Shown piece by piece: positions 1 to 64,000 of a stretch of DNA of 64,000 nt. A program made the translations under genes and the position numbers. Numbering within the stretch: the first letter of the stretch is position 1; each line of letters starts with the position of its first letter. The notes beneath the pieces were generated by a model. That model was not told where the DNA came from, ran no database searches, and saw only the letters and a program-made list of their open reading frames with translations. This stretch comes from Ulota crispa (Eukaryota; Streptophyta; Bryopsida; Orthotrichales; Orthotrichaceae), in contig OY987250.1 of NCBI GenBank assembly GCA_963920765.1, positions 6,634,001-6,698,000 on the forward strand, in the 5' to 3' direction.

Positions 1-89
1 TCTCTGTGAATAAGTTGCGGCCAAGCGGTGGAGGTCTCAACTTTGATTCCTACCGTGAAAGTAACTATTGAGTTTCTCTTTAAGTGTGC

Positions 90-376
90 AGTGGAGTTGC
101 TCTAATTAGGTTGCTTTACCTTAAAAAGTTATGTCATAACTCATTGTTTGGTCACTTAGAAGTCCATACAACTCTCTAAATATTAGAATTTCACATGATT
201 TATGACATGGATGTCACTAGTTTGTTTTTCTTGTAGTTATATTGTTGTCGCTAGATCCTTTAAAAACTATTTATTTTTGTAACTATTGATGAAAATTATT
301 GGAGTATGCATGAGTATTTGTATAATGTAAAGTGTTGAGAACTTAGTGTAAGGCAAATTAAATTAAATATTTAGTG
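90..376. mobile_element. MITE-like element, family X copy 1 (degenerate)
   Basis: The stretch is similar along its length to 34392-34658: both hold an AGGTTGC-TTACC block, a central block around CACTAGTTTGTNTTT, and a right side TTAGTGT-GGCAA. In the better-kept copy the ends are inverted repeats, so this is read as an older copy of the same non-autonomous DNA transposon. It has no coding capacity. Boundaries are approximate. Confidence 0.45.
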
Positions 377-2162
377 TACAATACATCAGTTTAAGACCGC
401 TTGGTAATACTTTAAAATAACCATGTCAAAAAGTAACATTTTTTTTTAATGCAGAGTATTTTTCAAGAAGCTCAAATTTGACCTTAGATATTTAGGAATC
501 AAAAATTTCTTTAAAACTGATTATTCAAATTGGATTCCAAACATGGTTTAAAAAAAATTAAATACTAAATCTAAGAACAAGACGTTTATAAACTTCAAAA
601 TATTGCTGACAATAAAGATCAACTCCAATGTTTGTAAAGATTCTTTTGCTTCACCCGTCAGTATTCTTCAATTCCCATCCTCAACTTGATTTTCTATGTG
701 TCCTGCACAATATTATCAGTTTCACCAGCTAACAATACACTAACTTCTGGTTTTACCTGAAAGTTAATCAACTCCATTATCTCTAAGTTTTGTTTGGTCT
801 TCAAAATGCTTCAGTGATGACTCGCAAATCATCAAAAATCAGATAGTGTTCTAACTGTTTGGCTTGGAGGCCCCATAACATTCAGTAGTCTGAAGAGAGG
901 CTGCCTTTCCCTCTCTTCAGGTATCATCCATGCATTTCATCATGACAAAAATAAAAACAAAACAAAAGTTTTTTTTTTTCTTTTGACATGGTTGGCCCTT
1001 ATATCGACGTATGTGCACTAAATTGAGCATCTCTTTCATAAACTCTTTAACAAATTCAACCAAGTATCCTCTTAGTTATTGATGGGTGTGGAATATTTCA
1101 CACTCTTTCATCCGGTTAGATGAAAGAGCGTGAAATATTCCACACTTTGCATTTAGAGGGAGGGTAGGGTAGGCCTGCTGAATGCTACTGAATGTTATGC
1201 CTGAGTACAGAGAATTTGAAATTCTAGTTATTAGGCTGTTCTGTTAGTAGTATTCCGGATATATATATATGTTTTCAAAGTAAGATAATGGTTTTGGAGG
1301 TCTGTGGAGAGTCAAGAGTTAACTTTTCCAAGGACAAGATTTATGGGTTGTAGATGGATAACTTTGCTATAGTGTTCTCTTATTTCTTTTAATTTCTCCT
1401 ATTTTATGGCTACGGTTGGAAACTTGGAATGTTTGGATAAAGAAACTTTTCAATGACTGCAACACATCGTGATGATGAACTTTGTACTTGACCTTCAAGT
1501 ACTCGTCCTAACGATTCGTTCACAGTTCACACTATGTCCCACGTCCCCAAGTCCCACTAAAGTCTCAAATCTGATAGGTCAAGAGTTTGAAAATTTGGAT
1601 GTATAGCTTCTCACTATGTTCCAAACAATGTTTGGGGAAATCCTCAACTGATGTACTGTTAGCCAGCGAAAAATGCCAAACAAACTCCATTAGTTCATAA
1701 AATACTCACACAAATCTAGTTATAATATGAACAGAGTCAATATTGGACCCCACAAGCAAAAATAATTCCGTTGAGTTGGCACACTATTGATTCGAGCCGG
1801 TGAAACTCAAAAAGCTCCCCAACTCTAATCCCAACCAAGACCCGGCTCACTTAGAAAGGCCTACATGGACTAGAGTTTGAAACCTTGGAGTCATGGTTGC
1901 ACACTATGTTTCAAATCCTAAACCACTCTCCAAAAATCTACATGGTTGGCAAAACAATGAACAGTACGACATCTAAAAAGCGGGATTTGCTCGAAGAGTT
2001 GGATAAAGCAAAAAGAAAAAGAAAAAGAAAAATCAAACTTGGGAGGGAAGTTCCAACACCTTGTTTGCGCAACACGTTCAATTTTCTTGAGATGTTTGTT
2101 TTGACTGCTTCTGACTTACAATGCACCACTATTGGGGATATGGAGTTGAACTAAGAAGTGGG
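377..2162. other. AT-rich intergenic DNA, no gene seen
   Basis: Only short ORFs without recognisable domains occur here. The lysine-rich ORF at 1885-2154 is low-complexity (KRKRKRK) and I do not accept it as a gene. The only structured piece is the hairpin at 1086-1145, listed separately. Confidence 0.6.
1086..1145. repeat. 60-bp near-perfect hairpin
   Basis: Two 27-base arms (1086-1112 and 1119-1145) are reverse complements with a single mismatch, separated by a 6-base loop. It could be a tiny foldback transposon remnant or a small RNA hairpin. Nothing nearby points to a host gene. Confidence 0.8.
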
Positions 2163-2568
2163 ATAAGGCGGAAGCACCCATACCCAATAATTTAAGCGAT
2201 TCTGCAACAAACTGCCAAGAGTTATGGGGCAACAAATATTTTTTCGTGTAGGAAGATAAGAAATGTTGGGATTGCAAATTTTTCATAATTTTATTTGCAA
2301 AACTCAAATTCTTGTGAACTAAGGGAGTCAAAAAGTACTTTGAAACCATTGCTGAACTCTAGACTCATGCAATTTTGATAATAGCCAAATCACTTTCTAC
2401 TCATTGTTTCTTTCTTCACGTTGGGACACGTGGCATGCCTTAAGTGGTCCCAACCTTGAAAAGGACTTAAGAACGCATTCCAAAGCACCTATCTCTGTTG
2501 AGATTGAAAATAGCCTACCCCATTGGTTGAATATGGGACGTTGTTAGTTATGGGTGCTTCCACCTTAA
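2163..2568. mobile_element. TTAA-flanked element, GGTGGAAGCACCCA-type ends (candidate)
   Basis: The left end reads ATAAGGCGGAAGCACCCATA. The right end, reverse-complemented, reads TTAAGGTGGAAGCACCCATA. The ends are therefore inverted repeats of about 20 bp bounded by TTAA (one end mutated to ATAA). A second element with the same ends lies at 11176-11638. The right TTAA (2565-2568) is also the left TTAA of the next element, as at 11635. Confidence 0.5.
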
Positions 2569-2812
2569 CCTCTAAAAAATGTTGGTGTATTGTATTCACT
2601 CTCTTATGTTATATATAGATGGGATATTTGAGTAGCACATGAATCCCATTGGAGTTGTAAATTTTAAGTCAAATCACAAACATGTTATTAGTCAACTAGG
2701 TTTATTTTGGGGAATTTTTTATTTTTGTCAGAAAGTCATTTCTTCAAGTACTAAATGATCTTCATATGAATACATGCAACACTTTTGGTAGGCAACATCC
2801 TTTAAGGGTTAA
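2565..2812. mobile_element. piggyBac-like MITE, family C copy 1
   Basis: The element is bounded by TTAA on both sides, with ends TTAACCTCTAAAAAATGTTG and, reverse-complemented, TTAACCCTTAAAGGATGTTG. Its whole length matches the reverse complement of 12511-12715, including the motifs for CAAAAGTGTTG, ACAACTCCAATG and CATGTGCTAC. It is 248 bp and non-coding. Confidence 0.75.
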
Positions 2813-2880
2813 TATGTGAACCGCCTCTAAGGCAACATCCTTTAAGGGTTAATATGTGAACCGCCTCTAAGGCAACATCC
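2791..2880. repeat. 40-bp tandem duplication of a transposon end
   Basis: A 40-bp unit starting GGCAACATCCTTTAAGGG is present 2.25 times. The unit contains the right terminus and TTAA of the family C element plus about 18 bp of flank, so the duplication arose after insertion. Confidence 0.9.
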
Positions 2881-5486
2881 TAGAGAAGCAACCAAGCAAG
2901 GGAATGTGAAAGAGAGGGTGGCGAGTGGCTTTCTCTCTATAGTTCCCCAAGGTCCAAGTCAGCCTGCAATAAATATAGCCAACGTACAGGAAACCTTGCA
3001 GTACACAAGAGCCCCATACGAGGACACGTAGCCATCATGACTCGAGCAAATTTCAAATTCAAATTCGGCTGAAGCATAACGAGGAGGCGAATAGACTTAA
3101 ATAGCATTAGCTGCATCGCACGCAAATTCAAATCCCGTTACCGTAGTTCAGCTTTCAAGTCTCTCCGGGCATCGTTTGTTGCGCCCTACACCCCTTGGAG
3201 TTTGAACTTTGAACTTTGAGCTGTGAAGTTTGAACTTCTCACGACACTCCTGACATGCAAAAAGTTGAGAGCCGTGCTCACAATTTGTGTTAACCACCCA
3301 CCTATGGTATTTACCTCGGTAATTAACGGGGAACTACTTGGAAATCAAAATTTCACTTCAAAATTACTGTTATAACAAACCTACCAATTAGGGCTTAGGT
3401 CCAAAGCAAGGTGGCTGACCCAAACTTTGGCATCAACCATAAGGAAGGGTGTTATTATTTTTTTTTGCTAGTGCCATCACATGTCATCTACATGCTTAGT
3501 TTGTTGTTACCACCACAAATTGCCTCCCACCATAATGGGCTTTTCACTGTCACTACTATTATACCAAAATAATAATAGCCTAGCAAGAAAGGTTCAAGTA
3601 AAGAACACTATTGTGAGGTTTGTGATCAAGGTTTTTTTAACTGACACAGATGGCAAAGTATGACTTCATGTCCACTTATCATAGGACAATTTTTTTGAGG
3701 GAAGACAAGTTACTAGTTGCATGACAGATTTGGCAAAAAATGTGTTAGTTAAAAAAACGCTTTGTGTGATCTCTTTGCCCTCTCCATCTTAGTATGGCCA
3801 TGTTTGCTGCTTATTGTCAAATGCTTCCCGTCATTATTGAGACACATTAGTATTGTCAACCTCCATGAGAAAAAGAATTTTGAATAAAAATGGTGAAGAG
3901 AGTAATGGACATGTGGCATGTGGTGTCACTAGCCAAACATTTGATTGGGGGTGGCAATAGCAAAATTGTGGTGGCAAGAGCCATATTCATAAAAAAACTC
4001 AACTTTAGAAAAAGATTCTCTTTTTATTCTCCCATACAATTGTGTATTCTTCTTCAAAGCCTTCTTAGGAGTATGCCTTAACATTCAATTATGAACATGT
4101 TATGTAAAGAGCCCTTTGTCATGTATTGTTAGGAACATCAATGTTTGGTAGCTCTTCTTCATTACCGTCTTATCTAGTCTCTCTTTCTTTGCTTCTAGTG
4201 ATATGGAATAGATTATGAGTGAACTACTAATTAGACCTAGGACTTAATGTTTATTACATTGTGTAAATATGGATTGCTATACATTATTCATCAAGTAGTT
4301 AGCACCAACATAAAAAAAAATGAAAGCTAGAAAGCACACACAAATACACACTCAATGATTAGATATAAAATCTAGGCACTCCAAGTAGTCAAGCAATCTC
4401 TCACTTTTCTCACAAGAGAATTCAATAGCTTAAGGCAAATTGAAAAAAGAGTTAATAACTAAAACAACATAAACAATAATAAACCTCTCTCTTTCAAACC
4501 CTCACAAAACTTGATTAGGCAAAGAATGCCAAACCAAGGAGAGAGTATCTACTATCAACCAAACCCTAATTGGTCCAAAAAGAAGTGCCAACTCAAATGA
4601 GGTGACAATGGCTCCAAACTCTCCCACTCAACTATAACATATATCATCCATATATGATGAACTACATCCAAAGTGACATAGTCTACAGTATCACATCTTG
4701 TGTGAGTTAGTGTAAAACTTATGAAACTAAATGTAGATACTTTGTTGATCAAATCCTAGATTACAATATGTGACTAGATTTAACATAATTGCTATTCCAA
4801 AAATATATATAGATAAAAAAAAGTGAAACTAACAATGTCACAATTTTTTTTTGTTGGCACACTTGGTAGTGTTTTTAGCAAATTGAGTTACTTATGAAAA
4901 TTACATTTTGGATCATTGGTACAGAGACTTTGCCACTAATTAATGTTGCCCATATAGTTGTTCCTTATATACCTACATTACAACAAGAAGATTACAACAA
5001 GACTAGGCTCTCAAATGGGTCTTGAGTAGTTGAGTCTTTCTCTTGTATTAATGATTTTAGATTCTTGTGAAGAGACTGCCACTTCATTAGCGTTTTGTTA
5101 TTTTAGATCTTGGAACGTGGAGAAATGATGGACAAAATAAAATTCAGATTTCCAAAGCATTTTAGTAGCTTATTTGCGCAAAGCAGGTACTTTGCCACGT
5201 GACGTGACACACACCCATTTGAAGGCCACATTCGTGCAATAGTATTCCTTAGCACATGATATCTCACACTTTGATGAATGTTTTAAAGGGATTTACATGA
5301 GTATTTGTACATATAACTTAGTAATATACTAGTATTGAGTGCATAGAAATGGTAGTGGATTTTCAAACTTGTTGTATTTGTGTTTTATATTGCATTCAAA
5401 CTTATTCATTTAGAAGATTACTTCTTCAAGGTTTGATCAAGGGTTTGATACTCCCTATAAGACTAGTATGTTCCGTGTCATATGGA
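2881..5486. other. AT-rich intergenic DNA, no gene seen
   Basis: No ORF with recognisable protein features. Around 3468-3500 and 3910-3935 there is an inverted copy of a short segment (GCTAGTGCCATCACATG against CATGTGGTGTCACTAGC), which hints at another degraded foldback element, but I could not define its ends. Confidence 0.5.
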
Positions 5487-5735
5487 CACTTGAGCTCTCA
5501 ATTTAGACTTGAGCTCTCAAACCAGGACTTGAGTTCTCACTTGAGCTCTCAAACCAAGACATGAGTTCTCACTTGAGCTCTCAAACCAAGACATGAGTTC
5601 TCACTTGAGCTCTCAAACCAAGACACGAGTTCTCACTTGAGCTCTCAATTTAGGACTTGATCTCATACTTGAGTTCTCAATTCAGGACTTGAGCTCATAC
5701 TTAAGTTCTCAATTCAGGACTTGAGCAATTGAGCG
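5487..5735. repeat. Minisatellite, TTGAGCTCTCAAACCAAGAC-type unit
   Basis: Six to eight imperfect units of about 32 bp, each made of two 16-bp half-units of the form ACTTGAGYTCTCA plus a variable part. The middle three units are nearly identical, so expansion was recent. Units are contiguous with no spacers, so this is not a CRISPR array. Confidence 0.85.
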
Positions 5736-5807
5736 CTTGCTTGACCAACAGACAAAGGTTTATTATCTAAAAAGCTAGATCTATTATTAGTATAGACTAG
5801 ATGTATG

Positions 5808-6444
5808 TTAACCCATAATTGCATGAGGTCTTTTTTTGAGCTTCTAGAAATTTGCTCTAAATTGAACAAAAGTCAACATTTTAATAACTTGTATCAATTT
5901 TTTGTAAATTGAAACCATACATATTCAAATTAGACATGTTAAAGATCACATAGGAAAAGAAAACACAACAATGTCACTTATGGATTGAAAGATTATAATG
6001 TTTGATCGTGAGGGTTTTAAAATTGCAAAAACAACTTGAAGTCAATCAATCCTCTTTTCACATGTTGAGTCTAAACATTGGTCACACAAAAAATGTAAGA
6101 TTATAGGACACAACATACATAACTCCAATCACTTTCTGACTTTTCAAAATCTCTTATACAAAAAATTTGAATGAATTTCTAATGTAAATTTTTTTCCAAG
6201 ATGTAGTGTATTTGTGGCTCATTTCCAAGAGCTCTCAACACAACATAAAGTCAAGAACCTTGCACAAAATCTTGAATACAAAAGTCGTAATCAATTTTTT
6301 ATAATCAGATTTTTAATGCTAATACTAGGCTTCAAAAAGAATAGCTCAAAAACCAAAATTATTAAAAATATCAACTTAGCTAGGTTTATTGAACTTAAAG
6401 GTATTGTCAACACCAAAATTTGGTGCCTTGGGCATAGGGGTTAT
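5808..6444. mobile_element. piggyBac-like MITE, family D copy 1
   Basis: Starts TTAACCCATAATTGC and ends GGTGCCTTGGGCATAGGGGTTAT (TTAA mutated to TTAT). It is similar along its length to 62019-62671 and, in reverse, to 11635-12299. Shared internal landmarks are GAAAGATTATAA, GACTTGAAGT and GAGCTCT or GATCTTC before CAAGATT. Non-coding. The 78-codon ORF at 6214-6450 is not maintained as a protein in the other copies. Confidence 0.8.
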
Positions 6445-7682
6445 GCCTAAAATTATGTCTATTCAATTCAAAACCTGCTTTTAAAATGAAGCTTCTGAAA
6501 CTGAATCTTCAAAATTTTAAAAAATGATTGTATTTTGAATTTAATAATTGTTTAACTTTTGCAATAAACTTATTCTGAAGTTGTCAATATTTAGAATTTA
6601 CGTGAATTTAGAAGAAAAAAAAAGATTCTAAGCTTCAATACCTTGTTTATCCTGCAACTTTTAAACATACATCTTCATTCCTTGTGTCAAAGGATATTTA
6701 TTTTCAGTGAATGTTATTGTGGAATGTTCATTAATATAGGTAATACGAAGCAAAACCAATTACTTGTTATAGCTAACCAAAATTTTGAAAATTACTTTTA
6801 GTTTTAGAGTTCTCACTTGCTCTGTAAAATTTCTAGTCAGTTGATCTACTATTGAAAATTGCAATCGGGATCATCATTTCTTGTCAACTAGGACCAACCG
6901 AGGTTCAAAGAGAAATTGGGCTCAACTAGCTTAGAATCCAGCTTTACAACTTCAAGTTGTGATCCCAAACTTCACTGGATATAAATCATACAATGTGGTA
7001 CTTCAAATTTTATCTAGTAAGCTTACAGTCTTTCTTTTCTGTCCTTGGTTTGCTTCGTTTCTTCTTCATTTCAATCAAAACCATCCATAATTTTGACCAT
7101 TCATATTCAATGCATAAGATTTTTGGGTTTATTTTGAACTTATTGGATTTACTTTTCATAAAATCATATCTAAGTAGGTAAAATGCAACAAAGTTTAACA
7201 TATCATGGCAAAATCAATTCATGAATGCTAACAAAAATTCAGTATATGGAAAGACATTACTGACATTCAACCATTGCAGTTTTCCAATGAACTCAACTTA
7301 TTGTAATAGTGGAACCATGCTAGTCTTGAATCCACCATATTCTTAAAAAACTGAAAATATCTAGATAAGATTCTTTCTAGGTAATACCCAAATAAAGGAA
7401 ATTTCTTTAAGTAAAAAGCCTTCCCTTAGTAATGAAGACATTACTTAAATTCAATGATTTTCGCTTACAAGTCAGTTAAAGCCTCTCGAATTTGGACTAT
7501 AAACTCCCAAACATGGGTTAGGATTATAAGAAACATCTCTCATCAGTCAACTGGTCATGCTTGAAAAAATAAAAATAAAAATCTAGTACCCTCATACACC
7601 TGAACTAATGCCAAGCTTTTTCACAGAGCCACATAACAAATAGTGTACTATGCACCATCTAAAGTTGACGAACTTTAAGTAC
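6445..7682. other. AT-rich intergenic DNA, no gene seen
   Basis: Short ORFs on both strands around 6993-7201 overlap each other and are rich in codons expected from AT-rich noise. No repeats of note. Confidence 0.5.
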
Positions 7683-7790
7683 AACTAATAATTTAGGTAC
7701 TACCGATAATATTTCGTACTGCTAATAATTTAGGTACTACCGATAATATTTCGTACTGCTAATAATTTAGGTACTACTAAGCTTACTGAT
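7683..7790. repeat. 37-bp tandem repeat, about 2.5 units
   Basis: The unit TAATAATTTAGGTACTACCG plus a further 17 bp (GATAATATTTCGTACTGC) is repeated head to tail, the first two copies almost identical and the third truncated. Confidence 0.85.
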
Positions 7791-9811
7791 AATTTGAATT
7801 TCTGAGCCAACAATGAAAAATGGCCCAAAAAGGCTCGCTGCATTATTATATAAGTACGCTCATATCTTTTTTGTCATACTCTTCCATAATATCACATCTT
7901 TTGTTTCTTAAAAGATGGAGTGGAACTTGTACTCTCAATCTAAAATCCACTTTTTAATGCTGCATTTGTTGCATTTTTTGCATTTGTTGCATTTGTACTT
8001 GATATGTTACAAACAATGAGTTCAACAAATATTGGATGGATTTCAAATTACCCTCATGTCCCTTGCCATATCAAAAATTTAGTTTCATAGTGAGTATTTT
8101 ATATGCAACAACTAAGTTATTAGTTGTCACAATGTTTCACAGCAACATGTGTAATCATGTACATTTTAGGAGTTGTTGATCACTTTTGAGACAAATATTA
8201 CATTGTGTACTTGTGTTGGTTCTTTGCTGTGAAATGCGTTTTGTATGTATGAAAAGAAGGGAAAAAGAAAGTTATTATTTATACCCAAGCCTATGATCTC
8301 CATTGTTTTAGTCCATTATTTCAAGTTTCAATAGTGATTGTGAAAATTTTGAAATCATGGTTTATATGAAGCAAAAGACAAAAATTTGTAGCTTAAAAAC
8401 ACATAATCATTGTGCAAAAGTTAAATTGTTTTTGTTTTCACTCTTTTTTACTATTATATTTTGAAATCTAGATTTAGTAGGGTAAACATCAAACGTGAAG
8501 GGAAATAATAATCAACCACAAAGCATAAAGATACACCATGTATTACAATACTCACTCATTGTTACTAATTAATTGCTTTTGGTCATTGTTCCATATTTGA
8601 AATTTATTTCTAACTTTGTTACACAAATAGGTGCACTTCTTACATTTTCAAGGCGTAATAAAGAATATTATTTCTAGCATATTGTTGATTAACTATGGTC
8701 AAAATGATATCATTTTACTTCTTTGTTATTTGAAATCAAGTCTTCAAATCTGTCACGATCAACAATTTCAGTGCATAAAATCTATAGAGAGTCATTGTCC
8801 TTTACAATTACATAAAAACACTTCCACTTACATGCATAACATTCATCATATATGTTGATCACTGATTTGAACATCACTATCCAACTAACTTCATAAAAGA
8901 TAATTAGATTTGGTGAACTACAACTTTTAATAAAGCCATTATATGTTTAGTAATCAAAATCAAGGTGAATACCTATGCCAAAAAAGACAAATAAATAGCA
9001 TCTCATTAAATGAAAAATAAAATTAAAAAAAAAAACAAATATTACTTTGAATACACGTGATTCAAATGCATAATCAACATTGTTTACAAAACTCAATTCA
9101 TGTTTGCACTCTTGTTGGTTATTTTAGCATGTCATCAAGAGATCCAACAAAATGGGAATGTTTGCATTTCCATACTATGTCATTTGTCCTTTGTTATTTA
9201 GAGCAAGTTGTTTTTTCACTAGCTCCTTTTTGTTCCAACCAACCACTAAATCCCTTTGTTTAGTGTTTTGAGTATGCAACATACTTTAACTCTACACATT
9301 CTTGTACTTGCTTAATGCTTTTCAACATTCCAAGTACTTTTTGGTCTCAACTGACAATTTGAGCTAGCAATATTTTTAAAATTACTTTGTCATGGTAGTC
9401 CTTACCACATATACACTTCATTCCACATAATCCATACTTAATAGTACTGTTGAATGTATTTTGCATTTATAAGTTCCAAGGCTCTTCTTGAACTTTGGAT
9501 GAGTCCCATGGTTTTACACAAATTGTTTTCCTTTTTGTGTGGTTTTGGGTAGTAATTTATCTACTCTTACCAATTCTCATCCAACAAATTCTTTGAACAA
9601 ATGAGGTACAAACTTATCACAAACCTTTTTGTAAAAGGTGGGTCCATTATAAAATTTAAGCATTGTAACCCAGCATCTTCTTTGAACTCCCCTTTGCCTC
9701 CCTTTTGAGTTTTTTATTTTATTTTTTATTTATTTATAATAATAATAATAATTTCAAATAACCTATAAATGGGTCCCTTGCACCACAACAACATGCTTTA
9801 TACCCCTTGCC

Positions 9812-9842
<31 letters not shown>

Positions 9843-10643
9843 TCTTTGTCATTGTGGATATTGGCTTTCTTAATTGTTATGAAAAAACTATTCACGATTT
9901 TCTTCAATATCAGAATTTCTTCCACTATTAAGAATTATACCTAGATAATGCAAATTTCCTTTATTGTGAAAAGAGATAAATTTCTTAAAATTATTTTACT
10001 AAATTCTCAACATAGAAGAAAATGAGCAACTTTGGTTATTGTTGAGTCAATGTGAATACAATCTGTCTTTTAGTAAATGAAGACAAGTATTTTACTTTCA
10101 AGAGACATGCTACACTTGGAATATGTTGCTACCAACCATTTGCAAATCAAGGGTGCATAAAGGGTCAACAAATTAAATTAGGGTTGTAATGGAGTTTTAC
10201 AAGGGAGTGGGCCAAAAATAAGTTAGAGAAAAAAAGTATCTGCTTGGGGAAAAAAGGCAAATATAAAATAAGAATGAGGTGTGGGTGAGAAGGAAGCAAG
10301 TGGGCCTTCTTACCATATCTCTCACCAAGGAACCAAGAAAGTTGTGAGGGATAGGTTTTGGGGTGTTCTTGAGCTTTAACATTGATATTTTGCCGTTGTC
10401 CCTTTCCAACCATTTTTTCACGTGCCTATTCCAAAAAATTCTTTAAAATGAAAATCCAATAGTTTTTTACGTTCAAAGTATCACAAGGTTTTTTTTGTTT
10501 TGCGTTTTCACTAGCTAACAATACACTAATTGCCTCTCACTAAGAAAGAGCCTTTGGGCCACTTCATATTTGGGCCAAGGCCCAATTTGGAATTGGCCCT
10601 ATTCACAATCCATGAGGTCATCATGTGATTTAAACATTTAGTT
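7791..10643. other. AT-rich intergenic DNA with simple repeats
   Basis: No gene recognised. Contains TTTGTTGCA-type low complexity near 7965-8000, ATA/TTA triplet runs near 9725-9755 and an (ATTT)n microsatellite at about 9808-9842. Confidence 0.5.
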
Positions 10644-10901
10644 AACTACAAGAAAAAGGGCCATTTTTGACAAAGGATTTTGATTACAAAAAAGACTAAC
10701 ACGACTAAAACTAATTGACTAGTCAATATGACCACATGTAGTCATAAATAATTTAATTAGTCATGAATAATTTAATTTATGACTACATGTAGGCATAAAT
10801 TAAACCACTTGACTGATACTAGACTAGTCAAATAGTCTCAGTAGTTGTATTGTTTTGGTAGTCAAAATCCTTAATCAAAAATGGCCCTTTTTCTTGTAGT
10901 G
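10644..10901. mobile_element. CACTA-type non-autonomous element
   Basis: The right end, reverse-complemented, reads CACTACAAGAAAAAGGGCCA, the classic terminus of plant CACTA (En/Spm) transposons. The left end is the same with the first base changed to A. A 3-bp GTT duplication flanks both sides (10641-10643 and 10902-10904), the length expected for CACTA. At 258 bp it has no coding capacity. The interior contains a further palindrome around GACTACATGTAG. Confidence 0.88.
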
Positions 10902-11175
10902 GTTAAGTTCTAATATAAAGTCAATATGCCCATTCTTAGATTAAGAAATTGGGCCTATGTTCTTGATCTGGATACATGCATTTTAACAACTCAACTTTTT
11001 TGGCTTGGTCTTGATTTTTGGTGTCAAAAATTTGTCACATATGTAACCAAGTTATTCAGTAATACTAATTGGGCCAAATCTTACGACTCAATTCAACATA
11101 TTGAGCAATCCCATGAGTGCATTCTAATTAGGGGTAAAATTGGGACAACAATTGAGCCCTAACACAAAGTGGCCC

Positions 11176-11638
11176 TTAAAGTAGAAGCACTCAAAAGAGA
11201 AACTAGTAGTTTAGCGACATCTATGAATAAACCTAAAGATAAATGCTCTTGCACCCAAACAAGACACTCATGCACCCAAACAAGACACGCATGCACCCAA
11301 ACCAGACACACAAGCACCTAGACTAGACACACATGCACCCAAACTAGATACACAAGTTAACATAAGGGAACAAAAAATGCGTAGGTGGCGGTTCATGATT
11401 GGGTGTGACATGGTCTTTTTGTTGTTGCTTTTTCAGGGGTTTAGTGTCCACAATAGGTCAATCTAGGGAGTTACCTCCAACAATTTGTAATTTATTCATA
11501 TGATTTCACAAAATTCTAGAAACAATCTTGCTTGCATCTTTACCCATTTCCTAACAAGCGCATGCTAGTACATTCTCAAAAGACCCTCCAAATTACCACA
11601 TCTAAGGTAAGTGCCACTTTTGGGTGCTTCTACCTTAA
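11176..11638. mobile_element. TTAA-flanked element, GTAGAAGCACYCAAAAG-type ends (candidate)
   Basis: The left end TTAAAGTAGAAGCACTCAAA and the reverse-complemented right end TTAAGGTAGAAGCACCCAAA match at 18 of 20 positions. The ends resemble those at 2163-2568, but the interiors differ. The right TTAA is shared with the adjoining family D element. Confidence 0.55.
11248..11356. repeat. 21-bp tandem repeat, about five units
   Basis: Unit ATGCACCCAAACAAGACACA repeated head to tail with point differences, lying inside the candidate element 11176-11638. Confidence 0.85.
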
Positions 11639-12299
11639 CCTCTAAATGCCCAAGGCACCACATTTTGGTGCAGACAATATTTTGAAGTTCAATAAAACCT
11701 AACCAAGTTGCTATTTTTAGTATACATTATTTTAGAATTATTCCTTTTGAAGTCTAGTTTTAGCATCAAAAACCCAATTTTGAAATATATTGATTTTGAA
11801 TTTTCTATTCAAGATTTGTGCAAGGGTGTCCATTGCAATCTTGACTTTTTTAGTGTTAAGAGCTCATGAAAATGAGCCTCAAATACACTAGATCTTGGAG
11901 AAAAATTCACATTAGAAATTCATTTTAAAAAATTGTAAAAGGGGTTTTGAAAAGTTGTAAATGGATCAGAGTTATGTATGTTAAGTCCTTTAACCTCATA
12001 TTTTTTGGTGACCAACATTTTAGAACTGACATTTGTAAAGAGGATTGAAAGACTTGAAGTCATTTTTGCAGTTTTAATACCCTCTTGATCTAACATTATA
12101 ATCTTTCAATCCATAAGTGGTATTGTTGTGTTTTCTTTTCCTATGTGATATTTAACATACCTAGTTTGAATTTGTACAATTACAATTAAAAAAAATTTGA
12201 TACAACTTATCAAAATGTTGGCTTATTGTTCAGTTTAGAGAAAATTCCTAGAAGCTCAAAAAAGAAGCTAAAAAAAGGCCTTGGGCATTTAGGGGTTAA
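11635..12299. mobile_element. piggyBac-like MITE, family D copy 2 (reverse)
   Basis: Starts TTAACCTCTAAATGCCCAAG and ends CTTGGGCATTTAGGGGTTAA, so the terminal repeats pair almost perfectly for 20 bp. The interior is the reverse complement of family D copies at 5808 and 62019. Both flanking TTAA sites are shared with neighbours: 11635-11638 with the preceding element and 12296-12299 with family B copy 1. Confidence 0.88.
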
Positions 12300-12455
12300 C
12301 CCTTAAACGTCCCAAATGCCCTCTGTGGCCATATGTTTGAGTGCAGAGTGTACAACTACGTATATTAGGGAACTCGGCTTTTAATCTGTTTTTAGTGCAG
12401 TATTATATGAAATCATATCCATAAGTCTGGATCCTGAGGGCCGTTCAGGGGTTAA
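12296..12455. mobile_element. piggyBac-like MITE, family B copy 1
   Basis: Bounded by TTAA with ends TTAACCCTTAAACGTCCC and, reverse-complemented, TTAACCCCTGAACGGCCC. It is 160 bp and non-coding. The left part resembles family B copy 2 at 19223 (AACGTC-C, GGCCCTCT, CCRTATG, TATACAAC). Confidence 0.75.
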
Positions 12456-12510
12456 ATGTGCAAAAAAGTGAACCTGGATTGAATGTAAGCTTAGTAGGAA
12501 GCGGGGCAAA

Positions 12511-12715
12511 TTAACCCCTAAAGGATGTTGCTTATCAAAAGTGTTGTATGCATTTTTATGAAAACCATTCCCCAAAAAATCCAAATTAATCAACAGCATG
12601 TTTATGACTTGGCTTGAAATCTACAACTCCAATGAATTCATGTGCTACCCACATGCCCCATATGTATACAATACGGGAGTCCGTATACAAAACAGCAACA
12701 TCCTTTAGGGGTTAA
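12511..12715. mobile_element. piggyBac-like MITE, family C copy 2
   Basis: Ends TTAACCCCTAAAGGATGTTG and CAACATCCTTTAGGGGTTAA are perfect 20-bp inverted repeats that include the flanking TTAA. At 205 bp and non-coding, it is the best-kept element of this superfamily in the window and a reverse-orientation relative of 2565-2812. Confidence 0.92.
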
Positions 12716-13139
12716 CCCACTCTTCGAGGGACGCTCGCCATCGGATGAATGACATCCACTACGAGAAAGAACGGATGAATGGAAGAAGTGGGAAAGAGAC
12801 CCGTTGGAGGCGACGGAGAGGGCACCCCGTCCCCCGGTCCCCGTGCCCAGGAAGCCTGCCGCCCCGCCCGAGGCCCCGCTCGCCCGGACCGAACGCCGAA
12901 TTCATCATTCACGAGGACTGTCTCTGCCAACCAGCGATGTCACGAATGCCACAGTGCTGCGCCGAATGACGGATTTGCGTGCCAGACTTGGTCATACCCC
13001 TCGAGCCCCGCCCCTCTAGAGCTCGCCAGAACATGGGAGAGCGAGCGAGAGCAAGCGTGTTGATAGGATCTGTCGCCCTTCCCTCGCCCGCCCTTTTTTC
13101 TTTCTTTTTCTTTTCCATTAATTTGAATTTTGAGTTGCG
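12716..13139 (+). promoter_or_regulatory. GC-rich block upstream of the KIN14B-interacting-like gene
   Basis: Base composition jumps from about one-third GC to well over half immediately after the last transposon. Overlapping ORFs in all frames (for example 12745-13118) reflect GC richness and lack stops by chance; none resembles a known protein. The block is best read as promoter or 5' transcribed leader of the gene starting at 14124. I cannot place a transcription start. Confidence 0.45.
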
Positions 13140-13790
13140 GCTATCTCTACAGTTTCGCCGATACGAAGGTCCCCGGGGTTTCTACTTGCTTGCCTTTGTG
13201 TGCTTTAGCACGCATGAAGGCCGAATGCTCGCAGTAACTTAGATTGCTGCATTGGAAAGGAAGTCGAATAATTTGTTAGGAACCTTTTTTTGAATTCGAG
13301 TGTTGCTGTTATCGCTCCTGTTTCGCCGATACGAAGATCCCAGGGGTTTCTACTTGGTTGCTTTTGCGTGCTTTAGCACGCATGAGGGCCGAATGCGCGC
13401 AGTAAGTTAACTTAGATTGCTGCATTGGAGAGGAGGTCGGTCGAATAATTTGTTAGGAATCTTTTTTTTGAATTCGAGTGTTGCTGTTATCGCTCCTGTT
13501 TCGCCGATACGAAGATCCCAAGGGTTTGTAAGCTTACTTGCTTGCTTTTCTGTGCTTTAGCACGCATGAAGGCCGAATGCGCGGAGCAACTTAGATTGCT
13601 GCATTGGAGAGGAGGTCGGTTGAATAATTTGTTAAGTTAGGACCTTTTTTTGAATTTTTTTGAATTTGAGTTTTGCTGTTATCGCTCCTGTTTCGCCGAT
13701 ACAATGTTCCTGGCGGACTTGTACTTGATATGTCTCTATGTTACTTTGCACGCATGAGGCGTGTTAAGGCGCCGTGTGGTCGAGTAGGTT
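13140..13790 (+). repeat. Tandem array of about 170-190-bp units in the 5' flank or leader
   Basis: The block TTTCGCCGATACGAAG followed by a TGCTTTAGCACGCATGA motif, GGCCGAATGC, TAGATTGCTGCATTGGA and GAATAATTTGTTAGGA is repeated with starts near 13153, 13321, 13499 and 13691. The first three units are close copies and the fourth is diverged. GCTTTAGCACGCATGA contains a small inverted motif. Being 0.4-1 kb upstream of the start codon, the array may be transcribed leader, a leader intron or promoter. Confidence 0.85.
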
Positions 13791-14123
13791 GCGACATTGG
13801 TGCCTAATGGATTTGAACTTTGGACGAGTGCTTTCGATGCATTCTCGTATTTCTGTTTTGGTTCGGGGATGATGAAGATATGAGGTGGAGGAGGTGGTTG
13901 TAATTAAGAAAGGGGAGAGGTTTTTTGTAGCGGACAGATCGAGACGCAGAGCCTGGTGGACTTTTGTATTTTATCTTTCTTTTTTGGTTCTGATGTTGAG
14001 GGAAATTTGCGGGAATGGACGGATGAGCGGAGAGATCGTGTGTTAAGTTAAGGCATTGCATCTGCTTTGCGGCGAATTCGAATTCTGGCGTGAAGGCGGG
14101 TTAGGGAGTAAGGGACACTCAGC

Positions 14124-17100
14124 ATGAACAAGGGGAGAGCGAAAGCCGATGAGCGGGAGATGCGTGTGGTTGCTCAGAATGGTGCGGTCCATCCGGCCGC
14201 AGGCACGAGGAGAATGGCTGTCAAAGGGGAGGAGGTGCAGGTAGGATGTCGTGGGATTAGCAGGACTCGCATTAGCGACAGGCAACGGAGCTCCAGCTGG
14301 GATTTTGATAACAAGCCCCTTGCTGTGCGAGCTCGCGGTGTGTTGCGCGATGTGGAGCAGCAGCCAGCGCGGCGTTCGACGCCGCGTGCGTCCTCCGTGA
14401 ATTCGAAGCGGCCGGGGTCATCTTTAGCAGTAGCCGAGAAAAGCATCTTAGCGAGAGCCGCCTCACCTGTGGTTCGGGGGAGTCATGTAGCTGCAACTAC
14501 TAAGACATCTCCTGCGCTTCAAATTTACCGTGATAAAGCTCTTTCCAGAACGACATCCTTTGGTAGGAAGTCGACTACGTGTCGACCAACCACGATTGCA
14601 GCCAATAACTCGCCATTGGATACAGGAATTAGTCGGAGACGCTCCGGGGATAAAGCGATTGTCGTAGTCAAACCGTCTCCATTGAGTGGCAAGGCTGCCA
14701 AGTCCTCTCCGGCTGTTCAAATTGCTTCCCGAATGTCCTCCCTGAGATTGTCCTCTAGTGCAGATGACGATCAAGACCAGGGCCTGAGCAGCATTCAGAG
14801 CTCACTGCACGGTCGCCTGTCTATGCTGGAAGGCAGGGTCAGCCAAATGGCTGCTGAGCTTCGGGAGACAAAGGAGCTTCTGGACGCCAGTAATCCAATT
14901 TCTTCGAAAGTGTTGCTCACCGACATTCACTCGAAAATCATTAACATAGAGAAATGCATGACTGGTTCACCAGTGGAGACAACCACAGCAAGGCCAAGCA
15001 GGCTCTCTTCTAGTAGCACTGATAGCGCTAGTTTGCGTGAACGAATTCTCCTTGAGAAAGAAGGTTTCAAAAAAGCACTCGAGTCGCTGACTGGTACGCA
15101 CGAATCCGAACTCGCATCATCGGCGCAGCAGTCAACTTCGAGACGTTGCTCTAAAGAGTCGCCTGCTTTAGAGACGAAGGTGAAGTCGCACTACGAGAGG
15201 CAAACTCGGCTGAGCATCGTGTCCGATGTCCATGCACTGGACCACTCGAGGTTGGACGTAGCAAGCCATGACCATGCGCAGCCTATCTCCGAGGACTACT
15301 ACAGCGAAAACCCTGTTCTGACCATCAAGCCATTGAAAGCGAGGCCGTTCTTGCACCAGAAACCTGTTGAGAGCAGGGCCAGCGTGAAAGAGGATCATGA
15401 TCTCTTGTGCATGAAACTGGTAGAGCTGGTAGGACGAGAGAGAGAGGACCCTATTGCCACTTGCGATGAAGGAGCGTTAGTGGCTGCGGAATTCCTGACG
15501 TCGGTGGATGGTGACCGATGCTTTCGCAAGGAAGTTGGAAAGTCTTTGGAGGTCTTGAAGGTGCCTTTAAAAGAACGCAAGTCTTCGTTGCCTCTTCCGG
15601 ATTTCTCAGGTAAGAAAACTTCGTAATGCACCTGCACTCAAACGATTGTGATCTGCTTATCAATTTGCCATGAGGACATGTTTCTCTTATGTTAGGTCTT
15701 GTCAAGAAAGGACTTCTATCTCTTGATGTTCAGCATTATCAACGTGTGTCTTGTCGTAGTAGGATGCACATTTTCCTGCAATTTGAGTGGAAGCTGGACT
15801 GGCACATTCCATGTGTGAATTCGGCCGTGATCGCTCTTTCTTCCTGTAGTATTATCTTGAACTGCGGACTGTCCTCATTAGAATGCTGAGCGGATGCATG
15901 TGATTACAGGTTTGATTCCGTCTTTTACTGACTCAAGTTTACTGCATTGTTTCGCAGAGCACAGCTCATCAAGCGGGAGCGTGCTTTCATCTAGAAAGCA
16001 CAGGTATTCAGATGAGGCAAGCGACACATCATCCAGTACGTACTCGTCGCCTTCGTTCTATCAATCGACTGGAGACGCTACTGACAATCAGCATTCCACC
16101 GTTAGCATGGGGAGCGAATTTATGGAAATCAACCATTTGAGATTGTCGGACGGAAGTCATCTCTCGAAGCAATTGACAAAGTCCGAGTTCAGTAGACAAC
16201 CCACACAATTCAGACCATCTGAGGGCGAAATGACCTCCGGCACTTTTTCTATCAACGACCTACGGTGTGAGGAGACCATCCTTCTTGACGAAGAAGATGC
16301 GGACTGCTGTGTGTTGAGTCCAGATGCAAAGGACGAAGAGGAAGAATGGAGCGAAGTACCTGGTAAACAGCTCCGGAAGATTGGGGAGAAGACCACCTCT
16401 GCGGGCTGGTTCGCGTGCGAAGGTGAAGGAATACTGCTTGCTCATGAAGACGGCTGTTGCTCTTATTACGATGTTGCCAATATGGAGGTATGGTATAGTA
16501 ACCTCTTCTTTTCATGAGAATGCTATAATAATCCTTATGCTTCTTGTTACGGTACTGGGACATGAACTCCATGCTGCCTCTCTCCATTTATATCGTGAGA
16601 CTGATGTTGGATTTCTGCCATGAATTGTAGGAGAAGACCATTTATCGCGGTCCTAGTACTGGATCATCTCATGTGTGGGGAGACTGCTGGATCGTACGCG
16701 CTCAAGGCACTGATGGTCGCTCCAATAAATTCGTTGTTGCTGCTTCTGCTGGCGGGGCAACTGATCCTGCATTCTGTTCATGGGACTTCTACAGTCGGAT
16801 CACTGCCGCTTACCATTCTGAACCTTCCTCTTTGCCCAGCCCTTCCAAGCGTCGTACCGGAAGACCTAACAGTCATGATCAACACGCGCCCTCAGTGAAG
16901 GAACCAGGTTCCTCTAACATGGCCCTGAGAAAATGGTTGGACAGGTCTGGTACTTTTAGTATGACGAAATTCGGTGGAAATGCAGCTGCTGCGAAGAAGA
17001 CATTCGAAAGGTCCATGTCATTGGACCATGCCACTAGGAAGCGGAACGTTGTAGAGGAGGTAGAGAGCAAGCCCAGCAGTCCGCCTCTCTGGTGGTACAG

Positions 17101-18298
17101 ACCATGTGGCCCCCTCCTAGCCTCTGCGGCTAGTGGACTGAAAACCGTATCTTTGTTTGATATTCGCGACGGTGATTCAGTTATGCATTGGGATACGCAG
17201 AAGTCTGTGGCAGCAATGGCTTACAGCAGTCCTCTGCAATGGCGCAATAAAAGTAAGAGACTCATTAAGAATTTTGAAGTTCGTGCCTGATTTGATATTG
17301 CACGAATACTGCAGAACATTTAAGAAATGTCATACCATTATGTGCAGGACTCTTTCTCATGTATGATTAGCTGCAACTGCTATTCATAGTTTGGAATGAT
17401 CTGGCTACTAAGATCCTGACAGTCGCTATCTGGAACTGTTCAGGCAAGCTCGTTTTGGCCGAAGCGGAATCCCTCAGTTTCTGGGATGTTGAGAGCTTGG
17501 AAGCCAAGCGTCTTCACACCGTCAACCTGCTTGATAAACAGATGCGCGCCTTGCATGTGTTCAACGTCGATGCTGAGTGCAGTGGCGGTGTACGGCAAAG
17601 GTAATGTGGACATTGCCAACGAAGCTCATGCAATTCGAAAAGTCCAAACTTGGTGTTCTATCCGTTCCTTCGAAATTCGACACCACTTTGATAGTACGTG
17701 CCCTTTTATCATAAGGATTTTTGCTATAAAATTTCGATACTGTTACTGAAGTGTAGTGTTGGTCCTTGCGTGCAGATTGAGTTCGTCTGATCATCACAGT
17801 GATGGGATACTTTGTACCAACGAGGCAGTGAACGTGCTTGATTTTCGGGTACCCACAGGCATCGCCAAAAAGTTCCCTACCCTCGGCGACGACACCCAGT
17901 CCATCTTCTCTGATGGAGATGGGGTTTATACTGGTGCAACCAGCTACAAAGGTAGAGGTCAAGGTGAGGGTACTACCCGACTGATGCAGCCGCAGTGCAG
18001 GCTCAACCAGTGGTCAATACGCCAGGGGAAGCTCATGAACGTGTATGCTTTTCCACAGTCGAACACCCACTCTCCCATCACGCAAGTGTGGGGCTCCTCA
18101 GACACGATCATGGCGTCGAGTGGAAACGGGTTGTTCATGTTCGAGCCTGCAAGGAGGCAGTCGTCTGGCCAAGAACATGCCAGTGTTCGGGACGTGCTTG
18201 GTCCAGATGATCTCCAGAATCCTACTTTTGATTGTGCAAGTTCTCGTCTCTTGCTCGTCTCAAGAGACCGCCCTGCTATGTGGTGTCACTGGCCTTGA
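14124..18298 (+). CDS. KIN14B-interacting-protein-like WD40/transducin family protein (homologue of Arabidopsis At4g14310)
   Basis: Five exons: 14124-15609, 15958-16487, 16631-17252, 17444-17600, 17776-18298. All junctions are GT-AG and phases agree, giving 1105 residues. The N-terminal half is Ser/Arg-rich and probably disordered, with one predicted coiled coil near residues 225-275 (LHGRLSMLEGRVSQMAAELR). From about residue 630 to the end lies a beta-propeller-like region with the blocks GWFACEGEGILLAHEDGC, SHVWGDCWIVRA, PLWWYRPCGPLLASAASGLK, LVLAEAESLSFWDVESLE and a terminal LLVSRDRPAMWCHWP. These are the blocks I recall from the At4g14310 family, described as an interactor of kinesin KIN14B (KCA-type), so a role in microtubule or phragmoplast-linked processes is inferred. 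The first in-frame ATG of the long exon is used as start. AATAAA at 18297-18302 overlaps the stop codon and could serve polyadenylation. Confidence 0.9.
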
Positions 18299-18766
18299 AT
18301 AAAAAGAGTTCGACCCTGTAATCATCCGAGTTTCAATTATGGAAGTAACTCGTTTTTTTAGGTAAAAAAATTGGCCCGTTTTGCTTTCTTCTAATATGCA
18401 TGAGTTTGAGAAACTTGGAGGTTTGAGGAAGTTGTATGGCTTGTTTTTTAGATACTTGTCTGGCGTGCGTAAGTTTGCTATTAGGTCTGCTTTGCTAATG
18501 TCGCCGAAGTGTGCCTTCCTCTCGTGTAGGTTTTTTGTTTTTTGTTCTGTCTTTCATAATTCATGGACACATTACTTGTTGCTTTGTACAGCAGTTTGCA
18601 GGATGTTGCTCTCTCGGGTATGTCGAAATGTTCGACTTCACTGGAGTATGTCAGGTTTGGATACATGTATTTTTATACTGATTCGACATAAGATCCATGT
18701 ACGAAGTTCTGTATTTAGATGAAGATATGTAAATACGTACGATACAGGAATTGCTATTTTCTACAG
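18299..18766. other. 3' flank of the KIN14B-interacting-like gene
   Basis: Probably 3' untranslated region grading into intergenic DNA. T-rich tracts and no further coding sequence are seen. The 113-codon ORF at 18381-18722 has no recognisable features. Confidence 0.45.
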
Positions 18767-18998
18767 TTAACCCTTCAAGGACCGCTCTACCTATTACATA
18801 GTAAATAGGCTGTCGGACAACTGGCATTTGCTACCGATAAAAAGTTTTAATTTGGGATCTTGACTAGCTCACTAGAACCACATTGATCTATATTCTAACT
18901 TCTTTGTTGATCTCAAATGTATTAAAGGTGTGATGCATTCCAAATACAAGAAAATACAAAATATTGTATTGGTCGCAAAGGGTTCCTCGGTCGTTTAA
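18767..18998. mobile_element. piggyBac-like MITE, family A copy 1
   Basis: Starts TTAACCCTTCAAGGACC and ends GGTCGTTTAA. About 232 bp long. Internal landmarks shared with the other three copies are ATTTGCTACC, TTTTAATTTGGGATC, TAGCTCA-TAGAAC, TTCTTTGTTGATCTCAAATG and the GTCGCAAAGGG block near the right end. Confidence 0.82.
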
Positions 18999-19226
18999 CC
19001 TTAAATGACCATAGGGCATAGTATATACGCTGATGTATACTTGCATTTGCTACCAATAAGAAATTTTAATTTGGGATCTCAAGTAGCTCACTAGAACTGC
19101 AGTGATCTATTCTGTAATTTCTTTGTTGGTCTCAAATGTAGTAGAGGTGTGCATCCATTGCAAACACAAGAAAAATACCCCATATTGTACTAGTCGCAAA
19201 GGGCCTTTCGGTCGTTTAAGGGATAA
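18995..19226. mobile_element. piggyBac-like MITE, family A copy 2, abutting copy 1
   Basis: Head-to-tail with copy 1, sharing the TTAA at 18995-18998. Left end TTAACCTTAAATGACCATAG, right end GGTCGTTTAAGGGATAA (TTAA mutated to ATAA). 232 bp, same internal landmarks as copy 1. Confidence 0.82.
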
Positions 19227-19455
19227 CCCTTGAACGTCGCGAAGGCCCTCTCTGACCGTATGTATTTCTAGTATATACAACGGATTTGAGGGGATCTGAG
19301 ATGGAATTAGGGGTCACTATGTAAATGGAAGTGATCTCTCTTACAAAGGAGCTTTCAACGCAACCTTTGGTGGCACAAAATACACGAAAGAATGCTTGGA
19401 AATTTGTAGAATACGGTGCCATATCCCAAGAGCCCGACAGGCGTTCAAGGGTTAA
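19223..19455. mobile_element. piggyBac-like MITE, family B copy 2
   Basis: Starts ATAACCCTTGAACGTCGC (sharing the mutated TTAA with the preceding element) and ends GGCGTTCAAGGGTTAA. The last 18 bp, CAGGCGTTCAAGGGTTAA, are duplicated once more up to 19473. Non-coding. The ORFs on both strands here are reflections of the repeat. Confidence 0.7.
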
Positions 19456-19829
19456 CAGGCGTTCAAGGGTTAAGGGATCTGGAAACTTGCAAGGGAGGAA
19501 GAGTACCTGTGATGATTTGACCACCGTAGCTGGATGGGTATTATGTAATGGTGCTTCCTTCGTGTCAATGGCAAATTTGGAAAGCATTCTAAAACCTTGT
19601 GCTTTTTGATTTTCATTGGTTTTCGAGCATGGAAATGGTAAATCCGTTGAAAAGTCGTTTTTGTAGGAGATCCATTCTTCTGAATCTCAATTACTAAGGT
19701 AGGAGGCTCTGTTTTTGATAGGCTTCAAAAATGTACAAGACGAGTTCATTTGAGGAGGTGGACGGTTTTAAAGCCCTATGCACTTCAATTTCAAAATTTC
19801 ATAATTTTGTGCACAAGCTCCAAAAAATA

Positions 19830-20343
19830 TTCCCTTCATCCCATTATAAAGCTCCAAAAAACTTCTCCATGAGGGATTAACTATCAAATATTTGCAAAAT
19901 CTCAAGCACCTACCAAATATTTTGTAAAATCTCAAGTTTTTATGTTATTTAGATACCCAAATTCCATGCAAAAAGTACCATAATTATGCATGGTTTGTGA
20001 AGGTTGCCGGCTTCTCATTTTTTTAGTCTTTTTACTAATGGCACATATGTTCTAGAATTGATATACCATCTACCAAATGTGTGCAAAATCTCGAGCTTTG
20101 ATGTTGCTGTTTAGGCACCCAAATTCCATGCAAAAGTATCATATTTGTACATGTTGCTAGCTCATTATTAATGGGCAAGGCCAAGCTTGTTAGGAGAGGA
20201 ATGCTCTTTAATTGCTTAACTTGCCCCTATGAAATCATTAGATATGACAAAAAAAATTTCAGCAATTGAAATTAGCAAAAGGGAGCTTTTTAGTGGGATA
20301 AAAACTATGCCTAATTTGGAGCTTTATATTGGGACAAAGAGAG
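19830..20343. mobile_element. Stowaway-like (Tc1/mariner) MITE
   Basis: The left end TTCCCTTCATCCCATTATAA and the reverse-complemented right end CTCTCTTTGTCCCAATATAA match the plant Stowaway consensus (CTCCCTCYGTCCC...). Both continue into AAGCTCCAAA. The element is bounded by TA on each side. It is 514 bp and non-coding, with an internal direct duplication (CAAATTCCATGCAAAA near 19970 and 20120). Confidence 0.75.
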
Positions 20344-20345
20344 TA

Positions 20346-20940
20346 TGAAACAACTTGGGTTGCATGCCAATTCCTCTTGTCTATTGAAAAATATTTCAAA
20401 AAGTTTCACCTCCCTAAAATCCAGTTTCAGCCCTTAGATGGACGGTTTATGAGCCTCCTACCTTATTTGTTTATGAGTAGAGAAGTTGTCAGTTGATTGA
20501 AAGTTGAAGATCTTTTGATCAACTGTCTTTTAGGCGTGCTAAATAGCAAGTAGAGGTTAGGGCCTCGGAATCTTATTTGTGGACTCTTGGAATGGCCTTA
20601 CAGTAGGCAATATAAAGTTTCAAACATTTTATTTTATTTGGTTGTCATGAAGTGAGCTATGTCGATTCATTATTATGGGATCCCTGCCATTTCACTCACA
20701 AATTTGAACCTTGGAAGTTGAACTATTATGAAATTGGAATAACATTTTATAGTCTGATCATTACTACTTTCACAACCCTAGGCATATTATCACTCTCAAC
20801 CACGCAATTATCAACTACAATGGAATCTATTGCTTAGGGGTTCGTTTTCAAGTTGTTTTACATGATCAATGGAATGTTTAGCTTCAAAATCATCATTATA
20901 TGTGTTTATGCGTAAGAAAAAAAAGATAGTTAGGAGTGCT
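20346..20940. other. AT-rich intergenic DNA, no gene seen
   Basis: No recognisable coding or structural features apart from short ORFs on both strands. Confidence 0.5.
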
Positions 20941-21173
20941 TTAACCCCTAAAGGACGAGGCAGCCCTTTGCGACCAGTACAATAGGATGTATTTTTCTTG
21001 TATTTGGCATGTATCCACACCTTTATACATTTGAGATCAACTTTTTTGTTGGAGAATTGATCCATGCGGTCATAGTGAGCTATTTGAGATCCCAAAGTTC
21101 AACCTTTTGTTGGTAGCAAATGCCCATTATACAACAGTGTATATACAATGCCCTCTTATTGTTTAAAGGTTAA
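20941..21173. mobile_element. piggyBac-like MITE, family A copy 3 (reverse)
   Basis: Starts TTAACCCCTAAAGGACGA and ends TTGTTTAAAGGTTAA. The 233-bp interior is the reverse complement of the copies at 18767, 18995 and 36208 (CCCTTTGCGACC, CATTTGAGATCAAC, GAGATCCCAAA, GGTAGCAAATGC). Confidence 0.85.
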
Positions 21174-21541
21174 CCCTTAAATTTTGAAGCGGATAGTTTC
21201 CGTCTGCTCACTGAGAAAAAAACACTTTCATGGTTGAAAAAAAAACTTTTTTCATCCGTTTTTTTTCTTCCAAAGTGGTCATGGAGATATGCTCCATTAT
21301 GAAGTGTCAAGGATAGACTGATAGATTACCCCTACATTTTATAAATTCTAGTTTGTGAGAAGATCAAAAACTGTGGTTGAAGGTTCTATGTTGCCCTAGT
21401 TACAGTTTTCGTGAGGGTAGTTAGCACTATTAACTTTTGGAACTTTCAAAAATAATACTATAATATGTGAGGAGTATTGTAGAATCAATTGTTCATACAA
21501 AAAGGGCAGGCATGGTGACCACCCCGACGTTTAGGGGTTAA
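21170..21541. mobile_element. TTAA-flanked element abutting family A copy 3 (candidate)
   Basis: The left end TTAACCCTTAAATTT shares its TTAA with the preceding element. The right end reads CGACGTTTAGGGGTTAA. Only about the first 12 bp of the ends pair and no second copy was found, so this may be two solo ends rather than one element. Confidence 0.4.
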
Positions 21542-22976
21542 CAACTATATTATTGCTAAATCAATAAATCTCCAAATTGATTTAATTTTCTTCTTTAGGG
21601 CCTTTTTTTGCTCATTGAGGTTATTAGTGTCAACACCTCATCTTGGAGGCAATACAAATGTGACTTCCAACTCTTTTTATGGTTAAATCATGTGCTTTTT
21701 TACAATGATGCAAATAAACCTTTATTTGATACGTTCAATTACATTTAACAATTTCTATGTTAAAGTTGTGAATCAGCATTATGAATCATGAATCACAAAC
21801 ACACAACTCCATTTACGTAATTGTGAGAAGATGGTCCACATTAGAATCTTATATTATGTGCAAGATTGTCGGAAATTCTCTCTTAAAATTCACTCACAAA
21901 AAACGGGTTAATTGACAAGTAATTAGATACTTCTACAATAGTTCATACAATTAAGCTCTATTTGTTAGGATTTTTTTCAAAACAAATACCTTATTTTCAC
22001 AAAATATGGGACTTTCATTGATACTTGTCACTAGATACTATCATAAATCTTCAAAACTTCCCTTTGCATTCAATATTAAGTTAAATTTTGAAAGACGTGT
22101 AAGTGCCGAGTAGCAATACAAGAACATTCCTTAAAAACCAATCTTTAAATGATTTTTTTGCACCAGGTTAGTAACTTTGTTCACAAATACCTAGCAAAAA
22201 CAAAACATGTGTTCATATAAGATTTACATTTATAATGTGCAATGCAAATTACAAATTTCATCACTAAATGTCAACAACTCTACTCATGTTACTAACACCA
22301 AATATCCACCTGGACATTAATTGTCAACTAAATTTCTGCCAAAATATCTAAAATAATACCCATATAGTTCACCATGGACTACAGTAGTATTCAACATGAA
22401 CATTAATTGTTAATTAAATGAGAATTAAGTAAGTTACATGAAAAGTTATACGAACACTTCAAGTACCATAACACTAAATTATGTTTAAGAGTGTAGTATA
22501 ATCTCAGAACAGAGCAAACTCCATTGGCTTTCAAGATAAAAGAAGTATTTACATAGTAGCGTAGAAAACACAACCCTATGGTTTTCAAGATAAAAACCAA
22601 GAGGGAGGTTTTTTGTGTGATTACAATGTCATCAACTTGCATAACAAAAACCTCTGGTTTTCAAGATGTATAAACCAAAAGGGTGAGTATTTCAAAATGT
22701 TAAATTACCTCTCAAACCAGCTTGAGCACGTGGAGAAATTCATAACTAAAAAATAAAAAACTTGCAATAATTAGAAACTACACAGCCAGAACACTCGAAC
22801 GAAAAAAAAGGTATTAACAGAAGCCACTCTGAAATTGGATAAAGTCCATTTGCAACACTCCCCAGAAGACTAAGACTTTTGCAAACTTGGGATATCCAAT
22901 GTTGTTCAAAAGCATTGAAATTAGCATGACTAATAGTTACCCTAAAATCTAAGTAGAAAAATTGTACATAGCCTCT
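21542..22976. other. AT-rich intergenic DNA and probable 3' flank of the minus-strand gene
   Basis: No gene recognised. A phrase TGGTTTTCAAGATAAA recurs three times between 22525 and 22670. The part nearest 22976 should contain the 3' untranslated region of the aminotransferase-like gene. Confidence 0.45.
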
Positions 22977-25900
22977 TCACCGAAAAGGGATGACTTCACC
23001 TTCAGAGTCAGCCAGCTTGGAGTAGGCCGCTTGAATTTGCTTTGTTATTGCACCCACCTTACCATCTCCGATTTGCCGTCCATCAATCTCCAAAACCTGA
23101 ATTAGCAATAACGTCTCAGTCCTCACTAAATTAATTGAAAATACTCTGGTTTGTCACAATTACAACAGAAGAAAAAATCGTGTTTCTAATAATTATTCAT
23201 ATTTGTCAATACATAGCTATTGTGGACACAATTTTCTTCTAGCATTAGCATTGTTAACCCGTATTAAAAGTTTTCTTTTTCATTGCGGCATAGCAACTGA
23301 GATCTCTTTAACCCCTAAAGGATCAAAGTCCCTCGGGGGACTTTCGGGATTCCGGGCATGTACTTATGGCTAAACTACTTTGTGTAATTTTTGTGGAAGA
23401 TGGGGAATTCAAAGATCTATGTGGGCATCTAATTTTTTCCTCATTTCGACATTTATTGAAGAAGTTAAAAATGAATTCATGAGAATTTTTGTTTGGCAGG
23501 CAGCCCAAAAACTTCTTTAAAAATTGCATTTTTTTAAAATAAAAATTTGAGGTAAGTTCTTTAGACTTACATATATGTGGAAAGCTTTGAATCATTCAAT
23601 TCTAATTGATGAGATGAAAGTTATGAGAAGTTTTAGTTTGCGGGTAGGTGTGGAGAATCTCAAAACAATGCCTACACGCAAACTAAAACTTCTCATAACT
23701 TTCATTTCATCAATTAGAATTGAATGATTCAAAGCTTCCCACATATACATAAGTCGAAAGAACTAACTTCAATTTTTTATTTAAAAAAAATGCAATTTTT
23801 AATGAAGTTTTTGGGCTGCCTGCCAAACTAAAATTCTCATGAATTCATTTTTAACTTCTTCAATAAATGTCGGAATGAGGAAAAAATTAGATGCCCACAC
23901 AAATCTTTGAATTCCCCATCTCCCATAAAAGTTTCAAAAAATGACACAAAGTAGTTTAGCCATAGGTACGTGCCCAAAATCCCATTTGTCCCCGAAAAGG
24001 GGGCTTGGTCCTTTAGGGGTTAAATACAAGAGCCTGAGATCAGACTTCTCAATGCGTTCTAACGTTATTACTATTATGCTTGCATTTAACCAACTCCGGA
24101 CGTTACAAAATCTAGAAATAAAAGTTCTGTCATAGAGCAAAAGGCAAAAAGAGGTGTTGAAAGTTTTTGCCAATAGTTTGAATTGTATGGGGTGGTCCTT
24201 GGATAGGAGGTCAACCCATGCTTGATTGAAGAGTTTAGTTTTGAAAAATGTACGTAACTTTGGTATATGTCTTGCGACCACCATGATCGTGTACAATCTA
24301 GATTTTCCTTCATATGGCAAAATTCGTTAAGTGTTAAACGTGGCATCATGATCCAAAGTAGGAGGTTCTATAGTAGTAAATAAATTCTTTTAGCGGTTGA
24401 AAGAGATTTAGCTGAGTTTTATGATTACATCCCACTTGATTGTTGAAAGCTAACCATATGTATTGGAAGAGGTCAGTTGCTATTGATAACTGACAAATAG
24501 ATCAGTCAATAAGAGACTAATAACAAGGTTCAGAAACACAGAGAACTGCTATGCAAGTTGAGATCCACTTACAGGTGTGAGTTCTCCCATTGTACCAGTT
24601 GTCCACACCTGAATTTGGCAATCATGCAAAAAATGCTCAGGACGTTACATGCAATGACTGGTGTTACAACTTTCTAGGGCATTCGGTTATAGAAAAGCAG
24701 TGAACAAAACTTGCACGTATATAAAAATAGCACCACGGCCTGTTGTCTATACCTCATCAGCTGTGTGAAACTCCGTAAGACTGACCCTTCGCTCCTCCAT
24801 TGGAAATCCCTCTTTCTGAACAAGATCGATTACCTGCACAAAGCCAAAGCAGGAGTGGAATTAAGAATGAACGTTTTGCAAAAAATCTCAAAAGTGTGGG
24901 GAGATTTTACAAAGATTTTAGTGGAAAACTGTCGATCAAAAGGGAAAAAGAGAAAAGGCTCCTTCGTTAAACCTTTAGCTCCTCAAAATACAATAGATAC
25001 TTCGGGTTCCAAAAAAATAAAGATACATTATAGACTTTAACCTTGAGAAAAGAAACTAACGACAATTTTCAAACTAAAAGTTATGAACTATGGCCCATAG
25101 ATTATATCAACATAATTGGATCTAGCATTGCAAATCTCGAGTAGTAATCAATAAGATTGGAAACAAATAACTCAAATTCCTCTGAAAACTGATTGTGGAA
25201 TGAAAACTAAAAGATTTGAAAAGATATTTTTTTCCTCTGCATTTACCGTGTTGAGTTCTAATTGTGGTGCTTTATAAATATTCTTCTATTGTACTTTCTT
25301 AAAAGCCAGTTTTGAAGAGTCATTTTTTGAACCAAAAATGTTAAAAACTTACTGTAGCACGTGTAATGCCTGGTAGGCAGTAGTCGGCATGAGGAGTCAA
25401 AACCCTTCCTTTCTTCACCATAAACTGCAACTCAAATTGTCACAAAAATTTGCTCAATTACTCGGTAGAAAATAAGGGTACTTATGAAAACACGTAATCC
25501 TCTGCAATTGGAGAAGATTTCTCAAATTTCAAGCTCATGAATGGTTTAGTAAAGAAAAGCGGTCATATATGAGAATTTAAGAAAGTTCTCCACTTGACAC
25601 CAGACATCAAACATAAATCTAGGAAAGTCTAAAAAAAGTTGCAGAGAACTTGGGAAAAATAAAGAACTCACAACATTAGTAGCATTTGTTTCCGAAACAA
25701 ATCCTTGACAGTCAAGCATGAGAGCGTCTCCTGCACCAGCCAAATTGCCTTCCACCTGCATCACAAAATCACACGTGAACAACAATGGCCAAAAACCTAC
25801 ATCAAGATTCAAAAATCTAAGGTAAATCATCAAATTTGGTATATGCTGTTTATTTAACACATTCTACAAAATAGGAACTTAAGATCGTTTACTGTTATCG

Positions 25901-28900
25901 AGGTACTCTAACCTTGGCTAGTATGTTGTTGATGAGATTGTTGTGATGGATCTTAGAGTCCAAGCTCTGCAGCAGAAAAGACACTCTAAAAAAATATCAA
26001 AACATTTGCAAAGTAGGCAATCTTCACTGCATTTTGGGGAAAACGCTAAAAAGGCTTAGGAAATGAATACTCCTAGTCTAGAGATTTACATTGGGAGAGT
26101 TACGTCGAGTTGATGCTGTGATAAGTCGTATGCCGTCTGTGTTGTTGTACACAGGTGGCTTCCACTCAGCTAACACTGCCATGGTGTAACAAAAATGAAA
26201 TGCTAAGAATTAATTTCTATTCTCGTACAAAATAGTGCATATCTCAAAAAAACATATTATATTCATGAAGTTATTAATAAAAAACCATTGTTAATCAAAC
26301 AGAAACATTGAATCAGTACTAGGATGATCTTAATATCAAGTTCAAGTTAAAAATAAATGTTAACTTCAATAGTTGCCAACGCAATCTCAAGCAAAGAGAG
26401 GAACCAACCAATTAAATTGCATCCATAGACATTAAAAGCCGGACTCATTCCTGAAGTTGTCTGCAGAAGCATCAACAATGGTGTCAGTGGAAAAGATAGA
26501 AACAATCTCATACAAACTTGCTATTCAAAAAAAAAGGGTTGGTAATACAATTATTTCTTTGCAAACCATTTTACAAGTAATCTAACAAATATGCCAAGCA
26601 CCTTTGCAAGATGTACCTTTTCTCCTCGTGTAAGTGTTAGTCGGACATGGGCATTGTCTTGCATGTCGTTTGCTATGAGGGTGGCAAATACAGCCTTCTT
26701 AACCTGGTGATACACAATTTCATACAAACCTCAACGAGTTACCAAAGGCAGAAATCAAGCAAAACACATTATTTGAAAAAATCAGAAAACCTGCCAATTT
26801 GTGCTTATATAATCACACCACCAAAAACTAAGAATAACATAATTCTACAGTGTAACTTAACCTTCATAGAAATCTACCATCAAACCATTTAAAAAAAACA
26901 ACATCACCACATTGTAATTGCACTAAAAATAGATGGTGATACAATTGGCAAGATTTAGGGCTTAAGGTTTAGGATTTCTATTAGGTGTTTTCTGCTCATG
27001 ACTCCAAGCTCTGTCCAAATTTTCACGTACTAAAGACATTCAATATCCACAGAAATAGGCTATTCCATCAAACTAGAGCTATTTGGCGTACCTCACTGCG
27101 GCTAGGGATTTCGGTAAAAGCCATTGCTTTGGCCGAGTCAGAAAGCCTGTAGTTTCCACAAAACACCAGTTTAGGGTTTTCCTCAACAAAATGCTGTTGG
27201 ATGTAAGAAACCCAGTGTCATCCATGGACAGAGAGAAATGTACCTATCTAGGTGTTCTTCTAGTTTGAACACTTTTCCCTTGTATACCCGAAGTCCCTCC
27301 CACACTCCATCTCCCCCTTGCACAATCGAATCAAATACAGAAACCTGATGCATGAAAGGTAAAAATGCCCAGTTAAAACTTTTACTGCTGGTATACTATA
27401 GAAATAAAAAACCACTCAAACAAATGCTGAAATCTTACTAAAATTCTCCACTCTTTTGATCTTTCTGAGTATGAAACAAGTGGCCAATCATATGTATCTC
27501 AATCCTAATCCACAAAATCCTCTGTACAAGTCTCAGTAATCCTCCTTTTCATTAATTGAAAAAGCTTCAGAATTGGTCTTCAAAAAGCTACTATGAATAC
27601 AAACACACGACAAGTTTTCAGCAAAGACATAAGAAACTCATTCTTTGCAGCAACGGGCCCAAATATACTACTATTTCTTATTAATACATCTCATGAACAA
27701 ACATAACTTTCTACATTTTCAAATCGTTGCTTAAAAAAAGCTTTCCTTGCAAGTAATTTTAAACTAGGTAAGGTGCATCATAGGTACTGACCTTGGCAAA
27801 AATGCGGGGCAGAAGTCGTCCATTCACCCAAATAAGCAATTCTTCATTATCTGGACAAGGCAAGGGAGGTGGAGCAGCAGGGGCTGGAATGGGAAGCAAT
27901 GCCTCTCGCTTAAGGAAGTCGTAGAATGGTTGATTCTGCTCTAGTAATTTGTAGAGCTTCTTAGGGAAAGGCTGTTTGAAGGCAAATACTTTTTGTCAAT
28001 AGTTTGTAGAAAATTTCAAAATATTCTGATATGTCATTCTAACAAAACATTAAAAGTCTGTAGAAAAAAGAGCCCATCTACAAACCATGTGAAACATCAT
28101 TAGCAATATGTCAATTGAAATACTAGTATTCCAAGAAAACAGTAGAACATCTTAGACCTTGTTTGCAAATGGTGGGGGTGGGGTGAATTCAGTGGATTTA
28201 TGAACTGTGGAATACCACGCGGGAGCCCATAAACCATCTTCTGGTCTCGGACCTGCTTTCCACCTGCAAACCAATTTCATAAGCGCAAAATAAATATATC
28301 TGCAAGTTTCAAGGAAGATAACAGAAGGCACTAACAGAAAGAAAAGACCATACCCTAAGTTTTGAATAAACAGAAATAGTTTTTCGAGGGTAACTATAAT
28401 CGACTATTGGCTTCCAAAGTGGACTTTTTCTGCTTTCAATTAACACGCAATTCTTTTCTTCGCAACTCGGAAGCTAGAAATCGACTAAAGTTAGCTTTTC
28501 TAGTCTTTTCCGGGGTACAGTAGTAATCGGTTTTGAGAATTGGTTCAAAAAAATTACACAAATACAAAATGCAATAGAGATTCGTACCGCAGCATGGAAG
28601 GTTGGAACGGAATATCCACTGCCGAACATAGGCTGCGTAGCATTCCCTGCTCATCAGCAAATGGTTAACACAATCAGTCCTTTTTTCATAATCCAAGTTG
28701 TGCTAATCAAACAACTGCAAATATATTCATTTGAGTGTTTTTCAGAGCGTTTCTCATTTACAAGAGTAGTACAAGTCTTGGGATTTAGAAACGTACTGAT
28801 TCTGCAGCACATATCCAGTGAAAATTACCTAGAAAAGTAGAGATAAAGCAAAAACTCGTAGTACTTACCTCTGGGTTATTCCTAATATCTGTAGCATCAA

Positions 28901-30382
28901 TTATAGGTGGAGTTTGACCCAAGGAACGAAGCTCCATATAGAGTGCAGCTAAATGCACCGTTTCCAACTCAGGGATCTCTTCTTGGATCACCTTGTCAAA
29001 CGAGGGCTGCAAAACCATGCAAAACATACGCAGAGGAACATAATTTTAATCTTTAACCATTATCCTGTTAACACTCTTTCCTTCTAGCTTGAACAAATAC
29101 AACAACAAGAAAGGCAAAAAAAAGCAGAAAAAAAGGGAAAGTTTCATGGATACCCCTGAAGTTTGCAATATTTTCATAGACACCCCTGCTTGTTCAGAAA
29201 TCTCACAAATACCCTTGGACCAAAAAAAATCAGGCATTTATTTGTTGCGCTCGTACTTTCTTCATGATCAATGTTGAAGAAAGGAATACAATGAAACAAA
29301 AAAAGAAGCAACATGCGCACAAAGGAAGAAGGAAAGTAACATGCATAACAAAACAAACGCCTAAAATTTTGGGTCCAAGGGGATATGTGAAATTTCTGAA
29401 AAAGCAGGGGTATCTATGAAAATATTGCAAACTTCAGGGGTTTCCATGAAATTTTCCCAAAAAAAAACACCTGCAAAGCAAAACTTTGAAAGAATGCGGG
29501 AACTGCGTACCAGAAACTCCAAAGGGTTTCGAATGAGCAGAACATGGCGCCCACGAAGTACGTCTGCTGTCAAGCATGGCGTTCGCTGCTTTGCCATGTG
29601 CTGCCATGGAGAACAAAGTGTCAGCACCACCCCAAACAAGGCCCAAAAATCATTCAAAATCCTTAACCCCTAAATGCCTGAGGCTCCAAATTCTGGTGGT
29701 TTTTACTCTAGAACTTGGTGCCTCAGGCATCTAGGGGTTAAGAAATCAAACAAAGCTACATAAGGGCTTTCAGAAGAAAATGAAAGGAAAAAGCTACGTA
29801 CCTTAGCATAGCGATACTTCTTCTTGCAAGGCCCATGAATGATGTCGCGCACAACCTTGTTCCCGTCATTCTCCTGCAAGCAACAAAAAAAATTGAATAA
29901 TGAGACGACCAAAGTGGTACAGCAGCAAGAGATAGAAGAGAGAGTCGATCCTCTGGACGTACTAGACTTAGACTTACCATTTGCTGGAGCACCTCATCTT
30001 GCGAAGGGTGCGACAAATTAGGTTTAAGTCGCAAGTAGTGTGCGTACAGCGGTTCGTCTACAACTTCGGTGTCGTCCCGCTGCAAAAGGATCCAAGCAAT
30101 CGAGTGAAGGCGAATTCAAAAAACAAGCTGGCGAGAAAACCGAGGAGAATTGCTAAGGGATGGCTGCGATGTGAGACTTTTGGCGCAAAATCTCTCACAA
30201 GCACTTTGCTTCACCTGCGCGAAAGAGTACATGAGGCTGGTGCTGAGGGATCGCGGACCAGACCACACATTGATGACCTCGGGAATGGCGGAGCCGTCGT
30301 CGGCATAATCTGTATCGTCCATAGCCATGTCGCTGGCGTGGTACGTGACCACAACGTTCCTCTTCTTCACCGCTTCCTTCAC
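22977..30382 (-). CDS. Branched-chain-amino-acid aminotransferase-like protein with N-terminal sulfotransferase-like domain (At3g05190/At5g27410 type)
   Basis: Nineteen exons in minus order: 30382-30215, 30079-29978, 29873-29802, 29600-29511, 29006-28869, 28646-28588, 28263-28158, 27971-27792, 27344-27244, 27146-27092, 26703-26617, 26460-26409, 26175-26090, 25966-25913, 25755-25672, 25424-25353, 24833-24753, 24608-24573, 23096-22977. All are GT-AG and sum to 580 residues. Residues about 35-230 form a P-loop sulfotransferase-like domain ([18 protein letters not shown] with [24 protein letters not shown]). Residues about 300-580 are a fold-type IV PLP aminotransferase ([49 protein letters not shown] with Lys437 as the expected PLP lysine, [37 protein letters not shown]). 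The fusion is standard in plants. Its substrate is not established and I infer only a class IV aminotransferase activity. Start could instead be Met19 or Met21. Introns 3, 4/5 and 18 carry transposons. Confidence 0.93.
23308..24023. mobile_element. piggyBac-like 716-bp foldback element, family F copy 1, in intron 18
   Basis: Ends are TTAACCCCTAAAGGATC and GGTCCTTTAGGGGTTAA, with TTAA on both sides. The two halves (23308 to about 23653 and about 23680-24023) are reverse complements over nearly their whole length, with only a small loop around CTCAAAACAATGCC. Segments such as GAATTCATTTTTAACTTCTT, GGCAGCCCAAAAACTTC and TTGAATGATTCAAAGCTT occur in both arms. Transcription of the gene would produce a long hairpin RNA. 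Confidence 0.93.
29135..29458. mobile_element. Mutator-like MITE, GGGAAAATTCCATGG family, copy in intron 4 of the aminotransferase-like gene
   Basis: Ends GGGAAAGTTTCATGGATACC and (reverse-complemented) GGGAAAATTTCATGGAAACC continue into CCTGAAGTTTGCAATATTTTCATAGA on both sides. The interior is also self-complementary (CATGCGCACAAAGGAAG region). Flanks are A-rich (AGAAAAAAA and AAAAAAAAA), so a 9-bp duplication is possible but not proven. A second copy with clean flanks lies at 38569-38871. Confidence 0.82.
29663..29741. mobile_element. 79-bp piggyBac-like mini-hairpin, family G, in intron 3
   Basis: Starts TTAACCCCTAAATGCCTGAG and ends CTCAGGCATCTAGGGGTTAA, with TTAA on both sides. The arms extend inward (GGCWCCAA-TTCT against AGAACTTGGTGCC) so nearly the whole element is one stem. 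It is the shortest member of the superfamily here and lies between exons 3 and 4 of the aminotransferase-like gene. Confidence 0.9.
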
Positions 30383-31674
30383 GCATTTGCATGCAAATCA
30401 ATCCACCTTACATCGCAGAGAATGTCGCGCTGCTACCAACGCCATCTCCGAGACGAGCCGAGTCGGCAGACAAGAAATTCTCTCGTGATTGTCTGGGAAT
30501 AAGTGCTCCGGATAACTTAGGCGGTGGAGTAACAAAAGCAGTATGTGTATTTCTCGCCATGGCCCCACGTTGCAAGCTCCCTCAAATTGGGGCACTGCTG
30601 GTGCCCGAATCTCGAATCAACGCCATTTCGGGCTTGCAAGCAAATGTTTCTTACGAAGGGGCGCACTGTTTTGCTGGCCTTTTTGGCGCCCGTGAGGGGG
30701 TCACATGCTTGAGTCGAACGTGCACCCACTCTAATTAAAAGTGGCATTGGAAAGTGGTTTACTGTATACTTCGGAATCCACCTTTGTTTCTGAACGATTT
30801 CAACTTTTTGAAGAGATTGAGGTTTTTTAGTATTAGTTGATGCGTTGAAAGAAAGATTTCAGGAGCACGACAATGGGATAACTTCAGAGAGATACTGTGA
30901 CTGTAGTAAAACTTAGAAACCAACCATTGCTACAACGAAAGAGTACTCATTACAGCACTAGATCGACAACACAGGCATTGAAAAAAAAGAGCAAAAGGAG
31001 AGATTCGAGGAACCACGATGAGAAATTTACTGCACTAAGAGGGGCGAACCTGTGATGATGGTGTAATAAAATTACAAACCATTGCTACAACAGAGAGATT
31101 GACGCCGGAAATGGAACAAATGCATAGAAAAACAGAGGCTTGTAATGGAGTATACTACGATAGACAACAGGACTCTACGGAGAACAGCTAAAGTCGACTT
31201 CAGAGATTGGCGAAGAACAAAGAGAGGTCTCAGGTGCATGGCGATAGATTTACTTCACAAGGTAAAGGTAGCAGTGGTGAAGTGAAGTTACAAGCATTGA
31301 TATAGCAAATGGACAGAGGCTGAATATGGCAACAAATGCGTAGAAAAGAGATAGTTACAAGACGCATGCAAACTAGAATAGGAAACTTGTTAGGGTAACA
31401 CCGGAGAATTTTCTACATTTGACTTTGAAATAAGCTTAAGATTACATGGTGTTGAGATATCATCACAGGCTAAACATAACACGGTAGCGTTGCTACAGCA
31501 AATGGACTGAGGCTGGATATGCAACAAATGCGTAGAAAAGAGACGCATGCAAACTAGAATAGGAAACTTGGTAGGGTAACACCGGGAAATTTTCTACATT
31601 TGACTCGAAATAAGGTTACATGGTGTTAACCGATATGAGCTATCATCACAGACTAAACATGAGACGTTTCATTT
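30383..31674. other. Intergenic DNA between the aminotransferase-like gene and CLPR1
   Basis: Holds the promoter of the minus-strand aminotransferase-like gene (right of 30382) and the probable 3' untranslated region of CLPR1 (left of 31675). ORFs near 30391-30747 overlap on both strands and match nothing I know. Confidence 0.5.
31305..31662. repeat. 193-bp tandem duplication in the CLPR1 3' flank
   Basis: GCAAATGGACAGAGGCTG at 31305 and GCAAATGGACTGAGGCTG at 31498 start two copies. Both continue with AACAAATGCGTAGAAAAGAG, GACGCATGCAAACTAGAATA, TAGGGTAACACCGG, TTTTCTACATTTGACT and GCTAAACATAA or ACTAAACATGA. Weaker traces of the unit occur near 31080-31130. Confidence 0.85.
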
Positions 31675-34600
31675 CTAACGACCAGCTCCTGCGGGAGCAG
31701 CTGCAGCTCCGGGCCTGGCATAGGAAGCCCTGGTAGACGACTTGGACTCAGCAAGCATCTGGTCGTAGTTTCTTCTCTCCATGGCGATTCCCCGGGGCTC
31801 AATGATCTTATCTGCAAGGCCGTACTCAATAGCCTCCTGAGGCCGGAAGTACTTGGGCCTGCGAATATCGTTAGCGATCTCCTCCTTGGACTTGCCAGTT
31901 CCTGAAGACAGCAAATCGACGTAGTAGTCGGTGTTGGCGTCGAGCTCCTTGCCTTTGATCCACATGTCGGTGGATGAGCCACTGGACTGGTTCACCTTCG
32001 GAGAATACAACTTGGTGGATGAGCTTGGTTGCAGTGCACGGAACCCTTTCTCACCAATTGAGAGCAACATCGCTGCTTGACCGAAGGCTTGGCCACAGTT
32101 GATGGTGTACACTTTGGACTTGACGTAGCGGATGGTGTCAGCGATGGCGTATGCCTCGGTCTCGAAACCGATGCTCTCTTTCTTCTCGTTTTGCGTGCCA
32201 GAAGAGTTGATGTAGAAGTAAATCGGTTTGCTTGGATTGTCGAAGTCCAGCCACAGCAGCTCCGCGATGATGAGCTCCGTGACTGCAGGCACTATGGCCA
32301 TGCCCAGGTAGCAGATGCGTGCGTCCAGAAGCAGCGAGGGCAGATCTGGTGGAGCTGTCTTTGGCCGTCCGCCTGCACTCCCTCCTCCCCTGTACATGCT
32401 TACGCTCATGCTCAACCGTGATGGCGCTCCGTCTAACCCTGTTGCGCTCCACATTCCCGTACCTGCAAAAAAAATAAAAATACACCCATTCAAACCTCGA
32501 TCGCATAATCTTGGCACAGAAATCCTTATCCTAATCGTAAAACTAATCACTGCATAAGATCACCTCCTTGATCGCATAATCTTCTACAGGTGACAAAGAT
32601 ATCCTTATCCTAATAGTAAAACTAAGGGGAAATTACAAATAGGGGCATGAAAATGAAAAATGTGACAGATAGGGGCATGAAAATGAAAAATATTACAGAT
32701 AGGGGCATAGTTTCAAAATAATTACAAATAGGGGCACAATTTCAAAATATTTGTAAATTTTTAGAAATTTTAGTTTGTTTGGACATTGGTTGATTTAGAT
32801 ATATCACATTAAGTGTTAGCTAACTTCCAAAAAACTTAAGGTCTCTCCAAAAATTATCATCTTTTTTACTAAAATTTCTTTATTTAGGTTTGATTTGGAG
32901 AGGTTCTTAACTTTTTTGAAAGATGACTAACGTTTTAATGTGATGTATCTAAATCAACCAATGTCCAAACCAAAAGAAAATACAACAATTTACAAAACAT
33001 TGTTGAAACTGTGGCCCTATCTGTAATATTTTCCATTTTCATGCCCCTATTTGTAATTTCCCCTAAAACTAATCACTGCTTAAGGTCGTCATACTTTGAC
33101 TCCTCTATTTGCAGATGTCATGTATTATTCTAGAATGAGTTCAACAAAAACCACGAGAACACATCAGGCGATGCAAACTTTCTTGGGGTACAAAATCTTC
33201 CATGGACGACACAGTAATTCTTATTGTAATGACAACCAATCACTGCCTAAAATTACTTTAATTAACTTTGACTGTCCTATTTGCAAATGTCTTAGATTGA
33301 TTCAGATTTAAGGTTTGTCAGCCATCCGCAAGCACATAAAATTATTCTGCAGCAGCCGACCGTAGCTGCAATGAAGGCATAGTGATCATGAGGTATAGAA
33401 AGGACCAAGACTGTGGCAACCACCAAATACAAGCCCTTCATATTCCTACTCTTGAAATGTGTGAAGTCATGATTCAGGGTTTGATAACTTCTATTGCAAT
33501 TATATTAACCCCTAAGTGCCTACATGGCCAAAATTGGTCACTCCTGTATCTACAAGAAATGAAATGAACCATTTAGGAAGCTTCAAAAAGGTTGTAAAAT
33601 GTCCCAATCTAAAGAATATCCATGCCCTACATTACCGGGTGTGTTGAAATTAAATACGATTGACATATGAGCATCCAAAATGAACTTTCTATGTTAAGTT
33701 CATGCAGAAGGGGGGCTCACTCTAAGTGCCTAAATAGGAAAATCAGACTGTTTCCATATCCGTAGGAGTTGCAAAATCACTTAGAAAGCTTGACCAGTGG
33801 CTTCTCAGGTGGAATTTCTAGTGTAGGCGCTTAAAGATTAAACGAAAAGGCTAGCCACCAATCAACAGTATGAACTCTACTAAACTCACCTGCACAGAGA
33901 GACTCACAAATAGAGCAACCAGAACACTCCATGACCACTTTACCCTCGTACAAAATGTTTTAATTCAAAAGCTTTGATATTCAGCTGACTGAGACAACAA
34001 CGAAAACACTACAGATTTCAACTGCACAAAAATCCACTCACGAGCACACACTAATCTACGCCCTAATCACGAAAACATCACAGTTTAGAAACTTTGATTA
34101 CTTGAATTAAGACTATTTTTTTTTGAGTGACAGAATTCTCAACAGCCACGTACATTTCAAAATTTCGCAATGGAATTTATTGAGTCCATATAAGACAAAT
34201 GAGCTGCACGCAGTGGCGTAATGGAAAAAAACCAGTAATACATTAGATTGAGACAGATGATTGTGAAAACGTATTAACGCTTATAACAACTTAACCATAA
34301 AGGACCAAATACTCATGGTTTTAAACGGACCAAAGTAATTCACAAACCTCATACTGCCGAAAATTCAATGTAATATTTCATAAGTTCATTACACTGAATA
34401 TTGCGTTTAGGTTGCCTTACCCTGGTAAGTTACCTCATGACTCATCACTTGGCCACTTGGAGGCGCATGCAACACATTAAATATTCAGATTTCCCATGGT
34501 TAATGATTTGGAAGCCACTAGTTTGTCTTTTTGTAGCTTCATTGTTGTCTAAAATGATTTATTGCAGTAATTTTTGAACACTGTAACAGCAGTAAATATT

Positions 34601-35077
34601 TATATAGTGCGAAATGCCTAGAAATTAGTGTGGGGCAACCTAAACGCAATACTCAGTGTGTGAATTCAAGCAAAAAAATTATAAAGAAGAGATGCTCTCA
34701 CCATCTTGATATCTGCTAGCGGAGGAAATGGAAGCCTCGGTGACGCGGTCCGCCTGCCTCTGATAGGGATTATTCTCCACCATGAACATATCCATCTGGG
34801 ACGGATTCAACCCGAACAAACTCGGCGGACAAGAGTCGAAATTCTCCGTCAATCCTTCTTTCAAGCCTTCCTTTCTAAACTGCCTCGGAATATGATCCAA
34901 ACTCCCGGTCTGCGCCCGCACAGGCAAAACCCTAGAGTCTGTTCTCCGGCCCATCTGCTGCTGCGCTTTCTGTCCCAAAAGCTGCGACCTCTCTCCGGCA
35001 AACGAGCTTCGAAGCCCCCCGGATGAGCTCAGCATTGTTGCGGGCGCTACCACTCCCACCATGGTCACCGCCATCAC
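31675..35077 (-). CDS. CLPR1: ATP-dependent Clp protease proteolytic subunit-related protein 1, chloroplastic (ClpR1)
   Basis: Two exons, 35077-34702 and 32462-31675, joined in phase 1, encode 387 residues, the length I recall for Arabidopsis ClpR1. Residues 1 to about 50 are a Ser/Ala/Arg-rich plastid transit peptide. The following SLDHIPRQFR and GLNPSQMDMFM blocks are specific to ClpR1 rather than ClpR2-4. The Clp domain runs from about residue 163 (PPDLPSLLLDARICYLGM) to about 360 (RPKYFRPQEAIEYGLADKI). At residues 247-256 (NCGQAFGQAA) the catalytic Ser of ClpP is replaced, as in all ClpR subunits, so it is a structural, non-catalytic member of the stromal ClpPR core. The C-terminus ends in Ala/Pro/Gly-rich residues. 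The 2.2-kb intron contains at least three transposons. Met1 and Met2 are both possible starts. Confidence 0.95.
32519..32558. repeat. Empty-site copy of the target of the 32626-33063 element
   Basis: ATCCTTATCCTAATCGTAAA-ACTAATCACTGCATAAG here is the unbroken counterpart of the sequence that surrounds the MITE (left part near 32600-32625, right part 33064-33084). It lacks the element and has only one copy of TAAAACTAA. Confidence 0.88.
32626..33063. mobile_element. Mutator-like MITE in the CLPR1 intron with 9-bp target duplication
   Basis: Ends GGGGAAATTACAAATAGGGG and CCCCTATTTGTAATTTCCCC are perfect 20-bp inverted repeats. TAAAACTAA flanks both sides (32617-32625 and 33064-33072). The left part repeats ATAGGGGCATGAAAATGAAA and relatives four times. 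The interior also folds back (TTGGACATTGGTTGATTTAG against CTAAATCAACCAATGTCCAA). 438 bp, non-coding. A 9-bp duplication fits Mutator-like elements. Confidence 0.93.
33505..33841. mobile_element. piggyBac-like MITE, family I, in the CLPR1 intron (degenerate)
   Basis: Starts TTAACCCCTAAGTGCCTACA. The reverse-complemented right end reads TTAATCTTTAAGCGCCTACA. Both are bounded by TTAA. A third CTAAGTGCCTAAATAGG motif lies inside near 33722. Single copy in the window. Confidence 0.6.
34392..34658. mobile_element. MITE, family X copy 2, in the CLPR1 intron
   Basis: The left end CACTGAATATTGCGTTTAGG and the reverse-complemented right end CACTGAGTATTGCGTTTAGG match at 19 of 20 positions and continue into TTGCC. 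The interior matches 90-376. No convincing target duplication was seen, so the superfamily is open. Confidence 0.78.
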
Positions 35078-36207
35078 TCTATAAGCTTACTCTTCCTCGA
35101 TTCTCAATCAACTCTGCACCGTTTTGGCTCAAATTTTTTCCTAAACGACGATTCTGAAACGTGACTCAACACTCCAGCTAAGTTTACGAGATTTTGAGTC
35201 GGTGGTGCGCGGTGATTTTGAAGCACTGCGACGAGCTCCTGCAAAATTGAACCTTCGGTGTTCCAAGTCAGGGTTTAGTGAAGCGAAGAAGATGATAAAG
35301 AGTCGGAGAGATGGATGAAACTTCGGTTGCACCTGATTGGATGATAAATGGTGACGGACGTTGCTTCTGGGCTCGGCTATCCATCACCTTTGCATGGACC
35401 GTGCTGCTTTGGCCGCTTTGTTTTCAAAGGCCAGCCACCTCATTTTTGGCACAGTTTTTTTTTTTTTTTTCTGCCCAGTACATGAGTGACAAGTGTACAT
35501 GGTTGACATTAGTTTAGAGGTTTATGTTGTTTAGATTGTTTTTTGTACATTGATTTGTATTAATCATACAGGATTTGGAAAGTACTGTTGAGCTATAATC
35601 TTTTTTTTATACTCAAGCTGTAACTTTCAAAGCAGATAATGAACAACATGTTTAGGCAAGTAGTGATGAAACCTATATTCTGAGACCAAATGAAGGACCA
35701 ACTTGCTTGAGTTGAATTGTGAAATACCGTTTTTTTTTTGCTCTCTCTCTTAATTTTCATTACAATAAAGACGTCAATAAGTTTTATTTACTAACCAAAA
35801 TGTATTTCATACAACAAACAACATTTTAGCAAAAGAAATTGTGAATGTAGTTTTAAAAGTAATGTTCATAACAATTAAAACAATAGTGAGACAACATTCA
35901 CAATAATAAATAGCATAATTGACAAAAACAAACCAATTAATTTTTTTGGGACAACTTGGTCATTTTAAAAATCTAGCCATAAAATATCTTTAGATTGTCT
36001 CAACACAAAATCCAAGTGACCATGAAACCTTGTCCATCTTATGACATGTAGAAGTTCATGTCATTTTATCTTCCATTTGGTCACTCTTCAATTTTGAGGA
36101 TAATGTATAGTGACCTTGAACCACCCCCTTCTCCTCCTCCAACCACAATGCTCAAAATGCTTTGGTCAAGGCCTTTGGTTGCTAGGGTAAAGAGTCCATA
36201 AGTTTGT
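35078..36207. other. Upstream region of CLPR1 and intergenic DNA
   Basis: 35078 to about 35330 should hold the CLPR1 promoter and leader (GC-richer). The rest is AT-rich with a T20 tract near 35457-35470 and no gene. Confidence 0.5.
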
Positions 36208-36448
36208 TTAACCCTTAAAGGACCATAGGGCATAGGGCATAGTATATACGTTGCTGTATAATTGGTATTTGCTACCGAAAAGAAGTTTTAATTTGGGATG
36301 TCCAATAGCTCATTAGAACAGCTTTGATCTATTCTCCAACTTCTTTGTTGATCTCAAATGTAGTAAAAGTGCAAATCTAGTCCAAATACAAGAAAAACAC
36401 CTTGTATTCTATTGGTTGCAACGGCACGCTATGTCCTTTAGGGGTTAA
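36208..36448. mobile_element. piggyBac-like MITE, family A copy 4
   Basis: Starts TTAACCCTTAAAGGACCATA and ends CTATGTCCTTTAGGGGTTAA, with TTAA on both sides. The 241-bp interior matches the copies at 18767, 18995 and (reversed) 20941. The block ATAGGGCATAGTATATACG is shared almost exactly with copy 2. Confidence 0.92.
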
Positions 36449-37081
36449 GTTTGTCCTAGCAACAAGTACTTAGGAATTACAAGGAAAGAAATACAAGTAT
36501 CTAGTCAAATTTCAGAAAACATTTGTCACCAATTCCGTTCTAGTTACCAAATCAATGAAAACATTATGTAAATTTGCCATAATCAGTAGCCTGAATCAGC
36601 AAAACCAAAACATGAAAAAAAAGAATGCCTGCACAGAGGTTCACATGTTCTAGTACTCCACCATTAGTGTCCAGCCTACGATCTCAAGACTGCCAACCAC
36701 AAAAGATATTGCAATTCCCGGATGTCAAACAGTCCCGCAAGCAGACCGAAGGCATCCAGCACAAGATACGAGGAGCTCGCAAGCTAACCAGAGCTTGCAA
36801 CAGAGAAAGGCACGAAAGAGAGAGAGAGACGACAAAGAGAGAGGCGAAGAGAGAGGTTGAGCGAGAGAAAGGGGCTTGTACTTGCATATATTTCTATACA
36901 AACACAATGTACATATACAGGGTTATGTATACCCTCGATATCATGATACAAATGGGAAGACACTCTAAAATGGCCTTCAATTTTCTTATGCACGGGAGTT
37001 ATCACTCTACTGGACAATCAATCAATTCAAACACAAACTCATTATTATGAGGGGGGACAGTATATAGCACAAGCATCAGAT
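36449..37081. other. 3' flank of the DUF641 gene with a GA-rich microsatellite
   Basis: A purine-rich GAGAGA/GACAAAGAGAG tract lies at about 36808-36872. The 141-codon ORF through it is a low-complexity artefact. The right part should be 3' untranslated region of the minus-strand gene ending at 37082. Confidence 0.5.
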
Positions 37082-40000
37082 TCAATTCCTGCTACAGTAA
37101 ACTCGGCACTTCACCACCCAGTCTTCGACAGCGAAGCCCGGGTTGATCATCAAAAACACAGACTTGGCACGTGACTCCTTGTCAGATTCCTGCACCTGCT
37201 CCATGTAGTCAGCTTCGAACTTGACCCCCTGCGACACACGCAGAATGGTAGCAGCAGGTCGAAACGAGAACGCCAGGTGGTGCAGCAGCCACACAGCTTT
37301 AACAGCGTCGAAGAATGCCGAGATGAGGGACCCGGGCGTGGTGGAGGAGTCGCCACCGACCTCGCCCAGCTCGTGAAGCACAATCTCCATTCTCACAACA
37401 AAGAACTGGTGGAAGTTAGGGTTCACGATCACGCCTTGCTCGTCCAACCTCTGCTCGATGTCCGTCCACGTCACGCTCTCCAGGTCTCGGAACGCCTGAA
37501 AGCTCAACTGCTGGAGCGCCACGGGGTCCAGCACCGGAGCCCCGCCACTGGGCTCGAAGCTGGTGTTCTCGAAGTTCTCGAACATGATCTGGTTCAGGAA
37601 CGATTCGAAGTAGAGCACCTTTTGAGCTTTTCGTAGTCGACCCTTGGCGATGGAGTGGTTCTCTAAGACTGTGGTGATGACCTGGGATGCGGATTCGCCC
37701 ATTTCACGAATGTGGAGACATATCGCTCGGCTCAGTCGACGCAGGCTTATCACCGCCGTGTCGAATGTGGACATGAAAAGCTCCGGGGTGAGCCTCGGGT
37801 GCGGGACCACGCTCCTTTGCCAGCTGGGCCTCCCGCTCTCCAAGCTGCTGCTGTCGTCTTCGTTGACGTGGTACTCTGGAAGGTTTTGTTGTTGCGCGTG
37901 CTTGTTCATCTGTCTCTCCAAGTTTCGGCAATGTGAATGCAGCTGCTCGAACTTCGAATGCATGTCTTTCAGCATGGATTGAAGCTCCCTGACTTCTCTC
38001 ACCCGCTGCTTCTCTGACTGCTCTACTCGTGCCTGCAGGCCTTTGATCAGCTTCTCCACGTCCTTGCTGCTGGAGTCTCGCTCCCACGTTGACTGCCTCC
38101 TCATGGATGATGATGATGCCACGTGTCCCGCGTTCGAGGCTTTCTTGCCCCAGGGTAAGAATCCAAATAACCCTCCGAATTGCTGCGACCTTGGCTTCTC
38201 TGTGGATTGCTGTTGCTGATGTTCTTCTTCAGAAATCCGGCCCACCAGTGGTGACACGTCCAATCCAGAGCCTACGAGAATCAAGAACGAAATATTCATT
38301 AATTTGGGAAAAATATATATATTTTGAGACTTTTGGGTTTTATGGTTTTGAGAGATTTTTGGTGACTTGGAATGAATTGCATAATGATTTTTTCAAGACC
38401 TTACATCAATGATGAAATATGTATCTTGAAGGAGCTATCAAAAATCTCACAATAAATCATCGTGGGAAAGAGTTTTTCCCAAGTTAACGAATATCGTGTT
38501 CAAGCCATTTAATAATGCTTCTACAAAGTAAATGAATGTCACAGCCTTTCTCGGTAGAATAATAAATAGGGAAAATTCCATGGATACCCCTGAAGTTTGC
38601 AACATTTTCATAGATACCCCAGCCTGCTTTTTCAGAAGTTTCACAAATAACCAAAATTTTCAGATGTTTGTTTCGATGTGCATGCCACTTCCCTTCTTCC
38701 TTCGTGTGCACGCATAACAAGAGAAGAAGCAGTGTGTGCACAAGGAATTGACATGCACAACAATACAAACACCTGAAAATTTGGTTATTTGTGAAACTTC
38801 TGAAAAAGCAGGCTGGGGTATCTATGAAAATGTTGCAAACTTCAGGGGTATCCATGGAATTTTCCTTTCCCAATAATAAATACCACAAGATGCAAATGAG
38901 TGATTATGATGTTTGAAGGAGGTTGGATTTGAGAGGAATACCTGTTGCTGATGCACCTTCGGCTAATGGAGCAACCATGGATGAGCTACCAGAGCATCCT
39001 TTCCACAAAGTATCATCAGTTGGAGACCCAGCATCCACACTGATCTCTCGTCCTCGTCTTGCAGTGTCTCTCACCTGCCGAGTTGCAGCAGCTCCCCGAC
39101 TAGACTCCCCGGGATTTATAAACAAGCTCTGCTTCCTCACCCTCTCTTCCTGTAAAAAGGTGCTCGTGGAAAGGCTTGCAGGCGTGACTGGAACGTTCGT
39201 GCCATCACTTTTACCAGACAAGGCGGACTTCGGAGTAATCCCGGACATCTCTGGACTAATTAGCCCTAGCCCCATGCTCAAGCTGTGCGTGTGGCGCGAC
39301 ACAAACGGGGGTGGCTTGTCAGCAACTGGCACAATCTCCGACCTGGAATCACTTCCATGACGAAGCCTGCCTCCAAATGAATCATCAGCCTGCCCCTGAA
39401 GATTTTCCAAGAGAAACTGCTGGTGGTGGTGGTTTCCTGACAGCAATGACGGATCCCTGGAGCTCTGAAAAAAACCAAGCAACAAAACCACTCTCTATAA
39501 GAACCAAACACCAAAATTTGATACTACTACAAATTCCAAAGACATACTGTCGAACAAGCACTATACATATGAACCTGAAGCATTCCGAAAATTCATGTGT
39601 GATCAAACGCCCAAGCAACAGAGAGTTGATACTGAAAAATCAAGCAACAAAACCACTCTCTATAAGAACCAAAAACCAAAATTTGATAATACTACAAACT
39701 CCAAAGACATACTGTCGAACAAGCACTATACATATGAACCTGAAGCATTTCGAAACGTTTCTGATTAATGTGTGAGCTCTGAAATCAAACGCCCAAGCAA
39801 CAAAGTACTCTAAAATAGTTGATACTAAAAACTCCAATACCGTATCACCAAAAGTCAAAAGGCCTGAAAAGCGCAACATTGGAGGCTTTCATAGTAGCGA
39901 AAAAAGGTTATGTGTGATGAGATTGTGAGCATCCATGATCCACGAGTACTAGAGAACAGGTCGAAGAAATGGTGTACAGAGATAGAAGATTTAGGTCGCT

Positions 40001-40330
40001 GATTAGGTTAGATGCTAGGCTAGTGGTTGCAATCTAGAGGAGGAAAGGGTGGATTTGAAAGCGTACCGGAATGAAGAGCGGATACTCGTTGCGAGACGGA
40101 GCGCGACGCGCGCGCGGCGTAGCAGCTGCTGCTGCGGCTGCGGCTGCCGCCGGCAATGCAGGCAGCACGGCCGCGGCTTGCGCTCGCAACGCCGCGCTCT
40201 CCTTTTGCATTGCGACGATTTGCTCCCAAGTGGGCTTCATGGGCTCCTCCTCGAACGCCCACTCCCCGGCGTCACCGTCGGGGGCGTCCATGGCGCCGCG
40301 CATCACCTCATTCATCGCTGCCTCACCCAA
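37082..40330 (-). CDS. DUF641 protein, GRAVITROPIC IN THE LIGHT 1 / IRK-interacting-protein-like
   Basis: Three exons: 40330-40067, 39464-38942, 38271-37082, with GT-AG junctions and agreeing phases (the Gly in SATG-SGLDV is split), giving 658 residues. Exon 1 encodes an acidic N-terminus (EWAFEEEPMKPTWEQIVAMQ) and a ten-residue alanine run. Exon 2 is Ser/Gly-rich with a short His run and is probably disordered. Exon 3 encodes a coiled coil at about residues 330-386 (KLIKGLQARVEQSEKQRVRE) and the C-terminal DUF641 domain (LSRAICLHIREMG, LLHHLAFSFRPAATILRVSQ, ending DWVVKCRVYCSRN). In Arabidopsis, GIL1 acts in light-dependent loss of negative gravitropism and IRKI binds the receptor kinase IRK, so a signalling or scaffold role is inferred. 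Met6 (MNEVM) is an alternative start. Intron 1 holds a tandem duplication and intron 2 a transposon. Confidence 0.88.
38569..38871. mobile_element. Mutator-like MITE, GGGAAAATTCCATGG family, in intron 2 of the DUF641 gene
   Basis: The left end GGGAAAATTCCATGGATACC and the right end GGTATCCATGGAATTTTCC plus TTTCCC are inverted repeats extending through CCTGAAGTTTGCAACATTTTCATAGATACC. An 11-bp direct repeat AATAATAAATA flanks it (38558-38568 and 38872-38882), compatible with a 9-11-bp Mutator-type duplication. 303 bp. Paralogue of 29135-29458. Confidence 0.88.
39476..39805. repeat. 165-bp tandem duplication in intron 1 of the DUF641 gene
   Basis: CAAGCAACAAAACCACTCTC at 39476 and again at 39641 start two copies. 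Both run through ATAAGAACC, CAAAATTTGATA, ACATACTGTCGAACAAGCAC and ATGAACCTGAAGCATT to CAAACGCCCAAGCAACA. They are highly similar and start just inside the intron near the exon 2 acceptor. Confidence 0.92.
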
Positions 40331-41571
40331 ATTCTCTGCCTCTCCTCCACATCATCCCCTTCTTCCACTCCACAAAACGTAAATCCAAACCCACAGAATC
40401 ACCCAAAAACCTCAAAACCCTAATCTAAATCACAATTCCAAACGCCTCCTCCTCGTCGCGCTCCGGGCACCCAAATTCCCGCCCCAATTCATCCACCAAA
40501 CGAGTTCAATCAAGCGATTCATTCACAGCAGCGACATTCCCAAGGCTATAAACCAGGCACGGACATGCACGCTTCCAAAAAAAGGTGCTTGCGCATGAAT
40601 GAAAAAAATAGTCGAACAAATTTCCGCATCTTAGCATCCTTAAATGCACCTCAAATTCTTTCTTTTTGTACGTGAGAATTCCGTGATTGATCTGGTCAAC
40701 AGTCATCATCCGCATGTAATTGAATGAGTGAGTGAGTGAATGACTGGAGCGATCTTCGCGACGATCTGGCAAAACCGGTGATCTCCACAACCAATTGCTG
40801 TTGTTACTTCCGAGGCAGAGGACGAGGGTGGGACACTGTTGGAGAGGGACTGAGAGATGAGTGTGTACTCACGTCCAATTCGTGGATATCAATGCAGGAG
40901 AGTGAATCACCATTCCGGCAAACAAAAAATTGAATTTACGAGAGAGGATCAAGTTTTTTCGGCGTAGAATTTTGGCTCCTCATGTCGTGTGGATAAGCGA
41001 TTCTTTGTGCCTTTTCCCATTGGGCTGATCCAATTTTCTCCAAATGGGTACTATTTCTGAAGAACATTGGTTGTAAGCAAGTGGCACTGGCAACATTCAA
41101 AAGTTTGCAAATTTTTAAGATAGTAGTCACTAGGGCGTGTGCTAACCCCAAGCAAAAACTGGGTTTTTTTACATTCCGTAGTTTGGGATGCATTGCTAAC
41201 TTAACAACAAGCATGTCCAGATCAAGATCAGACCTTGACACATTGATATGTGTCTGTTGTGAGACCAGACCTTGACAAATTGACATGTGTTTGTTGCGTA
41301 TTGGCTACCAGGGACAAACAAATTGCCCACCATGCTCATGGAGTATACAATGAGGATGTGGAATGAAGGATAGAGGTAGGCACAAGAAAGTGGAAATCCT
41401 TTAATATTTGAAAAGTACTAAATTTCAGTTGGTGTATTTAGTCTTCAAAATTATGAAATCAAAACATCCTTTAGCATTAACAATGGTGGTGAATATGCTA
41501 AAACTAGCTATGGAAAGTTTACACTAATACACAAATATTGTCAAAATACTGATAACATTGATACTCAGAAA
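40331..41571. other. Upstream region of the DUF641 gene and intergenic DNA
   Basis: 40331 to about 40900 is moderately GC-rich and should carry promoter and leader. A short AGTGAGTGAGTGAATGA run is at about 40727-40742. A duplicated phrase CAGACCTTGACA-ATTGA-ATGTGT occurs at about 41230 and 41268. No gene seen. Confidence 0.45.
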
Positions 41572-44320
41572 TCACGCAAACATTTTGTAATGTTTGGCCA
41601 AAATGATGATAAGAGCCAATCCTCCAATGCTTGAAAAGATCATAAGGAGTATTCCAATGACAATGATAACCTGAAATGCACATAAAAACTATTAGAAATT
41701 TTTTATAAAACTAAAAACTCATTTGCATAATAATTAATTGATAAGCTAATTTTAAATTAACACCATCATTTGTATATCTCTCTAAGCTAGCATTTTGTAA
41801 ACAAATTAATAATGGTGAAACTGGTTATTAGTAAGTTTATGAAATAAACTATTTTAATAATTTATTTAGAAACAAGACATTGAAACTTTTTATTAAAAGT
41901 ATACTCACATAGTTAAAACCCATGTTACGCTCCATGCTTTTGGTTTGTATACACTTAACCACATGATACATGGTAGCTGTCATATAAGACAATCAATATT
42001 AAAAACAAGGAAGAAATATTAATCATTTGAAAAAAACCAAAATTAAATTAAAGTATAATGAAGTATAAACAAAATGGTACAAAAAATCATTTACAAAGCA
42101 GGTTGTTGGAGCAAAAACAAATCCACCCAAAAATCCCATCAATGCACTAAAAAATGGAAGCATTAAGCCAATAAATGATGTAAAAGCTGCAATAAAAGAA
42201 GACCAAGTGTCAGAATTAGTGAAACTAGTTTGCTTAAATATACTAAATGGAAAATAAAATAGACAAGAGCATTTTGGGTTCTAAATTGATTTCAAAACAT
42301 GGTGTTTAAGAGAATCAATAAATTTAGAAAATACATACCGACAAATGCTGATCTTGTTATGAGTCTTAACATACAAGAAGGTTGGAATCTAGCCTATGTC
42401 ACCAAGGCTATTTCCATCATATCAAAGACAGGCATAGCAAAAAGCTATAAAAAGTACAACAATGTGTTAATATTGGCTTTAAAACATCTTGAAATTTCAA
42501 AACAAAAATGAATGTTCAAATTTAATTTGAAGAACTATATTTACTAACAAAATTTCAAAATCCATATTAGAAATCAAAATTGAAATTAGTGATAAAGAAT
42601 ACTTACCTGATAACTTCCAATAACAAGAACAATAACAAAGCTATTTGCAACAGCAATAAGATTAGGTGGTTTTGCTACATAAGTAACAATGTTCTTTCCA
42701 ACATGATTGCCATATGCCACATATCCAACAAATGCCACCAGAAAATAACAAAGAGCAACAACCCCATAAACCCACATAACACCGCGCCACATGGGAACTT
42801 TTGATGGTTTTCCAGGTGTAGACAGTATTGTAGCTTGAATTTCCAATACCACATTATGACCTGCAAATGCAAAAGCTATTTCTCCAAGCGTGTTGCATAT
42901 TCCAAAAAAGATACTTGAAGTAGAAATATTTGGTAAAACATAGTCCGGATGTTCACCAGGCAAATAATGGTGGAGAGTTGTTATTGCAATAGTATAATGG
43001 AATCCCCCATGATATTGTGGAATAGCTATTTCACATGACAATTAACAAATATTAATATAACATCAAAAGACAACAAAAACATCAAATTTAAATCAAAATC
43101 AAATCAACAAGATACTAAAAATACATGTAATTAGATTCAATTGGATGATAAGAAAATTCATACCTCAAAGACATGACTGCGGTAGCTATAGACAATAAAG
43201 ATATTGAATTGAAATTTGGAATTTGAGCCAAAAAGTAGTGAATTGATGAAATATAAGAACAAAAGCCCATTTCTTCTCGCTCATCAATTCACAATGATGA
43301 TTGCAATATATGTTGTAAATCTTTTGCAATGAGCTTCCACCGGTAACCATGTACATGATGCATACTCCAACTTCAACAGTTAATTGTTGAGGTACAACAA
43401 TCCAAAGGCCACGTTTAGGGCCAAAAGCCTCTTGACCCAACTCATGATACCAATCCAAGCACTTTTAGGAATCATTTCATGCATTTCAACCATTTGCCAA
43501 AGCGTATACAAAGTGATTGACCACGAGAGGGCCATAGCAACAACACCGGGACCCCTAGTAGTAACACCAAAAGTCAAAATGATTGTACAAAACTACACAT
43601 AAAACTCAAAAATAAAAGTGCATGTCAAATATCTTTACATTTTTAATAAGATGTTGAATATTTTGTACAATTTAAGAAGATTGTTTTAACAAATCAAAAT
43701 CTTTGATACTAATTCAATCAAAGTATTTCATTATTCCTATGCCGTGTTTTATGTTTAAACCAAAATACTCCAAAATTCCAACATAAATCATAAACCATCA
43801 AACCCAAAATCTTCAAACTATCATAAACTTAATTATCAAGTTACAATAAATTGTTTAATGTTGACACTTTCATTTGTAATGTTATTGAACATATTCAAAC
43901 ACGAGTATTGAACATATTCAAACACTTGTATTGAAAAAAGGTTGAAAAAACATACCACGTGAGAAACTTCATAGCATGAGGTAATTCCAAAACGCCTGAC
44001 CCAACCATTGCAGTAATATTGTGGAAAGCAGCATACCACCATTTTGCATTTCGACTACCGGTTATAGGTAGCCAATCCTCCAAAGTTTTGGTAGCCTGCA
44101 AAAAACTCATAACACAATAAATCAAAACAAAAAACACGCAATAGAAATCAAATAACTTATCAATACGATCGATCAAAATAAAAAACACACAATAGTAGTA
44201 ATCTAATAGCTTGTCAACTATTTACATAACAACAAATCAAAAAACTCAAATGCAATATATTATCAAATTGAAGAATAAAAAACTTGCTTATAAATTCAAA
44301 TTTAATAAATTCAATACCAT
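41572..44320 (-). pseudogene. Pseudogene of a lysine/histidine transporter (LHT-type, AAAP amino-acid permease family)
   Basis: Reconstructed exons: 44318-44320 (ATG, spliced to GCT), 44095-43957, 43554-43164, 43025-42607, 42444-42339, 42186-42095, 41976-41909, 41670-41572. Recognisable LHT blocks in order: [136 protein letters not shown] and SSIGGLALIIILAK. These would form about ten membrane helices importing amino acids with protons. The copy is broken. There is a frameshift after EMHEMIPKS near 43460, a second near 43260 before SSIHYFLAQIPNF, a third in a G-run near 43008, and an in-frame TAG after IALVT near 42395. All splice sites still look usable, so inactivation is probably fairly recent. 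Assembly error is possible but four lesions argue against it. Confidence 0.88.
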
Positions 44321-47300
44321 GGTTACAATGCACCAGTAAGGGGCACTAGAGTGATAAGGTTGATAGTTCCTGCGACAAAAAAAAATCAACATTAAGTACA
44401 CATACAAGTATTGCAAGCTCTGAACTCAATAAAGAATATTGCAAACAAATTGAAAACATTGTATCAAATGTACTTAATATTGGATAATACAAACAAAAAA
44501 CTCAACGGTTGTGGAGAAAAGTGATAATGAATAATCTAACAAATATGCAAAAAAATAGTCAAGAATTCAACCTTAGGAAACTAAATCAAAAGAAGCTGAG
44601 TCAAATGTTTCTAAAACATACATTATATAGAGAATGGAGTTCTAAAGCTCACTTAACTTGAAGAGAGACTAAAAAGCACAAAACAAAGAAAAAAAGGTGG
44701 CTATACAACCATAACATAGATAGAAAAGTAATCTAAAATAAACTCTTTACAACTGGTTCACTGCAATTTATTTAAAGCAAATAGTTCACTAGCATATACA
44801 AGCTTTCCAATTAGTTTCAAAATTATGTAAAGCTAGCTAACAGTGAGTTAGTAAGAATATTTAAAGCAAATAGTTAACTAGTCCATATAGGCTTTACAAT
44901 TTGTTCACTACCATCATCCCTTTGTACACTTCACTTCCGCCCTCTTACCCCACTACATTACTTGCATCAAAACCCAAAAATTTGCAAGAACCAAAGCAAT
45001 TAGCAAGAAAATCAGGATTTCATATAATTCAATAATACCCATTGCAAACTCTTTGATTAAAGAACATGAGATCCTTTTGCAGTCGTGAGAATTTATTGCC
45101 TTTCTTCACAATATATAGGTGCCAAACCCAATAACTTAATAATGATCTAAACCATTAGAAGAAAAATTCATGGTTGCTAAAGTATTGAGCAAAAAGTGAC
45201 AAGCGTTGAGTATTGAGCTGTAAGGTTTGAGCAACATGCATTTTTTAGATTTTATTTATTGGGTCTCAAAATAATGCCACAAATCCAAATGTGGACATTA
45301 TATTTTTTTTAGTAGTAAACACTTTGTGATGTAAATTAAAGAATTCATTCAAAAAATTCATCAAAATTTTTGGATGAACCAAATCCAAATGGAATGTAAA
45401 TATATTTTCATCCAAAAATGTCAATGAATGAAATCTAATTTGGATGAAAGTAGATGAATATAAAATTGCTTTTGCTTTCAATGAGACGTTTTGGAGTATT
45501 ATTTAGCCACCTTAAAACTAAGGAGGCTCTTAAAGTGGTTCAAAATTATTACTCCTATTTCGAGGAAATTAATAGCAAGTTGTCATCTATTTGATTCAGT
45601 GGATACTCACTTGCACGTACAACCACCATCGCTAGAGTATGAGCGGGGAGCAACGAGAAAATGAGCAATTAGATTTTAGCAACCATTAATAATTTAAATA
45701 CTAAAAATGGACATTTTGGAAAGAAAATTGTGATTTTAATATCCAAGAATAGAAATTTTGGATCTATAGAAAAAAATGAATCTAAGAAAACTTGTAGAAA
45801 TTTTGGTTTTAATCATCCATCCAATAATTATCATCCATTATTTATCATCTATCAAGCTTCATTTACCGTCCATCTTTCTTCCATCTACCATTTATCCATG
45901 CATCACTAATCTATTTGTCATCCTTGTCATTCATCCATCACCCATGTACAATTTATTCAAAAGAATATTTACGAATAAATCATTGTGTCTTAAAAAAATG
46001 GGTGCTTTTTTTTGTGCATCATCTTTTTGAAAACAGTGATTAGTAAAAAATTTAAAAATTATACTATTAATCTCATATCATTATTAATTACTTTTGAGTT
46101 GAGTAAGGGCCTCTTGGAGAAAATTCGTCTTGTTTTTGAATCAAATGCCAAATTGAAAAGATATTTCATTTAATAAAAGAAGCTTGTTTAAATTAATTTT
46201 GCAAAGAAATGAATTAGGATTTAGGATAGCATGCTTTCATCCTTTGGCTCAAAAAAATACACATTGCATATGATTTCCAAATTTTTAAAATAAAAAAAGC
46301 AGAATTTTAGAATATGATATGATAATGCTCTATATGGTGTACAACTTTGTCCATTTAATCATCCACTTCCTAATTCACTATAGTAGGCTTTGACTTTAAA
46401 GTTGTCTTGACGAAGTTACCTATGTAGATTCATGTTCTTCAAGTTATAACAAAAAACCAAATTAAACATAAATTAGATAAAGTACTTACAATATAATAAA
46501 TATTTAATAAATATGTAACAAATTTTGTCATGATTTATGCAATAAACACTAAAATACAAAAGGAGAGGTTGAAAATCAAGAGTTTATCTTACCTAAATCA
46601 TCATTTTTTGCAATGACTTTCTACTTTTTGTGTGTTGCTAGTGGAGGAATAAAATTAAGAGCCATCCAATTCATCTCACTTGAGTTTTACCATGTCAGCC
46701 TCTTGCGTAAGTCATGGTAGAATGGTAGTCAATTGCACTTAGGTTGTTAAATATGATAAGTATCACTTTTGCATTTGTAGTACCAAACATGGCCTTCTAC
46801 GGGGCCTTTGAAGTTTTATTTTTGAGTGGTGTTTGATTTTTATGAATATGAATTGCTTCATTTGTTATTGTAGTCATTTTTTGAAAACCCTAATTAACAA
46901 AAAATATCACAAATCCTTTAAGCAAATGATGGTGACTAAATATATTTAAAGTGTACTAAAAATTACCAAATGAAAAAACTTTAGTTACAAATGAAAACGC
47001 AAAAAAAATAGTAAGAATAATAATATCTAATTGAAAATGTACATGAAAATATCTATGATGAAAAAATGCTATGTATATTGTAGTTTAATTCTCCCAAGTT
47101 TTGAATTCATCTTTAAAAAAAATTATTCAAAATTATCAAGCGTTAAAGATCCATAAGTATGAATTTTGTGAAGTCAATGTGCAAAGATTGTTTTGACATG
47201 TGCATTTGTGATAAATTTGAACAAGCAAATTAATGATTTATTATTGAAAATGCCACAAACATAGCATTTCATGTATAATAATGTAGTTTATATGAAGAAC

Positions 47301-47789
47301 AATCACTCTTAGATGTTTACAAAATAAACATTTATTGATGATGTTCATTGTACACATGAAGCAAAAAAGTCATTATATTCCTAAATAGAGTTTTAGATCT
47401 ACACAGCCTAGGTGGCTTGAATCTAAACTTATTTGTGATTGAACTCAAGTGCAGTTTTTTTTACCTCGATACACATTGATTATTTACTCATGTATCAACT
47501 TAGCCTCTCCGGCATTTTCAACAACTTATGCCTTTTCTAAAATGTGCATATTGTTATTCAATCTCCAATCTAACCACCTTTTAATATGAGTTTGCATGTG
47601 TTTTAAAAAGGCTCTTTAACAAGCTATCATAAAACTAAACGAAATTTCCTTCATTCTAAAGAAGCCCCTTCATGAGTCATCTTAGAATTCAGAGACACTT
47701 CTTTGACAAAAATAAAATAAAACAACCAAAATAAAATAAAATAAAAATTTTGAGTGGTTTTTTTTATTTATTTGATTCAATGAACCTTC
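44321..47789. other. AT-rich intergenic DNA, no gene seen
   Basis: Contains a direct duplication of about 90 bp (ATTTAAAGCAAATAGTT at about 44771 and 44860), a weak hairpin around 45350-45425 (ATTTTTGGATGAA against TTCATCCAAAAAT), and a run of ATCCATC-like words at about 45808-45945. No ORF resembles a protein. The promoter of the LHT pseudogene should lie just right of 44368. Confidence 0.5.
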
Positions 47790-48090
47790 TTGATTTCAAG
47801 TAGCACTTTTTGCAATCCTACTAAGCTAGGAGAGAGCTATTTGGAACTCAAATAGCCCACTTCAACAAAAAAATATATATATTTCATTTTATTTTTACCT
47901 AAAGTGCCTATTCAATTTTGTGTAGCAATTTTTGCAATTTTAGTGCATTTGTAGAGGGCTATTTGGATTTTGAATAGCCATCTTCAACATTTTACTTATT
48001 GAAATTTTTAATTTTATTTAATTTTAGAATTTTAGAATTTCAAGAAGAAAAATATTCAACTATAAAAGGGATATTTAATTTTTAACAACG
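47790..48090. repeat. Two diverged units around AGCTATTTGGAA-CAAATAGCC
   Basis: TTTTTGCAATCCTACTAAGC...AGAGAGCTATTTGGAACTC and TTTTTGCAATTTTAGTGCAT...AGAGGGCTATTTGGATTTT are two related units about 125 bp apart. Each ends in a short hairpin (GCTATTTGG against CAAATAGCC). They look like older relatives of the following array. Confidence 0.5.
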
Positions 48091-48830
48091 TTTTAGCAAG
48101 CCACTTTTGGAGATGAATTAGCACATGCAATTGGAGATTTTCAATTTTGTTTACAATCTAATGAGTCTTAAAATCTCAAGTACAAAGACTATTTGCTTTA
48201 GAAAAGTGCTCTTTGATATCAAAAAGCACTCTTGCAACCCATTTTTGGAGATGAGTTAGAACCTCAAATTAAAAATTTACTATTTTGTTTACTATCTAAT
48301 GAGTTTAAAATCTCAAATACAAAAACCATTTGCCTCAAAAATGTGATGTTTGACATCAAATAACCTCTAGCAAGCCATGTTTGAAGATAATATCATCTTG
48401 GACCAAAGTTTCTTAGATTTGCTAACATTTTGATCAACTATGGAGTCATAATGAAAAAAACCTTTAATCTGAGGTACTAATTCATCTTCAAATATAAGTT
48501 GATAGAGTGCTATTTGATATTGAATAGTACTTTAGCAACCCATTTTTGGAGATGAATTAGTATCTCCAATTGGAGATTTTCAATTCTTTTTAGAAGCTAA
48601 TGAGTTTTAGAACTCCAAATACAAAAACCTTTTGTTTTAGAAAAGCTCTATTCTATATCAAATAGCACTCTAGCAAACCATTTTTGGAGATGAATTAGAA
48701 CCTCAAATTAGAGATTTTCAATTCTATTTAAAATTTAATGAGTTTTAAAATCCCAAATACAAAGACTATTTGCCTTAGAAAAGTGCTATTTGATATCAAA
48801 TGGCGTTTTTAGTAAGGCAAGCGGTCTTTG
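48091..48830. repeat. Tandem array with a period of about 138 bp
   Basis: The word GCAAGCCATTTTTGGAGATG begins units near 48096, 48234, 48370, 48535 and 48673. Between them recur CTAATGAGTTTTAAAATCTC, AAATACAAAGACTATTTGCC and AAGTGCTATTTGATATCAAA. One unit is about 27 bp longer. The period is close to those of many plant satellite repeats, but only five to six units are present. Confidence 0.85.
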
Positions 48831-50892
48831 TAATTAGAATTTCAAAGCTGGTTAGCATGTAATTAAAACTTTAAAACTCTAGGCTAAGGTGTTGTATCAT
48901 CTTTAAGATTGGTCAACTAGAAGGTAATCCAAATTTAAATAGTTTGTTTATCAAATTAAGTAATCTTTGTAGCATTTTTAGCTCCTAACAAAAAGCGTAA
49001 AGGAAGCTACTTAGAATGCAATAATCCTTTTTCAAAGCCTTTCTTGGCCACCAAAAAGGCTTGTAAGAAAGCTTCTTTAGATTTTGAAGGGCCTACTTTA
49101 CAATTTTTGGAAGCGCAAAAGAACTTTTTGGATCCAATGAATCTTTTTACTCTTTAATGGAATATTAAAGAGCATCTTTAACAATTGAGTATGCTTTTTT
49201 ATAAACCAACTTCAAATTCATAAGGGCCCTTTTGGATCTGATGAGTCTTTTAGATTTTTCAAGTTGACCCATAAAAAAACTTGTCAGATCCTCAAGCAAA
49301 AACCTTTACTATTCCCCTTGGTGGTTTTAGGAGGCTCTTTAGATTTGAGAAGATTATTTTGCCAAAAAAAAAAAGTAATAATGCGGTATAGAAAAAAAAC
49401 TGAAAACCAAATAAATAAATGCTTCATATATATGTTTGGAGCTTTTTTGCTTTTAAATTTTCAACTATTTGATTGACATGGTAACTAATATTATGCTCAT
49501 TTCTCAAATATAGTTTGTTGTTTAAAATGACATATAACAAGAGTTTACACATGAGCAAACACTCAACGCTTTTTAGGCCAAGAAAATTGAATTCTAATTG
49601 TATCATACAAAAATTTAGATTCTAGTCAAGTAAGCTATGCAATTTTATATTCCACTTCATGGAATGACAATTCTCGGCTTATCCTTCTAGTTGATGTGCT
49701 TTACCTTAAGTTAGAATTTTTTAATTTCTATAAAATGAGAGATAAGGTGATGTACTTGTGCATTCATAATGATCAGGATTTATTGACTTAAGGCAAAAGG
49801 TCACCCATAAAATTACAACCGTATTGTGACATGGGTTTTGTTTTTTATTAATTCAAAAATATAAAAAATGAATTTTCAAATAATGTTAGGAAACAAATAA
49901 CAAAATGTGTAAAAAATGAATAAGAGATGTGATAAAAAGTTCACTAATAAGATATCAATGTCGTTTGGCACTTAACGCTCACCTCCAACCGTTATCAATT
50001 CAATTAAAATATGTTACACCCACTCCACTTTCATTCATTCTAAATAAATTAATCGTTTCCATTTTGATTGTCCCTTTAGATTTGAAAGGACACGAGATTT
50101 TATTCATATTAAATATATGACAAATAGTCAAATAATTATGTATTTACAAAATCAAAATCATCATTATTCCACCTAAACATAAACAAAACACTTTAGGTAA
50201 AAACAATAATAATTTCATCATTGCAAAAACGAAACCCATGTCACACTACGGTAGTACCTAGAATGATCATTAGCTAGTCAAAAATGAAGAGTACAAGAAA
50301 GAAGTACACTACAATTTGAACAAATTAGGTTTTTTGAGGTACATGTTTTTCATGTGGGATGAAATTCATCAAATTTAGGCTTGGTCAAAGTTCACCAAGA
50401 AGATAAAATTTGATAAATGCAAATGGCAAATTTTTTTAATTAATTAAATTCAAGGTGTTAGAGGAGTAGCCACCAAATTTTTCATATGTTTATACCCATA
50501 TGTATAAAAGTATGAAAATATGTGCACGTATGAAACTTCTAGTACATGCATAGAAAGAGTAGAAAATCAATAAACAAATAAAAGAATGCATATGGAAAGA
50601 GACACAAACAGTGTGATGTCAATTTCTAGTGCAAGTTTATTATATTGTTTTTGAAATTCAAGCCTTGGAATTTGCCAAGTATATTGTGCACAAAAAGTCC
50701 ATTAAAAAGCAATCACAAAATGTTGTGGCAAATCAATCTAAATCCATTGATTTTCATATTGGATGAAAACCTTCTTTAAAAAGATTGGTTGTGCCTCAAC
50801 GACCATCACTTAAAAAATAAGAATAAAAGCAAACGATAAATTGCCAAAATACGCTTGGCTTAAATGCCATGCATCCATCATATCACTAGTGT
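48831..50892. other. AT-rich intergenic DNA, no gene seen
   Basis: Nothing recognisable; short ORFs only. Confidence 0.5.
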
Positions 50893-51934
50893 GTAACCCC
50901 TAAGCGCCCAATTGACCATTTTCTAGTTGCTGCCGGTTTTTTTGGGCTGCCTGAGATGATTTCTTTTTTTTTCAAAATTTTTTTTTTGTAATAGAAAATC
51001 AATTCTTCTTTCCAACTTAACTTAAATCATGTCAATCCAAGTTAAACTTCACCAAGGAGAAATTTTCAAAAACAAACACTTCAATATTTGCTAGTGTTGT
51101 AAAATTTACTATTTTGGGAAACTATTGATGTTCTCTCCTTTCAAAAACTTGCATTTTTGAAGTTTAGGATATAATGTCTATTTTTAACCAATTATACAAA
51201 AATTTGAAATCTATGAGTAAAATTTGTAATTTTGTTGAATATTAAATGGTAAATGCTTCTAAATTCATTACACAAAAATCCAAACTTTTTTTGTGTGTTT
51301 AACACATGGATAATTACTTAACATCATGATTCTTATATATTTTCTCTTTTGAAGCAAACTTCATCAAGGTTACAAAAGTACCATTTTATAACACATCTAT
51401 GCTTGGGGAGGTCACTCTATGTATATTTTGAGCAATGTGCGGGAAATACTAGTTGCTAGTTCATTGTTAGCTGGTGGAATTAGGAAAATAACTGGTTGGA
51501 TTTTGAATTTAGAGCATGCAAAACTAGAAAGACATTTAAAAAGCCGGATTTCAACCGGTACCTTCCAAAATTTGTAGGATTTTTAACTGGCTTTCATCAA
51601 AATATGACGGATTTTAGCCGATAGGTTAAACTATTCACTGGCTGGTACTTGGGCAAGCCTAGGGTTATACCCAGGTATCAATCCCACAACCCTTTGGGTA
51701 TAATTCTTTGAAACCCTCTGGATATTATTTCTCACTCTAATACCCTGAACCCTATAACACCATATTAGGCAATTTAGGCAAAAGGGTATATTTTGAGACT
51801 TTTGAAGGTTTTAGGTGATCACCTAAAACCAAGCTCAACATTTTTTTTGTACATGTACCCTCACATGAGAGGAGGAATTTGCAAGGGAAAAAATCTTAGT
51901 GGCTCATATTGAATCTGATACCTTCAAATATGGT
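50893..51934. mobile_element. Solo left end of a piggyBac-like element and adjoining repeat
   Basis: GTAACCCCTAAGCGCCCAAT at 50893 is a superfamily terminus with the outer T changed. No partner immediately follows. The best matching right end in reverse orientation is at 54006, which would make a composite of about 3.1 kb with nested elements. The text soon after the end resembles family F (GGGCTGCCTGAGATGA, low-complexity T run). Confidence 0.4.
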
Positions 51935-52871
51935 TTAACCCCTAAAGGCCCAAACAGTGTTTTTTGGCAACATAGCAATTTTGGGCAGCTTACGACAAAT
52001 GAATTTTTCATTTTTTTTCTTTGAAATTTTCACACATGATGTGTCCAAGGAGTAGCTTTAAGGCCCACCAAATTTCATAACTTTTGACTGCATGGTTCAA
52101 AATTTATTGCATGACATGTAGCTTTCTTTGTTTGGAGGGCAACCCGGGCAACTCAAAAAACTTCTTTAAAAATTACATATTTTGAATTTTGTTTTTTCAA
52201 ATTAGTTCTTTAGATTTATATGTACTTGGAAAGCTTTGAATCATTCAATTTTCATCAATGAGATGAAAGTTATGAGGAGATTCTACTTGCGGGCAGCTAT
52301 GGATTTCCTACTCTAAAAAAACTTTTAAGTCCTATGTTTTACTCAATTTTTAATATTTTGGGAAAAAAATAAAGCCAAATTATATAGATTGTTTATTACA
52401 ACATTTTGACCATTGGGATTGGAATTTTTGTTTTTCATTTAATTAAATTCTTAACAATTTAGTGTTTTGTATCATTCTCTACTTCTTTTTACTTACTATT
52501 TTTTCCCTATGTGTTATACATTAGATTTGAAATTTTTCAAGTATGTACTTGACTTGCCTTGAAGAATGAATACAAAAAATTATAACCATTTTGAAACTTT
52601 TTTCATAGAAATATGACCTTGTGAAGTGCAGCTACCCGGATTTTTGCAGGGACAAAAAACAACTTTTTGTCAATTCAAACTCAATCACCAAACAATCCAC
52701 ATGGCAAAAATTTTTGAATTTTTTTCCACATCTTTGGATACTAGTGTACTACAAGATCTTATAGTTTGATGTGTCCAAAAATAACTTTTATCTAAAATTT
52801 GATATTTGCACTACAAATGACAGTTTTGGGCAATGTTGATGAAAACATAGCCAAAAGCCTTTAGGGGTTAA
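51935..52871. mobile_element. piggyBac-like element, family F copy 2
   Basis: Starts TTAACCCCTAAAGGCCCAAA and ends AAAGCCTTTAGGGGTTAA, TTAA on both sides. The segment at about 52135-52310 matches the left arm of the foldback at 23308 (AACTTCTTTAAAAATTACAT, TTTGAATCATTCAATT, GAGATGAAAGTTATGAG, GCGGGCAG). The two halves do not pair here as they do in copy 1. Alternatively the left end pairs with 54006. Confidence 0.65.
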
Positions 52872-54002
52872 GGTAACTTTTTGGGTTTAAGGTGGAGTAC
52901 AAAATGGTACCTCCCTTTTTTCCAATTTACCTAATATGGTGTTCTATGCGGAGTGCACAATGGTGCAACAATAAACCATTGCCAAACAAATGCCGTTTCT
53001 AAAACCGTAAACAGTTGCCAGTTTGTCGCTCACAATCATCACATAAATCTTCCTTGGAGGGCGTTGGTTGTGAAATCACAACATTCACTATCAACGTCTT
53101 TGCCTTTTGCCTTTGTTTGTGATTTTTTTCGTGGTTGTGTTTTGTGATCCCTTTGAAATTGTCTTTTCATTTATGCATTATGAGAATTTAATAAAATTAC
53201 TGGTACAAATTTCAATTTGAAGGAAATTAGCTGGTGGAAATTTGAAATTATAGAAAATCAACCAGACATTTTTTGAATTGAGAGGATGCAACCAATGCCC
53301 ACTGAAAAAAAAAATTGGTTCAATTTTGTAATAGGAAGAAATCAATTGGAGGGGCTCCAAAAATTTCCCAAACATTGATTTTGAGTACCCCGTGCGGCAA
53401 GGGTTTTTTTTGGGGGGCTATTTATCTCATAGGCAAGAATTAAAGGATCCTTATAATTACTTATAATTGACAAATGGCTTATTTGATGGAACTCTATCAT
53501 TACTTATACTTTCTATTTCAATGCAATTTATTCTAGGCCATATTTTTTATGAAGAAAAACCTAGAATTGAAAAACAAGTTAAAATGAGAAAAATTAGACA
53601 AAGAAGTATACAACCCTTTCTTTTTCTTTTGAAGTCTTGAAGCTACCCACTTTTATTTGAAGAAATTGGGCATTTAATTGCTAATAAAACAAAAAAACGT
53701 TTGACCCAGCTGTGCACCTAATTGTACACACATGCTATAGTAAATTTAGTTTACATGATCCAATATATGACAAACTAAATTATTTGTACAAAATACTAAT
53801 GATCCACATTTAAAGGCTACCTAAATTACTTATAAATGATTTTTGGCATTTAATAGCCTCTATCTAATTTTAAAGTTTTTTATAAATTTTACCCAAAAAG
53901 AATAAAAAACTATCTATATTTTGCCGCACATTGTTTCTAAAATACGGTAAGTTATCTCCCCGAGCATCTATGTTTTGCCTTTACCTCTTGGGCCTTTAGG
54001 GG
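52872..54002. other. AT-rich DNA between TTAA ends, no gene seen
   Basis: The short ORF at 52953-53147 has no recognisable domain. It may be the inside of a larger element ending at 54006. Confidence 0.4.
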
Positions 54003-54006
54003 TTAA
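53987..54006. mobile_element. Solo right end of a piggyBac-like element
   Basis: CTTGGGCCTTTAGGGGTTAA is a canonical right terminus with TTAA. Reverse-complemented, it matches the left end at 51935 for 19 bases (TTAACCCCTAAAGGCCCAA), so 51935-54006 may be one element with an internal insertion ending at 52871. Confidence 0.6.
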
Positions 54007-54107
54007 AATAACACAGTCTACTACACATTGTCAATAATAGTAGTGAAAGGAAAACAAACACTTATTTCAAGCCATATAGACAAATTTCTTACCATGATTT
54101 ATAAATT

Positions 54108-54112
<5 letters not shown>

Positions 54113-54146
<34 letters not shown>
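54113..54146. repeat. (TA)n microsatellite
   Basis: About 17 uninterrupted TA units. Confidence 0.95.
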
Positions 54147-54147
<1 letters not shown>

Positions 54148-54395
54148 CTTTGGATGTGTATCATAGATTTGGCACTAGTATTGTTGCCCTTGATATGCAC
54201 AAACTATTGCACGCACTTGTACTTGTTATGCAAGGGACAACACCATTTGGTGAGCGTAAAGCGGTGAGCCTTGAGCAGGGATTTGAGATTCTGTGAGCAA
54301 GAACAAATCCTCAACTCAAAATCAATGAAATAACTAAAAAAACAATAAGTTTTTCAAGAGACAATAGTTTAAAATACGTAATTATTGGGCCATAT

Positions 54396-55351
54396 CACTA
54401 GTAGAAAACTACGTCCAAAACAATAGAAAATCAACAGGTTCTTGTTGTTTTAGACACTTGCACGTGCTAATTGACTAATTTAACAAAATTCTGTAAAAAA
54501 CTACTACTTACATTTTATTGATTTGGACACCATTGTCTAAATCAATAGAAATTTTAGAATCTTTGAGAATCTTTTGAGAATCATTAAGAATCTTTTTGGA
54601 ATCTTTTAGCATCTTTGAAAATCTTTGAAAATTTTAAGAATCTTTTCAAGTTTTTTTGAGAATCTTTGAGTATCTTTGAGAATATTTTTGGAACCTTTGG
54701 GAATATTTGAAAATGTTTTATGAATTTTGAGAATCTTTGAGAATCTTCTTGGAATCTTTGAAAATCTTTGAAAATCTTTTTGGAATCTCTAAAAATCTTT
54801 GAGAATTTTTTAGAATCTTTTAGGAATTTTTGAGAATCTTTGAAAATCTTCTTGGAATCCTTTTAGAATATTTGAGAATAATTTGAGAATAATTGGAATC
54901 CTTGAGAATCTTCTTGAAATCTTTTTAGAATTCATTAAAACACTTCAAAATCTTATATACATATAGAAACCCTTACAATATTTTTGGGTTGTTTTTGGAA
55001 TCTTTTCAAAATATTTTTGAACTTCATTGACATATATTGAAACTTTAAAAAGTAAAAGAGTCTTTCAAAACTTTTTAGAATCTTTAGGAGTTTTTGTTGT
55101 ATATTGATTTTTTTTCCCTTCACTTTTCACAATTTGACATGATTTGAAATTAGTAGACTCTAAAGTCTACTAAAAAATGCATGTTTATGAAAACTTGGTT
55201 TTTTTGGTTGTTTTAGTCTTGTTAATTTATTTTATTATTTTATTGAAATCAATAGATTTTTTTAGATTAAGAGATTTTTGTCCAAGTGAATAATAAAGTG
55301 AACTCATTCAACGTGATCAAAATAACAGAAAAACCAAATTTTCTACTAGTG
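54396..55351. mobile_element. CACTA-like non-autonomous element, CACTAGTAGAAAA ends, copy 1
   Basis: The left end CACTAGTAGAAAACTACGTC and the right end ACCAAATTTTCTACTAGTG are inverted repeats for 14 bp. Just inside is AACAATAGAAAATCAACAG with a TTGTTGTTTTAGACACTTG hairpin arm. The interior is dominated by the AATCTTTGAG repeat. A clean 3-bp duplication was not found. Superfamily assignment rests on the CACTA start. Confidence 0.6.
54540..55090. repeat. Degenerate short tandem repeat, GAATCTTTGA words
   Basis: More than 30 head-to-tail words of 10-14 bp of the form GAATCTTT(T/G)(A/G), decaying towards the right side. This is the bulk of the CACTA-like element interior. Confidence 0.9.
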
Positions 55352-57111
55352 ATAACCAAAACAACAAAAAATCAACAGTTTTTTGTTGATTTTGGACACT
55401 TTTGAACACAACTTGACTAATCCAACAAAATTTCATAGAGGACATACAACATTTTATTGTATTAGATACCACAAATTCTTTTTGAAAAAATAAAAGAATG
55501 CCCCTCAATTCTTTGAAAAATGAAAATATATCCCTCAAAGATATAAACTATCAAAAATACCCTTGACTTTTTGAAAAAATACCAATTATACACCTAATAT
55601 TTTGGAAAAATATTAAAAATGCTCCTGAACTATTTTGAATTATCAAGTATATCCTTGTGTTATTTGAAAAATAATTTTTACCTTTGGTTTTGTGTAAAAT
55701 GGTAGTTAATCTTTACTCTTGGATTTTGAAGATACCATAAATACCACTTGTGTTTTTGTGCCTTTTTCTTGCAATTCTATTTTAAATTCTAACACAAAAC
55801 AATAAAAAACACTATGCAGTTGATGCAATAATTTTTGCAATGATAAATCTATATGTAAAAATTCTACAAAGAGTTTGAAGAACTTGACCATAAGATTGAG
55901 TTTGCATTTAACTTGATTCTATTTTTGTAATTTTCATTGTCATTCTAGTAATTACAAAAACTTGTAATAAAAAATAGTGAATTATGGAAACTTCCAATAT
56001 CCTCAAAAATAACCAAGAATATAGTTTAAATGATATTTTGATACAAAACTAAAGGTAATTTTTATATTTCAAATAACATAAGAGTATATTTGATATTTCA
56101 AAAAAAGAAGCATCTTTGGTATTATCTCAAACTAGGGGTATAGTTGATATTCTTACAAAAAGCAAGATTATTTTTTATATTTTCTCTTGTATTAACTAGA
56201 TCAACGAAAAAAAAAATCTTATGAAATATTTTTGGAATATTATGAAAGATTCAAAGATCTTCAAAATATTATAGAATTTTGTTTAATCTTTTGGATCCTT
56301 TGAAAATTTGATTATATGATTGCAATGTTCTTGTTTCCATGACTATTCAAAATTTGATGTTTTTTAAAGCTAGCAAACTATGGAGGCTATTATAACCTAA
56401 TAAGAGTTTTGTTTACAATAAAATTTGAACTAAAAAGAATTGGAAATGAAGCCAACCTTCACTTGTAACAATCATTTTGATATTTATGTATTCCAATCAA
56501 AATTTATAAACAAAAATCAAAGTGGTGGAAATATATATATTTTTTTAAATTTCAAAACTCTGTCTTCAATTTTTGCTCATAACTTTTGATTGAAGATCTA
56601 AAATCTGAATTTTTTTTGTCAGAGGTGAAAGTAGATTACATAAAACATCTTTTTGTAGTTTTAAAATTTTTGAAAAAAGTTGTTTAATAGGCTGACATAG
56701 CAATCAACAATAATACAAATTGTACAAGTTAGTTTTGAATACTATAGTGTGCATGAGCATGTGGGTATGGTGTGGTGGTTGGGATGGTGGCTTCCCAATC
56801 ATGATGTTGGGGTTTTGAATCCTGCCTCCACAAACTGTGCGCGACCGATTGGCCCGGCAGCCCAAGCGCCTATAACCAGCTGTTCTGGTTGCTTGTACCT
56901 CATTTAGCTAGGGATTTTTATTTAATCATTTTGATTTTTTCCAATTCTAGAAAAATTACTATTGAAAAAAATGAAAAAAATAACAAATAAGTAACAAAAA
57001 AACAACTAACTCTTGTTTTAAAGTACCCAAACTAACATGTCCAAATCAATAGAAAAAAACAACAAATTGTAGTTGATTTCTATTGATTGTCAGCAAAATT
57101 TTCTAGTAGTG
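55352..57111. mobile_element. CACTA-like element, second unit
   Basis: Immediately after the first unit ends, AACCAAAACAACAAAAAATC with TTGTTGATTTTGGACACTTTTG repeats the subterminal sequence of copy 1. The right end at 57111 reads TTTTCTAGTAGTG, the reverse complement of CACTACTAGAAAA. The two units therefore lie head to tail, or one element carries an internal end. Contains the SINE-like segment at 56765-56935. Confidence 0.5.
56765..56935 (+). mobile_element. tRNA-derived SINE-like segment
   Basis: GTGTGGTGGTTGGGATGGTG resembles a tRNA-type A box and GGGGTTTTGAATCCTGCC a B box about 50 bases downstream. A GC-rich body follows. The layout matches the head of plant SINEs. It does not fold into a functional tRNA as far as I can see, and no poly-A tail or target duplication was defined. 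Confidence 0.5.
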
Positions 57112-57458
57112 TATGTAGATAGTTATTGGTGAAATTTATTATTTTGACTAAAAATCTTTGCTCATGGCTCACCAATCCTTGCTCATGAAATAGCATTCCC
57201 CATGGAGGTGGGAAGCTTTTGGCATAGCCAAGAAAGACTTCCTAGTGGACTTGGATCTTTGCCTCGTGAGTGTGGGCCATGTGTAGCTCCTTGCCGGGGC
57301 TCTTTCCATTCATTAGGTAAAAAGTGGAAAGGCCATAGGGCTCCAAAATGGAGCACTTCCTCAAATGTACATTGTATGTACATTGTTGCAAGACTACAAA
57401 AAAATATGTACAAACACAATACATTTGGGGATGAATTCTATTTTAGAGCCTGCTTCAA
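57112..57458. other. Mixed-composition intergenic DNA
   Basis: A GC-richer patch at about 57190-57400 supports overlapping ORFs on both strands, neither recognisable. Confidence 0.4.
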
Positions 57459-57463
57459 TTTAG

Positions 57464-57673
57464 GGCCAGTTTCCATGGGGGGCGGACCCGGAGGCCCATC
57501 TAGGCTCACCCGGGCAGAACAAAAAAAAAAATCCTTGAATGTTCAAAATGCGTAGAGTTCAGAAAGCAACCTTTGATTTTGGGTCTGGAGCCTTCAGGGA
57601 CATAGTTTGACTTTTACTAAATCGAAAGCTGGACGTCCAAGTCAAACCCCTCCAATCCTCATGGAAACTGGCC
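57464..57673. mobile_element. Short foldback element, GGCCAGTTTCCATG ends (candidate)
   Basis: The left end GGCCAGTTTCCATGGGG and the right end CCTCATGGAAACTGGCC are inverted repeats, flanked by TTTAG on both sides (57459-57463 and 57674-57678). 210 bp, with a GC-rich left half. A 5-bp duplication is unusual, and the true duplication could be longer with mutations. Confidence 0.6.
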
Positions 57674-57836
57674 TTTAGAGCCTCCTACAATACCTTTGGA
57701 GTTGAATTTCCAACTAGATGTGCTCTTGAAATTTGCAAATCTAAAATGTACACAGTGTGTACATATGTACCAGCTCATTGAATGATAAAAAAGAATTACG
57801 CTTTGCACGACAATCATTTCATTCAGAGTTTGATAC

Positions 57837-57895
57837 TCCCTCTGTTTCTAAACAAAACCCGGATTCATGCTTTTCTTCTATTTAAAAAAACCCCA
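57837..57895. mobile_element. Possible Stowaway-type end
   Basis: TA followed by CTCCCTCTGTTTCTAAAC matches the plant Stowaway terminus. No complementary right end was found before 58250, so it is a fragment or a chance match. Confidence 0.35.
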
Positions 57896-58253
57896 TGTTT
57901 GTTTATTGACTTGTTTTTTGTAAAAAATAAAACCTATGCTTATCTCTAAAATAAAATGAATTGCTTGGCATGTTTGATAGCATTTCATGCTCATCACTTG
58001 CTAATGTTAGCAATGCAAACCTGATTTAGTGATTTTTGTTTGCAAATTGTTCCTATCATTAAGTTAGAATAATCAATAGTATCAACAAAAAGATTTGATT
58101 TTTTGATAGATGGGACTACTTGGGCATCTAAGATAACTTGTTCTTTACTTACAATTACATTGGCACACTTCATATTAGTCATTTTTCTAACTATTTGGGA
58201 CAAGAACAAAACACTTAAAATTTCAAAACTTTGGTACAAATTTCCTCTCCTTT

Positions 58254-58560
58254 TTAACCCCTAAAGGACCACTTGTCCCTACGAGGGACAAATGGGGTTT
58301 CGGTTAGGATGTGGCTACTACAAGTTTTCACCAAATTCTATACTTTTTTCTCTGAAGGTAGGGTTTTATAAGGGCTAGGTGGGAGAATAAATTTTATTGA
58401 ATTCCGATTTACAATTTAGAAATTACAACAGTAAACATGTGAATTTTAGTTCAAGGGGCAGCTTGGGCATGCCAAAATTCTTTGACTTTTGAGAGGGACA
58501 AGCAAAGTGGGCAACTTTGCCAAAAATTGGGGCGGACGGTTGCAAAATGGGTTCTCTTAT
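58254..58560. mobile_element. Truncated piggyBac-like element, family F left end
   Basis: TTAACCCCTAAAGGACCACT begins a family F-like left part (GAGGGACAAATGGGGTTTCG recalls the right end of the 23308 element reversed). No right terminus follows. The boundary at 58560 is arbitrary. Confidence 0.55.
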
Positions 58561-60734
58561 AGGTAAGATAGGAGTCAAGAAAAGGACAACTAATATTCTC
58601 TTGAAATCTAAGTTTGGAGATCACATGGAAAGAGGCCCTTAGAGCACCTCCACTGGTCCAGTCAAATGTAGACCTGAGAAAGCAAGTTTAGAGGGCCCTT
58701 GCAAGTGAAACTATCCAAATTGTGAATGCAATCTCTACCAGCTTAGTCCGAGACAGACGTTGTAAAGGATCCCTAGATAAGAGGGGCAGATTTAATGGTT
58801 GGACTTTGTAAAGGAGCTGTCTTTTGGCTGCCACCTAGGCACGTAAGTCCTGGCCCAGCTGCTGCACAGGCTCACTCATATCTAAACCCTTAATTGCCAT
58901 TATTGGGTTGAGAGGAGCGCGCCTTGGGAACACGCAGGGTGTCTTGCTGCGATCGTGCGTTGCCAACTAAAATTGGCTTCAATCTTGATCTTCTCTTCAA
59001 ATCTTCAGTCTTCAGTCTTCCGTTGACCTATCTTGTGGCTGGCTCTAAAGGTATAAGGGTCAAGGTAGGGATAAGAGCCCAGTGGATACAGGACGGGTAG
59101 ATCGGGACAGCAGACACGAGCTGCCGTCTGTATGACGGGATCCTAAAATCAAATTCACGATCTGCTGGCCAAAACTCCAGATCGTGAGAGCAGAGCAAGT
59201 CTTAACCATGTGGGTGATCAGTTCCACTTTGTCACCACGACAGTAAATGGGGTTAAGTTTTGTTTAATCCAAACTGCCCGCAACAAGGTTTACAAAACAG
59301 AATGGAAATGAATTGACAAACGAGCCTCCAAAATTGGCTAAGAATAACAAAGCTACATCCCACACATACATAAAAAATAAACCCAAAACAATTCTCTTGA
59401 AATCTTCATATCTTCAGATCTTCAAGTTTTCATGTCTTCAAGTCTTTAAATCTTCATATTTTAATAAAAATAATGGGAAAAATCACAAATAACAAGTCCT
59501 AGAAAAGCACCGACCTTCTATTTAGTGCCATAGATGGTTCAAAGATTCAAATGCTAAGTATAATAGCAACTTGAAAAGCTCTTCTGACCTTCTAACATCC
59601 CTCCAAATTTCAACTCAATCTAAGATACTGTCCAAAAGTTAAGTGGGTTCAAAGTAGAGGCTCTTCTTCCTCCTTACAAACTAAACACTGCCTCTATAAA
59701 CCTCTATAACTTTTGTTCTATACATCACCCATAGAAATGTGATATCAATTTAAAAAAATGATATCATTGGCTACAACCCATAAAATTTTCACTTCAAAAT
59801 AAAACTCTGTCCGAAAGCTCTAGTCAATCAAAGTGTGGGTCTCAATTTTTTAGAGAGCACCCAAATCCCCAACTTCTACCCATTATAACTTCTTCAATAA
59901 AATTTCAAATGAAATGATTAAAGACAATTTAAAAAGTTATGACAACAAACTATTACTCCTAAAAATCTGAAAAGAAAATTTCATATTGTCCAAAAGTTGT
60001 AGCTCTTTAAAGTCTCAGCCTTCTCTTAACAAAAGGGCAGCCACCTCTAAACCTTCACACTTCCATAACTTTCTCGTCCAAGCTTCAAACCTCAAGTTTA
60101 AAATTTTTCTAAAAAGCCAATACTAAGATGAACACTTCCTCCAAATCTTGTTGCAAAATGATATACAGATCATAAATTATGACTTGTCGAAGTCTCAGCC
60201 TTTCTTCATAGTTTGGCTTTTTGACTCTAAAATTCAAACACTCATAATTTTTGCATCACAATTCCAAATCAAACTTGCAAACTCATTTTGGAAAATTAAT
60301 CACACAAGGAAAAATCTCCTCAAATTTCAATTCAAAATCATGTATACACAGAAAAAAATCTCACATCAAAGTTTCAGGATTTTTCCCTTTCTTCCCACCA
60401 ACCCTCATACACTAACTTCCTACAACTAAGGAATCATTTTTTTCATAATTTCAACTCTATCTAAGGTAGGGAGGTGGGGCACATCAGCCCATGCTCTTCC
60501 TTATCCTAACCCCACCATAGATGCCAAAACCTTTTTCTTTTCACACTTTTCCCATTGACTTTTAAATTCTTAGTATTTTTATTCAAACAAAGGCAAAATA
60601 TATGAGCCTTCCAAAATATCTAGATAAACATATGAAAATGATTAAATTACAAAATAAACACCATTGTAAAGTGGCCACGTGCCCTTGCGAGCATATAATA
60701 GCATTAAACGCTTGTTTTCAGTTGCCAAGTTGTG

Positions 60735-60960
60735 GACTTGGTTGGTTGGAGAAGCAATCGTCTCTGGCCGCCCGCCGGTTCGGGATCAAATCCCATCAAA
60801 CTCGTCGAGCGGTGATGGCGGCTCACGGCTTGGCAGCTAGTGAGGCATGAAATTGGCCCAGCCAACCCGCTACCTATCCCCCTGAGCTGTGCATGTGACA
60901 AGACGGCGCAGCTCATTGGAATCTATGGCCGCTACGCTGTCACCAAACCGTGGTCCTCAC
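60735..60960 (+). mobile_element. SINE-like GC-rich segment (candidate)
   Basis: GTGGACTTGGTTGGTTGGAG could be a degraded A box and CCGGTTCGGGATCAAATCCC a B box about 40 bases later, followed by a GC-rich body. This stands out sharply from the surrounding AT-rich DNA. No tail or target duplication identified. The two overlapping ORFs across it are not convincing. Confidence 0.4.
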
Positions 60961-62018
60961 CACGACCACCTCTTTTGCCTCAACTGTTGATTTATTGAAA
61001 TCAACACAAACATAAATAAATAATAAGTATTCACATGATGGAGGAATTTCCATCAGGACACCGTGACACACGGGATGCCTCTAAATGAAATTGTAATTTT
61101 TGCAAGGGCTCTTTGCAAGCCCAATCAAAACGATAGTGCTCCAATGCTTAATACTAACAGTAAACTAAACAATTGATGCTCCTATGCCTGGTTTTGAAAT
61201 AGAAAATAAAATTGGTATGATACAAGGCTTTAGGCTAAAACTTATAGAAATAACTTCTATGTAGCTAGATTTTAAGCTCACATTGCATAATAGTTTTGAT
61301 AATACAAGGCTTGGTATTGAGAAACAAAAACATGATTGCTGTTACTAGGCATGAGGATAAAAGAAACAACATTTTCATTGACAAAAAGGTTGCTACTAAA
61401 GTCCTAAGCTCTAAATGCAACCCTTTCATGTAAAGCGTGCTATAGGTAGCTCAAGAATGGATATGAAGTGGTCCTTGAATGGACCTCTTCAAATCATAGA
61501 AAAAATGTTTATTTTATTGCAAGAGCCAATCACACTCCTAGGTTTTTTTTCATGTCTCTATAATTTGCAAAAGAATGGTTCATGAAATGTCTAGGGTCAC
61601 AAACAAGTTTCTACTAAATAAAACTTTGAAAAATCATCAACAATTCAACAATGCTTCAATAAATATGAAAAAACTGAGTGACCTTTGGCGTCCATTTATT
61701 TTGTAGACAAAAAACCTTCATGTTTTGGAAACCCATGAAAAGGCAGATCAGCCCTTAAATGATAGTTTTTGAGCATACTGCCTTAGATAAAACCAAACTA
61801 AAACAAGGATATAAGATCTAATATTAATAATAGAAATAAAATCCATGTTGTAAGGGCTGGGAGTGATACAAAAGAAAAAAGCAATGATACTACATCGGTA
61901 CTGTCTTGAACCGAGTGAATTCTATGACAAAAAGTATAGTACTAAGAATTAGAAGAGAACTCAATGCTGCAAGGGGTTGGGATCATTCTAAACATAAAAC
62001 TACCATACTAAACTTGCA

Positions 62019-62671
62019 TTAACCCCTAATTGCCCAAGGTCATTTTAAACTTCTTGGCATTTTCTAGAAAGTGAACAAGCAACCAACCTTTTCATAAATC
62101 TCATCAAGTTTGTTTATATTGCAACCATACAAATGTAAACTTGACATGTTAGAGATTACATGAAAAAAGAAAACATAAGAGTATCACTTATAGTTTGAAA
62201 GATTATAACATTTAAACATGAGAGTTGGTTAAAACTGCAAAAGCGACTTGAAGTTTTCTAATCCTTGTTTCATATGTCAAATCTAAAAGTTGGTCATCAA
62301 AAAAATATGAGGTTTAAGGTCATTACATGTTTAACTTGAGTCAATTTACAACTTCCAAAATTTACTCATGTATTTTTTTAAATGGATTGCTAAAGCAAAT
62401 TTTTGTCAAAGCTCTAGTATATTTGAGGCTCATTTTCAAGATCTTCCAGCACTAGAAAACTCAAGATTGCAGTGGACACCCTTGTACAAATTCTTGAGTA
62501 GAAAAATCATCAACATTCATTTTTTAAATCAGATTTTTGATGTTGAAAACAGACTTCAAAAAAAATTTGTGATCAAAAGAAAATACCAAAAACAGTTATT
62601 TGATAAGGTTTTATTTGTCTTCAAAGTTTTGCAAACACCCAAATTGGGTGCCTTGGACATTTAGGGGTTAA
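62019..62671. mobile_element. piggyBac-like MITE, family D copy 3
   Basis: Starts TTAACCCCTAATTGCCCAAG and ends CTTGGACATTTAGGGGTTAA, with TTAA on both sides. 653 bp, similar to 5808-6444 throughout and reverse of 11635-12299. It lies nested in the Harbinger-like element. The 98-codon ORF at 62368-62664 ends inside the terminus and is not conserved in the other copies. Confidence 0.9.
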
Positions 62672-63541
62672 TTGATGTAAACTCAGTCAAGTATATGATA
62701 CAAGGTTTGATACCTGAGCATTATAACAAAAATTGATGATGTAAGGAATTGGAGTCATTCTAAACATAAAATTTCTATCATACTAAACCTGAATTGATGT
62801 AAACACAGTGAACTTTATGATACAAGGCCTAATACTGTGAATTGGAAGAGAACTTGATGCTGCAAGGGATCTGGATCATTCTAAACTTAAAAAATAATTC
62901 ATCCTACACCTGTATTGACCTAAACTGAGTCAAGTCCATGCTACAAGGTCTGATACTAAACCATTGCAAAGGAACTTGATGCTGCATGGCTTGGCGCTAG
63001 AAATCTCCAAATTTGTCCACTTCAATGTTGGATTGCGATATTTGCTCACAACGCAACCTTGCTAGTCGCTCCGCTTCGCCAGCAACTCTTGAATGTCGGC
63101 CTCTTCCTCAGCTGCTCTACAACCCTAAATCTTTCTATTTCTTGAAGTGGTTTTGCAAACCGCGCTCCCTTCCTCTGCAATTTGCCATTGCGCCTTCCAC
63201 GTTGACATGCAACCTACGCCTTCTCCCTCCTTGTTGCAATGTTGCACCTCCGTGACTTTGAAGGTTTTCTTGCAACTAGCTCAAGTTCCTCTGTCCTGCA
63301 CCAAGAATAGCACTCCCCCTAACATTGTGTCTGTGTAATCATTGCAATCTCAAAATAGTCCATCAAACAAGCACGCTATGTGAAGACAAAGCCCTAGGAG
63401 GTCACTGTCTCCAGAGTCATATTTGGTGAGGCTGCGTCAAAAATCTCTGCGAGCGCGTCACCAATGGAGCTATAAAAAGTGAATAGTGCATGAAGGCCAC
63501 ACTAAATTTTTTTTTGAAAGGAACCGGTGGAGGTGCTCTTA

Positions 63542-64000
63542 GTTGTAGGACAAGATGGAGTGGTGGCCCACATGAATTGCAACAGAAATTTTAAAAACAA
63601 GAATAGAAAAAATGAACTAAAAAAAGGCATGTGGAGGCGGTCCCACAAAACTTGTCAAGGCCGGCCCACAGGGGGTGGCCATTGGGGCTACCCTGGGGTG
63701 GCTTACCCGAGGCCCAATTTGGGCCTTTCTTTTTATTTTTTTATTTTTTTAAAATTTTAGATTTTAAAAACCTGGGGTGGCTTATCCAAGGGCCAATTTG
63801 GGCTTTCTTATAAATTTTTTTTTTTTTTGTGTATGTCAATGAAGGTAAACTCTTTCCATCTACCATTCGGTTTGCCAAAAGTTCCAAAGTAGTGTGAATT
63901 TCAAGCACATGTTTGCAATGCAAGGCCAAGAAAGGAATGATTCATGTCTATTTTGGTCATGCAAACTTGAGGAAATGTGCCTAACATGATTTAGAGTATG
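63542..64000. other. Intergenic DNA with a direct duplication
   Basis: GGGGTGGCTTACCCGAGGCC with AATTTGGGC and a T-rich tail at about 63703-63760 is repeated at 63774-63835 (GGGGTGGCTTATCCAAGGGC). No gene seen. Confidence 0.55.

Follow-up and report, generated by a model that had tools for sequence, protein, structure and literature searches.

Within a 64,000-nt stretch of moss DNA (hereafter the window) lie 16 short elements of 79-937 bp that have common ends, a sharp boundary at TTAA and largely unrelated interiors, and some of which share a junction with a neighbour. We interpret them as moss MITEs that insert at TTAA; the transposase that mobilised them in trans would be TTAA-specific and most probably of the piggyBac superfamily. 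We put the probability of this reading at about 60%. The plant origin assumed in the first-pass annotation was confirmed as moss, given that the ClpR1 encoded in the window is 95% identical to that of Ceratodon purpureus and 82% identical to those of two liverworts.

Common ends and the TTAA boundary

All 15 elements previously annotated as sharing ends at TTAA were present, and one (X1) was added; the total returns to 15 if I1, whose right end is weak, is left out. The elements and further end sites of the class, whose paired end motifs can be written TTAACCCYTAAA...TTTARGGGTTAA, are as follows.

C1, 2565..2812, minus strand, 248 bp; left end TTAACCTCTAA, right end TTAAGGGTTAA, the latter recurring within a 40-bp tandem duplication (2790-2869)
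D1, 5808..6444, plus strand, 637 bp; right tetranucleotide ATAA read inward
D2, 11635..12299, minus strand, 665 bp; TTAA at 12296-12299 common to D2 and B1
B1, 12296..12455, plus strand, 160 bp
C2, 12511..12715, plus strand, 205 bp; both ends identical over 14 bases inside TTAA
A1, 18767..18998, plus strand, 232 bp; adjoins A2
A2, 18995..19226, plus strand, 232 bp; ATAA common to A2 and B2
B2, 19223..19455, plus strand, 233 bp; tandem duplication of the right end up to 19473
A3, 20941..21173, minus strand, 233 bp; TTAA at 21170-21173 common to A3 and X1
X1, 21170..21541, no strand assigned, 372 bp; interior present once within the window
F1, 23308..24023, no strand assigned, 716 bp; near-complete hairpin with 270-nt arms, 93% complementary
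G1, 29663..29741, no strand assigned, 79 bp; an inverted repeat throughout (78%), ends D-like
I1, 33505..33841, no strand assigned, 337 bp; proposed right end, ending in TTAA, matches at 16/20 bases (score 24, inside the shuffled range, maximum 37)
A4, 36208..36448, plus strand, 241 bp; GTTTGT outside both TTAA
F2, 51935..52871, no strand assigned, 937 bp; 148 bp in common with F1
D3, 62019..62671, plus strand, 653 bp; lies in one unit of a tandem repeat and is absent from the others
Left end GTAACCCCTAAGCGCCCAA, 50893..50911, plus strand; best partner the right end at 54006 (16/18 bases, score 28; shuffled maximum 26)
Extra right end, 53988..54006, minus strand, TTAACCCCTAAAGGCCCAA read inward; possible partner 51935 or 50893
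Solo left end of F type, 58254..58303, plus strand; 79% identity with F1 across 53 columns, no pairing right end found

Weaker single end matches were seen at 11128-11138 and 26955-26965. The window also holds another class of inverted repeats, Y (2163-2568 and 11176-11638), in which TA marks the ends and the bases outside it vary.

The consensus of the ends of the 16 elements is TTAA followed inward by CCCYTAAA[G/T]G. On both strands of the window TTAACCCCTAA was matched 29 times with at most one mismatch, compared with a mean of 1.66 and a largest count of 5 in 100 shuffles. Intact TTAA was found at 29/32 ends, or at 27/30 without I1, the same figure as originally estimated; counted per site it was 26/28, because four sites are common to neighbouring elements. 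Conservation halts at the outer T of TTAA: the four target bases carry 1.66-2.0 bits each, against 0.05-0.29 bits for each of the ten bases outside. A less circular check of the target was to begin from the octamer CCCCTAAA, which directly follows a full TTAA in 14/15 cases; with looser versions, TTAA precedes 19/23 CCCYTAAA and 21/32 CCCYTAA cores. The exceptional tetranucleotide at the D1 right end and the B2 left end is ATAA, which piggyBac is reported to target as well (PMC8634313). When imperfect inverted repeats were counted beside each palindromic 4-mer of the window, TTAA was not singled out (7 pairs at 440 sites, compared with 9 at 764 for AATT and 7 at 429 for ATAT), so that significance depends on the recurrence of one motif.

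The elements are short and non-coding, with terminal inverted repeats and several copies with defined ends, as is typical of MITEs. The first two bases inside TTAA are CC at 30/32 ends, which together with these features supports the MITE-like nature and the piggyBac-like CC[C/T] start proposed earlier. The fourth base, where the quoted piggyBac hallmark CC[C/T]T has T (PMC2872659), is C at 19, T at 11 and A at 2 of the 32 ends, which may count against piggyBac.

Interiors, junctions and possible target duplication

The interiors of the 16 elements fall into about eight unrelated kinds. The original claim of at least seven unrelated interiors behind one terminus stands in that number, though G1, which had been set apart, resembles the ends of D elements. 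Likewise, B1 and B2, taken as one family, are alike over ~40 bp at one end and only 59% identical inside. Across ten copy pairs in families A, C and D, interior identity is 72-81% and 16-21 of 22 end bases are identical, while flanks match at 3-9 of 18-20 positions, near chance; the copies are homologous as far as TTAA and not past it. With interiors this diverged, the suggestion that a transposase is still or was recently active is unsupported, and the elements are best read as old, non-autonomous DNA transposons.

A single tetranucleotide separates neighbouring elements at three clean junctions (12296-12299, 19223-19226 and 21170-21173). The fourth (18995-18998, A1/A2) is rearranged, with ~8 bp of palindrome apparently lost. 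These shared junctions support TTAA as the target site duplication. If TTAA instead belonged to the element, which inserted without duplication, abutting elements should be separated by TTAATTAA, a sequence that occurs four times in the window and never at an element end. What favours insertion without duplication is the empty-site comparison for D3, in which four joins were tried: for all three uninserted units, removal of the whole TTAA...TTAA gave the best fit (scores 56, 48.5 and 24), with lower scores when one TTAA was kept (53.5, 44 and 19.5), such that a 4-bp indel is needed if TTAA was duplicated. This comparison mildly contradicts duplication, but it concerns one paralogous locus that is ~25% diverged and has other indels near, and we consider insertion without duplication highly improbable. 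The extra 6-bp direct repeat, GTTTGT, outside the TTAA of A4 also counts against the preferred reading of these elements.

Abutment itself appears to exceed chance, as suggested by a post hoc simulation that assumed 410 free TTAA sites and 15 insertions (P 0.010 for at least three events, 0.0009 for at least four) and, with four further end sites allowed, gave P 0.021 and 0.002, respectively.

Under the piggyBac reading, the elements would be non-autonomous cut-and-paste DNA transposons, comprising MITEs and small foldback elements, that insert at TTAA with its probable duplication and are recognised through the common terminal bases CCCYTAAA[G/T]G. The transposase would be encoded elsewhere, most probably by a member of the piggyBac superfamily, and one such enzyme may have mobilised in trans several lineages with unrelated interiors. 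At times a newer copy would have inserted into the TTAA that bounds an older one, which would explain the arrays in which neighbours have one TTAA in common.

Coding content and assignment of the transposase

Neither a piggyBac-like protein nor an autonomous relative encoding a DDD transposase (PF13843) turned up in the window: a profile of 120 piggyBac-like proteins had no match among 2113 ORFs of at least 20 aa, and tblastn for such proteins gave chance-level matches alone (best E 0.021), a lack of detectable transposase that may count against piggyBac. One weak tblastn match, at 52872-53051, which crosses a stop and has E 0.21 in the window and 0.011 when the stretch was searched alone, was rejected as chance. 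Also considered was a 2-kb parent element at 51935-54006, where the left end of F2 matches the right end at 54006 at 19/19 bases; its six frames show nothing recognisable. Open pieces reached at most 109 aa across the 14 element stretches inspected; two longer ORFs, of 156 and 130 aa, extend past the termini of B2 and F1, and Pfam gave no convincing match for either. Pfam searches of 10 hand-picked ORFs out of 39, plus 9 mostly genic ORFs, gave no transposon domain, and the window yielded no matches to Rfam and no tRNA. At 21 loci on viral contigs, no homology to the elements extended past 19-21 bp; four of these loci (L012, L016, L018 and L019) have more than one motif-like end.

Given TTAA at both ends of most elements, together with the CC start, membership of the piggyBac family is probable as judged from the termini. 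TTAA by itself does not identify piggyBac. Sola3, which has a Sola transposase, targets TTAA, and Kolobok duplicates it as well. The same kind of element could thus have been moved by Kolobok, Sola3 or an undescribed plant lineage, an idea that gains from the lack of a detected piggyBac protein in the window and from the plant record, where the passages naming PiggyBac are listings (PMC6890710, PMC8086355, PMC10813416, PMC10794571, PMC10004981), and that we nevertheless regard as plausible but doubtful. Kolobok, described as having TTAA duplications and as known from a chlorophyte and red algae, ends in 5'-RR..YY-3' (PMC9587614), a form that the moss termini, with their CC, do not have. Unlikely, too, is a transposase lineage that mosses have of their own, neither piggyBac nor Kolobok, that needs only about a dozen terminal bases for recognition, could so have mobilised many unrelated segments and prefers the ends of its own older insertions. 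Tc1/mariner-type elements that duplicate TA but strongly prefer it within a TTAA context would fit the central TA seen at 32/32 ends and the TA boundary of the Y class. The outer bases are not free as in Stowaway elements: outer T is present at 30/32 ends and inner A at 31/32, against ~31% T in the window, and together with the TTAA preceding the octamers this makes such an origin very unlikely. PIF/Harbinger (Tourist) elements do not fit either: they have a 3-bp TTA/TAA direct duplication (PMC10004981), and here a palindromic TTAA stands at both ends; TTA outside ACCCC would demand a right end GGGGTTTA, and the observed right ends are GGGGTTAA or close to it.

Known piggyBac-type and TTAA-specific elements

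The statement that piggyBac is hardly described in land plants proved too strong. A 2023 review places PiggyBac among seven angiosperm MITE superfamilies (PMC10004981), it is counted among the DNA transposon superfamilies of plants (PMC10794571), plants are named as hosts of piggyBac-like elements (PMC8086355; PMC10813416), and 1230 PiggyBac copies are tabulated among the repeats of a fern (PMC6890710). These passages are listings, in none of which is an element described, and as far as they show, the natural range of piggyBac in land plants is based on such listings. Among the matches listed for the open-licence PMC literature, none described endogenous elements of piggyBac type in a moss. 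With TTAA elements lying so densely in a moss, the existence of a plant piggyBac becomes testable. PiggyBac is one of the main transposons of genome engineering, and, if a plant piggyBac exists, a native transposon tool for mosses may be possible.

The moss elements resemble the piggyBac-type MITEs of corals (CMITE), for which TTAA duplications, short non-coding sequences, CCC ends and tandem arrays are described, with starts beside TTAA such as CCCTTTAAGCCCTA or CCCCTCAGTGTCCG (PMC2872659). In the coral CMITEs, however, interiors are kept and ends vary, whereas the moss elements have common ends and differing interiors; the coral arrays are attributed by the authors to replication slippage, whereas in the moss unlike elements abut; and for one CMITE family there is a coral autonomous piggyBac that has its TIR (PMC2872659), with none known for the moss elements. 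The PiggyBac-classed MITEs of angiosperms also have plant hosts and are classed by TSD and TIR (PMC10004981), a likeness of host and classification, though the host here is a moss. Kolobok MITEs, such as Xenopus T2 (PMC6004289), have the TTAA target in common with the moss elements, yet differ in their RR..YY termini (PMC9587614) from the CC found at nearly all moss ends.

Ends and interiors of the TTAA elements

The motif TTAACCCCTAA occurs 29 times in the window with at most one mismatch, against 1.66 occurrences expected, and it allows 16 elements, 79-937 bp long, to be delimited (A1-A4, B1-B2, C1-C2, D1-D3, F1-F2, G1, I1 and X1). The first-pass annotation had listed 15 of these, to which X1 (21170-21541) is now added. 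Read inward, their 32 ends give the consensus TTAACCCCTAAAGG[A/C]C. As that annotation had claimed, the elements end in TTAA, which is intact at 29 of the 32 ends; the exceptions are the right end of D1 and the single site common to A2 and B2. Information content was 1.66-2.0 bits at the TTAA bases and 0.05-0.29 bits at the ten bases outside them, in a set of ends picked partly via the motif itself. When cores were searched independently of TTAA, the tetranucleotide preceded 14 of 15 CCCCTAAA octamers and, with looser cores, 19 of 23 CCCYTAAA and 21 of 32 CCCYTAA sequences.

In the 10 pairs of copies from A, C and D, interiors are 72-81% identical, ends match at 16-21 of 22 positions and flanks at 3-9 of 18-20; for B1 and B2 the values are 59%, 19/22 and 10/20. 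Only A4 has a long direct repeat beyond TTAA (GTTTGT, 6 bp, 36202-36454; 1 of 16 elements), with 3 bp (GGT) at F2 and 0-2 bp at the remaining elements.

A (four copies), C (two) and D (three) are true families. F1 and F2 have a 148 bp segment in common, B1 and B2 are alike over ~40 bp at one end, and G1, like F1 a near-complete hairpin, looks like two fused D-like ends. No second copy of the X1 interior was seen in the window, nor of the interior of I1, which was left out of the interior-comparison queries. Counting B1 and B2 separately and merging G into D, there are about eight unrelated interiors. I1 has a weak right end (16/20 bases matched, a score within the shuffled range). Several other ends cannot be paired clearly: a right end at 54006 matches the left ends at 51935 (19/19) and 50893 (16/18), the end at 58254 has no matching partner nearby, and single unpaired motif matches lie at 11128-11138 and 26955-26965. 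Inverted-repeat arms (82%) at 51753-51786 and 52913-52946 flank F2, as if it were nested within another element.

Target site and age

Adjoining elements have a single tetranucleotide in common at 12296-12299, 19223-19226 (ATAA) and 21170-21173; at a fourth junction, 18995-18998, ~8 bp of palindrome seems to have been lost. Such sharing is the outcome expected if a new element were to insert into the terminal TTAA of an older one, which would leave an abutting pair with one tetranucleotide between. Abutment exceeds random TTAA choice in a simple, post hoc simulation with an assumed TTAA site count (P 0.010-0.021 for at least 3 events). Contrary evidence comes from D3, which lies within a tandem repeat, three uninserted stretches of which align best to its flanks joined without TTAA (scores 56, 48.5 and 24, versus 53.5, 44 and 19.5 with one TTAA), yet the repeat is ~25% diverged, the third stretch aligns poorly whichever join is used, and other indels lie close by. 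We therefore regard duplication of TTAA on insertion as likely but unproven.

The proposal that the elements are still or recently active was not borne out: the window carries no sign of recent activity, since copies of A, C and D differ internally at ~20-28% of sites. Ends are more conserved than interiors in nine of the ten pairs (the exception being A1-A3), a contrast that end-based discovery biases and that would fit interiors having diverged before the last movement.

Other repeats

A second class of inverted repeats, with ends TAAGGTRGAAGCACC or close, occupies 2163-2568 and 11176-11638; the interiors are unrelated, and both right ends directly adjoin a TTAACC element (C1 and D2, respectively). 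An element at 19694-20466 has similar ends. Inverted repeats at 10645-10900 and 54393-55354, with ends like ACTACAAGAAAAAGGGCC and CACTAGTAGAAAA, presumably resemble CACTA-type plant elements, and one at 57460-57677 (GGGCCAGTTTCCAT, flanked by TTA) we take to be PIF/Harbinger-like. Also present are a foldback element in two copies ~9.4 kb apart (29130-29458 and 38564-38868; arms 91% and 99% complementary), a 444-bp inverted repeat with TAA flanks and repeated CAAATAGGGGCATG-like units (32623-33066), and tandem repeats at 5475-5762 (period ~32 bp), 13117-13710 (~168-192 bp) and 54513-54924 (~10 bp). Several TTAACCCCTAAA-like motifs stand at matching spacings of 559 and 1635 bp in two viral contigs, L012 and L016, for which no homology to the window elements was found.

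Host context and classification

Host genes used to place the window
37082-38326, minus strand, predicted GIL1/IRKI-like protein (73% identity to Ceratodon purpureus, 80% to an assembly protein)
31678-32460, minus strand, ClpR1 fragment (95% identity to Ceratodon purpureus, 97% to a database protein)

The identities of these two genes to Ceratodon purpureus indicate that the window is of moss origin; for the ClpR1 fragment, identity to two liverworts, Marchantia paleacea and Riccia fluitans, is 82%. The window also holds an At4g14310-type propeller gene and an amino-acid transporter gene.

The longest open piece in the 14 element stretches examined is 109 aa. A profile of 120 piggyBac-like proteins matched none of the window's 2113 ORFs of at least 20 aa, and tblastn gave chance-level matches only. 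The profile proteins were the best 120 of 3399 significant matches to an artificial consensus query; those named to species are animals, many are nameless, and plant members are possible among the other 3279.

The elements probably behave like TTAA-specific cut-and-paste transposons, a reading much better supported than their possible membership in piggyBac, which the TTAA and CC[C/T] ends fit. Kolobok elements are disfavoured by their own termini, described as RR..YY in the passages compared, mariner elements by the outer T of TTAA, which is fixed here, and PIF/Harbinger elements by the palindromic form of TTAA here.

In passages of a review, PiggyBac is one of seven angiosperm MITE superfamilies (PMC10004981); passages of three other papers name plants in passing in connection with piggyBac (PMC10794571, PMC8086355, PMC10813416), and 1230 PiggyBac copies are tabulated among the repeats of a fern (PMC6890710). 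Among the matches listed from open literature containing both 'piggyBac' and 'mosses', no title concerned endogenous moss elements; the word used in PMC10619864 is 'piggybacking', and another listed match is a Physcomitrella mutagenesis paper (PMC5505980). Among the literature passages compared, the nearest described structures are the piggyBac-type MITEs of corals.
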